A stretch of DNA of 64,000 nucleotides, taken from the NCBI GenBank assembly GCA_964019055.1, contig CAXHSA010000009.1:1-64000 (forward strand), given 5' to 3'. This stretch comes from Anthopleura xanthogrammica. Taxonomy: Eukaryota > Cnidaria > Anthozoa > Actiniaria > Actiniidae. The notes beneath the pieces are model-generated. The model did not search any database. It was not told the DNA's origin and was given only the letters and a program-made list of their open reading frames with translations. Positions 1-64,000 of the stretch are shown piece by piece. Numbering within the stretch: the first letter of the stretch is position 1; every line of letters begins with the position of its first letter. Position numbers and translations under genes: made by a program.

Positions 1-245
1 TTTTTTGGGCTAAAAAGCTTTTTTTCCCAGCAAAACAGTGTTTTGGACACCTAAAATGTGCTTTTCTCGTCCAAAACTTGCGTTTAGCAGTGAAAACGTC
101 GTGTTTTGAGCAAAAGAAAATTCTCAGCAAATTTCAAATTTTCTCAGCAAAAAACACCTTTTTTGACCAAAAAGCACCTTTACTCAGCCAAAACCGCATT
201 TTTTTTTCGCCAAAAAGTCGTGTTTTTATCTCAAGAGGTATTTTC
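1..245 (+). repeat. Partial monomer at the left edge
   Basis: The window opens at monomer position 86, inside the T6 run, and runs to the end of the unit. It carries T9 instead of T8 before CGCC, giving 245 bases for 244 consensus positions. The array clearly continues to the left. Confidence 0.95.
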
Positions 246-1563
246 ATGAGCAAAAAGTGGGGGTTTCAGCAAACAGGTCACGCCGTCAGCGAAAAACCTG
301 GTTTTGAGAGCCAAAATGGCCATTTTTCAGTTTTTTGAGCTAAAAAGGTTTTTTTCCCCAGCAAAACAGTGTTTTGGACACCTAAAATGTGCTTTTCTCG
401 TCCAAAAGTTGCGTTTAGCAGTGAAAACGTCGTGTTTTGAGCAAAAGAAAATTCTCAGCAAATTTCAAATTTTCTCAGCAAAAAACACCTTTTTTGACCA
501 TAAAGCACCTTTACTCAGCCAAAACCGCATTTTTTTTCGCCAAAAAGTCGTGTTTTTATCTCAAGAGGTATTTTCATGAGCAAAAAGTGGGGGTTTCAGC
601 AAACAGGTCACGCCGTCAGCGAAAAACCTGGTTTTGAGAGCCAAAATGGCCATTTTTCAGGTTTTTGGGCTAAAAAGCTTTTTTTCCCAGCAAAACAGTG
701 TTTTGGACACCTAAAATGTGCTTTTCTCGTCCAAAACTTGCGTTTAGCAGTGAAAACGTCGTGTTTTGAGCAAAAGAAAATTCTCAGCAAATTTCAAATT
801 TTCTCAGCAAAAAACACCTTTTTTGACCAAAAAGCACCTTTACTCAGCCAAAACCGCATTTTTTTTCGCCAAAAAGTCGTGTTTTTATCTCAAGAGGTAT
901 TTTCATGAGCAAAAAGTGGGGGTTTCAGCAAACAGGTCACGCCGTCAGCGAAAAACCTGGTTTTGAGAGCCAAAATGGCCATTTTTCAGTTTTTTGGGCT
1001 AAAAAGCTTTTTTTCCCCAGCAAAACAGTGTTTTGGACACCTAAAATGTGCTTTTCTCGTCCAAAACTTGCGTTTAGCAGTGAAAACGTCGTGTTTTGAG
1101 CAAAAGAAAATTCTCAGCAAATTTCAAATTTTCTCAGCAAAAAACACCTTTTTTGACCAAAAAGCACCTTTACTCAGCCAAAACCGCATTTTTTTTCGCC
1201 AAAAAGTCGTGTTTTTATCTCAAGAGGTATTTTCATGAGCAAAAAGTGGGGGTTTCAGCAAACAGGTCACGCCGTCAGCGAAAAACCTGGTTTTGAGAGC
1301 CAAAATGGCCATTTTTCAGTTTTTTGGGCTAAAAAGCTTTTTTTCCCAGCAAAACAGTGTTTTGGACACCTAAAATGTGCTTTTCTCGTCCAAAACTTGC
1401 GTTTAGCAGTGAAAACGTCGTGTTTTGAGCAAAAGAAAATTCTCAGCAAATTTCAAATTTTCTCAGCAAAAAACACCTTTTTTGACCAAAAAGCACCTTT
1501 ACTCAGCCAAAACCGCATTTTTTTTCGCCAAAAAGTCGTGTTTTTATCTCAAGAGGTATTTTC
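246..1563 (+). repeat. Left block with singular variants and two 330-bp units
   Basis: The copy at 246 is the most divergent in this part: G to A in GGGCT, AAAAAGG with an extra C in the C-run, AAAAGTTGCG instead of AAAACTTGCG, and CCATAAAG instead of CCAAAAAG. It is 330 bp. The copy at 576 has CAGGTTTTT for CAGTTTTTT. The copy at 905 has an extra C (T7C4) and is 330 bp. The copy at 1235 is consensus. Several of these changes are not seen elsewhere in the window. Confidence 0.9.
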
Positions 1564-2221
1564 ATGAGCAAAAAGTGGGGGTTTCAGCAAACAGGTCACG
1601 CCGTCAGCGAAAAACCTGGTTTTGAGAGCCAAAATGGCCATTTTTCAGTTTTTTGGGCTAAAAAGCTTTTTTTCCCAGCAAAACAGTGTTTTGGACACCT
1701 AAAATGTGCTTTTCTCGTCCAAAACTTGCGTTTAGCAGTGAAAACGTCGTGTTTTGAGCAAAAGAAAATTCTCAGCAAATTTCAAATTTTCTCAGCAAAA
1801 AACACCTTTTTTGACCAAAAAGCACCTTTACTCAGCCAAAACCGCATTTTTTTTCGCCAAAAAGTCGTGTTTTTATCTCAAGAGGTATTTTCATGAGCAA
1901 AAAGTGGGGGTTTCAGCAAACAGGTCACGCCGTCAGCGAAAAACCTGGTTTTGAGAGCCAAAATGGCCATTTTTCAGTTTTTTGGGCTAAAAAGCTTTTT
2001 TTCCCAGCAAAACAGTGTTTTGGACACCTAAAATGTGCTTTTCTCGTCCAAAACTTGCGTTTAGCAGTGAAAACGTCGTGTTTTGAGCAAAAGAAAATTC
2101 TCAGCAAATTTCAAATTTTCTCAGCAAAAAACACCTTTTTTGACCAAAAAGCACCTTTACTCAGCCAAAACCTTATTTTTTTTCGCCAAAAAGTCGTGTT
2201 TTTATCTCAAGAGGTATTTTC

Positions 2222-5200
2222 ATGAGCAAAAAGTGGGGGTTTCAGCAAACAGGTCACGCCGTCAGCGAAAAACCTGGTTTTGAGAGCCAAAATGGCCATT
2301 TTTCAGTTTTTTGGGCTAAAAGGCTTTTTTCTTCAGCAAAACAGTGTTTTGGACACCTAAAATGTGCTTTTCTCGTCCAAAACTTGCGTTTAGCAGTGAA
2401 AACGTCGTGTTTTGAGCAAAAGAAAATTCTCAGCAAATTTCAAATTTTCTCAGCAAAAAACACCTTTTTTGACCAAAAAGCACCTTTGCTCAGCCAAAAC
2501 CGCATTTTTTTTCGCCAAAAAGTCGTGTTTTTATCTCAAGAGGTATTTTCATGAGCAAAAAGTGGGGGTTTCAGCAAACAGGTCACGCCGTCAGCGAAAA
2601 ACCTGGTTTTGAGAGCCAAAATGGCCATTTTTCAGTTTTTTGGGCTAAAAAGCTTTTTTTCCCAGCAAAACAGTGTTTTGGACACCTAAAATGTGCTTTT
2701 CTCGTCCAAAACTTGCGTTTAGCAGTGAAAACGTCGTGTTTTGAGCAAAAGAAAATTCTCAGCAAATTTCAAATTTTCTCAGCAAAAAACACCTTTTTTG
2801 ACCAAAAAGCACCTTTACTCAGCCAAAACCGCATTTTTTTTCGCCAAAAAGTCGTGTTTTTATCTCAAGAGGTATTTTCATGAGCAAAAAGTGGGGGTTT
2901 CAGCAAACAGGTCACGCCGTCAGCGAAAAACCTGGTTTTGAGAGCCAAAATGGCCATTTTTCAGTTTTTTGGGCTAAAAGGCTTTTTTCCCCAGCAAAAC
3001 AGTGTTTTGGACACCTAAAATGTGCTTTTCTCGTCCAAAACTTGCGTTTAGCAGTGAAAACGTCGTGTTTTGAGCAAAAGAAAATTCTCAGCAAATTTCA
3101 AATTTTCTCAGCAAAAAACACCTTTTTTGACCAAAAAGCACCTTTACTCAGCCAAAACCGCATTTTTTTTCGCCAAAAAGTCGTGTTTTTATCTCAAGAG
3201 GTATTTTCATGAGCAAAAAGTGGGGGTTTCAGCAAACAGGTCACGCCGTCAGCGAAAAACCTGGTTTTGAGAGCCAAAATGGCCATTTTTCAGTTTTTTG
3301 GGCTAAAAGGCTTTTTTCCCCACCAAAACAGTGTTTTGGACACCTAAAATGTGCTTTTCTCGTCCAAAACTTGCGTTTAGCAGTGAAAACGTCGTGTTTT
3401 GAGCAAAAGAAAATTCTCAGCAAATTTCAAATTTTCTCAGCAAAAAACACCTTTTTTGACCAAAAAGCACCTTTGCTCAGCCAAAACCGCATTTTTTTTC
3501 GCCAAAAAGTCGTGTTTTTATCTCAAGAGGTATTTTCATGAGCAAAAAGTGGGGGTTTCAGCAAACAGGTCACGCCGTCAGCGAAAAACCTGGTTTTGAG
3601 AGCCAAAATGGCCATTTTTCAGTTTTTTGGGCTAAAAAGCTTTTTTTCCCAGCAAAACAGTGTTTTGGACACCTAAAATGTGCTTTTCTCGTCCAAAACT
3701 TGCGTTTAGCAGTGAAAACGTCGTGTTTTGAGCAAAAGAAAATTCTCAGCAAATTTCAAATTTTCTCAGCAAAAAACACCTTTTTTGACCAAAAAGCACC
3801 TTTACTCAGCCAAAACCGCATTTTTTTTCGCCAAAAAGTCGTGTTTTTATCTCAAGAGGTATTTTCATGAGCAAAAAGTGGGGGTTTCAGCAAACAGGTC
3901 ACGCCGTCAGCGAAAAACCTGGTTTTGAGAGCCAAAATGGCCATTTTTCAGTTTTTTGGGCTAAAAAGCTTTTTTTCCCAGCAAAACAGTGTTTTGGACA
4001 CCTAAAATGTGCTTTTCTAGTCCAAAACTTGCGTTTAGCAGTGAAAACGTCGTGTTTTGAGCAAAAGAAAATTCTCAGCAAATTTCAAATTTTCTCAGCA
4101 AAAAACACCTTTTTTGACCAAAAAGCACCTTTACTCAGCCAAAACCGCATTTTTTTTCGCCAAAAAGTCGTGTTTTTATCTCAAGAGGTATTTTCATGAG
4201 CAAAAAGTGGGGGTTTCAGCAAACAGGTCACGCCGTCAGCGAAAAACCTGGTTTTGAGAGCCAAAATGGCCATTTTTCAGTTTTTTGGGCTAAAAAGCTT
4301 TTTTTCCCAGCAAAACAGTGTTTTGGACACCTAAAATGTGCTTTTCTCGTCCAAAACTTGCGTTTAGCAGTGAAAACGTCGTGTTTTGAGCAAAAGAAAA
4401 TTCTCAGCAAATTTCAAATTTTCTCAGCAAAAAACACCTTTTTTGACCAAAAAGCACCTTTACTCAGCCAAAACCGCATTTTTTTTCGCCAAAAAGTCGT
4501 GTTTTTATCTCAAGAGGTATTTTCATGAGCAAAAAGTGGGGGTTTCAGCAAACAGGTCACGCCGTCAGCGAAAAACCTGGTTTTGAGAGCCAAAATGGCC
4601 ATTTTTCAGTTTTTTGGGCTAAAAAGCTTTTTTTCCCAGCAAAACAGTGTTTTGGACACCTAAAATGTGCTTTTCTCGTCCAAAACTTGCGTTTAGCAGT
4701 GAAAACGTCGTGTTTTGAGCAAAAGAAAATTCTCAGCAAATTTCAAATTTTCTCAGCAAAAAACACCTTTTTTGACCAAAAAGCACCTTTACTCAGCCAA
4801 AACCGCATTTTTTTTCACCAAAAAGTCGTGTTTTTATCTCAAGAGGTATTTTCATGAGCAAAAAGTGGGGGTTTCAGCAAACAGGTCACGCCGTCAGCGA
4901 AAAACCTGGTTTTGAGAGCCAAAATGGCCATTTTTCAGTTTTTTGGGCTAAAAAGCTTTTTTTCCCAGCAAAACAGTGTTTTGGACACCTAAAATGTGCT
5001 TTTCTCGTCCAAAACTTGCGTTTAGCAGTGAAAACGTCGTGTTTTGAGCAAAAGAAAATTCTCAGCAAATTTCAAATTTTCTCAGCAAAAAACACCTTTT
5101 TTGACCAAAAAGCACCTTTACTCAGCCAAAACCGCATTTTTTTTCGCCAAAAAGTCGTGTTTTTATCTCAAGAGGTATTTTCATGAGCAAAAAGTGGGGG

Positions 5201-8200
5201 TTTCAGCAAACAGGTCACGCCGTCAGCGAAAAACCTGGTTTTGAGAGCCAAAATGGCCATTTTTCAGTTTTTTGGGCTAAAAGGCTTTTTTCCCCAGCAA
5301 AACAGTGTTTTGGACACCTAAAATGTGCTTTTCTCGTCCAAAACTTGCGTTTAGCAGTGAAAACGTCGTGTTTTGAGCAAAAGAAAATTCTCAGCAAATT
5401 TCAAATTTTCTCAGCAAAAAACACCTTTTTTGACCAAAAAGCACCTTTACTCAGCCAAAACCGCATTTTTTTTCGCCAAAAAGTCGTGTTTTTATCTCAA
5501 GAGGTATTTTCATGAGCAAAAAGTGGGGGTTTCAGCAAACAGGTCACGCCGTCAGCGAAAAACCTGGTTTTGAGAGCCAAAATGGCCATTTTTCAGTTTT
5601 TTGGGCTAAAAGGCTTTTTTCCCCAGCAAAACAGTGTTTTGGACACCTAAAATGTGCTTTTCTCGTCCAAAACTTGCGTTTAGCAGTGAAAACGTCGTGT
5701 TTTGAGCAAAAGAAAATTCTCAGCAAATTTCAAATTTTCTCAGCAAAAAACACCTTTTTTGACCAAAAAGCACCTTTGCTCAGCCAAAACCGCATTTTTT
5801 TTCGCCAAAAAGTCGTGTTTTTATCTCAAGAGGTATTTTCATGAGCAAAAAGTGGGGGTTTCAGCAAACAGGTCACGCCGTCAGCGAAAAACCTGGTTTT
5901 GAGAGCCAAAATGGCCATTTTTCAGTTTTTTGGGCTAAAAAGCTTTTTTTCCCAGCAAAACAGTGTTTTGGACACCTAAAATGTGCTTTTCTCGTCCAAA
6001 ACTTGCGTTTAGCAGTGAAAACGTCGTGTTTTGAGCAAAAGAAAATTCTCAGCAAATTTCAAATTTTCTCAGCAAAAAACACCTTTTTTGACCAAAAAGC
6101 ACCTTTACTCAGCCAAAACCGCATTTTTTTTCGCCAAAAAGTCGTGTTTTTATCTCAAGAGGTATTTTCATGAGCAAAAAGTGGGGGTTTCAGCAAACAG
6201 GTCACGCCGTCAGCGAAAAACCTGGTTTTGAGAGCCAAAATGGCCATTTTTCAGTTTTTTGGGCTAAAAAGCTTTTTTTCCCAGCAAAACAGTGTTTTGG
6301 ACACCTAAAATGTGCTTTTCTCGTCCAAAACTTGCGTTTAGCAGTGAAAACGTCGTGTTTTGAGCAAAAGAAAATTCTCAGCAAATTTCAAATTTTCTCA
6401 GCAAAAAACACCTTTTTTGACCAAAAAGCACCTTTACTCAGCCAAAACCGCATTTTTTTTCGCCAAAAAGTCGTGTTTTTATCTCAAGAGGTATTTTCAT
6501 GAGCAAAAAGTGGGGGTTTCAGCAAACAGGTCACGCCGTCAGCGAAAAACCTGGTTTTGAGAGCCAAAATGGCCATTTTTCAGTTTTTTGGGCTAAAAAG
6601 CTTTTTTTCCCAGCAAAACAGTGTTTTGGACACCTAAAATGTGCTTTTCTCGTCCAAAACTTGCGTTTAGCAGTGAAAACGTCGTGTTTTGAGCAAAAGA
6701 AAATTCTCAGCAAATTTCAAATTTTCTCAGCAAAAAACACCTTTTTTGACCAAAAAGCACCTTTACTCAGCCAAAACCGCATTTTTTTTCGCCAAAAAGT
6801 CGTGTTTTTATCTCAAGAGGTATTTTCATGAGCAAAAAGTGGGGGTTTCAGCAAACAGGTCACGCCGTCAGCGAAAAACCTGGTTTTGAGAGCCAAAATG
6901 GCCATTTTTCAGTTTTTTGGGCTAAAAGGCTTTTTTCCCCAGCAAAACAGTGTTTTGGACACCTAAAATGTGCTTTTCTCGTCCAAAACTTGCGTTTAGC
7001 AGTGAAAACGTCGTGTTTTGAGCAAAAGAAAATTCTCAGCAAATTTCAAATTTTCTCAGCAAAAAACACCTTTTTTGACCAAAAAGCACCTTTACTCAGC
7101 CAAAACCGCATTTTTTTTCGCCAAAAAGTCGTGTTTTTATCTCAAGAGGTATTTTCATGAGCAAAAAGTGGGGGTTTCAGCAAACAGGTCACGCCGTCAG
7201 CGAAAAACCTGGTTTTGAGAGCCAAAATGGCCATTTTTCAGTTTTTTGGGCTAAAAGGCTTTTTTCCCCAGCAAAACAGTGTTTTGGACACCTAAAATGT
7301 GCTTTTCTCGTCCAAAACTTGCGTTTAGCAGTGAAAACGTCGTGTTTTGAGCAAAAGAAAATTCTCAGCAAATTTCAAATTTTCTCAGCAAAAAACACCT
7401 TTTTTGACCAAAAAGCACCTTTGCTCAGCCAAAACCGCATTTTTTTTCGCCAAAAAGTCGTGTTTTTATCTCAAGAGGTATTTTCATGAGCAAAAAGTGG
7501 GGGTTTCAGCAAACAGGTCACGCCGTCAGCGAAAAACCTGGTTTTGAGAGCCAAAATGGCCATTTTTCAGTTTTTTGGGCTAAAAAGCTTTTTTTCCCAG
7601 CAAAACAGTGTTTTGGACACCTAAAATGTGCTTTTCTCGTCCAAAACTTGCGTTTAGCAGTGAAAACGTCGTGTTTTGAGCAAAAGAAAATTCTCAGCAA
7701 ATTTCAAATTTTCTCAGCAAAAAACACCTTTTTTGACCAAAAAGCACCTTTACTCAGCCAAAACCGCATTTTTTTTCGCCAAAAAGTCGTGTTTTTATCT
7801 CAAGAGGTATTTTCATGAGCAAAAAGTGGGGGTTTCAGCAAACAGGTCACGCCGTCAGCGAAAAACCTGGTTTTGAGAGCCAAAATGGCCATTTTTCAGT
7901 TTTTTGGGCTAAAAAGCTTTTTTTCCCAGCAAAACAGTGTTTTGGACACCTAAAATGTGCTTTTCTCGTCCAAAACTTGCGTTTAGCAGTGAAAACGTCG
8001 TGTTTTGAGCAAAAGAAAATTCTCAGCAAATTTCAAATTTTCTCAGCAAAAAACACCTTTTTTGACCAAAAAGCACCTTTACTCAGCCAAAACCGCATTT
8101 TTTTTCGCCAAAAAGTCGTGTTTTTATCTCAAGAGGTATTTTCATGAGCAAAAAGTGGGGGTTTCAGCAAACAGGTCACGCCGTCAGCGAAAAACCTGGT

Positions 8201-8801
8201 TTTGAGAGCCAAAATGGCCATTTTTCAGTTTTTTGGGCTAAAAAGCTTTTTTTCCCAGCAAAACAGTGTTTTGGACACCTAAAATGTGCTTTTCTCGTCC
8301 AAAACTTGCGTTTAGCAGTGAAAACGTCGTGTTTTGAGCAAAAGAAAATTCTCAGCAAATTTCAAATTTTCTCAGCAAAAAACACCTTTTTTGACCAAAA
8401 AGCACCTTTACTCAGCCAAAACCGCATTTTTTTTCACCAAAAAGTCGTGTTTTTATCTCAAGAGGTATTTTCATGAGCAAAAAGTGGGGGTTTCAGCAAA
8501 CAGGTCACGCCGTCAGCGAAAAACCTGGTTTTGAGAGCCAAAATGGCCATTTTTCAGTTTTTTGGGCTAAAAAGCTTTTTTTCCCAGCAAAACAGTGTTT
8601 TGGACACCTAAAATGTGCTTTTCTCGTCCAAAACTTGCGTTTAGCAGTGAAAACGTCGTGTTTTGAGCAAAAGAAAATTCTCAGCAAATTTCAAATTTTC
8701 TCAGCAAAAAACACCTTTTTTGACCAAAAAGCACCTTTACTCAGCCAAAACCGCATTTTTTTTCGCCAAAAAGTCGTGTTTTTATCTCAAGAGGTATTTT
8801 C
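2222..8801 (+). repeat. AAAAGGC / TTTGCTC variant family
   Basis: Monomers starting at 2222, 2880, 3209, 5183, 5512, 6828 and 7157 have AAAAGGC followed by T6 instead of AAAAAGC followed by T7. Those at 2222, 3209, 5512 and 7157 also have TTTGCTC for TTTACTC. The pair 'AAAAGGC copy then AAAAGGC + TTTGCTC copy' occurs three times, at 2880, 5183 and 6828. The copies at 4525 and 8144 share CACC for CGCC after the T8 run. Shared private changes in repeated order show amplification of multi-monomer blocks. Confidence 0.9.
5183..8472 (+). repeat. Tandem 5-monomer higher-order repeat (1645 bp, two copies)
   Basis: Block 5183-6827 and block 6828-8472 have the same order: an AAAAGGC copy, an AAAAGGC copy with TTTGCTC, then three consensus-like copies. 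They differ in that the fifth copy of the second block, at 8144, has CACC after the T8 run. An earlier related block starts at 2880 but has one more monomer between its TTTGCTC copy (3209) and its CACC copy (4525), consistent with unequal exchange out of register by one monomer. Confidence 0.75.
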
Positions 8802-11800
8802 ATGAGCAAAAAGTGGGGGTTTCAGCAAACAGGTCACGCCGTCAGCGAAAAACCTGGTTTTGAGAGCCAAAATGGCCATTTTTCAGTTTTTTGGGCTAAA
8901 AAGCTTTTTTTCCCAGCAAAACAGTGTTTTGGACACCTAAAATGTGCTTTTCTCGTCCAAAACTTGCGTTTAGCAGTGAAAACGTCGTGTTTTGAGCAAA
9001 AGAAAATTCTCAGCAAATTTCAAATTTTCTCAGCAAAAAACACCTTTTTTGACCAAAAAGCACCTTTACTCAGCCAAAACCGCATTTTTTTTCGCCAAAA
9101 AGTCGTGTTTTTATCTCAAGAGGTATTTTCATGAGCAAAAAGTGGGGGTTTCAGCAAACAGGTCACGCCGTCAGCGAAAAACCTGGTTTTGAGAGCCAAA
9201 ATGGCCATTTTTCAGTTTTTTGGGCTAAAAAGCTTTTTTTCCCAGCAAAACAGTGTTTTGGACACCTAAAATGTGCTTTTCTCGTCCAAAACTTGCGTTT
9301 AGCAGTGAAAACGTCGTGTTTTGAGCAAAAGAAAATTCTCAGCAAATTTCAAATTTTCTCAGCAAAAAACACCTTTTTTGACCAAAAAGCACCTTTACTC
9401 AGCCAAAACCGCATTTTTTTTCGCCAAAAAGTCGTGTTTTTATCTCAAGAGGTATTTTCATGAGCAAAAAGTGGGGGTTTCAGCAAACAGGTCACGCCGT
9501 CAGCGAAAAACCTGGTTTTGAGAGCCAAAATGGCCATTTTTCAGTTTTTTGGGCTAAAAAGCTTTTTTTCCCAGCAAAACAGTGTTTTGGACACCTAAAA
9601 TGTGCTTTTCTCGTCCAAAACTTGCGTTTAGCAGTGAAAACGTCGTGTTTTGAGCAAAAGAAAATTCTCAGCAAATTTCAAATTTTCTCAGCAAAAAACA
9701 CCTTTTTTGACCAAAAAGCACCTTTACTCAGCCAAAACCGCATTTTTTTTCGCCAAAAAGTCGTGTTTTTATCTCAAGAGGTATTTTCATGAGCAAAAAG
9801 TGGGGGTTTCAGCAAACAGGTCACGCCGTCAGCGAAAAACCTGGTTTTGAGAGCCAAAATGGCCATTTTTCAGTTTTTTGGGCTAAAAAGCTTTTTTTCC
9901 CAGCAAAACAGTGTTTTGGACACCTAAAATGTGCTTTGCTCGTCCAAAACTTGCGTTTAGCAGTGAAAACGTCGTGTTTTGAGCAAAAGAAAATTCTCAG
10001 CAAATTTCAAATTTTCTCAGCAAAAAACACCTTTTTTGACCAAAAAGCACCTTTACTCAGCCAAAACCGCATTTTTTTTCGCCAAAAAGTCGTGTTTTTA
10101 TCTCAAGAGGTATTTTCATGAGCAAAAAGTGGGGGTTTCAGCAAACAGGTCACGCCGTCAGCGAAAAACCTGGTTTTGAGAGCCAAAATGGCCATTTTTC
10201 AGTTTTTTGGGCTAACAAGCTTTTTTCCCCAGCAAAACAGTGTTTTGGACACCTAAAATGTGCTTTTCTCGTCCAAAACTTGCGTTTAGCAGTGAAAACG
10301 TCGTGTTTTGAGCAAAAGAAAATTCTCAGCAAATTTCAAATTTTCTCAGCAAAAAACACCTTTTTTGACCAAAAAGCACCTTTACTCAGCCAAAACCGCA
10401 TTTTTTTTCGCCAAAAAGTCGTGTTTTTATCTCAAGAGGTATTTTCATGAGCAAAAAGTGGGGGTTTCAGCAAACAGGTCACGCCGTCAGCGAAAAACCT
10501 GGTTTTGAGAGCCAAAATGGCCATTTTTCAGTTTTTTGGGCTAAAAAGCTTTTTTCCCCAGCAAAACAGTGTTTTGGACACCTAAAATGTGCTTTTCTCG
10601 TCCAAAACTTGCGTTTAGCAGTGAAAACGTCGTGTTTTGAGCAAAAGAAAATTCTCAGCAAATTTCAAATTTTCTCAGCAAAAAACACCTTTTTTGACCA
10701 AAAAGCACCTTTACTCAGCCAAAACCGCATTTTTTTTCGCCAAAAAGTCGTGTTTTTATCTCAAGAGGTATTTTCATGAGCAAAAAGTGGGGGTTTCAGC
10801 AAACAGGTCACGCCGTCAGCGAAAAACCTGGTTTTGAGAGCCAAAATGGCCATTTTTCAGTTTTTTGGGCTAAAAAGCTTTTTTTCCCAGCAAAACAGTG
10901 TTTTGGACACCTAAAATGTGCTTTTCTCGTCCAAAACTTGCGTTTAGCAGTGAAAACGTCATGTTTTGAGCAAAAGAAAGTTCTCAGCAAATTTCAAATT
11001 TTCTCAGCAAAAAACACCTTTTTTGACCAAAAAGCACCTTTACTCAGCCAAAACCGCATTTTTTTTCGCCAAAAAGTCGTGTTTTTATCTCAAGAGGTAT
11101 TTTCATGAGCAAAAAGTGGGGGTTTCAGCAAACAGGTCACGCCGTCAGCGAAAAACCTGGTTTTGAGAGCCAAAATGGCCATTTTTCAGTTTTTTGGGCT
11201 AAAAAGCTTTTTTTCCCAGCAAAACGGTGTTTTGGACACCTAAAATGTGCTTTTCTCGTCCAAAACTTGCGTTTAGCAGTGAAAACGTCGTGTTTTGAGC
11301 AAAAGAAAATTCTCAGCAAATTTCAAATTTTCTCAGCAAAAAACACCTTTTTTGACCAAAAAGCACCTTTACTCAGCCAAAACCGCATTTTTTTTCGCCA
11401 AAAAGTCGTGTTTTTATCTCAAGAGGTATTTTCATGAGCAAAAAGTGGGGGTTTCAGCAAACAGGTCACGCCGTCAGCGAAAAACCTGGTTTTGAGAGCC
11501 AAAATGGCCATTTTTCAGTTTTTTGGGCTAAAAAGCTTTTTTCCCCAGCAAAACAGTGTTTTGGACACCTAAAATGTGCTTTTCTCGTCCAAAACTTGCG
11601 TTTAGCAGTGAAAACGTCGTGTTTTGAGCAAAAGAAAATTCTCAGCAAATTTCAAATTTTCTCAGCAAAAAACACCTTTTTTGACCAAAAAGCACCTTTA
11701 CTCAGCCAAAACCGCATTTTTTTTCGCCAAAAAGTCGTGTTTTTATCTCAAGAGGTATTTTCATGAGCAAAAAGTGGGGGTTTCAGCAAACAGGTCACGC

Positions 11801-14800
11801 CGTCAGCGAAAAACCTGGTTTTGAGAGCCAAAATGGCCATTTTTCAGTTTTTTGGGCTAAAAAGCTTTTTTCCCCAGCAAAACAGTGTTTTGGACACCTA
11901 AAATGTGCTTTTCTCGTCCAAAACTTGCGTTTAGCAGTGAAAACGTCGTGTTTTGAGCAAAAGAAAATTCTCAGCAAATTTCAAATTTTCTCAGCAAAAA
12001 ACACCTTTTTTGACCAAAAAGCACCTTTACTCAGCCAAAACCGCATTTTTTTTCGCCAAAAAGTCGTGTTTTTATCTCAAGAGGTATTTTCATGAGCAAA
12101 AAGTGGGGGTTTCAGCAAACAGGTCACGCCGTCAGCGAAAAACCTGGTTTTGAGAGCCAAAATGGCCATTTTTCAGTTTTTTGGGCTAAAAAGCTTTTTT
12201 TCCCAGCAAAACAGTGTTTTGGACACCTAAAATGTGCTTTTCTCGTCCAAAACTTGCGTTTAGCAGTGAAAACGTCATGTTTTGAGCAAAAGAAAATTCT
12301 CAGCAAATTTCAAATTTTCTCAGCAAAAAACACCTTTTTTGACCAAAAAGCACCTTTACTCAGCCAAAACCGCATTTTTTTTCGCCAAAAAGTCGTGTTT
12401 TTATCTCAAGAGGTATTTTCATGAGCAAAAAGTGGGGGTTTCAGCAAACAGGTCACGCCGTCAGCGAAAAACCTGGTTTTGAGAGCCAAAATGGCCATTT
12501 TTCAGTTTTTTGGGCTAAAAAGCTTTTTTTCCCAGCAAAACGGTGTTTTGGACACCTAAAATGTGCTTTTCTCGTCCAAAACTTGCGTTTAGCAGTGAAA
12601 ACGTCGTGTTTTGAGCAAAAGAAAATTCTCAGCAAATTTCAAATTTTCTCAGCAAAAAACACCTTTTTTGACCAAAAAGCACCTTTACTCAGCCAAAACC
12701 GCATTTTTTTTCGCCAAAAAGTCGTGTTTTTATCTCAAGAGGTATTTTCATGAGCAAAAAGTGGGGGTTTCAGCAAACAGGTCACGCCGTCAGCGAAAAA
12801 CCTGGTTTTGAGAGCCAAAATGGCCATTTTTCAGTTTTTTGGGCTAAAAAGCTTTTTTTCCCAGCAAAACAGTGTTTTGGACACCTAAAATGTGCTTTTC
12901 TCGTCCAAAACTTGCGTTTAGCAGTGAAAACGTCGTGTTTTGAGCAAAAGAAAATTCTCAGCAAATTTCAAATTTTCTCAGCAAAAAACACCTTTTTTGA
13001 CCAAAAAGCACCTTTACTCAGCCAAAACCGCATTTTTTTTCGCCAAAAAGTCGTGTTTTTATCTCAAGAGGTATTTTCATGAGCAAAAAGTGGGGGTTTC
13101 AGCAAACAGGTCACGCCGTCAGCGAAAAACCTGGTTTTGAGAGCCAAAATGGCCATTTTTCAGTTTTTTGGGCTAAAAAGCTTTTTTTCCCCAGCAAAAC
13201 AGTGTTTTGGACACCTAAAATGTGCTTTTCTCGTCCAAAACTTGCGTTTAGCAGTGAAAACGTCATGTTTTGAGCAAAAGAAAATTCTCAGCAAATTTCA
13301 AATTTTCTCAGCAAAAAACACCTTTTTTGACCAAAAAGCACCTTTACTCAGCCAAAACCGCATTTTTTTTCGCCAAAAAGTCGTGTTTTTATCTCAAGAG
13401 GTATTTTCATGAGCAAAAAGTGGGGGTTTCAGCAAACAGGTCACGCCGTCAGCGAAAAACCTGGTTTTGAGAGCCAAAATGGCCATTTTTCAGTTTTTTG
13501 GGCTAAAAAGCTTTTTTCCCCAGCAAAACAGTGTTTTGGACACCTAAAATGTGCTTTTCTCGTCCAAAACTTGCGTTTAGCAGTGAAAACGTCGTGTTTT
13601 GAGCAAAAGAAAATTCTCAGCAAATTTCAAATTTTCTCAGCAAAAAACACCTTTTTTGACCAAAAAGCACCTTTACTCAGCCAAAACCGCATTTTTTTTC
13701 GCCAAAAAGTCGTGTTTTTATCTCAAGAGGTATTTTCATGAGCAAAAAGTGGGGGTTTCAGCAAACAGGTCACGCCGTCAGCGAAAAACCTGGTTTTGAG
13801 AGCCAAAATGGCCATTTTTCAGTTTTTTGGGCTAAAAAGCTTTTTTTCCCAGCAAAACAGTGTTTTGGACACCTAAAATGTGCTTTTCTCGTCCAAAACT
13901 TGCGTTTAGCAGTGAAAACGTCGTGTTTTGAGCAAAAGAAAATTCTCAGCAAATTTCAAATTTTCTCAGCAAAAAACACCTTTTTTGACCAAAAAGCACC
14001 TTTACTCAGCCAAAACCGCATTTTTTTTCGCCAAAAAGTCGTGTTTTTATCTCAAGAGGTATTTTCATGAGCAAAAAGTGGGGGTTTCAGCAAACAGGTC
14101 ACGCCGTCAGTGAAAAACCTGGTTTTGAGAGCCGAAATGGCCATTTTTCAGTTTTTTGGGCTAAAAAGCTTTTTTTCCCAGCAAAACAGTGTTTTGGACA
14201 CCTAAAATGTGCTTTTCTCGTCCAAAACTTGCGTTTAGCAGTGAAAACGTCGTGTTTTGAGCAAAAGAAAATTCTCAGCAAATTTCAAATTTTCTCAGCA
14301 AAAAACACCTTTTTTGACCAAAAAGCACCTTTACTCAGCCAAAACCGCATTTTGTTTCGCCAAAAAGTCGTGTTTTTATCTCAAGAGGTATTTTCATGAG
14401 CAAAAAGTGGGGGTTTCAGCAAACAGGTCACGCCGTCAGCGAAAAACCTGGTTTTGAGAGCCAAAATGGCCATTTTTCAGTTTTTTGGGCTAAAAAGCTT
14501 TTTTCCCCAGCAAAACAGTGTTTTGGACACCTAAAATGTGCTTTTCTCGTCCAAAACTTGCGTTTAGCAGTGAAAACGTCGTGTTTTGAGCAAAAGAAAA
14601 TTCTCAGCAAATTTCAAATTTTCTCAGCAAAAAACACCTTTTTTGACCAAAAAGCACCTTTACTCAGCCAAAACCGCATTTTTTTTCGCCAAAAAGTCGT
14701 GTTTTTATCTCAAGAGGTATTTTCATGAGCAAAAAGTGGGGGTTTCAGCAAACAGGTCACGCCGTTAGCGAAAAACCTGGTTTTGAGAGCCAAAATGGCC

Positions 14801-15053
14801 ATTTTTCAGTTTTTTGGGCTAAAAAGCTTTTTTTCCCAGCAAAACAGTGTTTTGGACACCTAAAATGTGCTTTTCTCGTCCAAAACTTGCGTTTAGCAGT
14901 GAAAACGTCGTGTTTTGAGCAAAAGAAAATTCTCAGCAAATTTCAAATTTTCTCAGCAAAAAACACCTTTTTTGACCAAAAAGCACCTTTACTCAGCCAA
15001 AACCGCATTTTTTTTCGCCAAAAAGTCGTGTTTTTATCTCAAGAGGTATTTTC

Positions 15054-18000
15054 ATGAGCAAAAAGTGGGGGTTTCAGCAAACAGGTCACGCCGTCAGTGA
15101 AAAACCTGGTTTTGAGAGCCGAAATGGCCATTTTTCAGTTTTTTGGGCTAAAAAGCTTTTTTTCCCAGCAAAACAGTGTTTTGGACACCTAAAATGTGCT
15201 TTTCTCGTCCAAAACTTGCGTTTAGCAGTGAAAACGTCGTGTTTTGAGCAAAAGAAAATTCTCAGCAAATTTCAAATTTTCTCAGCAAAAAACACCTTTT
15301 TTGACCAAAAAGCACCTTTACTCAGCCAAAACCGCATTTTGTTTCGCCAAAAAGTCGTGTTTTTATCTCAAGAGGTATTTTCATGAGCAAAAAGTGGGGG
15401 TTTCAGCAAACAGGTCACGCCGTCAGCGAAAAACCTGGTTTTGAGAGCCAAAATGGCCATTTTTCAGTTTTTTGGGCTAAAAAGCTTTTTTCCCCAGCAA
15501 AACAGTGTTTTGGACACCTAAAATGTGCTTTTCTCGTCCAAAACTTGCGTTTAGCAGTGAAAACGTCGTGTTTTGAGCAAAAGAAAATTCTCAGCAAATT
15601 TCAAATTTTCTCAGCAAAAAACACCTTTTTTGACCAAAAAGCACCTTTACTCAGCCAAAACCGAATTTTTTTTCGCCAAAAAGTCGTGTTTTTATCTCAA
15701 GAGGTATTTTCATGAGCAAAAAGTGGGGGTTTCAGCAAACAGGTCACGCCGTCAGCGAAAAACCTGGTTTTGAGAGCCAAAATGGCCATTTTTCAGTTTT
15801 TTGGGCTAAAAAGCTTTTTTCCCCAGCAAAACAGTGTTTTGGACACCTAAAATGTGCTTTTCTCGTCCAAAACTTGCGTTTAGCAGTGAAAACGTCGTGT
15901 TTTGAGCAAAAGAAAATTCTCAGCAAATTTCAAATTTTCTCAGCAAAAAACACCTTTTTTGACCAAAAAGCACCTTTACTCAGCCAAAACCGCATTTTTT
16001 TTCGCCAAAAAGTCGTGTTTTTATCTCAAGAGGTATTTTCATGAGCAAAAAGTGGGGGTTTCAGCAAACAGGTCACGCCGTCAGCGAAAAACCTGGTTTT
16101 GAGAGCCAAAATGGCCATTTTTCAGTTTTTTGGGCTAAAAAGCTTTTTTTCCCAGCAAAACAGTGTTTTGGACACCTAAAATGTGCTTTTCTCGTCCAAA
16201 ACTTGCGTTTAGCAGTGAAAACGTCGTGTTTTGAGCAAAAGAAAATTCTCAGCAAATTTCAAATTTTCTCAGCAAAAAACACCTTTTTTGACCAAAAAGC
16301 ACCTTTACTCAGCCAAAACCGCATTTTTTTTCGCCAAAAAGTCGTGTTTTTATCTCAAGAGGTATTTTCATGAGCAAAAAGTGGGGGTTTCAGCAAACAG
16401 GTCACGCCGTCAGCGAAAAACCTGGTTTTGAGAGCCAAAATGGCCATTTTTCAGTTTTTTGGGCTAAAAAGCTTTTTTTCCCAGCAAAACAGTGTTTTGG
16501 ACACCTAAAATGTGCTTTTCTCGTCCAAAACTTGCGTTTAGCAGTGAAAACGTCGTGTTTTGAGCAAAAGAAAATTCTCAGCAAATTTCAAATTTTCTCA
16601 GCAAAAAACACCTTTTTTGACCAAAAAGCACCTTTACTCAGCCAAAACCGCATTTTTTTTCGCCAAAAAGTCGTGTTTTTATCTCAAGAGGTATTTTCAT
16701 GAGCAAAAAGTGGGGGTTTCAGCAAACAGGTCACGCCGTCAGCGAAAAACCTGGTTTTGAGAGCCAAAATGGCCATTTTTCAGTTTTTTGGGCTAAAAAG
16801 CTTTTTTCCCCAGCAAAACAGTGTTTTGGACACCTAAAATGTGCTTTTCTCGTCCAAAACTTGCGTTTAGCAGTGAAAACGTCGTGTTTTGAGCAAAAGA
16901 AAATTCTCAGCAAATTTCAAATTTTCTCAGCAAAAAACACCTTTTTTGACCAAAAAGCACCTTTACTCAGCCAAAACCGCATTTTTTTTCGCCAAAAAGT
17001 CGTGTTTTTATCTCAAGAGGTATTTTCATGAGCAAAAAGTGGGGGTTTCAGCAAACAGGTCACGCCGTCAGTGAAAAACCTGGTTTTGAGAGCCGAAATG
17101 GCCATTTTTCAGTTTTTTGGGCTAAAAAGCTTTTTTTCCCAGCAAAACAGTGTTTTGGACACCTAAAATGTGCTTTTCTCGTCCAAAACTTGCGTTTAGC
17201 AGTGAAAACGTCGTGTTTTGAGCAAAAGAAAATTCTCAGCAAATTTCAAATTTTCTCAGCAAAAAACACCTTTTTTGACCAAAAAGCACCTTTACTCAGC
17301 CAAAACCGCATTTTGTTTCGCCAAAAAGTCGTGTTTTTATCTCAAGAGGTATTTTCATGAGCAAAAAGTGGGGGTTTCAGCAAACAGGTCACGCCGTCAG
17401 CGAAAAACCTGGTTTTGAGAGCCAAAATGGCCATTTTTCAGTTTTTTGGGCTAAAAAGCTTTTTTCCCCAGCAAAACAGTGTTTTGGACACCTAAAATGT
17501 GCTTTTCTCGTCCAAAACTTGCGTTTAGCAGTGAAAACGTCGTGTTTTGAGCAAAAGAAAATTCTCAGCAAATTTCAAATTTTCTCAGCAAAAAACACCT
17601 TTTTTGACCAAAAAGCACCTTTACTCAGCCAAAACCGCATTTTTTTTCGCCAAAAAGTCGTGTTTTTATCTCAAGAGGTATTTTCATGAGCAAAAAGTGG
17701 GGGTTTCAGCAAACAGGTCACGCCGTCAGCGAAAAACCTGGTTTTGAGAGCCAAAATGGCCATTTTTCAGTTTTTTGGGCTAAAAAGCTTTTTTCCCCAG
17801 CAAAACAGTGTTTTGGACACCTAAAATGTGCTTTTCTCGTCCAAAACTTGCGTTTAGCAGTGAAAACGTCGTGTTTTGAGCAAAAGAAAATTCTCAGCAA
17901 ATTTCAAATTTTCTCAGCAAAAAACACCTTTTTTGACCAAAAAGCACCTTTACTCAGCCAAAACCGCATTTTTTTTCGCCAAAAAGTCGTGTTTTTATCT

Positions 18001-19001
18001 CAAGAGGTATTTTCATGAGCAAAAAGTGGGGGTTTCAGCAAACAGGTCACGCCGTCAGCGAAAAACCTGGTTTTGAGAGCCAAAATGGCCATTTTTCAGT
18101 TTTTTGGGCTAAAAAGCTTTTTTTCCCAGCAAAACAGTGTTTTGGACACCTAAAATGTGCTTTTCTCGTCCAAAACTTGCGTTTAGCAGTGAAAACGTCG
18201 TGTTTTGAGCAAAAGAAAATTCTCAGCAAATTTCAAATTTTCTCAGCAAAAAACACCTTTTTTGACCAAAAAGCACCTTTACTCAGCCAAAACCGCATTT
18301 TTTTTCGCCAAAAAGTCGTGTTTTTATCTCAAGAGGTATTTTCATGAGCAAAAAGTGGGGGTTTCAGCAAACAGGTCACGCCGTCAGCGAAAAACCTGGT
18401 TTTGAGAGCCAAAATGGCCATTTTTCAGTTTTTTGGGCTAAAAAGCTTTTTTTCCCAGCAAAACAGTGTTTTGGACACCTAAAATGTGCTTTTCTCGTCC
18501 AAAACTTGCGTTTAGCAGTGAAAACGTCGTGTTTTGAGCAAAAGAAAATTCTCAGCAAATTTCAAATTTTCTCAGCAAAAAACACCTTTTTTGACCAAAA
18601 AGCACCTTTACTCAGCCAAAACCGCATTTTTTTTCGCCAAAAAGTCGTGTTTTTATCTCAAGAGGTATTTTCATGAGCAAAAAGTGGGGGTTTCAGCAAA
18701 CAGGTCACGCCGTCAGCGAAAAACCTGGTTTTGAGAGCCAAAATGGCCATTTTTCAGTTTTTTGGGCTAAAAAGCTTTTTTCCCCAGCAAAACAGTGTTT
18801 TGGACACCTAAAATGTGCTTTTCTCGTCCAAAACTTGCGTTTAGCAGTGAAAACGTCGTGTTTTGAGCAAAAGAAAATTCTCAGCAAATTTCAAATTTTC
18901 TCAGCAAAAAACACCTTTTTTGACCAAAAAGCACCTTTACTCAGCCAAAACCGCATTTTTTTTCGCCAAAAAGTCGTGTTTTTATCTCAAGAGGTATTTT
19001 C
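15054..19001 (+). repeat. Tandem 6-monomer higher-order repeat (1974 bp, two copies)
   Basis: Block 15054-17027 and block 17028-19001 have the same six-member order. First comes a marked copy with GTCAGTGAAA, GAGCCGAAATGG and CATTTTGTTTCG, then two T6C4 copies, two consensus copies and one T6C4 copy. The only difference I found is CCGAATTTT for CCGCATTTT in the second monomer of the first block. A third marked copy at 14067 is followed by one T6C4 copy and a copy at 14725 with GCCGTTAGCG, so the left part is a truncated relative. Confidence 0.85.
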
Positions 19002-22000
19002 ATGAGCAAAAAGTGGGGGTTTCAGCAAACAGGTCACGCCGTCAGCGAAAAACCTGGTTTTGAGAGCCAAAATGGCCATTTTTCAGTTTTTTGGGCTAAA
19101 AAGCTTTTTTTCCCAGCAAAACAGTGTTTTGGACACCTAAAATGTGCTTTTCTCGTCCAAAACTTGCGTTTAGCAGTGAAAACGTCGTGTTTTGAGCAAA
19201 AGAAAATTCTCAGCAAATTTCAAATTTTCTCAGCAAAAAACACCTTTTTTGACCAAAAAGCACCTTTACTCAGCCAAAACCGCATTTTTTTTCGCCAAAA
19301 AGTCGTGTTTTTATCTCAAGAGGTATTTTCATGAGCAAAAAGTGGGGGTTTCAGCAAACAGGTCACGCCGTCAGCGAAAAACCTGGTTTTGAGAGCCAAA
19401 ATGGCCATTTTTCAGTTTTTTGGGCTAAAAAGCTTTTTTCCCCAGCAAAACAGTGTTTTGGACACCTAAAATGTGCTTTTCTCGTCCAAAACTTGCGTTT
19501 AGCAGTGAAAACGTCGTGTTTTGAGCAAAAGAAAATTCTCAGCAAATTTCAAATTTTCTCAGCAAAAAACACCTTTTTTGACCAAAAAGCACCTTTACTC
19601 AGCCAAAACCGCATTTTTTTTCGCCAAAAAGTCGTGTTTTTATCTCAAGAGGTATTTTCATGAGCAAAAAGTGGGGGTTTCAGCAAACAGGTCACGCCGT
19701 CAGCGAAAAACCTGGTTTTGAGAGCCAAAATGGCCATTTTTCAGTTTTTTGGGCTAAAAAGCTTTTTTTCCCAGCAAAACAGTGTTTTGGACACCTAAAA
19801 TGTGCTTTTCTCGTCCAAAACTTGCGTTTAGCAGTGAAAACGTCGTGTTTTGAGCAAAAGAAAATTCTCAGCAAATTTCAAATTTTCTCAGCAAAAAACA
19901 CCTTTTTTGACCAAAAAGCACCTTTACTCAGCCAAAACCGCATTTTTTTTCGCCAAAAAGTCGTGTTTTTATCTCAAGAGGTATTTTCATGAGCAAAAAG
20001 TGGGGGTTTCAGCAAACAGGTCACGCCGTCAGCGAAAAACCTGGTTTTGAGAGCCAAAATGGCCATTTTTCAGTTTTTTGGGCTAAAAAGCTTTTTTTCC
20101 CAGCAAAACAGTGTTTTGGACACCTAAAATGTGCTTTTCTCGTCCAAAACTTGCGTTTAGCAGTGAAAACGTCGTGTTTTGAGCAAAAGAAAATTCTCAG
20201 CAAATTTCAAATTTTCTCAGCAAAAAACACCTTTTTTGACCAAAAAGCACCTTTACTCAGCCAAAACCGCATTTTTTTTCGCCAAAAAGTCGTGTTTTTA
20301 TCTCAAGAGGTATTTTCATGAGCAAAAAGTGGGGGTTTCAGCAAACAGGTCACGCCGTCAGCGAAAAACCTGGTTTTGAGAGCCAAAATGGCCATTTTTC
20401 AGTTTTTTGGGCTAAAAAGCTTTTTTCCCCAGCAAAACAGTGTTTTGGACACCTAAAATGTGCTTTTCTCGTCCAAAACTTGCGTTTAGCAGTGAAAACG
20501 TCGTGTTTTGAGCAAAAGAAAATTCTCAGCAAATTTCAAATTTTCTCAGCAAAAAACACCTTTTTTGACCAAAAAGCACCTTTACTCAGCCAAAACCGCA
20601 TTTTTTTTCGCCAAAAAGTCGTGTTTTTATCTCAAGAGGTATTTTCATGAGCAAAAAGTGGGGGTTTCAGCAAACAGGTCACGCCGTCAGCGAAAAACCT
20701 GGTTTTGAGAGCCAAAATGGCCATTTTTCAGTTTTTTGGGCTAAAAAGCTTTTTTTCCCAGCAAAACAGTGTTTTGGACACCTAAAATGTGCTTTTCTCG
20801 TCCAAAACTTGCGTTTAGCAGTGAAAACGTCGTGTTTTGAGCAAAAGAAAATTCTCAGCAAATTTCAAATTTTCTCAGCAAAAAACACCTTTTTTGACCA
20901 AAAAGCACCTTTACTCAGCCAAAACCGCATTTTTTTTCGCCAAAAAGTCGTGTTTTTATCTCAAGAGGTATTTTCATGAGCAAAAAGTGGGGGTTTCAGC
21001 AAACAGGTCACGCCGTCAGCGAAAAACCTGGTTTTGAGAGCCAAAATGGCCATTTTTCAGTTTTTTGGGCTAAAAAGCTTTTTTTCCCAGCAAAACAGTG
21101 TTTTGGACACCTAAAATGTGCTTTTCTCGTCCAAAACTTGCGTTTAGCAGTGAAAACGTCGTGTTTTGAGCAAAAGAAAATTCTCAGCAAATTTCAAATT
21201 TTCTCAGCAAAAAACACCTTTTTTGACCAAAAAGCACCTTTACTCAGCCAAAACCGCATTTTTTTTCGCCAAAAAGTCGTGTTTTTATCTCAAGAGGTAT
21301 TTTCATGAGCAAAAAGTGGGGGTTTCAGCAAACAGGTCACGCCGTCAGCGAAAAACCTGGTTTTGAGAGCCAAAATGGCCATTTTTCAGTTTTTTGGGCT
21401 AAAAAGCTTTTTTTCCCAGCAAAACAGTGTTTTGGACACCTAAAATGTGCTTTTCTCGTCCAAAACTTGCGTTTAGCAGTGAAAACGTCGTGTTTTGAGC
21501 AAAAGAAAATTCTCAGCAAATTTCAAATTTTCTCAGCAAAAAACACCTTTTTTGACCAAAAAGCACCTTTACTCAGCCAAAACCGCATTTTTTTTCGCCA
21601 AAAAGTCGTGTTTTTATCTCAAGAGGTATTTTCATGAGCAAAAAGTGGGGGTTTCAGCAAACAGGTCACGCCGTCAGCGAAAAACCTGGTTTTGAGAGCC
21701 AAAATGGCCATTTTTCAGTTTTTTGGGCTAAAAAGCTTTTTTTCCCAGCAAAACAGTGTTTTGGACACCTAAAATGTGCTTTTCTCGTCCAAAACTTGCG
21801 TTTAGCAGTGAAAACGTCGTGTTTTGAGCAAAAGAAAATTCTCAGCAAATTTCAAATTTTCTCAGCAAAAAACACCTTTTTTGACCAAAAAGCACCTTTA
21901 CTCAGCCAAAACCGCATTTTTTTTCGCCAAAAAGTCGTGTTTTTATCTCAAGAGGTATTTTCATGAGCAAAAAGTGGGGGTTTCAGCAAACAGGTCACGC

Positions 22001-22949
22001 CGTCAGCGAAAAACCTGGTTTTGAGAGCCAAAATGGCCATTTTTCAGTTTTTTGGGCTAAAAAGCTTTTTTTCCCAGCAAAACAGTGTTTTGGACACCTA
22101 AAATGTGCTTTTCTCGTCCAAAACTTGCGTTTAGCAGTGAAAACGTCGTGTTTTGAGCAAAAGAAAATTCTCAGCAAATTTCAAATTTTCTCAGCAAAAA
22201 ACACCTTTTTTGACCAAAAAGCACCTTTACTCAGCCAAAACCGCATTTTTTTTCGCCAAAAAGTCGTGTTTTTATCTCAAGAGGTATTTTCATGAGCAAA
22301 AAGTGGGGGTTTCAGCAAACAGGTCACGCCGTCAGCGAAAAACCTGGTTTTGAGAGCCAAAATGGCCATTTTTCAGTTTTTTGGGCTAAAAAGCTTTTTT
22401 CCCCAGCAAAACAGTGTTTTGGACACCTAAAATGTGCTTTTCTCGTCCAAAACTTGCGTTTAGCAGTGAAAACGTCGTGTTTTGAGCAAAAGAAAATTCT
22501 CAGCAAATTTCAAATTTTCTCAGCAAAAAACACCTTTTTTGACCAAAAAGCACCTTTACTCAGCCAAAACCGCATTTTTTTTCGCCAAAAAGTCGTGTTT
22601 TTATCTCAAGAGGTATTTTCATGAGCAAAAAGTGGGGGTTTCAGCAAACAGGTCACGCCGTCAGCGAAAAACCTGGTTTTGAGAGCCAAAATGGCCATTT
22701 TTCAGTTTTTTGGGCTAAAAAGCTTTTTTTCCCAGCAAAACAGTGTTTTGGACACCTAAAATGTGCTTTTCTCGTCCAAAACTTGCGTTTAGCAGTGAAA
22801 ACGTCGTGTTTTGAGCAAAAGAAAATTCTCAGCAAATTTCAAATTTTCTCAGCAAAAAACACCTTTTTTGACCAAAAAGCACCTTTACTCAGCCAAAACC
22901 GCATTTTTTTTCGCCAAAAAGTCGTGTTTTTATCTCAAGAGGTATTTTC

Positions 22950-23278
22950 ATGAGCAAAAAGTAGGGGTTTCAGCAAACAGGTCACGCCGTCAGCGAAAAA
23001 CCTGGTTTTGAGAGCCAAAATGGCCATTTTTCAGTTTTTTGGGCTAAAAAGCTTTTTTTCCCAGCAAAACAGTGTTTTGGACACCTAAAATGTGCTTTTC
23101 TCGTCCAAAACTTGCGTTTAGCAGTGAAAACGTCGTGTTTTGAGCAAAAGAAAATTCTCAGCAAATTTCAAATTTTCTCAGCAAAAAACACCTTTTTTGA
23201 CCAAAAAGCACCTTTACTCAGCCAAAACCGCATTTTTTTTCGCCAAAAAGTCGTGTTTTTATCTCAAGAGGTATTTTC
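22950..23278 (+). repeat. Monomer with AAGTAGGGG variant
   Basis: A single G to A change at monomer 14 (position 22963) turns AAGTGGGG into AAGTAGGG. In the frame starting at the ATG of this copy this is a TAG stop at codon 5. The copy is otherwise consensus and its neighbours are normal. That the array carries an early stop without other consequence fits a non-coding repeat. Confidence 0.9.
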
Positions 23279-26200
23279 ATGAGCAAAAAGTGGGGGTTTC
23301 AGCAAACAGGTCACGCCGTCAGCGAAAAACCTGGTTTTGAGAGCCAAAATGGCCATTTTTCAGTTTTTTGGGCTAAAAAGCTTTTTTTCCCAGCAAAACA
23401 GTGTTTTGGACACCTAAAATGTGCTTTTCTCGTCCAAAACTTGCGTTTAGCAGTGAAAACGTCGTGTTTTGAGCAAAAGAAAATTCTCAGCAAATTTCAA
23501 ATTTTCTCAGCAAAAAACACCTTTTTTGACCAAAAAGCACCTTTACTCAGCCAAAACCGCATTTTTTTTCGCCAAAAAGTCGTGTTTTTATCTCAAGAGG
23601 TATTTTCATGAGCAAAAAGTGGGGGTTTCAGCAAACAGGTCACGCCGTCAGCGAAAAACCTGGTTTTGAGAGCCAAAATGGCCATTTTTCAGTTTTTTGG
23701 GCTAAAAAGCTTTTTTTCCCAGCAAAACAGTGTTTTGGACACCTAAAATGTGCTTTTCTCGTCCAAAACTTGCGTTTAGCAGTGAAAACGTCGTGTTTTG
23801 AGCAAAAGAAAATTCTCAGCAAATTTCAAATTTTCTCAGCAAAAAACACCTTTTTTGACCAAAAAGCACCTTTACTCAGCCAAAACCGAATTTTTTTTCG
23901 CCAAAAAGTCGTGTTTTTATCTCAAGAGGTATTTTCATGAGCAAAAAGTGGGGGTTTCAGCAAACAGGTCACGCCGTCAGCGAAAAACCTGGTTTTGAGA
24001 GCCAAAATGGCCATTTTTCAGTTTTTTGGGCTAAAAAGCTTTTTTTCCCAGCAAAACAGTGTTTTGGACACCTAAAATGTGCTTTTCTCGTCCAAAACTT
24101 GCGTTTAGCAGTGAAAACGTCGTGTTTTGAGCAAAAGAAAATTCTCAGCAAATTTCAAATTTTCTCAGCAAAAAACACCTTTTTTGACCAAAAAGCACCT
24201 TTACTCAGCCAAAACCGCATTTTTTTTCGCCAAAAAGTCGTGTTTTTATCTCAAGAGGTATTTTCATGAGCAAAAAGTGGGGGTTTCAGCAAACAGGTCA
24301 CGCCGTCAGCGAAAAACCTGGTTTTGAGAGCCAAAATGGCCATTTTTCAGTTTTTTGGGCTAAAAAGCTTTTTTTCCCAGCAAAACAGTGTTTTGGACAC
24401 CTAAAATGTGCTTTTCTCGTCCAAAACTTGCGTTTAGCAGTGAAAACGTCGTGTTTTGAGCAAAAGAAAATTCTCAGCAAATTTCAAATTTTCTCAGCAA
24501 AAAACACCTTTTTTGACCAAAAAGCACCTTTACTCAGCCAAAACCGCATTTTTTTTCGCCAAAAAGTCGTGTTTTTATCTCAAGAGGTATTTTCATGAGC
24601 AAAAAGTGGGGGTTTCAGCAAACAGGTCACGCCGTCAGCGAAAAACCTGGTTTTGAGAGCCAAAATGGCCATTTTTCAGTTTTTTGGGCTAAAAAGCTTT
24701 TTTTCCCAGCAAAACAGTGTTTTGGACACCTAAAATGTGCTTTTCTCGTCCAAAACTTGCGTTTAGCAGTGAAAACGTCGTGTTTTGAGCAAAAGAAAAT
24801 TCTCAGCAAATTTCAAATTTTCTCAGCAAAAAACACCTTTTTTGACCAAAAAGCACCTTTACTCAGCCAAAACCGCATTTTTTTTCGCCAAAAAGTCGTG
24901 TTTTTATCTCAAGAGGTATTTTCATGAGCAAAAAGTGGGGGTTTCAGCAAACAGGTCACGCCGTCAGCGAAAAACCTGGTTTTGAGAGCCAAAATGGCCA
25001 TTTTTCAGTTTTTTGGGCTAAAAAGCTTTTTTTCCCAGCAAAACAGTGTTTTGGACACCTAAAATGTGCTTTTCTCGTCCAAAACTTGCGTTTAGCAGTG
25101 AAAACGTCGTGTTTTGAGCAAAAGAAAATTCTCAGCAAATTTCAAATTTTCTCAGCAAAAAACACCTTTTTTGACCAAAAAGCACCTTTACTCAGCCAAA
25201 ACCGCATTTTTTTTCGCCAAAAAGTCGTGTTTTTATCTCAAGAGGTATTTTCATGAGCAAAAAGTGGGGGTTTCAGCAAACAGGTCACGCCGTCAGCGAA
25301 AAACCTGGTTTTGAGAGCCAAAATGGCCATTTTTCAGTTTTTTGGGCTAAAAAGGTTTTTTTCCCAGCAAAACAGTGTTTTGGACACCTAAAATGTGCTT
25401 TTCTCGTCCAAAACTTGCGTTTAGCAGTGAAAACGTCGTGTTTTGAGCAAAAGAAAATTCTCAGCAAATTTCAAATTTTCTCAGCAAAAAACACCTTTTT
25501 TGACCAAAAAGCACCTTTACTCAGCCAAAACCGCATTTTTTTTCGCCAAAAAGTCGTGTTTTTATCTCAAGAGGTATTTTCATGAGCAAAAAGTGGGGGT
25601 TTCAGCAAACAGGTCACGCCGTCAGCGAAAAACCTGGTTTTGAGAGCCAAAATGGCCATTTTTCAGTTTTTTGGGCTAAAAAGCTTTTTTTCCCAGCAAA
25701 ACAGTGTTTTGGACACCTAAAATGTGCTTTTCTCGTCCAAAACTTGCGTTTAGCAGTGAAAACGTCGTGTTTTGAGCAAAAGAAAATTCTCAGCAAATTT
25801 CAAATTTTCTCAGCAAAAAACACCTTTTTTGACCAAAAAGCACCTTTACTCAGCCAAAACCGCATTTTTTTTCGCCAAAAAGTCGTGTTTTTATCTCAAG
25901 AGGTATTTTCATGAGCAAAAAGTGGGGGTTTCAGCAAACAGGTCACGCCGTCAGCGAAAAACCTGGTTTTGAGAGCCAAAATGGCCATTTTTCAGTTTTT
26001 TGGGCTAAAAAGGCTTTTTTTCCCAGCAAAACAGTGTTTTGGACACCTAAAATGTGCTTTTCTCGTCCAAAACTTGCGTTTAGCAGTGAAAACGTCGTGT
26101 TTTGAGCAAAAGAAAATTCTCAGCAAATTTCAAATTTTCTCAGCAAAAAACACCTTTTTTGACCAAAAAGCACCTTTACTCAGCCAAAACCGCATTTTTT

Positions 26201-29200
26201 TTCGCCAAAAAGTCGTGTTTTTATCTCAAGAGGTATTTTCATGAGCAAAAAGTGGGGGTTTCAGCAAACAGGTCACGCCGTCAGCGAAAAACCTGGTTTT
26301 GAGAGCCAAAATGGCCATTTTTCAGTTTTTTGGGCTAAAAAGCTTTTTTTCCCAGCAAAACAGTGTTTTGGACACCTAAAATGTGCTTTTCTCGTCCAAA
26401 ACTTGCGTTTAGCAGTGAAAACGTCGTGTTTTGAGCAAAAGAAAATTCTCAGCAAATTTCAAATTTTCTCAGCAAAAAACACCTTTTTTGACCAAAAAGC
26501 ACCTTTACTCAGCCAAAACCGCATTTTTTTTCGCCAAAAAGTCGTGTTTTTATCTCAAGAGGTATTTTCATGAGCAAAAAGTGGGGGTTTCAGCAAACAG
26601 GTCACGCCGTCAGCGAAAAACCTGGTTTTGAGAGCCAAAATGGCCATTTTTCAGTTTTTTGGGCTAAAAAGCTTTTTTTCCCAGCAAAACAGTGTTTTGG
26701 ACACCTAAAATGTGCTTTTCTCGTCCAAAACTTGCGTTTAGCAGTGAAAACGTCGTGTTTTGAGCAAAAGAAAATTCTCAGCAAATTTCAAATTTTCTCA
26801 GCAAAAAACACCTTTTTTGACCAAAAAGCACCTTTACTCAGCCAAAACCGCATTTTTTTTCGCCAAAAAGTCGTGTTTTTATCTCAAGAGGTATTTTCAT
26901 GAGCAAAAAGTGGGGGTTTCAGCAAACAGGTCACGCCGTCAGCGAAAAACCTGGTTTTGAGAGCCAAAATGGCCATTTTTCAGTTTTTTGGGCTAAAAAG
27001 CTTTTTTTCCCAGCAAAACAGTGTTTTGGACACCTAAAATGTGCTTTTCTCGTCCAAAACTTGCGTTTAGCAGTGAAAACGTCGTGTTTTGAGCAAAAGA
27101 AAATTCTCAGCAAATTTCAAATTTTCTCAGCAAAAAACACCTTTTTTGACCAAAAAGCACCTTTACTCAGCCAAAACCGCATTTTTTTTCGCCAAAAAGT
27201 CGTGTTTTTATCTCAAGAGGTATTTTCATGAGCAAAAAGTGGGGGTTTCAGCAAACAGGTCACGCCGTCAGCGAAAAACCTGGTTTTGAGAGCCAAAATG
27301 GCCATTTTTCAGTTTTTTGGGCTAAAAAGCTTTTTTCCCAGCAAAACAGTGTTTTGGACACCTAAAATGTGCTTTTCTCGTCCAAAACTTGCGTTTAGCA
27401 GTGAAAACGTCGTGTTTTGAGCAAAAGAAAATTCTCAGCAAATTTCAAATTTTCTCAGCAAAAAACACCTTTTTTGACCAAAAAGCACCTTTACTCAGCC
27501 AAAACCGCATTTTTTTTCGCCAAAAAGTCGTGTTTTTATCTCAAGAGGTATTTTCATGAGCAAAAAGTGGGGGTTCAGCAAACAGGTCACGCCGTCAGCG
27601 AAAAACCTGGTTTTGAGAGCCAAAATGGCCATTTTTCAGTTTTTTGGGCTAAAAAGCTTTTTTTCCCAGCAAAACAGTGTTTTGGACACCTAAAATGTGC
27701 TTTTCTCGTCCAAAACTTGCGTTTAGCAGTGAAAACGTCGTGTTTTGAGCAAAAGAAAATTCTCAGCAAATTTCAAATTTTCTCAGCAAAAAACACCTTT
27801 TTTGACCAAAAAGCACCTTTACTCAGCCAAAACCGCATTTTTTTTTCGCCAAAAAGTCGTGTTTTTATCTCAAGAGGTATTTTCATGAGCAAAAAGTGGG
27901 GGTTTCAGCAAACAGGTCACGCCGTCAGCGAAAAACCTGGTTTTGAGAGCCAAAATGGCCATTTTTCAGTTTTTTGGGCTAAAAAGCTTTTTTTCCCAGC
28001 AAAACAGTGTTTTGGACACCTAAAATGTGCTTTTCTCGTCCAAAACTTGCGTTTAGCAGTGAAAACGTCGTGTTTTGAGCAAAAGAAAATTCTCAGCAAA
28101 TTTCAAATTTTCTCAGCAAAAAACACCTTTTTTGACCAAAAAGCACCTTTACTCAGCCAAAACCGCATTTTTTTTCGCCAAAAAGTCGTGTTTTTATCTC
28201 AAGAGGTATTTTCATGAGCAAAAAGTGGGGGTTTCAGCAAACAGGTCACGCCGTCAGCGAAAAACCTGGTTTTGAGAGCCAAAATGGCCATTTTTCAGTT
28301 TTTTGGGCTAAAAAGCTTTTTTTCCCAGCAAAACAGTGTTTTGGACACCTAAAATGTGCTTTTCTCGTCCAAAACTTGCGTTTAGCAGTGAAAACGTCGT
28401 GTTTTGAGCAAAAGAAAATTCTCAGCAAATTTCAAATTTTCTCAGCAAAAAACACCTTTTTTGACCAAAAAGCACCTTTACTCAGCCAAAACCGCATTTT
28501 TTTTCGCCAAAAAGTCGTGTTTTTATCTCAAGAGGTATTTTCATGAGCAAAAAGTGGGGGTTTCAGCAAACAGGTCACGCCGTCAGCGAAAAACCTGGTT
28601 TTGAGAGCCAAAATGGCCATTTTTCAGTTTTTTGGGCTAAAAAGCTTTTTTTCCCAGCAAAACAGTGTTTTGGACACCTAAAATGTGCTTTTCTCGTCCA
28701 AAACTTGCGTTTAGCAGTGAAAACGTCGTGTTTTGAGCAAAAGAAAATTCTCAGCAAATTTCAAATTTTCTCAGCAAAAAACACCTTTTTTGACCAAAAA
28801 GCACCTTTACTCAGCCAAAACCGCATTTTTTTTCGCCAAAAAGTCGTGTTTTTATCTCAAGAGGTATTTTCATGAGCAAAAAGTGGGGGTTTCAGCAAAC
28901 AGGTCACGCCGTCAGCGAAAAACCTGGTTTTGAGAGCCAAAATGGCCATTTTTCAGTTTTTTGGGCTAAAAAGCTTTTTTTCCCAGCAAAACAGTGTTTT
29001 GGACACCTAAAATGTGCTTTTCTCGTCCAAAACTTGCGTTTAGCAGTGAAAACGTCGTGTTTTGAGCAAAAGAAAATTCTCAGCAAATTTCAAATTTTCT
29101 CAGCAAAAAACACCTTTTTTGACCAAAAAGCACCTTTACTCAGCCAAAACCGCATTTTTTTTCGCCAAAAAGTCGTGTTTTTATCTCAAGAGGTATTTTC

Positions 29201-31832
29201 ATGAGCAAAAAGTGGGGGTTTCAGCAAACAGGTCACGCCGTCAGCGAAAAACCTGGTTTTGAGAGCCAAAATGGCCATTTTTCAGTTTTTTGGGCTAAAA
29301 AGCTTTTTTTCCCAGCAAAACAGTGTTTTGGACACCTAAAATGTGCTTTTCTCGTCCAAAACTTGCGTTTAGCAGTGAAAACGTCGTGTTTTGAGCAAAA
29401 GAAAATTCTCAGCAAATTTCAAATTTTCTCAGCAAAAAACACCTTTTTTGACCAAAAAGCACCTTTACTCAGCCAAAACCGCATTTTTTTTCGCCAAAAA
29501 GTCGTGTTTTTATCTCAAGAGGTATTTTCATGAGCAAAAAGTGGGGGTTTCAGCAAACAGGTCACGCCGTCAGCGAAAAACCTGGTTTTGAGAGCCAAAA
29601 TGGCCATTTTTCAGTTTTTTGGGCTAAAAAGCTTTTTTTCCCAGCAAAACAGTGTTTTGGACACCTAAAATGTGCTTTTCTCGTCCAAAACTTGCGTTTA
29701 GCAGTGAAAACGTCGTGTTTTGAGCAAAAGAAAATTCTCAGCAAATTTCAAATTTTCTCAGCAAAAAACACCTTTTTTGACCAAAAAGCACCTTTACTCA
29801 GCCAAAACCGCATTTTTTTTCGCCAAAAAGTCGTGTTTTTATCTCAAGAGGTATTTTCATGAGCAAAAAGTGGGGGTTTCAGCAAACAGGTCACGCCGTC
29901 AGCGAAAAACCTGGTTTTGAGAGCCAAAATGGCCATTTTTCAGTTTTTTGGGCTAAAAAGCTTTTTTTCCCAGCAAAACAGTGTTTTGGACACCTAAAAT
30001 GTGCTTTTCTCGTCCAAAACTTGCGTTTAGCAGTGAAAACGTCGTGTTTTGAGCAAAAGAAAATTCTCAGCAAATTTCAAATTTTCTCAGCAAAAAACAC
30101 CTTTTTTGACCAAAAAGCACCTTTACTCAGCCAAAACCGCATTTTTTTTCGCCAAAAAGTCGTGTTTTTATCTCAAGAGGTATTTTCATGAGCAAAAAGT
30201 GGGGGTTTCAGCAAACAGGTCACGCCGTCAGCGAAAAACCTGGTTTTGAGAGCCAAAATGGCCATTTTTCAGTTTTTTGGGCTAAAAAGCTTTTTTTCCC
30301 AGCAAAACAGTGTTTTGGACACCTAAAATGTGCTTTTCTCGTCCAAAACTTGCGTTTAGCAGTGAAAACGTCGTGTTTTGAGCAAAAGAAAATTCTCAGC
30401 AAATTTCAAATTTTCTCAGCAAAAAACACCTTTTTTGACCAAAAAGCACCTTTACTCAGCCAAAACCGCATTTTTTTTCGCCAAAAAGTCGTGTTTTTAT
30501 CTCAAGAGGTATTTTCATGAGCAAAAAGTGGGGGTTTCAGCAAACAGGTCACGCCGTCAGCGAAAAACCTGGTTTTGAGAGCCAAAATGGCCATTTTTCA
30601 GTTTTTTGGGCTAAAAAGCTTTTTTTCCCAGCAAAACAGTGTTTTGGACACCTAAAATGTGCTTTTCTCGTCCAAAACTTGCGTTTAGCAGTGAAAACGT
30701 CGTGTTTTGAGCAAAAGAAAATTCTCAGCAAATTTCAAATTTTCTCAGCAAAAAACACCTTTTTTGACCAAAAAGCACCTTTACTCAGCCAAAACCGCAT
30801 TTTTTTTCGCCAAAAAGTCGTGTTTTTATCTCAAGAGGTATTTTCATGAGCAAAAAGTGGGGGTTTCAGCAAACAGGTCACGCCGTCAGCGAAAAACCTG
30901 GTTTTGAGAGCCAAAATGGCCATTTTTCAGTTTTTTGGGCTAAAAAGCTTTTTTTCCCAGCAAAACAGTGTTTTGGACACCTAAAATGTGCTTTTCTCGT
31001 CCAAAACTTGCGTTTAGCAGTGAAAACGTCGTGTTTTGAGCAGAAGAAAATTCTCAGCAAATTTCAAATTTTCTCAGCAAAAAACACCTTTTTTGACCAA
31101 AAAGCACCTTTACTCAGCCAAAACCGCATTTTTTTTCGCCAAAAAGTCGTGTTTTTATCTCAAGAGGTATTTTCATGAGCAAAAAGTGGGGGTTTCAGCA
31201 AACAGGTCACGCCGTCAGCGAAAAACCTGGTTTTGAGAGCCAAAATGGCCATTTTTCAGTTTTTTGGGCTAAAAAGCTTTTTTTCCCAGCAAAACAGTGT
31301 TTTGGACACCTAAAATGTGCTTTTCTCGTCCAAAACTTGCGTTTAGCAGTGAAAACGTCGTGTTTTGAGCAAAAGAAAATTCTCAGCAAATTTCAAATTT
31401 TCTCAGCAAAAAACACCTTTTTTGACCAAAAAGCACCTTTACTCAGCCAAAACCGCATTTTTTTTCGCCAAAAAGTCGTGTTTTTATCTCAAGAGGTATT
31501 TTCATGAGCAAAAAGTGGGGGTTTCAGCAAACAGGTCACGCCGTCAGCGAAAAACCTGGTTTTGAGAGCCAAAATGGCCATTTTTCAGTTTTTTGGGCTA
31601 AAAAGCTTTTTTTCCCAGCAAAACAGTGTTTTGGACACCTAAAATGTGCTTTTCTCGTCCAAAACTTGCGTTTAGCAGTGAAAACGTCGTGTTTTGAGCA
31701 AAAGAAAATTCTCAGCAAATTTCAAATTTTCTCAGCAAAAAACACCTTTTTTGACCAAAAAGCACCTTTACTCAGCCAAAACCGCATTTTTTTTCGCCAA
31801 AAAGTCGTGTTTTTATCTCAAGAGGTATTTTC
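23279..31832 (+). repeat. Near-consensus region with scattered single changes
   Basis: Almost all copies here are consensus. Exceptions are 23608 (CCGAATTTT), 25253 (AAAAAGG then T7), 25911 (extra G, 330 bp), 27228 (T6 then CCC, 328 bp), 27556 (one T lost in GGGGGTTCAG and one gained in the T-run, net 329 bp) and 30846 (GAGCAGAAG). The eight copies from 28214 to 30845 look identical to each other. Confidence 0.9.
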
Positions 31833-33154
31833 ATGAGCAAAAAGTGGGGGTTTCAGCAAACAGGTCACGCCGTCAGCGAAAAACCTGGTTTTGAGAGCCA
31901 AAATGGCCATTTTTCAGTTTTTTGGGCTAAAAAGCTTTTTTTCCCAGCAAAACAGTGTTTTGGACACCTAAAATGTGCTTTTCTCGTCCAAAACTTGCGT
32001 TTAGCAGTGAAAACGTCGTGTTTTGAGCAAAAGAAAATTCTCAGCAAATTTCGAATTTTCTCAGCAAAAAACACCTTTTTTGACCAAAAAGCACCTTTAC
32101 TCAGCCAAAACCGCATTTTTTTTTTTGCCAAAAAGTCGTGTTTTTATCTCAAGAGGTATTTTCATGAGCAAAAAGTGGGGGTTTCAGCAAACCGGTCACG
32201 CCGTCAGCGAAAAACCTGGTTTTGAGAGCCAAAATGGCCATTTTTCAGTTTTTTGGGCTAAAAAGCTTTTTTTCCCAGCAAAACAGTGTTTTGGACACCT
32301 AAAATGTGCTTTTCTCGTCCAAAACTTGCGTTTAGCAGTGAAAACGTCGTGTTTTGAGCAAAAGAAAATTCTCAGCAAATTTCAAATTTTCTCAGCAAAA
32401 AATACCTTTTTTGACCAAAAAGCACCTTTACTCAGCCAAAACCGCATTTTTTTTTTTGCCAAAAAGTCGTGTTTTTATCTCAAGAGGTATTTTCATGAGC
32501 AAAAAGTGGGGGTTTCAGCAAACCGGTCACGCCGTCAGCGAAAAACCTGGTTTTGAGAGCCAAAATGGCCATTTTTCAGTTTTTTGGGCTAAAAAGCTTT
32601 TTTTCCCAGCAAAACAGTGTTTTGGACACCTAAAATGTGCTTTTCTCGTCCAAAACTTGCGTTTAGCAGTGAAAACGTCGTGTTTTGAGCAAAAGAAAAT
32701 TCTCAGCAAATTTCAAATTTTCTCAGCAAAAAACACCTTTTTTGACCAAAAAGCACCTTTACTCAGCCAAAACCGCATTTTTTTTTTTGCCAAAAAGTCG
32801 TGTTTTTATCTCAAGAGGTATTTTCATGAGCAAAAAGTGGGGGTTTCAGCAAACCGGTCACGCCGTCAGCGAAAAACCTGGTTTTGAGAGCCAAAATGGC
32901 CATTTTTCAGTTTTTTGGGCTAAAAAGCTTTTTTTCCCAGCAAAACAGTGTTTTGGACACCTAAAATGTGCTTTTCTCGTCCAAAACTTGCGTTTAGCAG
33001 TGAAAACGTCGTGTTTTGAGCAAAAGAAAATTCTCAGCAAATTTCAAATTTTCTCAGCAAAAAACACCTTTTTTGACCAAAAAGCACCTTTACTCAGCCA
33101 AAACCGCATTTTTTTTCGCCAAAAAGTCGTGTTTTTATCTCAAGAGGTATTTTC
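31833..33154 (+). repeat. Three 331-bp units with T11-GCC, followed by linked CCGG copies
   Basis: Copies starting at 31833, 32164 and 32495 have T11 followed by GCC in place of T8 followed by CGCC and are 331 bp long. The next copy after each (32164, 32495 and 32826) has AAACCGGTCAC instead of AAACAGGTCAC. The first also has TTTCGAATTTT and the second AAAAAATACC. The run looks like a local triplication of one variant monomer. Confidence 0.9.
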
Positions 33155-35128
33155 ATGAGCAAAAAGTGGGGGTTTCAGCAAACAGGTCACGCCGTCAGCG
33201 AAAAACCTGGTTTTGAGAGCCAAAATGGCCATTTTTCAGTTTTTTGGGCTAAAAAGCTTTTTTTCCCAGCAAAACAGTGTTTTGGACACCTAAAATGTGC
33301 TTTTCTCGTCCAAAACTTGCGTTTAGCAGTGAAAACGTCGTGTTTTGAGCAAAAGAAAATTCTCAGCAAATTTCCAATTTTCTCAGCAAAAAACACCTTT
33401 TTTGACCAAAAAGCACCTTTACTCAGCCAAAACCGCATTTTTTTTCGCCAAAAAGTCGTGTTTTTATCTCAAGAGGTATTTTCATGAGCAAAAAGTGGGG
33501 GTTTCAGAAAACAGGTCACGCCGTCAGCGAAAAACCTGGTTTTGAGAGCCAAAATGGCCATTTTTCAGTTTTTTGGGCTAAAAAGCTTTTTTTCCCAGCA
33601 AAACAGTGTTTTGGACACCTAAAATGTGCTTTTCTCGTCCAAAACTTGCGTTTAGCAGTGAAAACGTCGTGTTTTGAGCAAAAGAAAATTCTCAGCAAAT
33701 TTCAAATTTTCTCAGCAAAAAACACCTTTTTTGACCAAAAAGCACCTTTACTCAGCCAAAACCGCATTTTTTTTCGCCAAAAAGTCGTGTTTTTATCTCA
33801 AGAGGTATTTTCATGAGCAAAAAGTGGGGGTTTCAGCAAACAGGTCACGCCGTCAGCGAAAAACCTGGTTTTGAGAGCCAAAATGGCCATTTTTCAGTTT
33901 TTTGGGCTAAAAAGCTTTTTTTCCCAGCAAAACAGTGTTTTGGACACCTAAAATGTGCTTTTCTCGTCCAAAACTTGCGTTTAGCAGTGAAAACGTCGTG
34001 TTTTGAGCAAAAGAAAATTCTCAGCAAATTTCAAATTTTCTCAGCAAAAAACACCTTTTTTGACCAAAAAGCACCTTTACTCAGCCAAAACCGCATTTTT
34101 TTTCGCCAAAAAGTCGTGTTTTTATCTCAAGAGGTATTTTCATGAGCAAAAAGTGGGGGTTTCAGAAAACAGGTCACGCCGTCAGCGAAAAACCTGGTTT
34201 TGAGAGCCAAAATGGCCATTTTTCAGTTTTTTGGGCTAAAAAGCTTTTTTTCCCAGCAAAACAGTGTTTTGGACACCTAAAATGTGCTTTTCTCGTCCAA
34301 AACTTGCGTTTAGCAGTGAAAACGTCGTGTTTTGAGCAAAAGAAAATTCTCAGCAAATTTCAAATTTTCTCAGCAAAAAACACCTTTTTTGACCAAAAAG
34401 CACCTTTACTCAGCCAAAACCGCATTTTTTTTCGCCAAAAAGTCGTGTTTTTATCTCAAGAGGTATTTTCATGAGCAAAAAGTGGGGGTTTCAGCAAACA
34501 GGTCACGCCGTCAGCGAAAAACCTGGTTTTGAGAGCCAAAATGGCCATTTTTTAGTTTTTTGGGCTAAAAAGCTTTTTTTCCCAGCAAAACAGTGTTTTG
34601 GACACCTAAAATGTGCTTTTCTCGTCCAAAACTTGCGTTTAGCAGTGAAAACGTCGTGTTTTGAGCAAAAGAAAATTCTCAGCAAATTTCAAATTTTCTC
34701 AGCAAAAAACACCTTTTTTGACCAAAAAGCACCTTTACTCAGCCAAAACCGCATTTTTTTTCGCCAAAAAGTCGTGTTTTTATCTCAAGAGGTATTTTCA
34801 TGAGCAAAAAGTGGGGGTTTCAGCAAACAGGTCACGCCGTCAGCGAAAAACCTGGTTTTGACAGCCAAAATGGCCATTTTTCAGTTTTTTGGGCTAAAAA
34901 GCTTTTTTTCCCAGCAAAACAGTGTTTTGGACACCTAAAATGTGCTTTTCTCGTCCAAAACTTGCGTTTAGCAGTGAAAACGTCGTGTTTTGAGCAAAAG
35001 AAAATTCTCAGCAAATTTCAAATTTTCTCAGCAAAAAACACCTTTTTTGACCAAAAAGCACCTTTACTCAGCCAAAACCGCATTTTTTTTCGCCAAAAAG
35101 TCGTGTTTTTATCTCAAGAGGTATTTTC
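33155..35128 (+). repeat. Mixed variant block (TTTCCAATT, TCAGAAAAC, TTTTTTAG, GACAGCC)
   Basis: The copy at 33155 has TTTCCAATTTT, those at 33484 and 34142 have TTTCAGAAAAC, 34471 has CATTTTTTAG and 34800 has TTTTGACAGCC. The first pair recurs at 59161 and 59819, and the last pair recurs at 40728 and 41057, so this block has relatives far away in the array. Confidence 0.85.
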
Positions 35129-36116
35129 ATGAGCAAAAAGTGGGGGTTTCAGCAAACAGGTCACGCCGTCAGCGAAAAACCTGGTTTTGAGAGCCAAAAT
35201 GGCCATTTTTCAGTTTTTTGGGCTAAAAAGCTTTTTTTCCCAGCAAAACAGTGTTTTGGACACCTAAAATGTGCTTTTCTCGTCCAAAACTTGCGTTTAG
35301 CAGTGAAAACGTCGTGTTTTGAGCAAAAGAAAATTCTCAGCAAATTTCAAATTTTCTCAGCAAAAAACACCTTTTTTGACCAAAAAGCACCTTTACTCAG
35401 CCAAAACCGCATTTTTTTTCGCCAAAAAGTCGTGTTTTTATCTCAAGAGGTATTTTCATGAGCAAAAAGTGGGGGTTTCAGCAAACAGGTCACGCCGTCA
35501 GCGAAAAACCTGGTTTTGAGAGCCAAAATGGCCATTTTTCAGTTTTTTGGGCTAAAAAGCTTTTTTTCCCAGCAAAACAGTGTTTTGGACACCTAAAATG
35601 TGCTTTTCTCGTCCAAAACTTGCGTTTAGCAGTGAAAACGTCGTGTTTTGAGCAAAAGAAAATTCTCAGCAAATTTCAAATTTTCTCAGCAAAAAACACC
35701 TTTTTTGACCAAAAAGCACCTTTACTCAGCCAAAACCGCATTTTTTTTCGCCAAAAAGTCGTGTTTTTATCTCAAGAGGTATTTTCATGAGCAAAAAGTG
35801 GGGGTTTCAGCAAACAGGTCACGCCGTCAGCGAAAAACCTGGTTTTGAGAGCCAAAATGGCCATTTTTCAGTTTTTTGGGCTAAAAAGCTTTTTTTCCCA
35901 GCAAAACAGTGTTTTGGACACCTAAAATGTGCTTTTCTCGTCCAAAACTTGCGTTTAGCAGTGAAAACGTCGTGTTTTGAGCAAAAGAAAATTCTCAGCA
36001 AATTTCAAATTTTCTCAGCAAAAAACACCTTTTTTGACCAAAAAGCACCTTTACTCAGCCAAAACCGCATTTTTTTTTTGCCAAAAAGTCGTGTTTTTAT
36101 CTCAAGAGGTATTTTC

Positions 36117-38750
36117 ATGAGCAAAAAGTGGGGGTTTCAGCAAACCGGTCACGCCGTCAGCGAAAAACCTGGTTTTGAGAGCCAAAATGGCCATTTTTCA
36201 GTTTTTTGGGCTAAAAAGCTTTTTTTCCCAGCAAAACAGTGTTTTGGACACCTAAAATGTGCTTTTCTCGTCCAAAACTTGCGTTTAGCAGTGAAAACGT
36301 CGTGTTTTGAGCAAAAGAAAATTCTCTGCAAATTTCAAATTTTCTCAGCAAAAAACACCTTTTTTGACCAAAAAGCACCTTTACTCAGCCAAAACCGCAT
36401 TTTATTTCGCCAAAAAGTCGTGTTTTTATCTCAAGAGGTATTTTCATGAGCAAAAAGTGGGGGTTTCAGCAAACAGGTCACGCCGTCAGCGAAAAACCTG
36501 GTTTTGAGAGCCAAAATGGCCATTTTTTAGTTTTTTGGGCTAAAAAGCTTTTTTTCCCAGCAAAACAGTGTTTTGGACACCTAAAATGTGCTTTTCTCGT
36601 CCAAAACTTGCGTTTAGCAGTGAAAACGTCGTGTTTTGAGCAAAAGAAAATTCTCAGCAAATTTCAAATTTTCTCAGCAAAAAACACCTTTTTTGACCAA
36701 AAAGCACCTTTACTCAGCCAAAACCGCATTTTTTTTCGCCAAAAAGTCGTGTTTTTATCTCAAGAGGTATTTTCATGAGCAAAAAGTGGGGTTTTCAGCA
36801 AACAGGTCACGCCGTCAGCGAAAAACCTGGTTTTGAGAGCCAAAATGGCCATTTTTTAGTTTTTTGGGCTAAAAAGCTTTTTTTCCCAGCAAAACAGTGT
36901 TTTGGACACCTAAAATGTGCTTTTCTCGTCCAAAACTTGCGTTTAGCAGTGAAAACGTCGTGTTTTGAGCAAAAGAAAATTCTCAGCAAATTTCAAATTT
37001 TCTCAGCAAAAAACACCTTTTTTGACCAAAAAGCACCTTTACTCAGCCAAAACCGCATTTTTTTTCGCCAAAAAGTCGTGTTTTTATCTCAAGAGGTATT
37101 TTCATGAGCAAAAAGTGGGGGTTTCAGCAAACAGGTCACGCCGTCAGCGAAAAACCTGGTTTTGAGAGCCAAAATGGCCATTTTTTAGTTTTTTGGGCTA
37201 AAAAGCTTTTTTTCCCAGCAAAACAGTGTTTTGGACACCTAAAATGTGCTTTTCTCGTCCAAAACTTGCGTTTAGCAGTGAAAACGTCGTGTTTTGAGCA
37301 AAAGAAAATTCTCAGCAAATTTCAAATTTTCTCAGCAAAAAACACCTTTTTTGACCAAAAAGCACCTTTACTCAGCCAAAACCGCATTTTTTTTTTGCCA
37401 AAAAGTCGTGTTTTTATCTCAAGAGGTATTTTCATGAGCAAAAAGTGGGGGTTTCAGCAAACCGGTCACGCCGTCAGCGAAAAACCTGGTTTTGAGAGCC
37501 AAAATGGCCATTTTTCAGTTTTTTGGGCTAAAAAGCTTTTTTTCCCAGCAAAACAGTGTTTTGGACACCTAAAATGTGCTTTTCTCGTCCAAAACTTGCG
37601 TTTAGCAGTGAAAACGTCGTGTTTTGAGCAAAAGAAAATTCTCTGCAAATTTCAAATTTTCTCAGCAAAAAACACCTTTTTTGACCAAAAAGCACCTTTA
37701 CTCAGCCAAAACCGCATTTTATTTCGCCAAAAAGTCGTGTTTTTATCTCAAGAGGTATTTTCATGAGCAAAAAGTGGGGGTTTCAGCAAACAGGTCACGC
37801 CGTCAGCGAAAAACCTGGTTTTGAGAGCCAAAATGGCCATTTTTTAGTTTTTTGGGCTAAAAAGCTTTTTTTCCCAGCAAAACAGTGTTTTGGACACCTA
37901 AAATGTGCTTTTCTCGTCCAAAACTTGCGTTTAGCAGTGAAAACGTCGTGTTTTGAGCAAAAGAAAATTCTCAGCAAATTTCAAATTTTCTCAGCAAAAA
38001 ACACCTTTTTTGACCAAAAAGCACCTTTACTCAGCCAAAACCGCATTTTTTTTCGCCAAAAAGTCGTGTTTTTATCTCAAGAGGTATTTTCATGAGCAAA
38101 AAGTGGGGTTTTCAGCAAACAGGTCACGCCGTCAGCGAAAAACCTGGTTTTGAGAGCCAAAATGGCCATTTTTTAGTTTTTTGGGCTAAAAAGCTTTTTT
38201 TCCCAGCAAAACAGTGTTTTGGACACCTAAAATGTGCTTTTCTCGTCCAAAACTTGCGTTTAGCAGTGAAAACGTCGTGTTTTGAGCAAAAGAAAATTCT
38301 CAGCAAATTTCAAATTTTCTCAGCAAAAAACACCTTTTTTGACCAAAAAGCACCTTTACTCAGCCAAAACCGCATTTTTTTTCGCCAAAAAGTCGTGTTT
38401 TTATCTCAAGAGGTATTTTCATGAGCAAAAAGTGGGGGTTTCAGCAAACAGGTCACGCCGTCAGCGAAAAACCTGGTTTTGAGAGCCAAAATGGCCATTT
38501 TTTAGTTTTTTGGGCTAAAAAGCTTTTTTTCCCAGCAAAACAGTGTTTTGGACACCTAAAATGTGCTTTTCTCGTCCAAAACTTGCGTTTAGCAGTGAAA
38601 ACGTCGTGTTTTGAGCAAAAGAAAATTCTCAGCAAATTTCAAATTTTCTCAGCAAAAAACACCTTTTTTGACCAAAAAGCACCTTTACTCAGCCAAAACC
38701 GCATTTTTTTTTTGCCAAAAAGTCGTGTTTTTATCTCAAGAGGTATTTTC
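36117..38750 (+). repeat. Tandem 4-monomer higher-order repeat (1317 bp, two copies)
   Basis: Block 36117-37433 and block 37434-38750 carry the same ordered markers. Monomer 1 has AAACCGGTC, TCTCTGCAAA and CATTTTATTTCG. Monomer 2 has CATTTTTTAG. Monomer 3 has GTGGGGTTTTC and CATTTTTTAG. Monomer 4 has CATTTTTTAG and a T10-GCC run, making it 330 bp. I found no difference between the two blocks. The next copy (38751) starts with the same CCGG marker but then carries GTGTTTAGG and GCAGCGAAA, so the pattern breaks there. Confidence 0.9.
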
Positions 38751-41714
38751 ATGAGCAAAAAGTGGGGGTTTCAGCAAACCGGTCACGCCGTCAGCGAAAA
38801 ACCTGGTTTTGAGAGCCAAAATGGCCATTTTTCAGTTTTTTGGGCTAAAAAGCTTTTTTTCCCAGCAAAACAGTGTTTAGGACACCTAAAATGTGCTTTT
38901 CTCGTCCAAAACTTGCGTTTAGCAGCGAAAACGTCGTGTTTTGAGCAAAAGAAAATTCTCAGCAAATTTCAAATTTTCTCAGCAAAAAACACCTTTTTTG
39001 ACCAAAAAGCACCTTTACTCAGCCAAAACCGCATTTTTTTTTTGCCAAAAAGTCGTGTTTTTATCTCAAGAGGTATTTTCATGAGCAAAAAGTGGGGGTT
39101 TCAGCAAACCGGTCACGCCGTCAGCGAAAAACCTGGTTTTGAGAGCCAAAATGGCCATTTTTCAGTTTTTTGGGCTAAAAAGCTTTTTTTCCCAGCAAAA
39201 CAGTGTTTTGGACACCTAAAATGTGCTTTTCTCGTCCAAAACTTGCGTTTAGCAGTGAAAACGTCGTGTTTTGAGCAAAAGAAAATTCTCAGCAAATTTC
39301 AAATTTTCTCAGCAAAAAACACCTTTTTTGACCAAAAAGCACCTTTACTCAGCCAAAACCGCATTTTTTTTCGCCAAAAAGTCGTGTTTTTATCTCAAGA
39401 GGTATTTTCATGAGCAAAAAGTGGGGGTTTCAGAAAACAGGTCACGCCGTCAGCGAAAAACCTGGTTTTGAGAGCCAAAATGGCCATTTTTCAGTTTTTT
39501 GGGCTAAAAAGCTTTTTTTCCCAGCAAAACAGTGTTTTGGACACCTAAAATGTGCTTTTCTCGTCCAAAACTTGCGTTTAGCAGTGAAAACGTCGTGTTT
39601 TGAGCAAAAGAAAATTCTCAGCAAATTTCAAATTTTCTCAGCAAAAAACACCTTTTTTGACCAAAAAGCACCTTTACTCAGCCAAAACCGCATTTTTTTT
39701 CGCCAAAAAGTCGTGTTTTTATCTCAAGAGGTATTTTCATGAGCAAAAAGTGGGGGTTTCAGCAAACAGGTCACGCCGTCAGCGAAAAACCTGGTTTTGA
39801 GAGCCAAAATGGCCATTTTTCAGTTTTTTGGGCTAAAAAGCTTTTTTCCCCAGCAAAACAGTGTTTTGGACACCTAAAATGTGCTTTTCTCGTCCAAAAC
39901 TTGCGTTTAGCAGTGAAAACGTCGTGTTTTGAGCAAAAGAAAATTCTCAGCAAATTTCAAATTTTCTCAGCAAAAAACACCTTTTTTGACCAAAAAGCAC
40001 CTTTACTCAGCCAAAACCGCATTTTTTTTCGCCAAAAAGTCGTGTTTTTATCTCAAGAGGTATTTTCATGAGCAAAAAGTGGGGGTTTCAGCAAACAGGT
40101 CACGCCGTCAGCGAAAAACCTGGTTTTGAGAGCCAAAATGGCCATTTTTCAGTTTTTTCGGCTAAAAAGCTTTTTTCCCCAGCAAAACAGTGTTTTGGAC
40201 ACCTAAAATGTGCTTTTCTCGTCCAAAACTTGCGTTTAGCAGTGAAAACGTCGTGTTTTGAGCAAAAGAAAATTCTCAGCAAATTTCAAATTTTCTCAGC
40301 AAAAAACACCTTTTTTGACCAAAAAGCACCTTTACTCAGCCAAAACCGCATTTTTTTTCGCCAAAAAGTCGTGTTTTTATCTCAAGAGGTATTTTCATGA
40401 GCAAAAAGTGGGGGTTTCAGCAAACAGGTCACGCCGTCAGCGAAAAACCTGGTTTTGAGAGCCAAAATGGCCATTTTTCAGTTTTTTGGGCTAAAAAGCT
40501 TTTTTTTCCCCAGCAAAACAGTGTTTTGGACACCTAAAATGTGCTTTTCTCGTCCAAAACTTGCGTTTAGCAGTGAAAACGTCGTGTTTTGAGCAAAAGA
40601 AAATTCTCAGCAAATTTCAAATTTTCTCAGCAAAAAACACCTTTTTTGACCAAAAAGCACCTTTACTCAGCCAAAACCGCATTTTTTTTCGCCAAAAAGT
40701 CGTGTTTTTATCTCAAGAGGTATTTTCATGAGCAAAAAGTGGGGGTTTCAGCAAACAGGTCACGCCGTCAGCGAAAAACCTGGTTTTGAGAGCCAAAATG
40801 GCCATTTTTTAGTTTTTTGGGCTAAAAAGCTTTTTTTCCAAGCAAAACAGTGTTTTGGACACCTAAAATGTGCTTTTCTCGTCCAAAACTTGCGTTTAGC
40901 AGTGAAAACGTCGTGTTTTGAGCAAAAGAAAATTCTCAGCAAATTTCAAATTTTCTCAGCAAAAAACACCTTTTTTGACCAAAAAGCACCTTTACTCAGC
41001 CAAAACCGCATTTTTTTTCGCCAAAAAGTCGTGTTTTTATCTCAAGAGGTATTTTCATGAGCAAAAAGTGGGGGTTTCAGCAAACAGGTCACGCCGTCAG
41101 CGAAAAACCTGGTTTTGACAGCCAAAATGGCCATTTTTCAGTTTTTTGGGCTAAAAAGCTTTTTTTCCCAGCAAAACAGTGTTTTGGACACCTAAAATGT
41201 GCTTTTCTCGTCCAAAACTTGCGTTTAGCAGTGAAAACGTCGTGTTTTGAGCAAAAGAAAATTCTCAGCAAATTTCAAATTTTCTCAGCAAAAAACACCT
41301 TTTTTGACCAAAAAGCACCTTTACTCAGCCAAAACCGCATTTTTTTTCGCCAAAAAGTCGTGTTTTTATCTCAAGAGGTATTTTCATGAGCAAAAAGTGG
41401 GGGTTTCAGCAAACAGGTCACGCCGTCAGCGAAAAACCTGGTTTTGAGAGCCAAAATGGCCATTTTTCAGTTTTTTGGGCTAAAAAGCTTTTTTTCCCAG
41501 CAAAACAGTGTTTTGGACACCTAAAATGTGCTTTTCTCGTCCAAAACTTGCGTTTAGCAGTGAAAACGTCGTGTTTTGAGCAAAAGAAAATTCTCAGCAA
41601 ATTTCAAATTTTCTCAGCAAAAAACACCTTTTTTGACCACAAAGCACCTTTACTCAGCCAAAACCGCATTTTTTTTCGCCAAAAAGTCGTGTTTTTATCT
41701 CAAGAGGTATTTTC
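38751..41714 (+). repeat. Heterogeneous block between the 4-mer repeat and the uniform region
   Basis: Variants by start are: 38751 (CCGG, GTGTTTAGG, GCAGCGAAA, T10-GCC), 39081 (CCGG), 39410 (CAGAAAAC), 39739 (T6C4), 40068 (TTTTTTCGGCT with T6C4), 40397 (T8C4, 331 bp), 40728 (CATTTTTTAG and TTCCAAGC), 41057 (GACAGCC) and 41386 (ACCACAAAG). This is the densest mix of different markers in the window. Confidence 0.85.
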
Positions 41715-41742
41715 ATGAGCAAAAAGTGGGGGTTTCAGCAAA

Positions 41743-41760
41743 CAGGTCACGCCGTCAGCG
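41743..41760 (+). other. GC-rich turn interrupting the A/T-tract phasing (one per monomer)
   Basis: Monomer 29-46 (CAGGTCACGCCGTCAGCG) is the longest stretch without an A- or T-tract of three or more. A tract expected near monomer 37 is missing, yet the next A-tract (47-51) is back in phase. It holds three of the ten CpGs. It could be a protein-binding box, but it is not unusually conserved: substitutions occur at monomer 30, 31, 35, 41, 42 and 45 in different copies, a higher site density than the monomer average. A simple loss of one T-tract explains it equally well. Confidence 0.6.
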
Positions 41761-41781
41761 AAAAACCTGGTTTTGAGAGCC

Positions 41782-41795
41782 AAAATGGCCATTTT
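41782..41795. repeat. 14-bp perfect palindrome in each monomer
   Basis: AAAATGGCCATTTT is its own reverse complement and sits at monomer 68-81, with a TGGCCA core. It is present in nearly every copy. Exceptions include the three copies at 14067, 15054 and 17028, where the first A is G. It is the cleanest case of a general tendency: because each subunit is A-tract, core, T-tract, most subunits are weak inverted repeats. It may extrude or bind a dimeric protein, but nothing in the sequence proves this. Confidence 0.8.
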
Positions 41796-41810
41796 TCAGT
41801 TTTTTGGGCT

Positions 41811-41822
41811 AAAAAGCTTTTT
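41811..41822. repeat. 12-bp palindrome with HindIII site, disrupted in some variant families
   Basis: AAAAAGCTTTTT at monomer 97-108 is a perfect palindrome and contains AAGCTT. HindIII should therefore release a 329-bp ladder. The palindrome is broken in the AAAAGGC family (monomers at 2222, 2880, 3209, 5183, 5512, 6828, 7157), in the AAAAAGG copies at 246, 25253 and 53559, and by an inserted G in the copy at 25911, so those junctions would give dimer-sized fragments. The copy at 10118 has AACAAGCTTTTT, which keeps AAGCTT but shortens the palindrome. Its resemblance to a terminator hairpin is superficial, since the arms are pure A and T. Confidence 0.75.
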
Positions 41823-41919
41823 TTCCCAGCAAAACAGTGTTTTGGACACCTAAAATGTGCTTTTCTCGTCCAAAACTTGCGTTTAGCAGTGAAAACGTCG
41901 TGTTTTGAGCAAAAGAAAA

Positions 41920-41950
41920 TTCTCAGCAAATTTCAAATTTTCTCAGCAAA
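41920..41950 (+). repeat. 11-bp direct repeat spaced exactly 20 bp inside the monomer
   Basis: TTCTCAGCAAA occurs at monomer 206-216 and again at 226-236. This is the best-preserved pair of neighbouring subunits and direct evidence for the ancestral 20-bp period. The following subunits at monomer 234 and 254 also share the core CACCTTT after their A-tracts (AAAAAACACCTTT and AAAAAGCACCTTT), again 20 bp apart. Together these suggest that the 197-274 part of the monomer was the most recently expanded part at subunit level. Confidence 0.8.
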
Positions 41951-41997
41951 AAACACCTTTTTTGACCAAAAAGCACCTTTACTCAGCCAAAACCGCA

Positions 41998-42005
41998 TTT
42001 TTTTT
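41998..42005 (+). repeat. T8 run, the length-variable hotspot of the monomer
   Basis: Monomer 284-291 is a run of eight T followed by CGCC in most copies. Longer forms are T9 followed by CGCC (the partial copy at 1-245 and the copies at 27556, 54547, 54877, 55537, 56197 and 56526), T10 followed by GCC (35787, 37104, 38421, 38751, 55207, 55867), T11 followed by GCC (31833, 32164, 32495) and T10-T11 followed by CCC (62783, 60806). This single run accounts for most of the 330 and 331 bp units. Replication slippage is the simple explanation, although homopolymer miscalling in long reads could contribute. Confidence 0.85.
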
Positions 42006-45000
42006 CGCCAAAAAGTCGTGTTTTTATCTCAAGAGGTATTTTCATGAGCAAAAAGTGGGGGTTTCAGCAAACAGGTCACGCCGTCAGCGAAAAACCTGGT
42101 TTTGAGAGCCAAAATGGCCATTTTTCAGTTTTTTGGGCTAAAAAGCTTTTTTTCCCAGCAAAACAGTGTTTTGGACACCTAAAATGTGCTTTTCTCGTCC
42201 AAAACTTGCGTTTAGCAGTGAAAACGTCGTGTTTTGAGCAAAAGAAAATTCTCAGCAAATTTCAAATTTTCTCAGCAAAAAACACCTTTTTTGACCAAAA
42301 AGCACCTTTACTCAGCCAAAACCGCATTTTTTTTCGCCAAAAAGTCGTGTTTTTATCTCAAGAGGTATTTTCATGAGCAAAAAGTGGGGGTTTCAGCAAA
42401 CAGGTCACGCCGTCAGCGAAAAACCTGGTTTTGAGAGCCAAAATGGCCATTTTTCAGTTTTTTGGGCTAAAAAGCTTTTTTTCCCAGCAAAACAGTGTTT
42501 TGGACACCTAAAATGTGCTTTTCTCGTCCAAAACTTGCGTTTAGCAGTGAAAACGTCGTGTTTTGAGCAAAAGAAAATTCTCAGCAAATTTCAAATTTTC
42601 TCAGCAAAAAACACCTTTTTTGACCAAAAAGCACCTTTACTCAGCCAAAACCGCATTTTTTTTCGCCAAAAAGTCGTGTTTTTATCTCAAGAGGTATTTT
42701 CATGAGCAAAAAGTGGGGGTTTCAGCAAACAGGTCACGCCGTCAGCGAAAAACCTGGTTTTGAGAGCCAAAATGGCCATTTTTCAGTTTTTTGGGCTAAA
42801 AAGCTTTTTTTCCCAGCAAAACAGTGTTTTGGACACCTAAAATGTGCTTTTCTCGTCCAAAACTTGCGTTTAGCAGTGAAAACGTCGTGTTTTGAGCAAA
42901 AGAAAATTCTCAGCAAATTTCAAATTTTCTCAGCAAAAAACACCTTTTTTGACCAAAAAGCACCTTTACTCAGCCAAAACCGCATTTTTTTTCGCCAAAA
43001 AGTCGTGTTTTTATCTCAAGAGGTATTTTCATGAGCAAAAAGTGGGGGTTTCAGCAAACAGGTCACGCCGTCAGCGAAAAACCTGGTTTTGAGAGCCAAA
43101 ATGGCCATTTTTCAGTTTTTTGGGCTAAAAAGCTTTTTTTCCCAGCAAAACAGTGTTTTGGACACCTAAAATGTGCTTTTCTCGTCCAAAACTTGCGTTT
43201 AGCAGTGAAAACGTCGTGTTTTGAGCAAAAGAAAATTCTCAGCAAATTTCAAATTTTCTCAGCAAAAAACACCTTTTTTGACCAAAAAGCACCTTTACTC
43301 AGCCAAAACCGCATTTTTTTTCGCCAAAAAGTCGTGTTTTTATCTCAAGAGGTATTTTCATGAGCAAAAAGTGGGGGTTTCAGCAAACAGGTCACGCCGT
43401 CAGCGAAAAACCTGGTTTTGAGAGCCAAAATGGCCATTTTTCAGTTTTTTGGGCTAAAAAGCTTTTTTTCCCAGCAAAACAGTGTTTTGGACACCTAAAA
43501 TGTGCTTTTCTCGTCCAAAACTTGCGTTTAGCAGTGAAAACGTCGTGTTTTGAGCAAAAGAAAATTCTCAGCAAATTTCAAATTTTCTCAGCAAAAAACA
43601 CCTTTTTTGACCAAAAAGCACCTTTACTCAGCCAAAACCGCATTTTTTTTCGCCAAAAAGTCGTGTTTTTATCTCAAGAGGTATTTTCATGAGCAAAAAG
43701 TGGGGGTTTCAGCAAACAGGTCACGCCGTCAGCGAAAAACCTGGTTTTGAGAGCCAAAATGGCCATTTTTCAGTTTTTTGGGCTAAAAAGCTTTTTTTCC
43801 CAGCAAAACAGTGTTTTGGACACCTAAAATGTGCTTTTCTCGTCCAAAACTTGCGTTTAGCAGTGAAAACGTCGTGTTTTGAGCAAAAGAAAATTCTCAG
43901 CAAATTTCAAATTTTCTCAGCAAAAAACACCTTTTTTGACCAAAAAGCACCTTTACTCAGCCAAAACCGCATTTTTTTTCGCCAAAAAGTCGTGTTTTTA
44001 TCTCAAGAGGTATTTTCATGAGCAAAAAGTGGGGGTTTCAGCAAACAGGTCACGCCGTCAGCGAAAAACCTGGTTTTGAGAGCCAAAATGGCCATTTTTC
44101 AGTTTTTTGGGCTAAAAAGCTTTTTTTCCCAGCAAAACAGTGTTTTGGACACCTAAAATGTGCTTTTCTCGTCCAAAACTTGCGTTTAGCAGTGAAAACG
44201 TCGTGTTTTGAGCAAAAGAAAATTCTCAGCAAATTTCAAATTTTCTCAGCAAAAAACACCTTTTTTGACCAAAAAGCACCTTTACTCAGCCAAAACCGCA
44301 TTTTTTTTCGCCAAAAAGTCGTGTTTTTATCTCAAGAGGTATTTTCATGAGCAAAAAGTGGGGGTTTCAGCAAACAGGTCACGCCGTCAGCGAAAAACCT
44401 GGTTTTGAGAGCCAAAATGGCCATTTTTCAGTTTTTTGGGCTAAAAAGCTTTTTTTCCCAGCAAAACAGTGTTTTGGACACCTAAAATGTGCTTTTCTCG
44501 TCCAAAACTTGCGTTTAGCAGTGAAAACGTCGTGTTTTGAGCAAAAGAAAATTCTCAGCAAATTTCAAATTTTCTCAGCAAAAAACACCTTTTTTGACCA
44601 AAAAGCACCTTTACTCAGCCAAAACCGCATTTTTTTTCGCCAAAAAGTCGTGTTTTTATCTCAAGAGGTATTTTCATGAGCAAAAAGTGGGGGTTTCAGC
44701 AAACAGGTCACGCCGTCAGCGAAAAACCTGGTTTTGAGAGCCAAAATGGCCATTTTTCAGTTTTTTGGGCTAAAAAGCTTTTTTTCCCAGCAAAACAGTG
44801 TTTTGGACACCTAAAATGTGCTTTTCTCGTCCAAAACTTGCGTTTAGCAGTGAAAACGTCGTGTTTTGAGCAAAAGAAAATTCTCAGCAAATTTCAAATT
44901 TTCTCAGCAAAAAACACCTTTTTTGACCAAAAAGCACCTTTACTCAGCCAAAACCGCATTTTTTTTCGCCAAAAAGTCGTGTTTTTATCTCAAGAGGTAT

Positions 45001-46649
45001 TTTCATGAGCAAAAAGTGGGGGTTTCAGCAAACAGGTCACGCCGTCAGCGAAAAACCTGGTTTTGAGAGCCAAAATGGCCATTTTTCAGTTTTTTGGGCT
45101 AAAAAGCTTTTTTTCCCAGCAAAACAGTGTTTTGGACACCTAAAATGTGCTTTTCTCGTCCAAAACTTGCGTTTAGCAGTGAAAACGTCGTGTTTTGAGC
45201 AAAAGAAAATTCTCAGCAAATTTCAAATTTTCTCAGCAAAAAACACCTTTTTTGACCAAAAAGCACCTTTACTCAGCCAAAACCGCATTTTTTTTCGCCA
45301 AAAAGTCGTGTTTTTATCTCAAGAGGTATTTTCATGAGCAAAAAGTGGGGGTTTCAGCAAACAGGTCACGCCGTCAGCGAAAAACCTGGTTTTGAGAGCC
45401 AAAATGGCCATTTTTCAGTTTTTTGGGCTAAAAAGCTTTTTTTCCCAGCAAAACAGTGTTTTGGACACCTAAAATGTGCTTTTCTCGTCCAAAACTTGCG
45501 TTTAGCAGTGAAAACGTCGTGTTTTGAGCAAAAGAAAATTCTCAGCAAATTTCAAATTTTCTCAGCAAAAAACACCTTTTTTGACCAAAAAGCACCTTTA
45601 CTCAGCCAAAACCGCATTTTTTTTCGCCAAAAAGTCGTGTTTTTATCTCAAGAGGTATTTTCATGAGCAAAAAGTGGGGGTTTCAGCAAACAGGTCACGC
45701 CGTCAGCGAAAAACCTGGTTTTGAGAGCCAAAATGGCCATTTTTCAGTTTTTTGGGCTAAAAAGCTTTTTTTCCCAGCAAAACAGTGTTTTGGACACCTA
45801 AAATGTGCTTTTCTCGTCCAAAACTTGCGTTTAGCAGTGAAAACGTCGTGTTTTGAGCAAAAGAAAATTCTCAGCAAATTTCAAATTTTCTCAGCAAAAA
45901 ACACCTTTTTTGACCAAAAAGCACCTTTACTCAGCCAAAACCGCATTTTTTTTCGCCAAAAAGTCGTGTTTTTATCTCAAGAGGTATTTTCATGAGCAAA
46001 AAGTGGGGGTTTCAGCAAACAGGTCACGCCGTCAGCGAAAAACCTGGTTTTGAGAGCCAAAATGGCCATTTTTCAGTTTTTTGGGCTAAAAAGCTTTTTT
46101 TCCCAGCAAAACAGTGTTTTGGACACCTAAAATGTGCTTTTCTCGTCCAAAACGTGCGTTTAGCAGTGAAAACGTCGTGTTTTGAGCAAAAGAAAATTCT
46201 CAGCAAATTTCAAATTTTCTCAGCAAAAAACACCTTTTTTGACCAAAAAGCACCTTTACTCAGCCAAAACCGCATTTTTTTTCGCCAAAAAGTCGTGTTT
46301 TTATCTCAAGAGGTATTTTCATGAGCAAAAAGTGGGGGTTTCAGCAAACAGGTCGCGCCGTCAGCGAAAAACCTGGTTTTGAGAGCCAAAATGGCCATTT
46401 TTCAGTTTTTTGGGCTAAAAAGCTTTTTTTCCCAGCAAAACAGTGTTTTGGACACCTAAAATGTGCTTTTCTCGTCCAAAACTTGCGTTTAGCAGTGAAA
46501 ACGTCGTGTTTTGAGCAAAAGAAAATTCTCAGCAAATTTCAAATTTTCTCAGCAAAAAACACCTTTTTTGACCAAAAAGCACCTTTACTCAGCCAAAACC
46601 GCATTTTTTTTCGCCAAAAAGTCGTGTTTTTATCTCAAGAGGTATTTTC

Positions 46650-49610
46650 ATGAGCAAAAAGTGGGGGTTTCAGCAAACAGGTCACGCCGTCAGCGAAAAA
46701 CCTGGTTTTGAGAGCCAAAATGGCCATTTTTCAGTTTTTTGGGCTAAAAAGCTTTTTTTCCCAGCAAAACAGTGTTTTGGACACCTAAAATGTGCTTTTC
46801 TCGTCCAAAACTTGCGTTTAGCAGTGAAAACGTCGTGTTTTGAGCAAAAGAAAATTCTCAGCAAATTTCAAATTTTCTCAGCAAAAAACACCTTTTTTGA
46901 CCAAAAAGCACCTTTACTCAGCCAAAACCGCATTTTTTTTCGCCAAAAAGTCGTGTTTTTATCTCAAGAGGTATTTTCATGAGCAAAAAGTGGGGGTTTC
47001 AGCAAACAGGTCACGCCGTCAGCGAAAAACCTGGTTTTGAGAGCCAAAATGGCCATTTTTCAGTTTTTTGGGCTAAAAAGCTTTTTTTCCCAGCAAAACA
47101 GTGTTTTGGACACCTAAAATGTGCTTTTCTCGTCCAAAACTTGCGTTTAGCAGTGAAAACGTCGTGTTTTGAGCAAAAGAAAATTCTCAGCAAATTTCAA
47201 ATTTTCTCAGCAAAAAACACCTTTTTTGACCAAAAAGCACCTTTACTCAGCCAAAACCGCATTTTTTTTCGCCAAAAAGTCGTGTTTTTATCTCAAGAGG
47301 TATTTTCATGAGCAAAAAGTGGGGGTTTCAGCAAACAGGTCACGCCGTCAGCGAAAAACCTGGTTTTGAGAGCCAAAATGGCCATTTTTCAGTTTTTTGG
47401 GCTAAAAAGCTTTTTTTCCCAGCAAAACAGTGTTTTGGACACCTAAAATGTGCTTTTCTCGTCCAAAACTTGCGTTTAGCAGTGAAAACGTCGTGTTTTG
47501 AGCAAAAGAAAATTCTCAGCAAATTTCAAATTTTCTCAGCAAAAAACACCTTTTTTGACCAAAAAGCACCTTTACTCAGCCAAAACCGCATTTTTTTTCG
47601 CCAAAAAGTCGTGTTTTTATCTCAAGAGGTATTTTCATGAGCAAAAAGTGGGGGTTTCAGCAAACAGGTCACGCCGTCAGCGAAAAACCTGGTTTTGAGA
47701 GCCAAAATGGCCATTTTTCAGTTTTTTGGGCTAAAAAGCTTTTTTTCCCAGCAAAACAGTGTTTTGGACACCTAAAATGTGCTTTTCTCGTCCAAAACTT
47801 GCGTTTAGCAGTGAAAACGTCGTGTTTTGAGCAAAAGAAAATTCTCAGCAAATTTCAAATTTTCTCAGCAAAAAACACCTTTTTTGACCAAAAAGCACCT
47901 TTACTCAGCCAAAACCGCATTTTTTTTCGCCAAAAAGTCGTGTTTTTATCTCAAGAGGTATTTTCATGAGCAAAAAGTGGGGGTTTCAGCAAACAGGTCA
48001 CGCCGTCAGCGAAAAACCTGGTTTTGAGAGCCAAAATGGCCATTTTTCAGTTTTTTGGGCTAAAAAGCTTTTTTTCCCAGCAAAACAGTGTTTTGGACAC
48101 CTAAAATGTGCTTTTCTCGTCCAAAACTTGCGTTTAGCAGTGAAAACGTCGTGTTTTGAGCAAAAGAAAATTCTCAGCAAATTTCAAATTTTCTCAGCAA
48201 AAAACACCTTTTTTGACCAAAAAGCACCTTTACTCAGCCAAAACCGCATTTTTTTTCGCCAAAAAGTCGTGTTTTTATCTCAAGAGGTATTTTCATGAGC
48301 AAAAAGTGGGGGTTTCAGCAAACAGGTCACGCCGTCAGCGAAAAACCTGGTTTTGAGAGCCAAAATGGCCATTTTTCAGTTTTTTGGGCTAAAAAGCTTT
48401 TTTTCCCAGCAAAACAGTGTTTTGGACACCTAAAATGTGCTTTTCTCGTCCAAAACTTGCGTTTAGCAGTGAAAACGTCGTGTTTTGAGCAAAAGAAAAT
48501 TCTCAGCAAATTTCAAATTTTCTCAGCAAAAAACACCTTTTTTGACCAAAAAGCACCTTTACTCAGCCAAAACCGCATTTTTTTTCGCCAAAAAGTCGTG
48601 TTTTTATCTCAAGAGGTATTTTCATGAGCAAAAAGTGGGGGTTTCAGCAAACAGGTCACGCCGTCAGCGAAAAACCTGGTTTTGAGAGCCAAAATGGCCA
48701 TTTTTCAGTTTTTTGGGCTAAAAAGCTTTTTTTCCCAGCAAAACAGTGTTTTGGACACCTAAAATGTGCTTTTCTCGTCCAAAACTTGCGTTTAGCAGTG
48801 AAAACGTCGTGTTTTGAGCAAAAGAAAATTCTCAGCAAATTTCAAATTTTCTCAGCAAAAAACACCTTTTTTGACCAAAAAGCACCTTTACTCAGCCAAA
48901 ACCGCATTTTTTTTCGCCAAAAAGTCGTGTTTTTATCTCAAGAGGTATTTTCATGAGCAAAAAGTGGGGGTTTCAGCAAACAGGTCACGCCGTCAGCGAA
49001 AAACCTGGTTTTGAGAGCCAAAATGGCCATTTTTCAGTTTTTTGGGCTAAAAAGCTTTTTTTCCCAGCAAAACAGTGTTTTGGACACCTAAAATGTGCTT
49101 TTCTCGTCCAAAACTTGCGTTTAGCAGTGAAAACGTCGTGTTTTGAGCAAAAGAAAATTCTCAGCAAATTTCAAATTTTCTCAGCAAAAAACACCTTTTT
49201 TGACCAAAAAGCACCTTTACTCAGCCAAAACCGCATTTTTTTTCGCCAAAAAGTCGTGTTTTTATCTCAAGAGGTATTTTCATGAGCAAAAAGTGGGGGT
49301 TTCAGCAAACAGGTCACGCCGTCAGCGAAAAACCTGGTTTTGAGAGCCAAAATGGCCATTTTTCAGTTTTTTGGGCTAAAAAGCTTTTTTTCCCAGCAAA
49401 ACAGTGTTTTGGACACCTAAAATGTGCTTTTCTCGTCCAAAACTTGCGTTTAGCAGTGAAAACGTCGTGTTTTGAGCAAAAGAAAATTCTCAGCAAATTT
49501 CAAATTTTCTCAGCAAAAAACACCTTTTTTGACCAAAAAGCACCTTTACTCAGCCAAAACCGCATTTTTTTTCGCCAAAAAGTCGTGTTTTTATCTCAAG
49601 AGGTATTTTC
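46650..49610 (+). repeat. Nine consecutive apparently identical monomers
   Basis: Copies at 46650 through 49282 are nine units of 329 bp with no change seen by eye. The following copy (49611) has CGCCAGAAAG near its end, and 49940 has AAACAAGTCAC with T6C4, marking the transition to the next family. Confidence 0.85.
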
Positions 49611-49939
49611 ATGAGCAAAAAGTGGGGGTTTCAGCAAACAGGTCACGCCGTCAGCGAAAAACCTGGTTTTGAGAGCCAAAATGGCCATTTTTCAGTTTTT
49701 TGGGCTAAAAAGCTTTTTTTCCCAGCAAAACAGTGTTTTGGACACCTAAAATGTGCTTTTCTCGTCCAAAACTTGCGTTTAGCAGTGAAAACGTCGTGTT
49801 TTGAGCAAAAGAAAATTCTCAGCAAATTTCAAATTTTCTCAGCAAAAAACACCTTTTTTGACCAAAAAGCACCTTTACTCAGCCAAAACCGCATTTTTTT
49901 TCGCCAGAAAGTCGTGTTTTTATCTCAAGAGGTATTTTC

Positions 49940-52900
49940 ATGAGCAAAAAGTGGGGGTTTCAGCAAACAAGTCACGCCGTCAGCGAAAAACCTGGTTTTG
50001 AGAGCCAAAATGGCCATTTTTCAGTTTTTTGGGCTAAAAAGCTTTTTTCCCCAGCAAAACAGTGTTTTGGACACCTAAAATGTGCTTTTCTCGTCCAAAA
50101 CTTGCGTTTAGCAGTGAAAACGTCGTGTTTTGAGCAAAAGAAAATTCTCAGCAAATTTCAAATTTTCTCAGCAAAAAACACCTTTTTTGACCAAAAAGCA
50201 CCTTTACTCAGCCAAAACCGCATTTTTTTTCGCCAAAAAGTCGTGTTTTTATCTCAAGAGGTATTTTCATGAGCAAAAAGTGGGGGTTTCAGCAAACAGG
50301 TCACGCCGTCAGCGAAAAACCTGGTTTTGAGAGCCAAAATGGCCATTTTTCAGTTTTTTGGGCTAAAAAGCTTTTTTCCCCAGCAAAACAGTGTTTTGGA
50401 CACCTAAAATGTGCTTTTCTCGTCCAAAACTTGCGTTTAGCAGTGAAAACGTCGTGTTTTGAGCAAAAGAAAATTCTCAGCAAATTTCAAATTTTCTCAG
50501 CAAAAAACACCTTTTTTGACCAAAAAGCACCTTTACTCAGCCAAAACCGCATTTTTTTTCGCCAAAAAGTCGTGTTTTTATCTCAAGAGGTATTTTCATG
50601 AGCAAAAAGTGGGGGTTTCAGCAAACAGGTCACGCCGTCAGCGAAAAACCTGGTTTTGAGAGCCAAAATGGCCATTTTTCAGTTTTTTGGGCTAAAAAGC
50701 TTTTTTTCCCAGCAAAACAGTGTTTTGGACACCTAAAATGTGCTTTTCTCGTCCAAAACTTGCGTTTAGCAGTGAAAACGTCGTGTTTTGAGCAAAAGAA
50801 AATTCTCAGCAAATTTCAAATTTTCTCAGCAAAAAACACCTTTTTTGACCAAAAAGCACCTTTACTCAGCCAAAACCGCATTTTTTTTCGCCAAAAAGTC
50901 GTGTTTTTATCTCAAGAGGTATTTTCATGAGCAAAAAGTGGGGGTTTCAGCAAACAGGTCACGCCGGCAGCGAAAAACCTGGTTTTGAGAGCCAAAATGG
51001 CCATTTTTCAGTTTTTTGGGCTAAAAAGCTTTTTTTCCCAGCAAAACAGTGTTTTGGACACCTAAAATGTGCTTTTCTCGTCCAAAACTTGCGTTTAGCA
51101 GTGAAAACGTCGTGTTTTGAGCAAAAGAAAATTCTCAGCAAATTTCAAATTTTCTCAGCAAAAAACACCTTTTTTGACCAAAAAGCACCTTTACTCAGCC
51201 AAAACCGCATTTTTTTTCGCCAAAAAGTCGTGTTTTTATCTCAAGAGGTATTTTCATGAGCAAAAAGTGGGGGTTTCAGCAAACAGGTCACGCCGTCAGC
51301 GAAAAACCTGGTTTTGAGAGCCAAAATGGCCATTTTTCAGTTTTTTGGGCTAAAAAGCTTTTTTTCCCAGCAAAACAGTGTTTTGGACACCTAAAATGTG
51401 CTTTTCTCGTCCAAAACTTGCGTTTAGCAGTGAAAACGTCGTGTTTTGAGCAAAAGAAAATTCTCAGCAAATTTCAAATTTTCTCAGCAAAAAACACCTT
51501 TTTTGACCAAAAAGCACCTTTACTCAGCCAAAACCGCATTTTTTTTCGCCAAAAAGTCGTGTTTTTATCTCAAGAGGTATTTTCATGAGCAAAAAGTGGG
51601 GGTTTCAGCAAACAGGTCACGCCGTCAGCGAAAAACCTGGTTTTGAGAGCCAAAATGGCCATTTTTCAGTTTTTTGGGCTAAAAAGCTTTTTTCCCCAGC
51701 AAAACAGTGTTTTGGACACCTAAAATGTGCTTTTCTCGTCCAAAACTTGCGTTTAGCAGTGAAAACGTCGTGTTTTGAGCAAAAGAAAATTCTCAGCAAA
51801 TTTCAAATTTTCTCAGCAAAAAACACCTTTTTTGACCAAAAAGCACCTTTACTCAGCCAAAACCGCATTTTTTTTCGCCAAAAAGTCGTGTTTTTATCTC
51901 AAGAGGTATTTTCATGAGCAAAAAGTGGGGGTTTCAGCAAACAGGTCACGCCGTCAGCGAAAAACCTGGTTTTGAGAGCCAAAATGGCCATTTTTCAGTT
52001 TTTTGGGCTAAAAAGCTTTTTTCCCCAGCAAAACAGTGTTTTGGACACCTAAAATGTGCTTTTCTCGTCCAAAACTTGCGTTTAGCAGTGAAAACGTCGT
52101 GTTTTGAGCAAAAGAAAATTCTCAGCAAATTTCAAATTTTCTCAGCAAAAAACACCTTTTTTGACCAAAAAGCACCTTTACTCAGCCAAAACCGCATTTT
52201 TTTTCGCCAAAAAGTCGTGTTTTTATCTCAAGAGGTATTTTCATGAGCAAAAAGTGGGGGTTTCAGCAAACAGGTCACGCCGTCAGCGAAAAACCTGGTT
52301 TTGAGAGCCAAAATGGCCATTTTTCAGTTTTTTGGGCTAAAAAGCTTTTTTCCCCAGCAAAACAGTGTTTTGGACACCTAAAATGTGCTTTTCTCGTCCA
52401 AAACTTGCGTTTAGCAGTGAAAACGTCGTGTTTTGAGCAAAAGAAAATTCTCAGCAAATTTCAAATTTTCTCAGCAAAAAACACCTTTTTTGACCAAAAA
52501 GCACCTTTACTCAGCCAAAACCGCATTTTTTTTCGCCAAAAAGTCGTGTTTTTATCTCAAGAGGTATTTTCATGAGCAAAAAGTGGGGGTTTCAGCAAAC
52601 AGGTCACGCCGTCAGCGAAAAACCTGGTTTTGAGAGCCAAAATGGCCATTTTTCAGTTTTTTGGGCTAAAAAGCTTTTTTTCCCAGCAAAACAGTGTTTT
52701 GGACACCTAAAATGTGCTTTTCTCGTCCAAAACTTGCGTTTAGCAGTGAAAACGTCGTGTTTTGAGCAAAAGAAAATTCTCAGCAAATTTCAAATTTTCT
52801 CAGCAAAAAACACCTTTTTTGACCAAAAAGCACCTTTACTCAGCCAAAACCGCATTTTTTTTCGCCAAAAAGTCGTGTTTTTATCTCAAGAGGTATTTTC

Positions 52901-53887
52901 ATGAGCAAAAAGTGGGGGTTTCAGCAAACAGGTCACGCCGTCAGCGAAAAACCTGGTTTTGAGAGCCAAAATGGCCATTTTTCAGTTTTTTGGGCTAAAA
53001 AGCTTTTTTTCCCAGCAAAACAGTGTTTTGGACACCTAAAATGTGCTTTTCTCGTCCAAAACTTGCGTTTAGCAGTGAAAACGTCGTGTTTTGAGCAAAA
53101 GAAAATTCTCAGCAAATTTCAAATTTTCTCAGCAAAAAACACCTTTTTTGACCAAAAAGCACCTTTACTCAGCCAAAACCGCATTTTTTTTCGCCAAAAA
53201 GTCGTGTTTTTATCTCAAGAGGTATTTTCATGAGCAAAAAGTGGGGGTTTCAGCAAACAGGTCACGCCGTCAGCGAAAAACCTGGTTTTGAGAGCCAAAA
53301 TGGCCATTTTTCAGTTTTTTGGGCTAAAAAGCTTTTTTTCCCAGCAAAACAGTGTTTTGGACACCTAAAATGTGCTTTTCTCGTCCAAAACTTGCGTTTA
53401 GCAGTGAAAACGTCGTGTTTTGAGCAAAAGAAAATTCTCAGCAAATTTCAAATTTTCTCAGCAAAAAACACCTTTTTTGACCAAAAAGCACCTTTACTCA
53501 GCCAAAACCGCATTTTTTTTCGCCAAAAAGTCGTGTTTTTATCTCAAGAGGTATTTTCATGAGCAAAAAGTGGGGGTTTCAGCAAACAGGTCACGCCGTC
53601 AGCGAAAAACCTGGTTTTGAGAGCCAAAATGGCCATTTTTCAGTTTTTTGGGCTAAAAAGGTTTTTTTCCCAGCAAAACAGTGTTTTGGACACCTAAAAT
53701 GTGCTTTTCTCGTCCAAAACTTGCGTTTAGCAGTGAAAACGTCGTGTTTTGAGCAAAAGAAAATTCTCAGCAAATTTCAAATTTTCTCAGCAAAAAACAC
53801 CTTTTTTGACCAAAAAGCACCTTTACTCAGCCAAAACCGCATTTTTTTTCGCCAAAAAGTCGTGTTTTTATCTCAAGAGGTATTTTC
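49940..53887 (+). repeat. Second T6C4 block
   Basis: Copies at 49940, 50269, 51585, 51914 and 52243 have T6C4, as in the 10-23 kb region, interspersed with consensus copies. 50927 has GCCGGCAGCG, and 53559 has AAAAAGG followed by T7, matching the otherwise distant copy at 25253. The same variant types thus occur in two places about 28 kb apart. Confidence 0.85.
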
Positions 53888-56800
53888 ATGAGCAAAAAGT
53901 GGGGGTTTCAGCAAACAGGTCACGCCGTCAGCGAAAAACCTGGTTTTGAGAGCCAAAATGGCCATTTTTCAGTTTTTTGGGCTAAAAAGCTTTTTTTCCC
54001 AGCAAAACAGTGTTTTGGACACCTAAAATGTGCTTTTCTCGTCCAAAACTTGCGTTTAGCAGTGAAAACGTCGTGTTTTGAGCAAAAGAAAATTCTCAGC
54101 AAATTTCAAATTTTCTCAGCAAAAAAACACCTTTTTTGACCAAAAAGCACCTTTACTCAGCCAAAACCGCATTTTTTTTCGCCAAAAAGTCGTGTTTTTA
54201 TCTCAAGAGGTATTTTCATGAGCAAAAAGTGGGGGTTTCAGCAAACAGGTCACGCCGTCAGCGAAAAACCTGGTTTTGAGAGCCAAAATGGCCATTTTTC
54301 AGTTTTTTGGGCTAAAAAGCTTTTTTTCCCAGCAAAACAGTGTTTTGGACACCTAAAATGTGCTTTTCTCGTCCAAAACTTGCGTTTAGCAGTGAAAACG
54401 TCGTGTTTTGAGCAAAAGAAAATTCTCAGCAAATTTCAAATTTTCTCAGCAAAAAACACCTTTTTTGACCAAAAAGCACCTTTACTCAGCCAAAACCGCA
54501 TTTTTTTTCGCCAAAAAGTCGTGTTTTTATCTCAAGAGGTATTTTCATGAGCAAAAAGTGGGGGTTTCAGCAAACAGGTCACGCCGTCAGCGAAAAACCT
54601 GGTTTTGAGAGCCAAAATGGCCATTTTTCAGTTTTTTGGGCTAAAAAGCTTTTTTTCCCAGCAAAACAGTGTTTTGGACACCTAAAATGTGCTTTTCTCG
54701 TCCAAAACTTGCGTTTAGCAGTGAAAACGTCGTGTTTTGAGCAAAAGAAAATTCTCAGCAAATTTCAAATTTTCTCAGCAAAAAACACCTTTTTTGACCA
54801 AAAAGCACCTTTACTCAGCCAAAACCGCATTTTTTTTTCGCCAAAAAGTCGTGTTTTTATCTCAAGAGGTATTTTCATGAGCAAAAAGTGGGGGTTTCAG
54901 CAAACAGGTCACGCCGTCAGCGAAAAACCTGGTTTTGAGAGCCAAAATGGCCATTTTTCAGTTTTTTGGGCTAAAAAGCTTTTTTTCCCAGCAAAACAGT
55001 GTTTTGGACACCTAAAATGTGCTTTTCTCGTCCAAAACTTGCGTTTAGCAGTGAAAACGTCGTGTTTTGAGCAAAAGAAAATTCTCAGCAAATTTCAAAT
55101 TTTCTCAGCAAAAAACACCTTTTTTGACCAAAAAGCACCTTTACTCAGCCAAAACCGCATTTTTTTTTCGCCAAAAAGTCGTGTTTTTATCTCAAGAGGT
55201 ATTTTCATGAGCAAAAAGTGGGGGTTTCAGCAAACAGGTCACGCCGTCAGCGAAAAACCTGGTTTTGAGAGCCAAAATGGCCATTTTTCAGTTTTTTGGG
55301 CTAAAAAGCTTTTTTTCCCAGCAAAACAGTGTTTTGGACACCTAAAATGTGCTTTTCTCGTCCAAAACTTGCGTTTAGCAGTGAAAACGTCGTGTTTTGA
55401 GCAAAAGAAAATTCTCAGCAAATTTCAAATTTTCTCAGCAAAAAACACCTTTTTTGACCAAAAAGCACCTATACTCAGCCAAAACCGCATTTTTTTTTTG
55501 CCAAAAAGTCGTGTTTTTATCTCAAGAGGTATTTTCATGAGCAAAAAGTGGGGGTTTCAGCAAACAGGTCACGCCGTCAGCGAAAAACCTGGTTTTGAGA
55601 GCCAAAATGGCCATTTTTCAGTTTTTTGGGCTAAAAAGCTTTTTTTCCCAGCAAAACAGTGTTTTGGACACCTAAAATGTGCTTTTCTCGTCCAAAACTT
55701 GCGTTTAGCAGTGAAAACGTCGTGTTTTGAGCAAAAGAAAATTCTCAGCAAATTTCAAATTTTCTCAGCAAAAAACACCTTTTTTGACCAAAAAGCACCT
55801 TTACTCAGCCAAAACCGCATTTTTTTTTCGCCAAAAAGTCGTGTTTTTATCTCAAGAGGTATTTTCATGAGCAAAAAGTGGGGGTTTCAGCAAACAGGTC
55901 ACGCCGTCAGCGAAAAACCTGGTTTTGAGAGCCAAAATGGCCATTTTTCAGTTTTTTGGGCTAAAAAGCTTTTTTTCCCAGCAAAACAGTGTTTTGGACA
56001 CCTAAAATATGCTTTTCTCGTCCAAAACTTGCGTTTAGCAGTGAAAACGTCGTGTTTTGAGCAAAAGAAAATTCTCAGCAAATTTCAAATTTTCTCAGCA
56101 AAAAACACCTTTTTTGACCAAAAAGCACCTTTACTCAGCCAAAACCGCATTTTTTTTTTGCCAAAAAGTCGTGTTTTTATCTCAAGAGGTATTTTCATGA
56201 GCAAAAAGTGGGGGTTTCAGCAAACAGGTCACGCCGTCAGCGAAAAACCTGGTTTTGAGAGCCAAAATGGCCATTTTTCAGTTTTTTGGGCTAAAAAGCT
56301 TTTTTCCCAGCAAAACAGTGTTTTGGACACCTAAAATGTGCTTTTCTCGTCCAAAACTTGCGTTTAGCAGTGAAAACGTCGTGTTTTGAGCAAAAGAAAA
56401 TTCTCAGCAAATTTCAAATTTTCTCAGCAAAAAACACCTTTTTTGACCAAAAAGCACCTTTACTCAGCCAAAACCGCATTTTTTTTTCGCCAAAAAGTCG
56501 TGTTTTTATCTCAAGAGGTATTTTCATGAGCAAAAAGTGGGGGTTTCAGCAAACAGGTCACGCCGTCAGCGAAAAACCTGGTTTTGAGAGCCAAAATGGC
56601 CATTTTTCAGTTTTTTGGGCTAAAAAGCTTTTTTTCCCAGCAAAACAGTGTTTTGGACACCTAAAATGTGCTTTTCTCGTCCAAAACTTGCGTTTAGCAG
56701 TGAAAACGTCGTGTTTTGAGCAAAAGAAAATTCTCAGCAAATTTCAAATTTTCTCAGCAAAAAACACCTTTTTTGACCAAAAAGCACCTTTACTCAGCCA

Positions 56801-57514
56801 AAACCGCATTTTTTTTTCGCCAAAAAGTCGTGTTTTTATCTCAAGAGGTATTTTCATGAGCAAAAAGTGGGGGTTTCAGCAAACAGGTCACGCCGTCAGC
56901 GAAAAACCTGGTTTTGAGAGCCAAAATGGCCATTTTTCAGTTTTTTGGGCTAAAAAGCTTTTTTTCCCAGCAAAACAGTGTTTTGGACACCTAAAATGTG
57001 CTTTTCTCGTCCAAAACTTGCGTTTAGCAGTGAAAACGTCGTGTTTTGAGCAAAAGAAAATTCTCAGCAAATTTCAAATTTTCTCAGCAAAAAACACCTT
57101 TTTTGACCAAAAAGCACCTTTACTCAGCCAAAACCGCATTTTTTTTCGCCAAAAAGTCGTGTTTTTATCTCAAGAGGTATTTTCATGAGCAAAAAGTGGG
57201 GGTTTCAGCAAACAGGTCACGCCGTCAGCGAAAAACCTGGTTTTGAGAGCCAAAATGGCCATTTTTCAGTTTTTTTGGGCTAAAAAGCTTTTTTTCCCAG
57301 CAAAACAGTGTTTTGGACACCTAAAATGTGCTTTTCTCGTCCAAAACTTGCGTTTAGCAGTGAAAACGTCGTGTTTTGAGCAAAAGAAAATTCTCAGCAA
57401 ATTTCAAATTTTCTCAGCAAAAAACACCTTTTTTGACCAAAAAGCACCTTTACTCAGCCAAAACCGCATTTTTTTTCGCCAAAAAGTCGTGTTTTTATCT
57501 CAAGAGGTATTTTC
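53888..57514 (+). repeat. Run of 330-bp units
   Basis: 53888 has A7 for A6 before CACC (330 bp). 54547, 54877, 55207, 55537 and 55867 are five consecutive 330-bp units through T9-CGCC or T10-GCC. 56197 has a lost T before CCC and a gained T in the T-run (329 bp net). 56526 is 330 bp by T9, and 57185 is 330 bp by a T7 run before GGGCT. Point markers are CCTATACTC in 55207 and AAAATATGC in 55867. Because 330 is divisible by three, one frame stays open from 54547 to 56334 (595 codons), which is an arithmetic effect and not a sign of a gene. Confidence 0.9.
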
Positions 57515-59160
57515 ATGAGCAAAAAGTGGGGGTTTCAGCAAACAGGTCACGCCGTCAGCGAAAAACCTGGTTTTGAGAGCCAAAATGGCCATTTTTCAGT
57601 TTTTTGGGCTAAAAAGCTTTTTTTCCCAGCAAAACAGTGTTTTGGACACCTAAAATGTGCTTTTCTCGTCCAAAACTTGCGTTTAGCAGTGAAAACGTCG
57701 TGTTTTGAGCAAAAGAAAATTCTCAGCAAATTTCAAATTTTCTCAGCAAAAAACACCTTTTTTGACCAAAAAGCACCTTTACTCAGCCAAAACCGCATTT
57801 TTTTTCGCCAAAAAGTCGTGTTTTTATCTCAAGAGGTATTTTCATGAGCAAAAAGTGGGGGTTTCAGCAAACAGGTCACGCCGTCAGCGAAAAACCTGGT
57901 TTTGAGAGCCAAAATGGCCATTTTTCAGTTTTTTGGGCTAAAAAGCTTTTTTTCCCAGCAAAACAGTGTTTTGGACACCTAAAATGTGCTTTTCTCGTCC
58001 AAAACTTGCGTTTAGCAGTGAAAACGTCGTGTTTTGAGCAAAAGAAAATTCTCAGCAAATTTCAAATTTTCTCAGCAAAAAACACCTTTTTTGACCAAAA
58101 AGCACCTTTACTCAGCCAAAACCGCATTTTTTTTCGCCAAAAAGTCGTGTTTTTATCTCAAGAGGTATTTTCATGAGCAAAAAGTGGGGGTTTCAGAAAA
58201 CAGGTCACGCCGTCAGCGAAAAACCTGGTTTTGAGAGCCAAAATGGCCATTTTTCAGTTTTTTGGGCTAAAAAGCTTTTTTTCCCAGCAAAACAGTGTTT
58301 TGGACACCTAAAATGTGCTTTTCTCGTCCAAAACTTGCGTTTAGCAGTGAAAACGTCGTGTTTTGAGCAAAAGAAAATTCTCAGCAAATTTCAAATTTTC
58401 TCAGCAAAAAACACCTTTTTTGACCAAAAAGCACCTTTACTCAGCCAAAACCGCATTTTTTTTCGCCAAAAAGTCGTGTTTTTATCTCAAGAGGTATTTT
58501 CATGAGCAAAAAGTGGGGGTTTCAGCAAACAGGTCACGCCGTCAGCGAAAAACCTGGTTTTGAGAGCCAAAATGGCCATTTTTCAGTTTTTTGGGCTAAA
58601 AAGCTTTTTTTCCCAGCAAAACAGTGTTTTGGACACCTAAAATGTGCTTTTCTCGTCCAAAACTTGCGTTTAGCAGTGAAAACGTCGTGTTTTGAGCAAA
58701 AGAAAATTCTCAGCAAATTTCAAATTTTCTCAGCAAAAAACACCTTTTTTCACCAAAAAGCACCTTTACTCAGCCAAAACCGCATTTTTTTTCGCCAAAA
58801 AGTCGTGTTTTTATCTCAAGAGGTATTTTCATGAGCAAAAAGTGGGGGTTTCAGCAAACAGGTCACGCCGTCAGCGAAAAACCTGGTTTTGAGAGCCAAA
58901 ATGGCCATTTTTCAGTTTTTTTGGGCTAAAAAGCTTTTTTTCCCAGCAAAACAGTGTTTTGGACACCTAAAATGTGCTTTTCTCGTCCAAAACTTGCGTT
59001 TAGCAGTGAAAACGTCGTGTTTTGAGCAAAAGAAAATTCTCAGCAAATTTCAAATTTTCTCAGCAAAAAACACCTTTTTTGACCAAAAAGCACCTTTACT
59101 CAGCCAAAACCGCATTTTTTTTCGCCAAAAAGTCGTGTTTTTATCTCAAGAGGTATTTTC

Positions 59161-60476
59161 ATGAGCAAAAAGTGGGGGTTTCAGCAAACAGGTCACGCCG
59201 TCAGCGAAAAACCTGGTTTTGAGAGCCAAAATGGCCATTTTTCAGTTTTTTGGGCTAAAAAGCTTTTTTTCCCAGCAAAACAGTGTTTTGGACACCTAAA
59301 ATGTGCTTTTCTCGTCCAAAACTTGCGTTTAGCAGTGAAAACGTCGTGTTTTGAGCAAAAGAAAATTCTCAGCAAATTTCCAATTTTCTCAGCAAAAAAC
59401 ACCTTTTTTGACCAAAAAGCACCTTTACTCAGCCAAAACCGCATTTTTTTTCGCCAAAAAGTCGTGTTTTTATCTCAAGAGGTATTTTCATGAGCAAAAA
59501 GTGGGGGTTTCAGAAAACAGGTCACGCCGTCAGCGAAAAACCTGGTTTTGAGAGCCAAAATGGCCATTTTTCAGTTTTTTGGGCTAAAAAGCTTTTTTTC
59601 CCAGCAAAACAGTGTTTTGGACACCTAAAATGTGCTTTTCTCGTCCAAAACTTGCGTTTAGCAGTGAAAACGTCGTGTTTTGAGCAAAAGAAAATTCTCA
59701 GCAAATTTCAAATTTTCTCAGCAAAAAACACCTTTTTTGACCAAAAAGCACCTTTACTCAGCCAAAACCGCATTTTTTTTCGCCAAAAAGTCGTGTTTTT
59801 ATCTCAAGAGGTATTTTCATGAGCAAAAAGTGGGGGTTTCAGCAAACAGGTCACGCCGTCAGCGAAAAACCTGGTTTTGAGAGCCAAAATGGCCATTTTT
59901 CAGTTTTTTGGGCTAAAAAGCTTTTTTTCCCAGCAAAACAGTGTTTTGGACACCTAAAATGTGCTTTTCTCGTCCAAAACTTGCGTTTAGCAGTGAAAAC
60001 GTCGTGTTTTGAGCAAAAGAAAATTCTCAGCAAATTTCCAATTTTCTCAGCAAAAAACACCTTTTTTGACCAAAAAGCACCTTTACTCAGCCAAAACCGC
60101 ATTTTTTTTCGCCAAAAAGTCGTGTTTTTATCTCAAGAGGTATTTTCATGAGCAAAAAGTGGGGGTTTCAGAAAACAGGTCACGCCGTCAGCGAAAAACC
60201 TGGTTTTGAGAGCCAAAATGGCCATTTTTCAGTTTTTTGGGCTAAAAAGCTTTTTTTCCCAGCAAAACAGTGTTTTGGACACCTAAAATGTGCTTTTCTC
60301 GTCCAAAACTTGCGTTTAGCAGTGAAAACGTCGTGTTTTGAGCAAAAGAAAATTCTCAGCAAATTTCAAATTTTCTCAGCAAAAAACACCTTTTTTGACC
60401 AAAAAGCACCTTTACTCAGCCAAAACCGCATTTTTTTTCGCCAAAAAGTCGTGTTTTTATCTCAAGAGGTATTTTC
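59161..60476 (+). repeat. Dimer repeated twice: TTTCCAATT copy then CAGAAAAC copy
   Basis: Copies at 59161 and 59819 have TTTCCAATTTT, and the copies after them (59490 and 60148) have TTTCAGAAAAC. The same ordered pair occurs at 33155/33484, about 26 kb to the left. The period of this higher-order repeat is 658 bp. Single TTTCAGAAAAC copies also occur at 34142, 39410, 58173 and 62124. Confidence 0.85.
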
Positions 60477-60805
60477 ATGAGCAAAAAGTGGGGGTTTCAG
60501 CAAACAGGTCACGCCGTCAGCGAAAAACCTGGTTTTGAGAGCCAAAATGGCCATTTTTCAGTTTTTTGGGCTAAAAAGCTTTTTTTCCCAGCAAAACAGT
60601 GTTTTGGACACCTAAAATGTGCTTTTCTCGTCCAAAACTTGCGTTTAGCAGTGAAAACGTCGTGTTTTGAGCAAAAGAAAATTCTCAGCAAATTTCAAAT
60701 TTTCTCAGCAAAAAACACCTTTTTTGACCAAAAAGCACCTTTACTCAGCCAAAACCGCATTTTTTTTCGCCAAAAAGTCGTGTTTTTATCTCAAGAGGTA
60801 TTTTC

Positions 60806-63441
60806 ATGAGCAAAAAGTGGGGGTTTCAGCAAACAGGTCACGCCGTCAGCGAAAAACCTGGTTTTGAGAGCCAAAATGGCCATTTTTCAGTTTTTTGGGC
60901 TAAAAAGCTTTTTTTCCCAGCAAAACAGTGTTTTGGACACCTAAAATGTGCTTTTCTCGTCCAAAACTTGCGTTTAGCAGTGAAAACGTCGTGTTTTGAG
61001 CAAAAGAAAATTCTCAGCAAATTTCAAATTTTCTCAGCAAAAAACACCTTTTTTGACCAAAAAGCACCTTTACTCAGCCAAAACCGCATTTTTTTTTTTC
61101 CCAAAAAGTCGTGTTTTTATCTCAAGAGGTATTTTCATGAGCAAAAAGTGGGGGTTTCAGCAAACCGGTCACGCCGTCAGCGAAAAACCTGGTTTTGAGA
61201 GCCAAAATGGCCATTTTTCAGTTTTTTGGGCTAAAAAGCTTTTTTTCCCAGCAAAACAGTGTTTTGGACACCTAAAATGTGCTTTTCTCGTCCAAAACTT
61301 GCGTTTAGCAGTGAAAACGTCGTGTTTTGAGCAAAAGAAAATTCTCAGCAAATTTCAAATTTTCTCAGCAAAAAACACCTTTTTTGACCAAAAAGCACCT
61401 TTACTCAGCCAAAACCGCATTTTTTTTCGCCAAAACGTCGTGTTTTTATCTCAAGAGGTATTTTCATGAGCAAAAAGTGGGGGTTTCAGCAAACAGGTCA
61501 CGCCGTCAGCGAAAAACCTGGTTTTGAGAGCCAAAATGGCCATTTTTCAGTTTTTTGGGCTAAAAAGCTTTTTTTCCCAGCAAAACAGTGTTTTGGACAC
61601 CTAAAATGTGCTTTTCTCGTCCAAAACTTGCGTTTAGCAGTGAAAACGTCGTGTTTTGAGCAAAAGAAAATTCTCAGCAAATTTCAAATTTTCTCAGCAA
61701 AAAACACCTTTTTTGACCAAAAAGCACCTTTACTCAGCCAAAACCGCATTTTTTTTCGCCAAAAAGTCGTGTTTTTATCTCAAGAGGTATTTTCATGAGC
61801 AAAAAGTGGGGGTTTCAGCAAACAGGTCACGCCGTCAGCGAAAAACCTGGTTTTGAGAGCCAAAATGGCCATTTTTCAGTTTTTTGGGCTAAAAAGCTTT
61901 TTTTCCCAGCAAAACAGTGTTTTGGACACCTAAAATGTGCTTTTCTCGTCCAAAACTTGCGTTTAGCAGTGAAAACGTCGTGTTTTGAGCAAAAGAAAAT
62001 TCTCAGCAAATTTCAAATTTTCTCAGCAAAAAACACCTTTTTTGACCAAAAAGCACCTTTACTCAGCCAAAACCGCATTTTTTTTCGCCAAAAAGTCGTG
62101 TTTTTATCTCAAGAGGTATTTTCATGAGCAAAAAGTGGGGGTTTCAGAAAACAGGTCACGCCGTCAGCGAAAAACCTGGTTTTGAGAGCCAAAATGGCCA
62201 TTTTTCAGTTTTTTGGGCTAAAAAGCTTTTTTTCCCAGCAAAACAGTGTTTTGGACACCTAAAATGTGCTTTTCTCGTCCAAAACTTGCGTTTAGCAGTG
62301 AAAACGTCGTGTTTTGAGCAAAAGAAAATTCTCAGCAAATTTCAAATTTTCTCAGCAAAAAACACCTTTTTTGACCAAAAAGCACCTTTACTCAGCCAAA
62401 ACCGCATTTTTTTTCGCCAAAAAGTCGTGTTTTTATCTCAAGAGGTATTTTCATGAGCAAAAAGTGGGGGTTTCAGCAAACAGGTCACGCCGTCAGCGAA
62501 AAACCTGGTTTTGAGAGCCAAAATGGCCATTTTTCAGTTTTTTGGGCTAAAAAGCTTTTTTTCCCAGCAAAAACAGTGTTTTGGACACCTAAAATGTGCT
62601 TTTCTCGTCCAAAACTTGCGTTTAGCAGTGAAAACGTCGTGTTTTGAGCAAAAGAAAATTCTCAGCAAATTTCAAATTTTCTCAGCAAAAAACACCTTTT
62701 TTGACCAAAAAGCACCTTTACTCAGCCAAAACCGCATTTTTTTTCGCCAAAAAGTCGTGTTTTTATCTCAAGAGGTATTTTCATGAGCAAAAAGTGGGGG
62801 TTTCAGCAAACAGGTCACGCCGTCAGCGAAAAACCTGGTTTTGAGAGCCAAAATGGCCATTTTTCAGTTTTTTGGGCTAAAAAGCTTTTTTTCCCAGCAA
62901 AACAGTGTTTTGGACACCTAAAATGTGCTTTTCTCGTCCAAAACTTGCGTTTAGCAGTGAAAACGTCGTGTTTTGAGCAAAAGAAAATTCTCAGCAAATT
63001 TCAAATTTTCTCAGCAAAAAACACCTTTTTTGACCAAAAAGCACCTTTACTCAGCCAAAACCGCATTTTTTTTTTCCCAAAAAGTCGTGTTTTTATCTCA
63101 AGAGGTATTTTCATGAGCAAAAAGTGGGGGTTTCAGCAAACCGGTCACGCCGTCAGCGAAAAACCTGGTTTTGAGAGCCAAAATGGCCATTTTTCAGTTT
63201 TTTGGGCTAAAAAGCTTTTTTTCCCAGCAAAACAGTGTTTTGGACACCTAAAATGTGCTTTTCTCGTCCAAAACTTGCGTTTAGCAGTGAAAACGTCGTG
63301 TTTTGAGCAAAAGAAAATTCTCAGCAAATTTCAAATTTTCTCAGCAAAAAACACCTTTTTTGACCAAAAAGCACCTTTACTCAGCCAAAACCGCATTTTT
63401 TTTCGCCAAAACGTCGTGTTTTTATCTCAAGAGGTATTTTC
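60806..63441 (+). repeat. Two related dimers with T-run CCC, CCGG and AAAACGTCG markers
   Basis: Copies at 60806 (T11 then CCC, 331 bp) and 62783 (T10 then CCC, 330 bp) are each followed by a copy (61137, 63113) with AAACCGGTC at its start and CCAAAACGTCG instead of CCAAAAAGTCG at its end. The two dimers are separated by four other monomers, including 62124 (CAGAAAAC) and 62453 (A5 for A4 after CCCAGC, 330 bp). They differ by one T, consistent with duplication followed by slippage. Confidence 0.85.
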
Positions 63442-63770
63442 ATGAGCAAAAAGTGGGGGTTTCAGCAAACAGGTCACGCCGTCAGCGAAAAACCTGGTTT
63501 TGAGAGCCAAAATGGCCATTTTTCAGTTTTTTGGGCTAAAAAGCTTTTTTTCCCAGCAAAACAGTGTTTTGGACACCTAAAATGTGCTTTTCTCGTCCAA
63601 AACTTGCGTTTAGCAGTGAAAACGTCGTGTTTTGAGCAAAAGAAAATTCTCAGCAAATTTCAAATTTTCTCAGCAAAAAACACCTTTTTTGACCAAAAAG
63701 CACCTTTACTCAGCCAAAACCGCATTTTTTTTCGCCAAAAAGTCGTGTTTTTATCTCAAGAGGTATTTTC

Positions 63771-64000
63771 ATGAGCAAAAAGTGGGGGTTTCAGCAAACA
63801 GGTCACGCCGTCAGCGAAAAACCTGGTTTTGAGAGCCAAAATGGCCATTTTTCAGTTTTTTGGGCTAAAAAGCTTTTTTTCCCAGCAAAACAGTGTTTTG
63901 GACACCTAAAATGTGCTTTTCTCGTCCAAAACTTGCGTTTAGCAGTGAAAACGTCGTGTTTTGAGCAAAAGAAAATTCTCAGCAAATTTCAAATTTTCTC
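63771..64000 (+). repeat. Partial monomer at the right edge
   Basis: The window ends at monomer position 230, in TTTTCTC, with consensus sequence up to that point. The array continues to the right. Confidence 0.95.

Follow-up and report, generated by a model that had tools for sequence, protein, structure and literature searches.

The window analysed here, the first 64 kb of a 225,874-bp contig (C28), is filled throughout by a 329-bp repeat in head-to-tail array, which makes it satellite DNA, and the monomer carries runs of A and of T phased near the helical repeat, as in intrinsically curved satellites. We propose that it is a candidate centromeric or pericentromeric satellite, descended from a 20-bp ancestor, predicted to be curved and possibly positioning nucleosomes rotationally. 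For this account as a whole we regard the chances as evenly balanced; its core, a mid-chromosome satellite of ~20-bp ancestry, appears to us very probable.

The satellite array and its genomic distribution

When monomers were cut at a 16-base anchor (194 anchors, 193 spacings), 167 spacings measured 329 bp, 20 measured 330 bp, five 331 bp and one 327 bp, which bears out the 329-bp tandem array described in the first-pass annotation. The 167 monomers of 329 bp have a mean identity of 99.6% to their consensus, 96 exact copies of which, in the chosen rotation, lie within the window, and the contig is satellite at every stretch read, up to 203 kb. The features discussed below are as follows, coordinates of the in-register block being derived from the exact copies that start at 1320 and 1649.

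1..64000, + strand: tandem array of the 329-bp satellite
1320..1648, + strand: a copy identical to the consensus monomer, with a further exact copy at 1649
1464..1757, + strand: in-register block of 294 bp with a period of 10.04 bp (consensus 145-438, which extends past the monomer end into the copy that follows)
1425..1459, + strand: slip segment in which register is lost and runs lie 3-5 bp apart (consensus positions 106-140)
1546..1558, + strand: 13-bp spacer lacking any A/T run, where a tract is missing
1592..1609, + strand: 18-bp GC-rich spacer lacking any A/T run, starting three bases before the 16-base anchor

There was no Rfam match to positions 1-6000 of the window and no plasmid match. 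Open reading frames of up to 110-111 aa recur about once per monomer (positions 1-2000) and are treated as chance because 329 is not divisible by 3. The 12 best self-matches included no shift near 164 bp, and so gave no sign that half a monomer had been duplicated.

Across the host genome (289.8 Mb in 125 contigs) the 329-bp family amounts to about 12.15 Mb and is present on at least 12 megabase-scale contigs. On the nine contigs of known extent the arrays form interior clusters, lying 18-63% of the way along, and its sequence and distribution make the family a candidate for a satellite of centromeres or pericentromeres. A 148-bp satellite found near it on two contigs (C7 and C8) may be the real centromere repeat. 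Among the matches listed from the cnidarian and sea-anemone satellite literature, judged by titles and abstract openings, there was no account of this satellite.

Helical phasing, register and predicted curvature

The phasing of A/T runs near one helical turn, first proposed from the letters, withstood comparison with dinucleotide-shuffled monomers, of which 0/1000 reached the peak at 9.5-11 bp, and A runs and T runs are in phase with each other, as had also been proposed. The accompanying period of 10.28 bp must be given up. It is the quotient 329/32, that is, the mean tract spacing, and in the AAA/TTT spectrum the corresponding harmonic 32 is weak, with a power of 5.1 that 3.2% of 2000 shuffles reach (harmonic 31, 6.8), whereas harmonic 33 (9.97 bp) is strong and supplies the observed maximum of 24.0, the largest of the 2000 shuffle maxima being 18.6. 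The best period is thus 9.97-10.06 bp, the upper value being that obtained outside the slip (monomer positions 140-434), and the alignment of 33 tract centres is likewise higher at 10.0 bp (R = 0.57) than at 10.5 (0.41) or 10.28 (0.29). The tract centres listed by the first-pass annotation do correspond to the sequence, with 30 of 31 within 2 bp of a real run of three or more A or T, but only after a fitted shift of -86, and because this shift was optimised part of the agreement comes free.

About 294 bp of the monomer share a single register at 10.04 bp, with a coherence of 0.711 that 1/1000 tract-order shuffles reached. Register breaks near monomer positions 106-140, so that phasing does not extend, as had been stated, across the whole array; the slip occurs once per monomer and is estimated at 0.3-0.7 turn, a period of 10.06-10.18 bp leaving a remainder of 0.70-0.32 turn per monomer.

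Curvature was predicted with three wedge models, using 300 shuffles for each and an ideal phased A6 sequence as control. In all three models the mean bend (per 21 bp) and the mean compaction (over 120 bp) were both above 300/300 shuffles, and the bend amounted to 62-67% of that of phased A6 (35.5 versus 53.3, 32.0 versus 48.2 and 29.2 versus 47.1 degrees). Compaction over 120 bp lay far under the control (1.35-1.41 versus 2.44-3.03), and median torsion was negative in five of six settings. The models therefore predict strong local curvature, mostly left-handed. Over three monomers, in contrast, shuffles attained the contour/end value in 2, 60 and 51 cases out of 300 in the respective models.

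The first-pass annotation had gone further and expected cumulative curvature over some 6,200 turns. If curvature summed in phase at 10.28 bp from one end of the array to the other, the result would be one giant superhelix, an arrangement with which the mean tract spacing of 329/32 and the strong local curvature agree. With register slipping in every monomer, however, curvature cannot sum over 6,200 turns; harmonic 32 is weak and the contour/end value is matched by shuffles in two of three models (60 and 51/300), and we consider such a superhelix exceedingly improbable.

A 20-bp ancestral unit and the question of selection

A runs and T runs alternate along the monomer, and the unit underlying them is about 20 bp long. 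Trivial short shifts aside, the monomer matches itself best at a shift of 20, then at 40 and 60; a wrap-around fit of the 20-bp unit scores 115, the highest score among 25 run-shuffles being -183, and a 41-bp double unit fits likewise, with a score of 131. The run spacing of ~10.0 bp arises because each unit carries a T run and an A run separated by half its 20-bp length. Tract order is self-complementary, with weak dyad symmetry of the spacers (equalled by 41/500 shuffles). The T-to-A spacers are alike, their sequence being close to CTCAGC (1/500 shuffles), and the A-to-T spacers show no mutual likeness beyond that of shuffles (214/500).

Such a shared spacer sequence is what might be seen if the 20-bp unit were a putative binding site for a protein that recognises the minor groove or bends (AT-hook, HMG or CENP-B-like), with phasing aligning the bound molecules along a single face of the helix. 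The divergence of the units, which are 73% identical to the unit consensus, argues against this, and we think it improbable.

Perhaps the most serious alternative is that the phasing is an unselected fossil, in which an amplified 20-bp unit gave a 10-bp period that homogenisation has preserved without any function. Consistent with this, beyond the 20-bp ancestry itself, changes in the tracts match the mutational baseline (11/45 majority differences versus 37/122 singletons, p = 0.56), and so they do in a larger locus set, where 32/94 differences lie in tracts (p = 0.66). That set began with 29 loci, of which five without a full monomer were dropped; the 94 differences are not all fixed, because 13 of the other 24 loci rest on one or two monomers. 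Selection on the tracts had been suggested by a first count of 12/48 changes where 21 were expected, but this was not upheld with the mutational baseline and more loci, and no sign of selection on tracts was found once that baseline was used. Against the fossil reading, the 294-bp register exceeds that of shuffled tract order (1/1000), although this is also expected if descent from a 20-bp ancestor involved few net indels, and the tracts look depleted relative to rare variants at A/T sites (p = 0.04), an effect not seen with more loci. We regard an unselected fossil as a real possibility, somewhat short of probable.

Comparison with known repeats

The host carries TTAGGG arrays, and among named organisms the best matches to its proteins come from sea anemones and corals; it is probably a sea anemone. 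A galliform W satellite, first suggested by the architecture, was rejected on the host genome of 289.8 Mb in 125 contigs and on these protein matches. The bird W satellite sate-21, presumably the same as the classical XhoI/EcoRI W families, is nonetheless alike in design. As outlined in PMC9974502, sate-21 of the chicken W chromosome (TTTTCnnnnnGAAAAnnnnnn) has a 21-bp unit with conserved dyad symmetry. On this outline it shares with the 329-mer a short, diverged unit (21 versus ~20 bp) in which a T run and an A run lie ~10 bp apart, and an organisation of units into longer repeats within multi-megabase satellite DNA; it differs in its conserved dyad, that of the spacers in the 329-mer being weak (41/500 shuffles). 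The likeness is one of architecture, between birds and a cnidarian whose long unit is a homogeneous 329-mer. The chicken CNM repeat, in the same outline, has a 41-bp unit, higher-order repeats and dyad symmetry like that of sate-21, and has been linked by ChIP to CENP-A centromeres (PMC9974502). It resembles the 329-mer in its higher-order repeats, and the 41-bp double unit fits the monomer, a likeness by description; the centromere link of CNM comes from ChIP, whereas that of the 329-bp satellite is proposed from sequence. The 329-bp repeat has the alternating T and A runs, in units of ~20-21 bp that form longer repeats, by which sate-21 and CNM are described.

Insect pericentric satellites are described as curved through A-T tracts (PMC8122249), and share with the 329-mer predicted A/T-run curvature in a (peri)centromeric satellite; set against them by description, the 329-mer has runs phased over ~294 of its 329 bp. 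PATCs, which are scattered over 6-10% of the genome in C. elegans and, in PATC-rich introns, shield transgenes from germline silencing (PMC7725773), similarly have A and T runs near one helical turn apart. Because a nematode host is improbable and the repeat is a homogeneous satellite from another phylum, whereas PATCs are dispersed, the resemblance to them drawn in the first-pass annotation is a poor comparison, and the TTAGGG arrays and cnidarian protein matches led us to reject nematode PATC identity. A candidate repeat of columbine (Aquilegia) is also given as 329 bp (PMC4053949), a match of size that we take as coincidence because of the TTAGGG arrays and cnidarian genes of the host.

A tentative model for nucleosome positioning

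The sequence shows that a unit of about 20 bp, its T run and its A run half a unit apart, multiplied and diverged to give the 329-bp monomer, which was then amplified into the arrays seen on at least 12 megabase-scale contigs. For the role of the satellite our proposal is tentative. The phased runs and the GC-richer spacers between them may favour one rotational setting on the histone octamer; the ~294-bp block could accommodate two nucleosomes, successive pairs being separated by the ~35-bp slip segment, and the outcome of such pairing would be regular, compact chromatin. That phasing sets nucleosome rotation in the animal is, in our view, plausible but a little less than an even prospect.

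Two 147-bp windows lying 152-177 bp apart and both coherent at 10.2 bp were obtained in 0/150 block-order and 0/150 run-order shuffles; at a period of 10.5 bp, 61/150 block-order shuffles did as well. Coherence is also high between the two windows, with a third peak at 188 and one deep trough at 40, and sequence alone therefore does not mark two translational positions. In its most speculative form, the model would make the monomer a DNA-encoded dinucleosome ruler (294 bp being twice 147, in a 10.04-bp register, with the ~35-bp slip as linker), nucleosomes over megabases of the (peri)centromere being fixed in rotation and perhaps in translation, and the 20-bp T/A design having arisen independently in birds and cnidarians through centromeric or heterochromatic selection. 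We consider this extended form unlikely.

If nucleosomes do not follow the register, the satellite would be a clean case of a 20-bp ancestor yielding helical phasing without selection. If they do follow it, these arrays would provide a natural, megabase-scale test of sequence fixing nucleosome rotation at centromeres, and the likeness to sate-21 and CNM would suggest recurrence of the alternating T/A design.

Array, genomic distribution and neighbouring sequences

All 64,000 bases of the window form a single head-to-tail array of a 329-bp monomer, with 167 of 193 anchor spacings measuring 329 bp. The 167 monomers of this length average 99.6% ungapped identity to the consensus (range 68–100%) and 93 are identical to it; taken in another rotation, the consensus has 96 exact copies in the window. 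The window opens contig C28, a sequence of 225,874 bp that carries the satellite at every place read, up to 203 kb. At window positions 576–908, 1235–1567 and 1564–1896 there is a repeated 110-aa frame starting with ATG; it overlaps the next monomer, and we judge it to be a product of chance.

Across the assembly (289.8 Mb, 125 contigs), 36,930 matches to a 26-base anchor with at most two mismatches imply a satellite content of about 12.15 Mb, which is 4.2% of the total. Clusters are found on at least 12 megabase-scale contigs, and spot probes were positive at 7/7 places on C1 (7.45–8.70 Mb) and 7/13 on C4.

Clusters of the 329-bp satellite, by contig
C1: 7.39–9.01 of 29.3 Mb
C3: 3.34–4.97 of 18.2 Mb
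C4: 7.55–9.70 of 17.0 Mb
C5: 9.20–9.22 of 16.5 Mb
C7: 8.98–10.14 of 16.2 Mb
C8: about 8.12–8.36 of 14.8 Mb; sequence other than satellite was read at 8.32 and 8.35
C13: 4.08–4.18 of 11.1 Mb
C14: 4.45–4.79 of 10.8 Mb
C21: 5.81–5.91 of 10.0 Mb
C11: 6.17 Mb
C18: 3.57–3.65 Mb
C19: 5.33 Mb
Further present: C28, C30, C57, C82, C92, C100, C109, C110

At the edge of the C1 cluster the array switches strand at an inverted junction (L047:3771–3784, C1 about 7,395,770), and TTAGGG arrays were read at the start of the same contig. Another satellite, whose monomer measures 148 bp, adjoins the 329-bp family in stretches L029 and L030 (C8, 7.80 and 7.90 Mb) and at C7 8.52–9.02 Mb; it has 11,321 matches to its own 26-base anchor (at most two mismatches) and is a rival candidate for the centromere repeat. 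On either side of the C8 satellite cluster lie kilobase-scale microsatellites of ATAATG and CTATTT (L033, 8.10 Mb; L042, 8.60 Mb), and L044 (C8, 9.10 Mb) holds an array of a 22-bp satellite, TCCAAAATCATATTCTGGAGGA, whose spectrum peaks near 10.9 bp. Near the C8 array, a 795-aa open frame (L039:3–2390, 8.35 Mb) may belong to a mobile element. Among the 120 best of its 352 matches, identity is 68% to an Actinostola (sea anemone) protein, 58% to an Oculina (coral) protein and up to 99% to others, with one 48% match labelled as a gammaproteobacterial bin; the protein has many relatives, and the named ones among the matches listed are mainly from sea anemones and corals. At C8 7.5 Mb, a frame for a myosin light chain shares 79% identity with Nematostella vectensis, and another match reaches 98%. 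These matches point to a sea anemone (Actiniaria) as the host.

Period and register of the A/T tracts

Of the 31 tract centres proposed in the first-pass annotation, 30 fall no more than 2 bp from an actual run once a fitted shift is applied. The periodicity itself is confirmed: the AAA/TTT spectrum has its maximum near 10.0 bp, with a power of 23.9 that is equalled by 0/1000 dinucleotide shuffles. The period it gave, 10.28 bp, is wrong, as power is 5.1 at 329/32 = 10.28 bp versus 24.0 at 329/33 = 9.97 bp. The 9.5–11 bp band holds 32% of AAA/TTT power across the window's first 3 kb, compared with controls of 3.4–3.7% in the neighbouring 148-bp satellite, 2.8–3.3% in two satellite-free stretches and 12% in the 22-bp satellite (peak 10.9 bp).

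Locally, the best period ranges from 9.7 to 10.95 bp in 123-bp windows. Over monomer positions 140–434 (those above 329 running into the next copy), a span that leaves out the irregular segment of the monomer, it is 10.06 bp with a power of 34.9. Over the 294 bp of positions 145–438, coherence is 0.711 at 10.04 bp, equalled by 1/1000 tract-order shuffles. Phasing across the whole array had been claimed; long-range register is indeed present, but it is broken around positions 106–140, where some runs lie only 3–5 bp apart, and successive monomers are 0.70–0.32 turn out of register for periods of 10.06–10.18 bp. At two further sites a tract is missing (17.5 and 22 bp between neighbouring centres), with much smaller loss of register.

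Predicted curvature

Three wedge models, with ideal phased A6 as control, predict mean bends of 35.5, 32.0 and 29.2 degrees per 21 bp, equalled in any model by 0/300 shuffles, against 53.3, 48.2 and 47.1 degrees for the control. Mean 120-bp compaction is 1.35–1.41 (0/300 shuffles) versus 2.44–3.03 in the control, while its maximum is equalled by 6, 0 and 0 of 300 shuffles. Local curvature is a well-supported prediction of these models. The cumulative curvature envisaged over about 6,200 turns is not supported at the scale of the array; for three monomers, 2, 60 and 51 of 300 shuffles equal the contour-to-end ratio. The median chord torsion has a negative sign, meaning left-handed, in 5/6 model settings; with a helical repeat of 10.2 it is slight, and with one of 10.0 it is positive.

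Ancestry of the tracts and tests for selection

Runs of A and T alternate, with spacings of 10 bp from A to T, 11 bp from T to A and 20 bp from A to A. The monomer matches itself best at a shift of 20 (0.471), then 40 (0.407), 21 and 60 (0.389), 1–2 bp shifts aside, and wrap-around alignment divides it into 16.45 copies of TTTTCTCAGCAAAAAGCTGC, which are 73% identical to that unit, with 9 bases inserted and 9 deleted. This fit scores 115, whereas 25 run-shuffles started from two of the same seeds average -226 and reach -183 at best. Units of 41 and 21 bp score 131 and 111, so the ancestor may have been of another length. Among 590 monomers, two measure 309 bp and two 350 bp, a difference of roughly one unit in either direction. 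The T-to-A spacers are alike beyond shuffles (1/500 equal), and the A-to-T spacers show no such mutual likeness (214/500 equal). The order TTTTN6AAAAN6TTTTN6AAAA occurs 86,710 times genome-wide versus 36,558 in reverse; in the window the two counts are 351 and 1. On this reading of the sequence, the 10-bp phasing would be half of a ~20-bp ancestor, and could be its unselected leftover.

Selection to maintain the phasing was looked for in the differences between arrays and did not show. Of the majority differences, 11/45 fall in tracts; the proportion is 37/122 for singletons within arrays (p = 0.56, or 0.12 at A/T sites alone) and 86/265 for rare variants (p = 0.38, or 0.04 at A/T sites alone). 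With more loci, 32/94 differences lie in tracts, giving p = 0.66 against singletons, 1.0 and 0.56 at A/T sites against singletons and rare variants, and 0.06 against uniform expectation. The 24 loci that yielded a monomer keep 31–33 of 33 tracts, as expected because the arrays are close relatives.

Proposed nucleosome positioning and relation to known satellites

Two 147-bp windows separated by 152–177 bp each show coherence at 10.2 bp, which 0/150 block-order and 0/150 run-order shuffles match; at 10.0, 10.3 and 10.5 bp, 1, 2 and 61 of 150 block-order shuffles do so. Coherence is also high between the windows, save for one deep trough, and translational positions are therefore not marked. Shrader and Crothers reportedly built designs that favour a single rotational setting on the histone octamer, and the likeness here lies in A/T runs about 10 bp apart with GC-richer spacers. 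Because of this resemblance we favour, as an inference, rotational positioning by the monomer: the phased runs would set the rotation of nucleosomes, each monomer would have room for two, and the segment at 106–140 would serve as linker. An unselected leftover of the ancestral unit follows close behind as an explanation.

On the chicken W chromosome, sate-21 (TTTTCnnnnnGAAAAnnnnnn) accounts for 19.7% of the sequence and builds higher-order repeats that diverge from one another; CNM, a repeat of 41 bp, goes with acrocentric centromeres that were mapped by means of CENP-A (PMC9974502). The architecture agrees with that of the 329-bp satellite, a likeness of layout. For insect pericentric satellites, curvature from A–T tracts is known, with no role established for it (PMC8122249). 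We file the 329-bp satellite of Anthopleura xanthogrammica as joining repeats of this already known kind, with a register unusually long for them.
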